Source: Deinococcales bacterium
GTDB lineage: Bacteria; Deinococcota; Deinococci; Deinococcales; JAAFIG01
Length of the DNA stretch: 18,657 bases
Direction: 5' to 3'
Assembly (NCBI GenBank): GCA_013298595.1
Contig: JAAFIG010000053.1
Coordinates: forward strand, 1-18,657
The notes beneath the pieces are model-generated. The model searched no databases and was not told where the DNA came from. It saw only the letters and a list, made by a program, of their open reading frames with translations. This document shows positions 1 through 18,657 of this stretch, piece after piece; position 1 is the first letter of the stretch; each line of letters begins with the position of its first letter. The translations under genes and the position numbers were made by a program.

Positions 1-913
1 CGCCTTGCAAGGCAGCACAAACCCGCTCTAGGATTTCGTTACCTACTCGGTCTTGGGCTTCGACAGTGTTTGCGCCGAGATGCGCGGTCATGACCACATC
101 ATCACGCCCTAACAATGGATGGTCTAAACTTGGTGGTTCGGTAATAAACACATCTATGCCCGCTGCAAACAAATGACCATCCTCGAGCGCTGCAGCAATA
201 GCAGCTTCGTTAATAATGCCGCCTCGAGCCGCATTAACAACAATGCCACCAGCGGGCATTAAGGCGATTTCTCGAGCACCGATCATATCAAAGGTCTCTT
301 CGGATAATGGCACATGGACAGTTAAAACATCGACTTGTTTGAGCATTTCCTCGAGGCTATGGGCGCGTTTGACACCGAGCAATTCAAATTTTCGATCCGA
401 GATGTACGGGTCAAACGCCATCACATTCATTTTGAAACCCATTGCCCGATTCGCTACAATCGTACCAATGCGCCCTAAACCCACAATTCCAAGGGTTTTT
501 TCTTTGACTTCACGCCCGAGATACTTTCGATCCCAGACCCCCGCCCGAATGAGTTTATCCGAACGCGCCACACCTCTGGATGCTGCCAGCATCAAGGTAA
601 TTGCCAATTCGCCAGCCGAAACAGTATTGGCTTCAGGCGCATTAAAAACCACAATACCCTTACGCGATGCTGCCTCGAGATCGATGTTATCAATGCCGAC
701 GCCGCCACGCCCAACCACTTTTAAGCGACTACCTGCCTCGAGCAACTCGGCATCCACTTTAGTTCGAGAACGGGTGATTAAACCATCAAACTCGGACAAC
801 CGCCGCAAAATGTCTTCTCGAGGCATGTTGACAACGTACTCAATCTCGAAGCCCTCACGGTCAAAGCTACTGGGGCGGAACTTCATTTCATCACAAATCA
901 GTATGCGCTGCAT
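1..913 (-). CDS. serA: D-3-phosphoglycerate dehydrogenase, 3' end cut by window edge
   Basis: This is the NAD-dependent enzyme that oxidises 3-phosphoglycerate to 3-phosphohydroxypyruvate, the first step of serine synthesis, in the cytoplasm. About 304 codons are present and the frame is still open at base 1. The translation begins MQRILICDEMKFRP. It shows the substrate-binding stretch GRGGVGIDNID (about residues 68-78), NTVSAGELA (96-104), the Rossmann loop GLGRIG (145-150), the catalytic Arg in NAARGG, the Glu in DVFITEP and the catalytic His in TAHLGANT. The D-2-hydroxyacid dehydrogenase core is therefore complete; any C-terminal ACT or intervening domain lies outside the window. The start at 913 is chosen because a TAnnnT box sits 7 nt upstream and no Shine-Dalgarno sequence is visible. 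Seven CTCGAG words lie inside. The family is clear; PGDH is favoured over other hydroxyacid dehydrogenases by the SerA-like active-site context. Confidence 0.93.
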   Translation of the reverse strand, partial: MQRILICDEMKFRPSSFDREGFEIEYVVNMPREDILRRLSEFDGLITRSRTKVDAELLEAGSRLKVVGRGGVGIDNIDLEAASRKGIVVFNAPEANTVSAGELAITLMLAASRGVARSDKLIRAGVWDRKYLGREVKEKTLGIVGLGRIGTIVANRAMGFKMNVMAFDPYISDRKFELLGVKRAHSLEEMLKQVDVLTVHVPLSEETFDMIGAREIALMPAGGIVVNAARGGIINEAAIAAALEDGHLFAAGIDVFITEPPSLDHPLLGRDDVVMTAHLGANTVEAQDRVGNEILERVCAALQG

Positions 914-920
914 CGGCAAG

Positions 921-950
921 ACTTTACCGATAAACAATCAGGAGTAACAA
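921..950 (-). promoter_or_regulatory. Putative leaderless promoter of serA
   Basis: On the minus strand TTGTTA (945-950) is followed after 18 nt by TAAAGT (921-926), and the serA ATG begins 7 nt further on. The expected transcription start is at or beside the ATG, so the mRNA would lack a ribosome binding site. This is inferred from spacing only. Confidence 0.45.
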
Positions 951-998
951 GCACCAAGCCTAGACGAATACCTCGATTGGCAAGAAACAGCTCTTGAA

Positions 999-1442
999 TT
1001 ACAGCGATCTCGTGATTTTGGTACTACGACAGGTTTTGATAAATACCTCGAGATCAGCACTCTTGCTGGGCAAATTATAGCTTTTGTACTGGCAAGCCAC
1101 GTATTTACCTGCAAATGCAGCACTGGCATTGGTTGCCACAAAACCCAGTTGCCCGCTTTTAATTTTGTACAAAATCGCCCAGAAACCTTTATCTTTGATG
1201 GTTTTATAGATTTGCTCACCACCAATCAGTACTGGAGTAGCACTCGAAACAATTTCTAAAGCAAGCGATAAGTCGCGTAAAGTAACCGAAGTGATAAAGT
1301 TATTAGCAACTTTCGCCCCCGCAGGCAAAGCTAGTTGAACTTCGTAAGAACCTCCTCCAAGTTCAGTGACTTTGGTTTGCACAGTTTGCGCTAAAGCCGT
1401 GGTTGCAAGCATCAATCCAATCAGCAATCCCAATTTTTCCAT
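999..1442 (-). CDS. Small secreted protein of unknown function
   Basis: This encodes 147 residues. The N-terminus MEKLGLLIGLMLATTALA is a typical Sec signal peptide with a likely cut after residue 18 (ALA/QT). The mature part is rich in beta-forming residues and has two cysteines (C117 and C138) that could form a disulfide outside the cytoplasm. I recognise no family. The gene starts 19 nt after the stop of the cytochrome-like gene, but it has its own perfect TATAAT placed so that transcription should begin at the ATG. Only one CTCGAG word lies inside, which is few for this window. An overlapping frame (938-1225) is open but shows no protein-like features. Function is unknown and the reading frame is fairly secure because of the signal peptide. 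Confidence 0.75.
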   Translation of the reverse strand: MEKLGLLIGLMLATTALAQTVQTKVTELGGGSYEVQLALPAGAKVANNFITSVTLRDLSLALEIVSSATPVLIGGEQIYKTIKDKGFWAILYKIKSGQLGFVATNASAAFAGKYVACQYKSYNLPSKSADLEVFIKTCRSTKITRSL

Positions 1443-1448
1443 TCAGCG

Positions 1449-1454
1449 ATTATA
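1449..1454 (-). promoter_or_regulatory. -10 box TATAAT six nt before the ATG (leaderless start)
   Basis: A consensus TATAAT on the minus strand ends 6 nt before the ATG at 1442, so the predicted transcription start is the A of the start codon. No good -35 hexamer is visible, and the box lies immediately after the stop codon of the upstream gene. Leaderless genes with TAnnnT directly upstream are well known in Deinococcus. Confidence 0.55.
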
Positions 1455-1461
1455 GCAAAAT

Positions 1462-3264
1462 TCAGTACGTCACAGCCCCAGATTTGGTCTTGAGCAACTC
1501 GAGCAAAGCTGTATCTGCGGTGGCAGTACTCGAGTGATACGCCGTGAAATGCTCTTGGATGGTGTGAATCGTGCCATATTTGATGGTACCGTTGTTGTTG
1601 CTGTCTGATAACCAACCGCGAATTGAAGTTAAATCAGCTGTGCTGTACGAGTCCTTCTCGAGCGATTCGATTTGTAAGTATGTTGCCATGCGAAAACCAT
1701 TGCCTGTCAATCTCGAGTACAGGTTGGTAGATTCGGTTTTGAGATCGGTTGGGAATTTGAGGTTTTTGCTTTCGTTCCAAGTGTTGCTGAGAATAGCTCG
1801 TCCGTAACCGATAAAGTAACTAAAATTCATAATAAATTTAATTGGTTGATAGATCACTTGTTTGTTGATAATTTTGACGTTGGCTTCGGGCAAGGTGCCT
1901 TTGCTGGCTAAGCGAATCAGCGTCATGAAGGCATTGTGGTTAAACATGCGTTCTTCTATTAAAGAGCCAACCATGTACTCCGCGACTTTGGTGGCATTTG
2001 AACCACTGATGCGAGCAAAACTCGGGTCGAACGTAAAACCAATCCAAAACCATGTTAAACGCAAGGCTTGTTCTTCGGTACCAGCAGCTCTGGCGGCATC
2101 TATGCTGTTCAAAGCAAATTCTGGGTAACCAAGTTTACGTAAATTATCGCGGAACGAACCCGTAGCCTGCGTGGACTCGAGCATGGTACGACCCATATCA
2201 CCAATTTCCCAAGGGTTCGCGGGTAAAAACTCGGTATTGCCTCGGGTTTGGGTGAATGCAAAACTGGGGTCTGTCTCGAGGTACGTAAAGGCAATCCCAT
2301 CGGCAAAAAATTCTTCTAAACGTCCAAGTGTCTCGAGCCGCATCATGTGCTGCCCTATCAAGGCTGATAAGAATTTATGGCGGTTAAAGTCATCCATTGC
2401 ACCACATGCCAGTTGCGGGTTAATGCCATCGGCAGTGCACGCGCCAAGCAATGGTACTTGGGTCATGTCTTTGGCTGCGACATACATTTTCCAAAAAGTT
2501 TGATTATTCGGATTCTCGAGGTAAGTATTTTGTAAGGCATGCCACTCGGCTTTGCGTGCTGGTTTAGCATCATGGGCAATATCGGCAATCCAATCGTTGA
2601 ATGTACCCTCGGCTGGGCTGTGATGCAAATCAGCACTCCATAATGGGTATAGCACACCAGTCGGCAATTTTCGCAAGTTCAGCATTTGTGGATTAGCACC
2701 CGCCAGATTGCTCCCTTTAACCAAATCAAGCAATTCATCTCGAGCTTTTTTGGCTTTCTCGAGGCTGTCTATGGGAGCGCCATACAGTGTTGGCAGTAAC
2801 GGCTCGAGGTTCTGAGCAAAAGCAATATCGCGTTTGACAGCGGCAATGTGTGGCGCATCGGTTAAATCAGGCAAGATTTGCGCCCCACTGGGTTGAAACG
2901 GACGAAAAGCTCGAGCATTGGTGACAGGTATTTGGTACTGCAAACGCATTTGCCCAATGGCTTGAATCAGCGCTTTGGCTTCCTGTGCCGAAGCCCCATC
3001 AATTCTGGCTCGACGCTCGAGATCAACATTGGTTGCGCCATTGCGGGCTAAATCAAAGAAATCAGCGCCGTGGCACCCCGAACAAGAACCTTTTGGATGT
3101 CGGGTCAAATCGTCGTCACGCCAGAGTTTCATTGCCATCGCCGTGGCTTCTGCGGGGCTTAATTCAACCAACGGTGGTTCAACAACTGGCTTACTGCCAC
3201 AAGCGGCTAACGTGAATGCCATAGCTGCTGCACTCGAGAGCCAAAAAATACGCAAGGGATTCAT
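1462..3264 (-). CDS. Large c-type cytochrome-like lipoprotein
   Basis: This encodes about 600 residues. The N-terminus MNPLRIFWLSSAAAMAFTLAAC carries a lipobox (LAAC, lipidated Cys22), so the protein should be anchored on the outer face of the cytoplasmic membrane. A single haem-c motif CSGCH lies at residues 61-65, soon after the anchor. The remaining 530 residues are mostly helical in appearance, have only two other noted cysteines (C276, C287) and match no cytochrome domain that I recognise. Stretches such as PLWSADLHHSPAEGTFNDW look conserved but I cannot name the family. The start at 3264 gives a normal lipoprotein signal. A GTG at 3357 would overlap the upstream stop by 4 nt (GTGA) and add 31 residues before the signal, so coupling to the upstream gene is possible. 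It carries about 14 CTCGAG words. Secretion and haem attachment are well supported; an electron-transfer or redox role is inference. Confidence 0.8.
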   Translation of the reverse strand: MNPLRIFWLSSAAAMAFTLAACGSKPVVEPPLVELSPAEATAMAMKLWRDDDLTRHPKGSCSGCHGADFFDLARNGATNVDLERRARIDGASAQEAKALIQAIGQMRLQYQIPVTNARAFRPFQPSGAQILPDLTDAPHIAAVKRDIAFAQNLEPLLPTLYGAPIDSLEKAKKARDELLDLVKGSNLAGANPQMLNLRKLPTGVLYPLWSADLHHSPAEGTFNDWIADIAHDAKPARKAEWHALQNTYLENPNNQTFWKMYVAAKDMTQVPLLGACTADGINPQLACGAMDDFNRHKFLSALIGQHMMRLETLGRLEEFFADGIAFTYLETDPSFAFTQTRGNTEFLPANPWEIGDMGRTMLESTQATGSFRDNLRKLGYPEFALNSIDAARAAGTEEQALRLTWFWIGFTFDPSFARISGSNATKVAEYMVGSLIEERMFNHNAFMTLIRLASKGTLPEANVKIINKQVIYQPIKFIMNFSYFIGYGRAILSNTWNESKNLKFPTDLKTESTNLYSRLTGNGFRMATYLQIESLEKDSYSTADLTSIRGWLSDSNNNGTIKYGTIHTIQEHFTAYHSSTATADTALLELLKTKSGAVTY

Positions 3265-3353
3265 TGGCTCGAGTATACGAAGCAATTTTTTATTGGTCTG
3301 TGAAAAACCCACCACCAAATGGTTATTTTGCTCACTGAATCTAGGCTTGCCAA

Positions 3354-4673
3354 TCACTTCATTGTGGCAACAATTTTCTTCACAAAATCAAAATCATCAA
3401 ACGAAGTTTTATACGTCATGCCAAGCCGCACCAATACCAATTCTTGCGATGGAATAATTGTGACGTTTTGCCCCTCAAAACCTTCTGCCATAAACGCATC
3501 TTGCGGAAAGGTAGCATCGTTTTTATTGACCCAAAAATGCGCCGCATACTCACCACCAGAATTGGCTGTAACGGTACTCGAGTATTTTGCCCAACCTTCA
3601 GGCAATAAACGCTCACCATTCCAAACACCATCTTGCAAATACAATTGTCCAAACTTCGCCCAATCCCTTGCCGAAGCATACATAAAACTCGAGCCAATAT
3701 ACGTGCCGCTGGCGTCAGGCTCGAGTACTGCACTGTTCATGCCCAGTTTTTTGAATAAGCGCAGGTGCGGAAAAGCCAAGTAATCGGCGTGATTCGTAAA
3801 TTGGCGGCGAATGATTTCTTGTAAAATATTACTCGTGCCACTCGAGTAAGACCAAACCGTATCTGGAGTAGCGGTCAGCGCGGAGCCAATGGCATAGGCA
3901 CCAGCGCCTTTCTTTTGAAAAAGCATTTGTGTGGCATCACTTGGCGAACCATAATCTTCAACAAATGCCAAACCACTACTCATTCGCAACAATTGATCTA
4001 AAGTGATTTCTTTACGCTTATCAGATTGCCATTCGGTAATCGGAGCAGGCTTTTTCAACTCGAGTTTACCATCCTGCACCAATAATCCAATCATCGCATT
4101 GGTCACACTTTTGGTCATACTCCAACCCAGTAATGGTGTTTTTTCGGAGTACCCAGCAGCATATTGCTCGGCAATAATTTTTCCTTTGTACATCACCACC
4201 ACAGCTCGAGTATTTAGTGGTTTGCTTGGGTCTGCATCTACAAAAAACGTATTAATAGCTGCTTGTAAAGCAGTATTTTCTGTTTTCTCGAGGGCAACAA
4301 CTGCAATTGCATTGCTTGGTTGCACACTGGGCTGAGCACGAATCTCGGCTTCCGATAATTCATTCACCAAGGTACACCCCAAACCAGCGCGATAAATGGC
4401 TGTGGTTGGTGCTAACCCAAAGACATTTGCACTAATTTTTTTGCCTGATTCATCTACGGTCGTACTGGCAAAAGACACCGCATGTAAATCTTGTTCTCGC
4501 AAAGATTCGGGTGCACGACCCGCGACAAAAACACCAGAGCACATATTTTTAGCCGCATAAGACGACGCGATATTGAGGTAAGGCATTCCCAAATACAACC
4601 CGATACCCACGCCTACTAGCAGCAGACCAAGCAGCCCAAGACCAATTTTTTTAAGCATAAGCACAGTGTACAT
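3354..4673 (-). CDS. Membrane-anchored serine hydrolase, class C beta-lactamase fold
   Basis: This encodes 439 residues. An N-terminal hydrophobic segment (about residues 10-31) should anchor the protein with its catalytic domain outside the cytoplasm. The domain has the serine nucleophile motif S185-M-T-K188 (GWSMTKSV), the second-motif Tyr in Y276-S-S, and a late GFEGQNVTIIP stretch at the place of the third motif. This arrangement fits the PF00144 family of esterases, D-aminopeptidases and 6-aminohexanoate-dimer hydrolases (NylB-like) rather than true beta-lactamases, and the substrate cannot be told from sequence. GAGCGGA 7-13 nt upstream supports the first ATG; a second ATG at codon 6 (4658) is possible. 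Its TGA overlaps a GTG of the next gene's open frame, suggesting one transcript with the haem-c lipoprotein gene. Confidence 0.87.
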   Translation of the reverse strand: MYTVLMLKKIGLGLLGLLLVGVGIGLYLGMPYLNIASSYAAKNMCSGVFVAGRAPESLREQDLHAVSFASTTVDESGKKISANVFGLAPTTAIYRAGLGCTLVNELSEAEIRAQPSVQPSNAIAVVALEKTENTALQAAINTFFVDADPSKPLNTRAVVVMYKGKIIAEQYAAGYSEKTPLLGWSMTKSVTNAMIGLLVQDGKLELKKPAPITEWQSDKRKEITLDQLLRMSSGLAFVEDYGSPSDATQMLFQKKGAGAYAIGSALTATPDTVWSYSSGTSNILQEIIRRQFTNHADYLAFPHLRLFKKLGMNSAVLEPDASGTYIGSSFMYASARDWAKFGQLYLQDGVWNGERLLPEGWAKYSSTVTANSGGEYAAHFWVNKNDATFPQDAFMAEGFEGQNVTIIPSQELVLVRLGMTYKTSFDDFDFVKKIVATMK

Positions 4674-4769
4674 GAGTCCGCTCAGTGATCGTGATGATAC
4701 TCGAGCACGCGAGACAAAAGCACACGAGATATCTGCGTAACGTGACGGAAGTTCATATCATTGGTGCTA

Positions 4770-4798
4770 TTGACATTTCCAATAAAACCTGACATTAT
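4770..4798 (+). promoter_or_regulatory. Promoter of the MarR-type gene
   Basis: TTGACA (4770-4775) is followed after exactly 17 nt by CATTAT (4793-4798). The predicted start is near 4805, leaving a leader of about 24 nt with a weak AAGGA ribosome binding site before the ATG at 4829. Confidence 0.65.
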
Positions 4799-4811
4799 TT
4801 AGGAGTCCTAA
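4799..4811. promoter_or_regulatory. Candidate autoregulatory operator of the MarR-type gene
   Basis: TTAGGAGTCCTAA is a perfect 6+1+6 palindrome directly after the -10 box and across the predicted transcription start. A MarR dimer bound here would block its own promoter, as is common in the family. Binding is inferred from position and symmetry. Confidence 0.4.
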
Positions 4812-4828
4812 GTATTAAAAGGATACCT

Positions 4829-5422
4829 ATGAACCCAAAGACTCAAAATTCAACTACCAATCTGATTATTGCACTAAACAAAATCAGTCTTGCCTTACGT
4901 AGCGAAGCCTGGAAACAAAGTAATTCAAATGGCTTAAACCCGACCCAAGCACAAATTCTTAGTCTCTTACAAAAATCCGAACCACAACGATTATCAGACA
5001 TCACTCAAGCCTTAGGGATTTCAGCCGCTAGTGCCAGCGAAAGTATCCGTACCTTAGTCAGTAAACAACTCGTGAATAAACAACCAGCCCCAGACAATGC
5101 TCGAGCCATTGCGCTAAGCCTGACAGAACAAGGACAAGAACAAGCCAAACAAAGTTCCGTCTACCCAGATTTTTTGATTCCAGCAGTTGAAGAACTCAAT
5201 ATAGACGAGCAAGCTATTTTGCTACGAAGTTTAAGCAAATTGATTCGCACCTTACTACTTAATGGGCAGATTTCCGTGGCAAGAATGTGCTACACCTGCA
5301 CTTATTTTCAAGTCAACGCACATCCAGAAAATCCAAGGCAACAACATCATTGCCAATTTCTAGATACGCCATTTGGTGATTTAGAACTTCGACTCGATTG
5401 TGCCGAACACCAACTCGCCTAA
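4829..5422 (+). CDS. MarR-family regulator with Cys/His-rich C-terminal extension
   Basis: This encodes 197 residues. Residues about 12-145 form a MarR winged-helix domain; the helix-turn-helix region is RLSDITQALGISAASASESIRTL-like (about 54-76), followed by a wing containing PAPDNARAIALSLTEQG. After residue 150 comes an extension unusual for MarR: C154-x2-C157, H173/H174, C175, then LRLDC191-x2-H194. The CxxC plus HHC plus C..H pattern suggests a bound metal ion or cluster, so the protein may sense metal or redox state. I recall similar tails in other bacterial MarR proteins, but no named function. The gene is followed on the same strand by a secreted-protein gene with a palindrome between the two, which suggests a regulator and its target. 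It contains one CTCGAG word, far below its neighbours. Confidence 0.85.
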   Translation: MNPKTQNSTTNLIIALNKISLALRSEAWKQSNSNGLNPTQAQILSLLQKSEPQRLSDITQALGISAASASESIRTLVSKQLVNKQPAPDNARAIALSLTEQGQEQAKQSSVYPDFLIPAVEELNIDEQAILLRSLSKLIRTLLLNGQISVARMCYTCTYFQVNAHPENPRQQHHCQFLDTPFGDLELRLDCAEHQLA

Positions 5423-5486
5423 TCCAAAATAACTCAACTCGAGTAACAGCGTTTACATAAAACCTGTTCAAATATTCGTTTATTCA

Positions 5487-5506
5487 AATTCAGTCATGAC
5501 CGAATT
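5487..5506. promoter_or_regulatory. Candidate MarR operator
   Basis: AATTCAGTCATGACCGAATT is a 20-bp near-perfect palindrome (one mismatched pair), the size and symmetry expected for a MarR dimer. It lies 13 nt upstream of the likely -35 of the secreted-protein gene. Its sequence differs from the palindrome in front of the MarR gene, so the two may not bind the same protein. Confidence 0.4.
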
Positions 5507-5518
5507 GGAGGTTCATTA

Positions 5519-5547
5519 TTGACAAAATAATTTGGCAACTTTAATCA
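5519..5547 (+). promoter_or_regulatory. Putative promoter of the secreted-protein gene
   Basis: TTGACA (5519-5524) is followed after 17 nt by a poor -10, TAATCA (5542-5547). The weak -10 beside a palindrome fits a regulated promoter. A good ribosome binding site, AGGAG, precedes the ATG at 5576. Confidence 0.4.
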
Positions 5548-5575
5548 AGCCCTTTCAAATCTATCAGGAGAAATT

Positions 5576-6313
5576 ATGAATCGTATTCTAGCTATAAAAT
5601 CAATCGGGGTAGTAATGGCACTTAGTTTAGGCATTGCATTTGGATTACAAGCTGCAGGAATTATTGGCAAAGAAGGCAATGCAAAAGCTGAATTTGACAT
5701 TGTACTTGCCAATGTTGTTCGCAAAAATAGTTCATTGCAGTTCACCATGAAAACCTCTGCCAAAGCAGGTATGAGTATTCCTACTGCCATAGGTAAACTT
5801 GCTGGTAGCCGAGTTTTTAGTTACGTGTGGCCCACTAATCTTGACTCGAGCGTTGTTGGGTTTGAAGAAAAACAAGGTATTTTAGCTTTAGCCGCCACAG
5901 CACATCCAGACTTTGATGATACCCCACTTTATGACGAGAACAACAACAACAATGCGAGTGATGATGGAAAACTTTGGCATTCACACTGGGTTGTACTTGT
6001 TCCAGATGATGTGTGTGGAAAAGGCGCATTGAAAGTCAAAGACATTCCAGAAGGTACAACACCTAAACTACCTGCTACATGGCCTAAATTGCCTATATTA
6101 ATTGATAGCCCTGGTTACGAACCTGGTATTTCACAATCAACTGTGACCATCAAAGTACCGCTCAAGGACTTAGGCTTTCCAAAGAACTTCCAATTTGATG
6201 GTGTCACAGCTGCACTACAAGTTAATGCAAACCTGCACGCACCACTTCTTTGCGTCACTGATGTTTTCGATATTGCATCTGGCAACTTGAGCTTACCCGG
6301 CGTAGCAAAATAA
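5576..6313 (+). CDS. Secreted protein of unknown function next to MarR-type gene
   Basis: This encodes 245 residues. MNRILAIKSIGVVMALSLGIAFGLQA is a signal peptide or anchor, with a likely cut near residue 26. The mature protein contains HPDFDDTPLYDE (110-121), an Asn/Asp-rich stretch DENNNNNASDDG (120-131) that resembles a calcium-binding loop, then LWHSHWVVLVPDD (133-145) with two closely spaced His. Two Cys (C147 and one in LLCVTD near 226) could pair. I believe this block recurs in uncharacterised secreted proteins of other bacteria, but I know no activity for it; metal binding is inference. AGGAGAAATT before the ATG supports the start. The gene has its own promoter-like sequence and a palindrome upstream, and probably belongs to the regulon of the adjacent MarR-type protein. 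Only one CTCGAG word occurs in 738 nt. Confidence 0.8.
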   Translation: MNRILAIKSIGVVMALSLGIAFGLQAAGIIGKEGNAKAEFDIVLANVVRKNSSLQFTMKTSAKAGMSIPTAIGKLAGSRVFSYVWPTNLDSSVVGFEEKQGILALAATAHPDFDDTPLYDENNNNNASDDGKLWHSHWVVLVPDDVCGKGALKVKDIPEGTTPKLPATWPKLPILIDSPGYEPGISQSTVTIKVPLKDLGFPKNFQFDGVTAALQVNANLHAPLLCVTDVFDIASGNLSLPGVAK

Positions 6314-6393
6314 AATCATCATTTCACAACAGATTTTGCCGAACCTTGGTTAGATTTTTTACCTCGAGTACATAAAGAAAACTGAACCAATCA

Positions 6394-6457
6394 GCTTTGG
6401 CTTGCTGGTACCAAATATCGGTTAAACCGTATCCAATTTATTGCATCAAGCCAAAGC
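6394..6457. repeat. 11-bp inverted repeat between convergent genes
   Basis: GCTTTGGCTTG (6394-6404) and CAAGCCAAAGC (6447-6457) are perfect complements separated by 42 nt. The loop holds a second palindrome, CGGTTAAACCG. The right arm covers the last codons and stop of the racemase gene. It could act as an RNA structure protecting or terminating the convergent transcripts; no T-run follows either arm, so it is not a classic terminator. Confidence 0.45.
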
Positions 6458-7138
6458 AAAATCCACAGCCGCCAGTGCATGCAGTGTGGTGGTGTCAAAC
6501 ACAGGTACGCTCGAGTCGGCTTGACCAACCAAGAGCATAATTTCAGTACAGCCAAGAATGATGCCTTCTGCACCAGCTTCAACCAGTTTTTGCATAATCC
6601 GAACGTACTCGAGTTTGCTTTCAGAGCGCACCATGCCTGCACAAAGTTCATCGTAAATAACATCATGCACAATGTCACGATCTGGTTTTTCTGGCACGAT
6701 CACTTCGAGTGCAAAATTTTGCTCGAGCCGACCCTTATAAAATTCGTGTTCCATGGTAAAACCTGTGCCAAGTAAGCCAATGCGTTTGATGCCTCGAGTC
6801 ACCACTGCTTTGGCTGTGGCATCGGCAATGTGTAATAACGGAATTTGCACAGCCTCGGTGATAGAACTGGAGAGTTTGTGCATGGTGTTGGTACAAAGCA
6901 CAATACAATCCGCACCGCCCACCTCGAGCCGTTTGGCTGCATCTGCCAAAATTGCCCCAGCTTCATCCCAAGCCCCAGCATGTTGTAAACGCTCAATTTC
7001 ATGAAAATTAACGGTAAACATCAGACTTTTGGCATTCTCGAGCGGATGAATTCTATCTCGCGTAGCTTCGTTGATTATTTTATAGTACTGGGCGCTGGAT
7101 TCCCAACTCATACCACCAATTAATCCAATGATTTTCAT
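6446..7138 (-). CDS. Aspartate/glutamate racemase family protein
   Basis: This encodes 230 residues. It is a cofactor-independent amino-acid racemase of the Asp/Glu/hydantoin racemase family, which uses two cysteines as acid and base in the cytoplasm. Both are present: C82 in LCTNTMHK and C197 in LGCTEIMLL. The N-terminal KIIGLIGGMSWESSAQYY is typical of the aspartate racemase (YgeA-like) branch. The start at 7138 is preferred over 7147 because its ATG overlaps the TGA of the upstream gene (ATGA), giving translational coupling; it is the last gene of a four-gene operon. Aspartate is a likelier substrate than glutamate because this is not MurI-like, but this is not proven. It contains six CTCGAG words. 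Confidence 0.9.
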   Translation of the reverse strand: MKIIGLIGGMSWESSAQYYKIINEATRDRIHPLENAKSLMFTVNFHEIERLQHAGAWDEAGAILADAAKRLEVGGADCIVLCTNTMHKLSSSITEAVQIPLLHIADATAKAVVTRGIKRIGLLGTGFTMEHEFYKGRLEQNFALEVIVPEKPDRDIVHDVIYDELCAGMVRSESKLEYVRIMQKLVEAGAEGIILGCTEIMLLVGQADSSVPVFDTTTLHALAAVDFALA

Positions 7139-7440
7139 ACAATCCAATCCTTGACCAGCACTGTTTCAAAATGTTCAACAATCGCACCATCACGGTGACT
7201 CCCCAAACGTGCTTTCCAAGATTCAAAAGCACTTGAACCACGAAAACCCTTGGTGTGCGCTTCGAGCGTCGTCCAACGCACCAGCAACACATAACGCCCA
7301 ATGGTCTCGAGACTGCGTTGCACAGTATGTCCTAAGTAACCTTCACTCGAGCCAATCACAGTTTGTAACTCGAGCATGGCAGCTTCAAAATCGGCAGTGC
7401 GGGATGGGTCTATTGTAAAATCGGCAATCTCGAGAATCAT
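7135..7440 (-). CDS. Antibiotic biosynthesis monooxygenase (ABM)-like protein
   Basis: This encodes 101 residues, the usual size of a single dimeric alpha/beta-barrel (ABM, PF03992-type) domain. The pattern is MILEIADFTIDP at the start, SSEGYLGHTVQRSLE in the middle, and RYVLLVRWTTLEAHTKGFRGSSAFESWK, where the conserved W and HxxFR-like region sit. Proteins of this fold include quinol monooxygenases and haem-degrading enzymes, but many have unknown substrates and no cofactor. The gene starts 3 nt after the upstream stop and ends overlapping the racemase start, so it is the third gene of the operon. Fold confident, activity unknown. Confidence 0.82.
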   Translation of the reverse strand: MILEIADFTIDPSRTADFEAAMLELQTVIGSSEGYLGHTVQRSLETIGRYVLLVRWTTLEAHTKGFRGSSAFESWKARLGSHRDGAIVEHFETVLVKDWIV

Positions 7441-7443
7441 GAT

Positions 7444-7935
7444 TTACTGTACCATTTCAAGTTGCGCTCCAAACGCCTCAAGGACGCGGTTATACCGTTT
7501 CACAGCCCGTCCCACTTGAGCCGATGGTGTGGTGTCTTCGTAAAATCGGTAACGTGGCGCAACAATTGGTGCTACTCGAGTTATTTTGATTTCGATGACA
7601 CTGCGAATTTGGAATAATCCATTGACAATTTTTTCTAACGGCTGAACTAGTATTGCAAACTGCGAATCCGACGGCTCGAGAACCTTTGCTAGACCATGTA
7701 ACTTAAAGCCTCGTTGTGCAAAAATGTTCACAAAACTAACACAGACATGAGGATTTTGCTGGATGTTACGTACACTGATCGGCGAAGCGACATTGGCAAT
7801 CAGCAATGTGGAATCGTCTGGCACAGCAAAAATTTCTTTTGGTGAAACATTGGGTGTACCGTCTTGCTCAATGCTGGCTAACCAAATGAGTACGCATTGC
7901 TCGAGAGAATCTTTGATCGTTTGGCTTAGCATCAT
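7444..7935 (-). CDS. Pyridoxamine 5'-phosphate oxidase-like FMN-binding protein
   Basis: This encodes 163 residues with the flavin-binding split-barrel fold. The recognisable stretches are LASIEQDGTPNVSPKEIFAV (about 19-38), LLIANVASPISVRNIQQNPHVCVSFVNIFAQRGFKLHGLAKV (about 44-85) and a conserved PRYRFYEDTTP near the C-terminus. Members of this PPOX-type group use FMN or F420 and are often annotated only by fold; true PdxH is longer and has a different C-terminus. The start at 7935 immediately follows the TGA of the DinB-like gene (no gap), and a second ATG follows at once. Second gene of the operon, probably soluble and cytoplasmic. A role in handling small oxidised or toxic metabolites together with the BstA-like protein is speculative. 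Confidence 0.83.
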   Translation of the reverse strand: MMLSQTIKDSLEQCVLIWLASIEQDGTPNVSPKEIFAVPDDSTLLIANVASPISVRNIQQNPHVCVSFVNIFAQRGFKLHGLAKVLEPSDSQFAILVQPLEKIVNGLFQIRSVIEIKITRVAPIVAPRYRFYEDTTPSAQVGRAVKRYNRVLEAFGAQLEMVQ

Positions 7936-8463
7936 TCACCACTGTTTTCGTTGACGCAACTGCGTGATCTGGGTGATGTGATGTAAGCCATGCCACGCAT
8001 ATGAAGCCAGAGCTTGTTCGATGCTGACTGCACCATTAGCGGGATGCAAATATGTTCTTGCCCAATCAGGTTCAGACAACGAATTCAGCACAGCAATTAA
8101 ACGAGTATGCACAACTTCAAGAAACACCACCGAAACCTCCAAAGGCACGGTTTTGGTATCCTCGAGTAACGCCCATGTTTCTTCGTTGTACGGTTTAATC
8201 AGCGGCTCGGTTTCGGTCAGCGCAAGCTTAATGCGAATGTACGCATTGATATGACTATCAGGAATATGATGCGTTACTTGTCGCACAGTCCAACCACCTT
8301 CGCGGTACGGAGTCTCGAGTTGATTGGCTGTTAAACCCTCAAGCGCGACTTTTAACTGTGTAGGGGCTTGTTTTAATGCCTCGAGAAACACCAAGCGTTC
8401 TTGGCTCGAGTATGTCGGCTTTAATTGCAATTCACCAATCGGATAACGGGGGTCTATGGACAT
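7936..8463 (-). CDS. DinB/YfiT (BstA)-like metal-dependent thiol transferase family protein
   Basis: This encodes 175 residues. The pattern YPIGELQLKP, GGWTVRQVTHHIPDSHINAYIRIKLALTE (about 56-84), IKPYNEETWALLED and the C-terminal SYAWHGLHHITQITQLR (about 154-170) matches the YfiT branch of the DinB four-helix family. The conserved His at 65/66 and 158/161/162 supply the metal site. In Bacillus this branch (BstA) is a bacillithiol S-transferase that detoxifies electrophiles; Deinococcus also makes bacillithiol, so the same role is possible here. A good ribosome binding site, AAGGAGCACTG, precedes the ATG at 8463. It is the first gene of a tight four-gene operon and is divergent from the GlxA-type regulator, which may control it. 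Confidence 0.88.
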   Translation of the reverse strand: MSIDPRYPIGELQLKPTYSSQERLVFLEALKQAPTQLKVALEGLTANQLETPYREGGWTVRQVTHHIPDSHINAYIRIKLALTETEPLIKPYNEETWALLEDTKTVPLEVSVVFLEVVHTRLIAVLNSLSEPDWARTYLHPANGAVSIEQALASYAWHGLHHITQITQLRQRKQW

Positions 8464-8514
8464 CAGTGCTCCTTATAGGTAATCAGTATTTCGTTTTGAA
8501 GACCAAAAAAAAAG

Positions 8515-8549
8515 TGGCGTTAACGTCAATATCCAGTAAGATAACGCCA
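8515..8549. promoter_or_regulatory. Inverted repeat in the divergent regulator/operon promoter region
   Basis: TGGCGTTA (8515-8522) and TAACGCCA (8542-8549) are perfect 8-bp inverted copies 19 nt apart; the left copy extends to the palindrome CGTTAACG. The right copy overlaps the start codon of the GlxA-type gene. The spacing of about 27 nt centre to centre puts the two copies on nearby helix faces, fitting a site for an AraC-type regulator acting on both genes. Function is inferred. Confidence 0.4.
8537..8542 (+). promoter_or_regulatory. -10 box TAAGAT six nt before the ATG (leaderless start)
   Basis: TAAGAT fits TAnnnT and ends 6 nt before the ATG at 8549, the same spacing as in front of the secreted-protein gene at 1442. 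No Shine-Dalgarno sequence is present, so a leaderless mRNA is likely. Confidence 0.45.
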
Positions 8550-9532
8550 TGAAAAAACATCTGGTGGTTGCCTTAGCTTACGACCAACTCTGTACTTTTG
8601 AAATGGGTTGTGCTATCGAAGTATTTGCTTTACCACGCCCCGAATTAAAAGTGCCTTGGTATGACTTTAAGATATGTTCAGCACAACGCGGCGCAATTCA
8701 AGCCTTAGGTGGCATAACAGTCAAAGTACCCAATTCGCTCAAAATACTCGAGCAAGCCGATACAATCATCATTCCTGGTTGGAGTCATTTCGACTCGAGT
8801 GGCAATCAATTTGAAAAAAAACCAGCACCCGCCTTACTTAAACACTTAAAAGCCGCTTATCAACGTGGCGCAAGAATCTGTTCGATTTGCACAGGCGTAT
8901 TTTTACTCGCAGCCACAGGTTTACTGGATGGCAAAACAGCGACAACCCATTGGAAATATGCTGAAAAACTAGCAAAACAATTCCCTAAAATAACAGTACA
9001 TGCCAACGCATTGTACCTAGACGAAGGTCAAATCATTACCTCAGCAGGTTCAGCCGCAGGCATAGATATGATGTTACATATTGTCCGATCCGACCACGGC
9101 ACAAAAATCGCTAATCTTGTGGCACAAAGATTGGTTGTATCACCCCAACGCAATGGCGACCAAGCCCAATTTATACCCAACGCTGTCCAAAACGATGAAA
9201 CAGGCAGACTCAGTAAACTAATGCAATGGATTCGTAGCAACCCAAGCAAACCCCACACCCTAAAATCAATGGCAGAACGAGCCAAAATGAGCACCCGCAC
9301 ACTACAACGCAAATTCCTCGAGACCACAGATTTAACGCCAATAGCATGGGTGACACTCGAGCGAATCTCGGTTGCCAGAGAATTACTGGAAATAACTCAA
9401 GAACCAATGGCACGAATTGCAGAAAAATCTGGGTTTGGTTCAGAAGAATCGTTCAGAAGACATTTTCGTTTACTGGTTGGCACAAGCCCAAGTTTGTACC
9501 GCAATCAATTCGCTCGAGCAGGCAACAAATAG
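8549..9532 (+). CDS. GlxA/FtrA-type transcriptional regulator (DJ-1/PfpI plus AraC HTH)
   Basis: This encodes 327 residues in two domains. Residues about 5-190 are a DJ-1/PfpI (class I glutamine amidotransferase-like) sensor with the nucleophile-elbow sequence ICSICTGVFLLAATGLLDG (C114) and the following TTHW. Residues about 220-322 are an AraC/XylS double helix-turn-helix, with LKSMAERAKMSTRTLQRKF and MARIAEKSGFGSEESFRRHFR as the two recognition units. Members sense small metabolites and activate nearby genes. It is divergent from the DinB-like operon across 85 bp that contain an inverted repeat, so that operon is the most likely target. The start at 8549 is set by the start of the DJ-1 domain and the TAAGAT box. 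Confidence 0.93.
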   Translation: MKKHLVVALAYDQLCTFEMGCAIEVFALPRPELKVPWYDFKICSAQRGAIQALGGITVKVPNSLKILEQADTIIIPGWSHFDSSGNQFEKKPAPALLKHLKAAYQRGARICSICTGVFLLAATGLLDGKTATTHWKYAEKLAKQFPKITVHANALYLDEGQIITSAGSAAGIDMMLHIVRSDHGTKIANLVAQRLVVSPQRNGDQAQFIPNAVQNDETGRLSKLMQWIRSNPSKPHTLKSMAERAKMSTRTLQRKFLETTDLTPIAWVTLERISVARELLEITQEPMARIAEKSGFGSEESFRRHFRLLVGTSPSLYRNQFARAGNK

Positions 9533-9547
9533 TAGTCTGAGAACCTG

Positions 9548-10849
9548 TTAACTTGTACGAATTTGATAGCCATAAACAGTTGTGCCTGTTAAATTTGGAT
9601 TGCCTTCGCTCCACGTATGACGAATCGCTACAAATATGCGTTGTGTCACTGCATCAAAACAAGTCCCCACCACCATTTGCACTGGTTCGTCGCGCCAACC
9701 TTGTAAAGTAACACTGGGATAATTTGCTTGCCACGTATTCTTTGCTTGCACTTGCCAAGTCTGACGGGTTCCTCGAGCCACTTGAGCTAAATCTTGTGGG
9801 TCGTAGACATACCACCAGTGCGAGGCACGCTCGGCATGTAGCGTCGAAGTTTCATACCAAGTGCGCCCATTGCCTAAGGTTGGCAAAACCAATAACCCAT
9901 GTACCTTAGGGGTATCTATCCAAATAGCGCCTTGCCAAACCCAATCTGTCCAAGACCAATAACCCGTGCCAGCCTGAGGATTCCAGCCATCGAATTCATT
10001 GCTGTAATCGGTATCACGCCGAGCACGATCTGGTGTGGTGTACGGGTTAGCATTAAACGGATAGCCAAGCAGTGGCGTATGTGCCAAACTCGAGTTATGG
10101 GTTTGAGCTGTGCAATCTTGAGGTGCAAAAGCACTGAGTGCAGGTCCGATACTGACGGGTCCAACAGTGGCAATCGAAAAATAGCCACCAAAACCAGCCG
10201 CTAAACGCTTCCCCTGACAGTATTCAGTGGCAAACCAAGCAGGTAGCTCGAGTATCCCACCCATCGCAGCTTTACAACTCCAATCTTGGAAACTCCAAGC
10301 TCCAATCGCTTGGCTTGCACCAGTGCTATCATTTAAACTCGAGCAACCAACACTGGGGTCACGATTTGAAACAGTGTTATAACCATCGCCATAAGACCAG
10401 TATAAACGTTGATCTTGGGTATCAAAAAACAACCCATAAATACTGCTGTCATTGCGTGTTTCTTTGATCGAAGGAGTGAGCACGCGTTTATTGCCGCAAA
10501 CATCGCCCCAAAATCGGCTGATTTCAGCCAGTGGATAATTATCTTTACTAAGCCCAGGAAAACTGACTTCATAAATACTATTTTTGACAGTGGTACTGAA
10601 AAAAAACGGTTTTCCATCTTTAACTCGCATGGCTAACCCGCGCCCCCAACCAGCATCTTCACCAGCCACATCTCGAGGTAAACGAAATGCTCCGAGGTAT
10701 TCAAGATGTTCGGCTTTTAGTAATGTTTTCTTGGGGCTAACTTCGCTCGAGCTTGGTGAATAACACGCTTGTACTAAGGTACTGCCGAGTAAACCTGCGC
10801 CGCCCAGCACTGATTTTTTCAGTAATGTTCGCCTCGAGATGGGTTTCAT
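9548..10849 (-). CDS. Tat-exported lipoprotein of unknown function, probable beta-propeller
   Basis: This encodes 433 residues. The N-terminus has a twin-arginine motif SRRTLLKKS (5-13), a hydrophobic segment, and a lipobox LVQAC ending at C29, so it should be exported folded by Tat and lipid-anchored. The mature part starts LLKAEHLEYLGAFRLP, a phrase I recall at the start of secreted repeat proteins with a propeller-like fold; repeated aromatic blocks such as RLYWSYGDGYN, GYWSWTDWVW and HWWYVYDP fit this. About nine Cys may form disulfides. No catalytic motif is evident. Tat export implies a cofactor or fast folding. It lies 58 nt after a GNAT gene on the same strand and runs towards the GlxA-type gene, with 15 nt between the two ends. 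No clear ribosome binding site is seen; the start is set by the signal peptide. Confidence 0.82.
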   Translation of the reverse strand: MKPISRRTLLKKSVLGGAGLLGSTLVQACYSPSSSEVSPKKTLLKAEHLEYLGAFRLPRDVAGEDAGWGRGLAMRVKDGKPFFFSTTVKNSIYEVSFPGLSKDNYPLAEISRFWGDVCGNKRVLTPSIKETRNDSSIYGLFFDTQDQRLYWSYGDGYNTVSNRDPSVGCSSLNDSTGASQAIGAWSFQDWSCKAAMGGILELPAWFATEYCQGKRLAAGFGGYFSIATVGPVSIGPALSAFAPQDCTAQTHNSSLAHTPLLGYPFNANPYTTPDRARRDTDYSNEFDGWNPQAGTGYWSWTDWVWQGAIWIDTPKVHGLLVLPTLGNGRTWYETSTLHAERASHWWYVYDPQDLAQVARGTRQTWQVQAKNTWQANYPSVTLQGWRDEPVQMVVGTCFDAVTQRIFVAIRHTWSEGNPNLTGTTVYGYQIRTS

Positions 10850-10908
10850 TTTCTGAGTTTGCTGCTAGACCATGAGTTCTGATTGAGAAAACCCTATTTC
10901 ACAATTGG

Positions 10909-11436
10909 TTATGACTTCTTGAGTACCCAGAAAATCAGTTCACCATCATCAGGGTCAAATTCGGATTCACCATTTTTAACAAAACTATTTTCCTCGAGCA
11001 CTTTTTGTGAAGCGATATTTGCAATTGCGGTTTTTGCAGTAACTCGAGTTGCATAACCAGTTTCAAAAGCCCATTTGACCAGCGCCGCTACTGCTTCTGA
11101 AGCCAAACCTTGCCCCCAATGTGAAGTGTTGATACCATATCCAATCTCAATTTCTTTGCTTTCGGTTGGAATGTTCTTAAAACCAATCGTCCCAACTGCA
11201 ATGTGATCAGATTTTAAGAACAACACGCCGCCAGGTACACTTGGTGCTCGAGTTAACGCCCGTAATTGCTCTGCCCAACTGGGAAGCAAAAATAGAATGT
11301 CAGCCGCGAATTCTGGCGGCACTCGCACCAAGCCAACACCAGCAACTTCAATAGAAAAATTGTCCGATATTACCCGCTGCTCGAGCAGCTCAGGTGGCGG
11401 ATGAGCAAACCATAAACGAGGAGTTTGAAGCATCAT
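10909..11436 (-). CDS. GNAT-family N-acetyltransferase (RimJ/RimL-like)
   Basis: This encodes 175 residues. The acetyl-CoA-binding core is IGYGINTSHWGQGLASEAVAALVKWAFE, with the Q/RxxGxA-type loop at WGQGLASEA, followed by VTAKTAIANIASQKVLEENSFVKNG, the usual Asn/Ser-rich helix near the active site. The order and length fit the RimJ/RimL (Acetyltransf_3) branch, which acetylates N-termini, amino groups of small molecules or tRNA-linked amino acids; the substrate is unknown. The start ATG overlaps the TGA of the upstream 5'-nucleotidase-like gene (ATGA), and a second ATG follows directly, so the two are translationally coupled. Confidence 0.88.
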   Translation of the reverse strand: MMLQTPRLWFAHPPPELLEQRVISDNFSIEVAGVGLVRVPPEFAADILFLLPSWAEQLRALTRAPSVPGGVLFLKSDHIAVGTIGFKNIPTESKEIEIGYGINTSHWGQGLASEAVAALVKWAFETGYATRVTAKTAIANIASQKVLEENSFVKNGESEFDPDDGELIFWVLKKS

Positions 11437-12839
11437 GTTCGTCCACTTTCAGGCATCATTCGTTTGTGTTTAAGCATGTACTTCTCGAGCACTTCGCACA
11501 TAATCACATCCACATGGTATTGCACCTCGAGCTTCCATTCGCCTTGCACCAGTCTGGTACTAAACTCGAGTTCGGCATCACTGCTGGCAACAGTGTATTT
11601 TTGCTCGAGATTGAGAGGCTTATTGCCAACAAACCATTGCCCATTTTGCAATTTCATATTCGAGATGTGTAAAACGCCACGCAAAGCTCCTCGGTAATGC
11701 TTTGGTTTCTCAGTTGCTTTTTCTTTGTCCAAACCAAGTTTTAACATCTCGAGCATTTGCCAACCAAACATGGTGGTTAGCCCAGGGTTCGCTGCGCTGG
11801 TGACACGTTCAAAGACTTCACCTCGAGTAACAATGCCTGCTTGTAATCCACTTGAAAATCCGACGGCTCCAAGCGACGCGCCAATATCTGCCTGCCAATA
11901 ATCACGTAGTGCATCGGCAAGTAAATTCCCTGCGGCGCATTCAGCACTTGGTACATGGGTTAAATCGGTTTCTAAAATGCAGAGCGGTTCGGATAACCAA
12001 GTCTCGAGTTCGTTTTCAATAGTTTGCTCGGTCTCGAGAACAATTTTTGCGGGTTGTACAGCCTCGGAAATCGCGGTGGTGCTGCAAGATTTGACCACCC
12101 AACCAGTTTCGCTTTGCTCGAGTTCAATGCGTCCTAGATGTTCGGCATAATTGCCTGTTTGCGCTACCCAAACCCGCTCGATTTTTTCGCCACTCTCGAG
12201 CAGATGGTGCGTGTGTGCACCAATAATCAAATCAATTTCGTTTTGTAATGTATGGGCTAGTATCTGGTCATTCATTTTTTCTGGGTGTGGTTCGCCGTGC
12301 TGCCAGCCTAAATGCGATAAGACAATAATCAAATCTGCACCTCGAGAACGTAAGTCCTCGGCTAGTTTTTTGACTAAGGGCACAATCTCGAGGGATTTAA
12401 GATGAAAAAAACTGGTGTAAGCATCAAATGGGTCTGTCAAACCAATCAAACCAAGTTTGACACCATCCACCTTGAGTATTCCACTTGGTTTCACACCAGC
12501 AATACTTGAGCCATCTGCCATGGTCAGATTGGCTAAAAAAAGTGGGTAGCTTGCGGTTTTGCCGTACTGCTCGAGAATAGTTTGTGAGTACCGAAGTAGA
12601 CCACCGTTTCCAACGGCAGCCGCATTGCAACCTGCTGCACTCAGTAAACGGTGCATTGCCACGCCTTTGGTTAAACTCGAGAGCCGATTATTGGTCTCTT
12701 CGATGTCGCCAGTATCAAAGTACAACACAGGATGATTGGTTTCTGCTCGAACCTGCGCGACCAGCGTGGCAACTCGAGCCAGTCCTTGAATGCGCCCGTG
12801 AATGTCGTTGGTGTGTAAAATTGTGATTCGCTTAGTCAT
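11433..12839 (-). CDS. 5'-nucleotidase/UshA-family metallophosphatase, cytoplasmic form with altered NHE motif
   Basis: This encodes 468 residues with an N-terminal metallophosphoesterase domain (1-250) and a C-terminal 5'-nucleotidase domain (about 290-460). Metal-site motifs seen are TNDIHG (10-15), DTGD (42-45), GN (77-78), SHLG (175-178) and GAHTHH (207-212). In UshA-type enzymes the third motif is NHExxD and supplies the catalytic His/Asp dyad; here it reads NGGLL (78-82), so both residues are missing while the metal ligands remain. There is no signal peptide, unlike UshA, so it is probably cytoplasmic. I believe related proteins exist in Deinococcus, but the effect on activity is unknown. 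No good ribosome binding site is seen. It carries about 15 CTCGAG words, the highest number in the window. It is followed by a GNAT gene with an ATGA overlap. Confidence 0.87.
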   Translation of the reverse strand: MTKRITILHTNDIHGRIQGLARVATLVAQVRAETNHPVLYFDTGDIEETNNRLSSLTKGVAMHRLLSAAGCNAAAVGNGGLLRYSQTILEQYGKTASYPLFLANLTMADGSSIAGVKPSGILKVDGVKLGLIGLTDPFDAYTSFFHLKSLEIVPLVKKLAEDLRSRGADLIIVLSHLGWQHGEPHPEKMNDQILAHTLQNEIDLIIGAHTHHLLESGEKIERVWVAQTGNYAEHLGRIELEQSETGWVVKSCSTTAISEAVQPAKIVLETEQTIENELETWLSEPLCILETDLTHVPSAECAAGNLLADALRDYWQADIGASLGAVGFSSGLQAGIVTRGEVFERVTSAANPGLTTMFGWQMLEMLKLGLDKEKATEKPKHYRGALRGVLHISNMKLQNGQWFVGNKPLNLEQKYTVASSDAELEFSTRLVQGEWKLEVQYHVDVIMCEVLEKYMLKHKRMMPESGRT

Positions 12840-12875
12840 TGTTTAAATTCTACTTGGGTTTAGATGAGTCGAGCC

Positions 12876-13535
12876 TCACTCGAGAAACGTCAATGCTTCC
12901 CGTAACCATTTGTGTAATGGCAGCATTTTTTTGTAACTCGAGAGCAAAAATTCTTCGAGTTCGCTCGAGGTCAGCGCTAACGCATCGAAGTTCTGACTGA
13001 CCGTAAAACTCTTGTATTTTAATAGGCTCGAGCCTTCAGGGAATCCCTTGGGAAATCTGGTCAGGATATGCTCGGTGTCTAAACCCTCGAATTGCTCGAG
13101 TAGAATTTTATTTTTGAGTAGCGCCTCGGCTTTTTTTGGGTGCTGCATCATGTAATGGCGTAATTGCAAGAGTTGTGGTGGTTCAGGTAAATAAATCCCA
13201 CCTGCCACAAACGATTCTTCGATACCAAGTTGCAAATAATAAATTGGTAAGCTCGAGTGTCGTCCGTTTGCGGCAATGGCGGCACTAAAGTGTGTCTTGT
13301 ACGGACTTTTATTGTGGCTGTAACGAATATCACGGTTGATTCTAAAAAGTGTGTCTTTGGCAATAACCCCTTTAACACTCGAGTCAAACGTTGCAATTCC
13401 AGCAATTAAACGCGTGACCAATTCGATAAATTCGAGTTTGAGAACCTGATACTCGGGTCGGTGAGCATCAAACCAGACTTTGCTATTAGAAAATTGCAAT
13501 TCGATTAAAAACTGGGTTAGTCGCTCGAGATTCAC
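12876..13535 (-). CDS. DUF2461 family protein
   Basis: This encodes 219 residues. FLIELQFSNSKVWFDAHRPEYQ near the N-terminus and DTLFRINRDIRYSHNKSPYKTHFSA (about 61-85) are the two hallmark blocks of the DUF2461/TIGR02453 family, followed by YYLQLGIEESFVAGGIYLP. Length agrees with the family (about 220 residues). Members are widespread, soluble and uncharacterised; I assign no function. The start codon is GTG at 13535 and overlaps the TGA of the upstream P-loop gene by 4 nt (GTGA), so it is translated by coupling. The start is supported by the family's N-terminus. It contains eight CTCGAG words, the first of them as codons 3-4 (Leu-Glu). Confidence 0.88.
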   Translation of the reverse strand: MNLERLTQFLIELQFSNSKVWFDAHRPEYQVLKLEFIELVTRLIAGIATFDSSVKGVIAKDTLFRINRDIRYSHNKSPYKTHFSAAIAANGRHSSLPIYYLQLGIEESFVAGGIYLPEPPQLLQLRHYMMQHPKKAEALLKNKILLEQFEGLDTEHILTRFPKGFPEGSSLLKYKSFTVSQNFDALALTSSELEEFLLSSYKKMLPLHKWLREALTFLE

Positions 13536-14134
13536 GCTGTTATCTTACGCCTTGTCTTGATTTCAGATTTTATTGCGCGTTGCTGTAGATGTCGTATGAT
13601 CGCCCGAGCAGCCTCCATCGGCTCGAGGTGCGAAATGTCTAAGCGCAGGGTATTGGGATGGTCGGTTTGAAAATTGATTTGGGCTTCAAAACGAATTCGG
13701 GCTTCTTCGGCATTGGTGCTTTTCATGCGTTCACGGCGTTCAGGACGGATGACTCGAGTTAAATACGTTTCAAGGTCGCATTCGAGTAAAACTGGGATAA
13801 GTGTGCCACCTCGAGAAGTCACGATTTTAGCAACATCATCAAATAATTGGTGGCTACCCGCATCTTCGGTCAGGTCGTTGGTAAAAATAAAATTCCAATC
13901 CTTAGGCGATAAAAACTGGATTGTACCAAGCACCGCTTGGCGGATTTCGCTTGCAAAATGCCATGTCAACGGTGGTAATGGTGTGATTCCATCATTCTTG
14001 AGTAACGAAAAAATTGGGTTCAGCACGTAATGATTATCTATGATTTTAAAATCCTCGAGTTCACTGAGGGCATTGGCAAGGCTGTACTTACCAATGCCAA
14101 AGTAACCAATTAAGTACACGAACGTATTTTCCAT
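13532..14134 (-). CDS. P-loop nucleotide-binding protein, kinase-like
   Basis: This encodes 200 residues. Residues 10-18 (GYFGIGKYS) are a Walker A loop directly after the first beta strand (TFVYLIG), as in small AAA_33-type or shikimate-kinase-like proteins. IFTNDLTE (about 83-90) is at the position of the second strand, and LLECDLETYLTRVIRPERRERMKS resembles the LID region of nucleoside or gluconate kinases (two Arg pairs). The phosphate acceptor is not known. The ATG at 14134 lies 2 nt after the leuA stop (TAAGTATG), which indicates coupling to leuA; a longer frame starting at 14206 would overlap leuA and adds nonconserved residues. Its 3' end overlaps the DUF2461 start. Confidence 0.8.
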   Translation of the reverse strand: MENTFVYLIGYFGIGKYSLANALSELEDFKIIDNHYVLNPIFSLLKNDGITPLPPLTWHFASEIRQAVLGTIQFLSPKDWNFIFTNDLTEDAGSHQLFDDVAKIVTSRGGTLIPVLLECDLETYLTRVIRPERRERMKSTNAEEARIRFEAQINFQTDHPNTLRLDISHLEPMEAARAIIRHLQQRAIKSEIKTRRKITA

Positions 14135-14136
14135 AC

Positions 14137-15672
14137 TTAAATTGCGGTCATGGCTTCTTTTTTCACACCAACATTGGCAATACTGGCATTGACTACCTCG
14201 AGCCAAGCTCTGGCACTGGATTCGACAATATCGGTGCTAACACCATTGCCGCTATACACAATCTCGCCAATACGCGCCCGAATACTTACCTCACCGAGCG
14301 CTTCGCTATTTTCGGTCACAGCTTCGATACGGTAATTCTCGAGTACAGGGTAAATGTTTGTTATGGCATTGATGGCTCGGTACACGGCATCTACTGGTCC
14401 ATCGCCACTGGCAGCGTGTTGCTTGGGACCCCCTGGAGTCTCGAGGGTGACTGTGGCAGTGGGTACGACATGGGTGCCTGATAAAACTTGGATACTCTCG
14501 AGCTTGAATACCTCTGGTATTTCGATGTCTGAGGTTTCGACTAAGGAACGAATTTCTTCGCTACCCAACGCGCCTTTGCGGTCGGCAATATCTTTAAAGC
14601 GATTAAACAGGTTTTGTACACGATCTTTATCAAAATGATAACCCAGATCCTCGAGTGCTTTGTTAAAAGCAGCTCGCCCGGAATGCTTTCCCAGCACGAG
14701 CACACCAGCTTCACGTCCAACCAATTCGGCATTCATAATTTCATACGTGGCTTTGTTTTTTAGAACACCATCTTGATGAATACCAGCTTCGTGAGCAAAG
14801 GCATTATCGCCAACTACAGCTTTATTGGGTTGCACCACCATACCAGAATGCCTCGAGACCATCCTCGAGAGACGATAAATTTCTTTGGTATTAATTTGGG
14901 TTTTGGCTTGGTAATAATCGCCTCTGGTGTAGAGCGCCATGACAATTTCCTCAAGCGATGTATTGCCAGCCCGTTCACCAATCCCATTGATGGTGCATTC
15001 AACTTGGGTTGCACCATTTTCGACAGCGGCAAGGCTATTGGCAACCGCCATACCAAGGTCATCGTGGCAATGGGTAGAAATCGCAACATTTCGGTCACGT
15101 ACAACCTCGTCGCGGATACGAGCAATCAACTGCCCATACTCGAGCGGTGTGCCGTACCCTGTGGTATCAGGAATGTTGATCGTGGTTGCCCCAGCTTCGA
15201 TTGCCACATTAAAAAGTTGAATCACATAATCAAAATCTGCTCGCATCACATCCTGAGCACTAAATTCAACATCATCGCAAAAAGTACGGGCGTAGCGAAT
15301 CATCTCGTCGCTTATCTCGAGAATTTCGGCTCGAGATTTTTTTAACATAAATTCTAAGTGCACATCCGAAGCGCTAGTAAACGTATGAATTCGCCATTTC
15401 TCGGCAACATCAAGCGCACGGGCAGCCGTTTCAATGTCTTTTTTGTGGGTTCGAGCCAAACCGCAAATATTCACACCACGAACTTCACGAGCAATTCGGT
15501 TAACACAATCAAAATCGCCTTGGGAAGTAATCGGAAAACCTGCTTCGATAATATCCACACCCATTCGCGCCAAACCATGAGCAATCTCGAGTTTTTGTGG
15601 CACAGAAAGGGCAACGCCTGGGCTTTGTTCGCCATCACGGAGGGTAGTGTCAAAAATTTTAATATGTCGCAT
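14137..15672 (-). CDS. leuA: 2-isopropylmalate synthase
   Basis: This encodes 511 residues, the normal size for bacterial LeuA. It condenses acetyl-CoA with 2-oxoisovalerate in the first committed step of leucine synthesis, in the cytoplasm. The signature [13 protein letters not shown] (7-19, metal ligand D13), the metal His pair H201-x-H203 in [28 protein letters not shown] (230-242) and HEAGIHQDG are present. The C-terminal 120 residues ([30 protein letters not shown]) form the LeuA dimer domain that binds leucine for feedback inhibition. AGGAG lies 8 nt before the ATG. Upstream on the same strand is a leucine attenuator, and an overlapping 33-codon ORF may be coupled to its start. It heads a run of five further minus-strand genes. 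Eleven CTCGAG words occur inside. Confidence 0.97.
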
Positions 15673-15760
15673 GAGTAACTCCTAGGTTGAAAGAAATAAA
15701 GAAAGTGGAAAGCAAAAAATGCTGAGATAGTCGTTCTGAATGGATGTGAATTCGATTCAT
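15659..15760 (-). CDS. Small ORF of 33 codons overlapping the leuA start
   Basis: An ATG at 15760 follows GGAGACATC, a strong ribosome binding site, and the frame ends at TAA 14 nt inside leuA. The peptide starts [17 protein letters not shown] and is rich in Phe, Leu and Ser. It begins 16 nt after the T-run of the attenuator, so it is only transcribed on read-through. It could couple translation to leuA or be an additional leader. It is too short to judge by composition. Confidence 0.35.
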
Positions 15761-15776
15761 GATGTCTCCAAACAAT

Positions 15777-15804
15777 AAAAAACCCTCGAGTATACTCGAG
15801 GGTT
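15777..15804 (-). terminator. Intrinsic terminator of the leu attenuator
   Basis: On the minus strand CCCTCGAGTATACTCGAGGG (8-bp stem, TATA loop; the palindrome extends by AA/TT to 24 nt) is followed by six T. The stem consists of two CTCGAG words head to head. It stands between the leader peptide and leuA and would end transcription unless its 5' arm is captured by the antiterminator. Confidence 0.85.
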
Positions 15805-15839
15805 GCGGTTGCAAATTCAATACTAAGCCGCGACCCTCG
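15797..15839 (-). promoter_or_regulatory. Antiterminator pairing of the leu attenuator
   Basis: The RNA segment UUCGAGGGUCGCGG, at the end of the leader-peptide frame (15828-15841), can pair with CCGCAACCCUCGAG (15795-15808), which includes the 5' arm of the terminator; 13 of 14 positions pair, counting one G-U. The two structures are mutually exclusive. A ribosome that reaches the leader stop codon covers the first segment, freeing the terminator; one stalled at the CTA codons leaves it exposed. Confidence 0.7.
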
Positions 15840-15879
15840 AAGGGTTTAGGGCTAGAAATAGCGAAACAACAGATTTCAT
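15823..15879 (-). CDS. leuL: leu leader peptide, 18 residues
   Basis: The peptide is MKSVVSLFLALNPSRVAA, ending in TAG. Its middle contains three Leu codons, all the rarely used CTA, spaced one codon apart (CTA TTT CTA GCC CTA), and it also holds two adjacent Val codons. In Salmonella and E. coli the leu leader also uses CUA-type Leu codons for sensitivity to charged tRNA-Leu. The ATG lies 8 nt after the -10 box, so translation would be leaderless or nearly so. The symbol is used by analogy of role; there is no sequence homology to enteric LeuL. Confidence 0.7.
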   Translation of the reverse strand: MKSVVSLFLALNPSRVAA

Positions 15880-15887
15880 GTACTGGT

Positions 15888-15917
15888 AGCGTAACAGGCT
15901 AACTGTATTGCTGTCAA
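15888..15917 (-). promoter_or_regulatory. Promoter of the leu leader and leuA
   Basis: On the minus strand a perfect TTGACA (15912-15917) is followed after 18 nt by TACGCT (15888-15893). Transcription should start 1-2 nt before the leader-peptide ATG. The -35 begins only 3 nt after the stop codon of the upstream lipoprotein gene. Confidence 0.65.
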
Positions 15918-15920
15918 GCG

Positions 15921-16583
15921 TTACGGGGTTGCAGCAAAATCAACTTCATCAACAAAAATCCAACGGAAATTACTGTTGCGCTCGAGTCGGATACTGATTT
16001 CAGCGCTGTTAATATCAACATCAAATGCCACGTCACCACGACGATTATCGGGCACTTCTTTACCACTGAGCTTAAAGGATTTGCCGTTGATCACAACATT
16101 TTGCGGCAAGGCAATGCCAGCGTACTCGGTGTGGCTAAAACCAATGGTGATGCGTTTAAATTGCCGAGCCTTGGTAAACTTAAAAGTCATGACAGGGTCT
16201 TTATTTAACCAACCAACCCATTCTGCTGAAGGTGCTCCTGTGACATTGGCATTATAAACATTCTGACCTCGAGTACTATCGTTTAGTTGCCGACCAGTAT
16301 CATCTATGTACGTGATATTTGAATCGGTGGCTTTATCTCCAGGCGTTGCAGTGTAAGAAGCTGGTAAAACGCTTTGTAAGGTGCCAACAGCGGCGGTGTT
16401 ATTGCTAGAACTACTCGAGTTACCAGAACTACTCGAGCTACTCGAACTACCTGAAAAACCTGTTCCATTATTATTGGCACCAGTTGGATCTTGCACAGTA
16501 CTGACGGGGGTTGGGGTGGCTGGGGCTGGTGCACAACTTAAAAATGATGTGACAAGCAAAGCTGTAACGAAAATTTTTTTCAT
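15921..16583 (-). CDS. Lipoprotein with Ser-rich linker and C-terminal beta-sandwich-like domain
   Basis: This encodes 220 residues. MKKIFVTALLVTSFLSC is a lipoprotein signal with the lipidated Cys at 17. Residues about 18-66 are low complexity, first Pro/Thr, then Gly/Ser/Asn with runs of Ser, which looks like a surface spacer. From about residue 84 a folded domain follows (YIDDTGRQLNDSTRGQNV, VGWLNKDPVMTFKF, FKRITIGFSHTEYAGIALPQNV, FRWIFVDEVDF) whose strand pattern resembles discoidin/F5-8C carbohydrate- or surface-binding domains; that fold call is inference. AGGAG precedes the ATG and directly abuts a CTCGAG word. The gene lies 63 nt after the broken GNAT gene. Two CTCGAG words and one near copy sit in the Ser linker, read as TCG AGT. 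Confidence 0.8.
   Translation of the reverse strand: MKKIFVTALLVTSFLSCAPAPATPTPVSTVQDPTGANNNGTGFSGSSSSSSSSGNSSSSSNNTAAVGTLQSVLPASYTATPGDKATDSNITYIDDTGRQLNDSTRGQNVYNANVTGAPSAEWVGWLNKDPVMTFKFTKARQFKRITIGFSHTEYAGIALPQNVVINGKSFKLSGKEVPDNRRGDVAFDVDINSAEISIRLERNSNFRWIFVDEVDFAATP
16408..16446. repeat. Short tandem repeat in the Ser-linker coding region
   Basis: GAACTACTCGAG occurs at 16408-16419 and 16426-16437, 18 nt apart, followed by a degenerate third copy ending in CTCGAA. It encodes the Ser-rich linker of the lipoprotein and probably changes length by slippage. Confidence 0.6.
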
Positions 16584-16646
16584 AATTTGTTCTCCTCGAG
16601 AAAAGTCTACACGAGAAAATTAAATGATTTCTTAGTAATGCGTGAT

Positions 16647-17183
16647 TTATTGCACGTTCATAACATCTGAACGCAAAATACTGTAATAAATCACATCTTG
16701 AGGTAGACCATTTTTCTGAACATAACCACGTAACAAACCTTCGTACTGCATTCCAATGGCTAAAAGAATGCGTCCACTCGCGGGATTGCTTGGAAAATGA
16801 CAAGCCTGCACTCGGTGCAAGTCCATATTTGAAAAAACGTATTCAATCAGTGCTCGAGTGGCTTCTTTCATAAACCCTTGACCTCTGTACGGCTGACCAC
16901 ACCAGTACCCTAATTCACCTCGAGCATGTTTGGTCTCGAATCCGATACCACAATCAGCAATAATCTCGAGCGTATCCTTTAAGCACACAGCAAAACTTAG
17001 ATGTTTACCAGCTACATTCGCTTGGATCATCTGCTCGACTCGAGTTTGTGCCTAACCAATAGGTTGAGGATAAGGATAGGATAAAGTGAAGGCAGCAATA
17101 TCAGCTTCATTAGAAAGCTTGGCAAAACGAGGTATATCCTCAAGTCTCCAAGGGCGAAGTAGTAACCGAGGTGTTTCAATCAT
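16647..17183 (-). pseudogene. GNAT-family acetyltransferase gene interrupted by an in-frame TAG
   Basis: One continuous frame of 179 codons runs from ATG 17183 to the stop at 16647, with a single TAG at codon 44 (17052-17054). Before it the translation is MIETPRLLLRPWRLEDIPRF and on to a YPQPIG-like stretch, the classic RimJ/RimL N-terminus; after it comes AQTRVEQMIQANVAGKHLSFAV, then ELGYWCGQPYRGQGFMKEATRALIEYVF, with the acetyl-CoA loop QPYRGQGF, and a normal C-terminus. Together they form one complete acetyltransferase, so a point change (for example GAG to TAG) is the simplest explanation. A good GGAG site precedes the ATG. Re-initiation at ATG 17030 would give 127 residues without the first strand and helices. 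Apart from the stop, the frame is intact, so the change is recent, a sequencing error, or readthrough is used. Confidence 0.85.
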
Positions 17184-17202
17184 GGCTGCTCCAAAAGGAA
17201 TT

Positions 17203-17748
17203 ATGGCTGAAAAAATTCGAGTACAATACGAAAATCTTGGTGTAACAGGTTTTTATCAAACGCACGGAGCCACTTATCGTAACCCGCACGAAAAACAAAT
17301 TCACGCTTTACTTGTGCAATTAGCAACCCAATTGAACTTCTCGAGTGTACTGGATTTAGCTTGTGGTAGTGGTGAAGTTAGCAGCAAAATCCTCGAATTA
17401 GGTGGTAATATATCGGGTATTGACCCATACACTGCCGATGCGTACCATCAGCGCTTAGGCTTAACAGCCGAAGCTATCAGTTTTGAAGATATTGCCAATG
17501 GTGCTTTGGTTGGACGACATTATAGTCTAGTGATTTGTAGTTTTGCTTTGCATTTAGCGGACACCTCGAGATTGCCACTGATTTGTTACCACCTAGCTAA
17601 TATCAGCCCTCAGTTACTGATTTTAACACCACACAAACGCCCAAGTATCAAACCGGAATGGGGTTGGCAGCTCGAGACAGAAACACATTTTGAACGGGTT
17701 AAAGCTCGAGTTTATAAATCGGTGTATCAAGAAGTTACAGAACTTTGA
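17203..17748 (+). CDS. Class I SAM-dependent methyltransferase
   Basis: This encodes 181 residues. Motif I is VLDLACGSGEVSSKILELGG, the SAM-binding loop (about residues 50-69), followed by GIDPYTADAY in place of motif II and YSLVICSFALHL as motif IV. The substrate is unknown. It has no DPPY/NPPY or PCQ motif, so it is not a DNA methyltransferase of the usual types. The start at 17203 is chosen because AAAAGGAATT directly precedes it and family-like sequence begins there (MAEKIRVQYENLGVTGFYQTHG); an ATG at 17182 and the frame back to 17086 run antisense through the GNAT gene. Divergent from that gene with 19 bp between, so their promoters must overlap each other's 5' ends. Its 3' end overlaps the VOC gene tail to tail by 14 nt. 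Confidence 0.85.
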   Translation: MAEKIRVQYENLGVTGFYQTHGATYRNPHEKQIHALLVQLATQLNFSSVLDLACGSGEVSSKILELGGNISGIDPYTADAYHQRLGLTAEAISFEDIANGALVGRHYSLVICSFALHLADTSRLPLICYHLANISPQLLILTPHKRPSIKPEWGWQLETETHFERVKARVYKSVYQEVTEL

Positions 17749-18409
17749 AGTAGTAAGGAAAATTCAAATATGTTACTTCGAGCGGTGCTTTTCCCTCGAG
17801 AATGATTTTCACAAAGTGCGGTTGAGCTTGGATGTTGGTGTTTGGATACCATTCCCTACCAATCGAGGCAGCAATAATTAAACCGTGAGCATCACCAATG
17901 GGTGTAAAACTGCTCGAGCCTTGGCGGTATTTCGAGATTTTGAGGTTCACCTCTGCCCAGTCTGCGAAATCTGCGGCGTTGGGTACTGCCAAACCAATTT
18001 CGCAGATGTTGAGAATGCTGCTCGAGTCAAACGGTGTTATTGCATCGTGTTTCAGTTCGTGCCGAGCAATTAACTCGAGGATATTGCCCGCTGGGTCATA
18101 AAAATAGACTTGATTGGCATTCCAATTGGCTGTGTGAAAATGTGTTTCGCCCAATTCATCTTTGACCAATTCAGCCCGATTTTCTAACCAAGTAGTAGCC
18201 TCGAGAAACTGCTGCTCTGGAATGTTAAAAGCAAAATGATACTTGGCTGTGCTGTTTGGCTCGAGATGAAAATGCAATTTGCTCGAGCCAATTTGAAAAA
18301 CCACGTGCGAATTTGTTTGCTCGAGCATTGGAACGCTGAGCACTTGGGAATAGAACTGCACTTGCTCGAGTAAGTTTGGGCATTGCAAGTGCAGTTCTAC
18401 AATCTTCAT
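17735..18409 (-). CDS. VOC superfamily (glyoxalase/dioxygenase-like) protein
   Basis: This encodes 224 residues. The first half is a full VOC module: VELHLQCPNLLEQVQFYSQVLSVPM at the N-terminus, YHFAFNI in the middle and VYFYDPAGNILELIARHE at its end. H7, H58 and E112 are in the positions of the usual metal triad. Residues about 125-224 form a second, weaker half beginning ICEIGLAVPNAADFADW. Members include lyases, dioxygenases and resistance proteins; the substrate cannot be predicted. CGAGGATTAA before the ATG supplies a ribosome binding site made partly from a CTCGAG word. Nine CTCGAG words occur in 675 nt, most of them as Leu-Glu codon pairs. Confidence 0.87.
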   Translation of the reverse strand: MKIVELHLQCPNLLEQVQFYSQVLSVPMLEQTNSHVVFQIGSSKLHFHLEPNSTAKYHFAFNIPEQQFLEATTWLENRAELVKDELGETHFHTANWNANQVYFYDPAGNILELIARHELKHDAITPFDSSSILNICEIGLAVPNAADFADWAEVNLKISKYRQGSSSFTPIGDAHGLIIAASIGREWYPNTNIQAQPHFVKIILEGKAPLEVTYLNFPYYFKVL

Positions 18410-18468
18410 TTAATCCTCGAGTTTGAGTTAGGCATATTAACGATTGAATGATGAAAAGTACTTGAGTG

Positions 18469-18474
18469 ATTATA
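18469..18474 (-). promoter_or_regulatory. -10 box TATAAT of the VOC gene
   Basis: A perfect TATAAT lies on the minus strand about 60 nt before the VOC start codon. No convincing -35 is visible at 16-18 nt. The rest of the 248-bp region to the window edge shows no gene that I can support. Confidence 0.4.
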
Positions 18475-18543
18475 CCTGCAAAAGCTTACACGTTTTTGAC
18501 ACTCGACAAAATCCAAGTTGTGATCAACGCAGATGAGAGTTTT

Positions 18544-18561
18544 ATTCCCCAACATTCCCCA
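18544..18561. repeat. Two direct copies of ATTCCCCA at 10-nt period
   Basis: ATTCCCCA occurs at 18544-18551 and 18554-18561, one helical turn apart, between two divergently pointing TATAAT boxes. It may be a binding site; the evidence is only the repeat and its place. Confidence 0.25.
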
Positions 18562-18605
18562 GTGATGTTTGATAATGCTGCCTGCTCGAGGTTGGGTCGC
18601 TCGAG

Positions 18606-18653
18606 TTGGGTTTGAGTTTGAACTGAAATATAATTTGTTTTTTACGTAAAATG
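18606..18653 (+). promoter_or_regulatory. Possible promoter and start of a gene leaving the window on the right
   Basis: TTGGGT (18606-18611), a 17-nt spacer and TATAAT (18629-18634) precede an ATG at 18651, the last codon but one in the window. Too little of the frame is present to judge whether it is a gene. Confidence 0.3.
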
Positions 18654-18657
18654 CTAT

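Follow-up and report, generated by a model that had tools for sequence, protein, structure and literature searches.

The palindrome CTCGAG is repeated once per 169 bp throughout the genome of a Deinococcales bacterium, where it is actively maintained and overrides protein sequence. Tentatively, we attribute this to selection for occupancy of the word by a putative resident, sequence-specific DNA-binding factor. The window, the 18,657-nucleotide stretch of DNA analysed here, contains 133 exact copies spanning positions 182..18605, while 3.6 are expected from base composition (37-fold). The mean spacing is 140 bp, and the runner-up palindrome, TTGCAA, occurs 15 times. The sites and two of the genes that carry them are as follows.

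Start positions of the 133 CTCGAG sites, strandless because the word is a palindrome: 182, 223, 271, 350, 674, 737, 817, 1047, 1498, 1529, 1657, 1712, 2176, 2275, 2332, 2515, 2739, 2758, 2803, 2910, 3016, 3233, 3268, 3577, 3688, 3720, 3841, 4059, 4205, 4287, 4700, 5100, 5438, 5845, 6363, 6510, 6608, 6722, 6793, 6923, 7037, 7306, 7346, 7369, 7429, 7575, 7675, 7900, 8161, 8314, 8380, 8405, 8747, 8794, 9317, 9356, 9513, 9772, 10089, 10247, 10338, 10672, 10746, 10833, 10993, 11043, 11247, 11380, 11484, 11526, 11565, 11604, 11748, 11822, 12003, 12033, 12117, 12195, 12341, 12387, 12570, 12676, 12773, 12879, 12937, 12964, 13027, 13095, 13252, 13378, 13524, 13622, 13753, 13810, 14054, 14197, 14338, 14440, 14497, 14650, 14852, 14864, 15139, 15316, 15330, 15586, 15785, 15795, 15981, 16268, 16414, 16432, 16595, 16853, 16919, 16965, 17039, 17340, 17565, 17671, 17705, 17795, 17913, 18021, 18074, 18200, 18260, 18282, 18320, 18365, 18416, 18585, 18600
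11433..12839, minus strand: 5'-nucleotidase/metallophosphatase-like gene (468 aa), a site-dense example with 15 CTCGAG in the open reading frame
14137..15672, minus strand: leuA, 2-isopropylmalate synthase, a conserved housekeeping gene that bears sites (68-69% identity to Calidithermus/Meiothermus)

The window belongs to G000, a 4.58-Mb assembly of 68 contigs that is 94% complete. G001 is a genome of the same genus, and G000-G003 are the four genomes of the family. Whole-genome figures are word counts, and the statistics refer to sampled stretches. The entire G000 assembly contains 27,159 copies of CTCGAG in 4,582,226 bases (5.9 per kb) and 15 copies of the backward-read word GAGCTC. A preliminary description of the window had estimated by eye about 133 copies and a roughly 30-fold, genome-wide excess. 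The exact count agrees, and a 418,657-base sample of G000 holds 2,434 copies against 82 expected from composition (29.6-fold). Enrichment limited to the window, the contrary outcome named in that description, is not what the genome contains. Against a first-order Markov model, the comparison it had suggested for hexamer palindromes, CTCGAG is 53-fold over expectation in 400 kb of G000. A maximum-order model was dropped as the null: the CTCGAG sites themselves inflate its 5-mer frequencies. Outside the window, the density is about equal in coding (5.4-5.9 per kb) and non-coding DNA (5.9-6.4 per kb), and the sites in the window and the 418-kb sample are surrounded by no longer repeat unit and have only mild flank preferences, consistent with the earlier view that the word is tied to no gene family, strand or repeat unit. 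CTCGAG has these features of a highly iterated palindrome (HIP): it is a perfect palindrome, in excess genome-wide, present in coding and non-coding DNA and conserved in relatives.

One-mismatch neighbours number 66 in the window against 69 expected and are, as a class, neither depleted nor enriched, so that the depletion proposed earlier as a check is not observed. In G000, the neighbours lie at 0.3-1.8 of the first-order Markov expectation, and all 18 of them summed (~1,220) are outnumbered by the 2,434 CTCGAG of the sample. Only C-to-T variants are raised (TTCGAG 1.6-fold and CTTGAG 1.45-fold in the 418-kb sample). Since the neighbours stay near background, the entire hexamer is recognised, with all six positions contributing. 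Purging extends to nearly all other 6-bp palindromes. In high-density genomes their median first-order ratio is 0.14-0.41, compared to 0.89-0.92 for non-palindromes; the same palindrome ratio is 0.59-0.99 in low-density relatives, indicating far weaker purging. This purge has to be explained jointly with CTCGAG. Palindromes two changes away from CTCGAG show no significant special avoidance (p=0.07-0.32).

The word is strongly retained between related genomes. In 35 kb aligned between G000 and G001 (76.7% identity), 142 of the 201 CTCGAG sites are identical (71%), as opposed to 22.5% for the mean hexamer, making CTCGAG the best conserved of all hexamers with n>=25. The comparison of orthologous sites in a relative, another check proposed in the preliminary description, thus turned out in favour of conservation. 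The G000 sites kept in G001 amount to 92 of 120, 24 of 36 and 25 of 46 in the three frames. Among the 59 sites not shared by G001, 9 differ by one base, and both gains and losses are present. Where Leu-Glu is encoded in both genomes, CTCGAG is retained at 92 of the 105 G000 sites; for conserved Leu residues, the same codon is used in 396 of 1052 cases (38%).

The effect of the word extends to the proteome. Leu-Glu is found at 2.28, 2.40, 2.68 and 2.46 times its expectation in the four family genomes, where Glu-Leu stays at 0.93-1.07, and at 1.08 of expectation in the low-density genomes G004 and G007. In the G000 sample, 1,163 of 1,800 Leu-Glu pairs are written as CTCGAG, and its use there is 38-fold above codon use outside Leu-Glu pairs. 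About half of all CTC and of all GAG codons in the sampled genes sit in CTCGAG sites. The odds relative to single synonymous changes translate into a per-site scaled strength of 2.5-4.1 across the family. The force is weak but pervasive, large when summed and slight at each individual site.

Neighbouring sites exclude each other at short range. Pooled over the family, CTCGAG pairs reach 0.30 of the expected density when 6-12 bp apart and 0.50 when 12-18 bp apart. In controls of similar G+C content, inverted repeats drop to 0.69 and 0.88 over the same ranges and direct repeats are undiminished; part of the exclusion could thus reflect avoidance of short hairpins. A cleaner test than pair density is conditioned on the amino acids: in G000, the fraction of Leu-Glu pairs encoded by CTCGAG is 25% when another site lies less than 15 bp away, rises to ~50-62% for distances of 15-60 bp and is ~74% past 60 bp. 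The effect below 15 bp is present in all four family genomes, and a shoulder at 25-60 bp is clear in G000 only. Short-range exclusion is also visible in the pair density of G012 and G016. G025 and G006, in which codon choice plays a larger part, lack the effect or show the reverse. The spacings show no helical phasing, the sole periodicity being the 3-bp coding period. Exclusion below 15 bp is unexpected if mutational events are independent, but expected if a protein with a short footprint occupies the sites.

The largest CTCGAG gaps in G000 are the following AT-rich islands of 31-34% G+C.

Around G000:C34:70,600-83,400: polysaccharide-synthesis cluster, AT-rich island
G000:C66:77,588-81,146: HEPN/GmrSD/methyltransferase defence island, AT-rich island

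These CTCGAG-poor islands are recently acquired foreign DNA, and the word marks resident DNA. Its absence from recent acquisitions indicates that it builds up slowly in the resident genome.

CTCGAG density forms a graded series across the whole order, from 0.3 to nearly 8 per kb. The phylum sample consisted of 111 genomes of a single order, with genus and family labels such as Meiothermus-like and Thermus-like assigned by analogy. From its leuA product, G000 is placed in Deinococcota, probably close to Thermaceae. The four family genomes have 5.9-6.5 sites per kb, 19-29 times over composition; four draft assemblies, made independently, agree, so the excess does not stem from assembly or cloning. 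Of the genera in a second small family, one reaches 6.2-7.7 per kb, another 3.6 and another 0.3. The Meiothermus-like genus contains 1.4-3.1 per kb, with no significant relation between genome size and density, and the Thermus-like genus ~0.8, which, like the value of one sister genus, is near background. In a comparison of 71 stretches of named genomes spanning many phyla, CTCGAG has a median ratio of 0.5; the highest value, 11.9, belongs to Calidithermus chliarophilus, whose strain DSM 9957 has 4.0 sites per kb over 21.5 kb. Among the CTCGAG-rich matches listed for viral contigs, the best ones inspected were mostly G+C-rich. In the open-licence literature, we found no paper on highly iterated palindromes in Meiothermus or on an excess of CTCGAG in Thermus.

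In the explanation that we tentatively prefer, a pervasive weak force would act on intact CTCGAG across the resident chromosome, with a scaled strength of ~2.5-4 per site. The putative factor may have a nucleoid-organising, repair or self-marking role. Its footprint would cover ~15-25 bp, and a second site inside the footprint would add nothing. Selection as the force, in place of biased repair, and a binding protein as the reader are both inferences; similar conservation would be expected from biased repair or gene conversion if its reader were all-or-none.

A close rival, which we consider possible but doubtful, is a methylation-linked HIP. An unrecognised solitary methyltransferase would mark CTCGAG, and methyl-dependent mismatch repair, as in the model of Elhai for cyanobacterial HIPs, would ratchet near-sites into CTCGAG and protect it. 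It is in keeping with this that the only raised one-off neighbours are C-to-T variants, and that a matching methyltransferase exists for HIP1 and three alternate HIPs (Elhai 2015, PMC4390886). However, when PF07669, PF01555, PF00145, PF02086 and PF02384 were searched and the matches clustered, no methyltransferase was common to G000-G003 and G012. Weak PF01555 matches, roughly one in each genome, seemed at first to be a common orthologue but turned out to be unrelated. The search comprised these five Pfam families and two specific proteins in genomes that are 91-94% complete, so that a cognate enzyme may have gone unrecognised.

One specific query was the PaeR7I-type methyltransferase of a P. 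aeruginosa plasmid, which adjoins its endonuclease. No homologue was found at E<=1e-8 in G000, G001, G003, G008 and G016, and G002 contains only a relative at 28% identity. As the PaeR7I type is missing from the CTCGAG-saturated genomes G000, G001 and G003, the earlier link to a solitary M.XhoI-like methyltransferase is not supported. Several genomes of moderate CTCGAG content, Meiothermus-like and related ones, do carry the enzyme with no XhoI nuclease found, the Meiothermus-like ones at 67-69% identity and full length, which favours the methylation account. Yet Meiothermus-like genomes with good homologues have only 2-3 CTCGAG per kb, and density within the genus shows no detectable dependence on the enzyme (2.2-2.4 in the 3 carriers counted, compared to a median of 2.0 without it, p=0.15). 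The XhoI-family nuclease (PF04555) was not found in G000-G003, G012 and G008. It is intact in three genomes of one genus only (G018, G042 and G048) and broken in G009. Carriers of the intact nuclease have 0.7-1.0 CTCGAG per kb, compared to 1.7-2.0 in congeners. This backs CTCGAG as the target and amounts to ordinary avoidance of a restriction site. The only solitary m5C enzyme in G000 (G000:C15), adjoining an RNA-methyltransferase-like gene, at first seemed to be the cognate but was rejected: it resembles HpaII-type enzymes, its nearest plasmid relative adjoins an HpaII-family nuclease, pointing to CCGG, and it is without orthologues in G002 and G003. In addition, Elhai's model saturates at ~1 site per 1,000 nt, compared to 1 per 170 here.

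It is improbable that a functionless mutational or gene-conversion bias continually creates CTCGAG. The force is weak and uniform across genome compartments, and both gains and losses are found between G000 and G001, as such a bias would allow. Nevertheless, it would need to read the complete hexamer, since all six positions matter, and one-base differences between the two genomes are few. The suggestion of mutational bias alone in the preliminary description is disfavoured by the conservation of orthologous sites at 77% identity and by the exclusion below 15 bp.

More improbable still is a DNA uptake or self-recognition sequence, whereby CTCGAG-rich DNA would be preferentially taken up or spared by nucleases and spread by molecular drive. 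Natural competence exists in relatives such as Thermus, and the absence of the word from recently acquired islands would fit. On the other hand, CTCGAG is palindromic and six times denser than the uptake sequences of H. influenzae and Neisseria, which occur at ~1 per kb. Redundancy between CTCGAG sites is lost within tens of bp only, not at the scale of fragments, and uptake predicts neither the density nor the short-range exclusion. Known uptake sequences are also longer and have a flanking consensus (PMC1939737), whereas CTCGAG is without strong flank preference. Codon usage alone, a combination of common Leu-Glu with preferred CTC and GAG, accounts for much of the pattern in the G+C-rich relatives G006 and Calidithermus, where sites are mostly in frame 0 and only ~2 times the codon expectation, but is refuted for the high-density genomes and has almost no chance of being correct, as CTC and GAG are minority codons in G000, Leu-Glu exceeds codon use so strongly, all three frames are used and non-coding density is equal.

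CTCGAG resembles the cyanobacterial HIP1 (GCGATCGC) in being a short perfect palindrome with a tens-fold, genome-wide excess in coding and non-coding DNA, present in many genomes of a single lineage but lost from others. The word and the phylum are different, supporting the earlier claim of an instance separate from HIP1, and its 5.9 sites per kb compare to ~0.5-2.5 for cyanobacterial HIPs (PMC4390886). Methyltransferases for GATC and CGATCG are linked to HIP1, while for CTCGAG no shared cognate enzyme was found among the five Pfam families. By Elhai's key feature, a matching methyltransferase, HIP membership of this HIP1-like phenomenon is unproven (PMC4390886). In the alternate HIPs of single cyanobacteria (GGCGCC in Calothrix PCC 7103, GCSGC and RCCGGY), another palindrome likewise takes the role of HIP1. 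Their occurrence is scattered and follows the acquisition of a new methyltransferase, whereas CTCGAG is common to the whole family and extends to other families of the order. The uptake sequences of Pasteurellaceae and Neisseriaceae are also short words over-represented genome-wide, but they are non-palindromic, occur at a severalfold lower density and come with a flanking consensus. The XhoI/PaeR7I restriction-modification system recognises the identical word; its nuclease was not found in the four family genomes, and CTCGAG is rarer in intact carriers, the opposite of a HIP.

The reason for the existence of HIP1 has been in question for decades, and a selection-based reading was reportedly given by Xu, Lawrence and Durand in Nucleic Acids Research in 2018. 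The question becomes open to tests outside cyanobacteria through a second HIP, independent and denser, in a different phylum, aided by a graded series within one order in which several genera have cultivated members. Any general theory of HIPs has three constraints to accommodate: the short-range exclusion, the proteome effect and the absence of the expected methyltransferase. They argue against the simplest methylation-repair account. For the family itself, CTCGAG might, in a reading we hold with some hesitation, be a methylation-independent punctuation mark read by a protein, with a site every 170 bp, a dipeptide more than doubled and nearly all other 6-bp palindromes purged. Such a mark would serve as a nucleoid code or distinguish self from foreign DNA.

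Enzymes related to the CTCGAG-specific PaeR7I and XhoI systems were found in several further genomes of the phylum set.
L302-L306 (genomes G037, G073, G025, G009 and G064): PaeR7I/XhoI-type methyltransferases
G009:C1:1095688-1096226 (L125, L126): broken XhoI-family nuclease gene
L124, L127 (G048:C8; also G018 and G042): XhoI-family nuclease with TSPPYW-type methyltransferase

No XhoI nuclease gene was found in G037, G073, G025 or G064, so that these cultivable relatives offer candidates for a solitary methylase of CTCGAG. The G009 nuclease gene is interrupted by in-frame stops and adjoins an intact PaeR7I-type methyltransferase; this restriction system is apparently decaying towards a solitary methylase. 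The methyltransferase paired with the nuclease in G048, G018 and G042 is of the TSPPYW type, not the PaeR7I type, and these genomes contain 2- to 3-fold fewer CTCGAG copies than their congeners.

Cytosine-5 methyltransferases were noted in two genomes of the window's family.
L131:7908-9038, plus strand (G000:C15, the window's own genome): solitary m5C methyltransferase
G003:C40:29451-31355 (L075): cytosine-5 methyltransferase with apparent intein-like insertion

The former, kept in G001, G012 and G105, has relatives that adjoin a HpaII nuclease on a Lactococcus plasmid, and is probably CCGG-specific. In the latter, the catalytic Pro-Cys motif seems to be the site of an intein-like insertion (...SLPCFVAGTLVLTIDG... 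to ...VHNCQPWS...).

The high-CTCGAG genomes (G000-G003 stretches, e.g. L088-L107) show strong avoidance of almost every other 6-bp palindrome, with a median ratio of 0.14-0.41 versus ~0.9 for non-palindromes. The G000 ratios are 0.015 for GGCC and 0.08 for CCGG. In the pooled stretches, 32 CTCGAG pairs are spaced exactly 7 bp start to start, versus 7-22 at each spacing of 8-13; spacing 6, which would produce GAGCTC, does not occur.

Two AT-rich islands of G000 are CTCGAG-poor.
G000:C34:70600-83400: polysaccharide cluster
G000:C66:77588-81146: HEPN/GmrSD/methyltransferase defence island

CTCGAG could be a clock by which to date acquired DNA.
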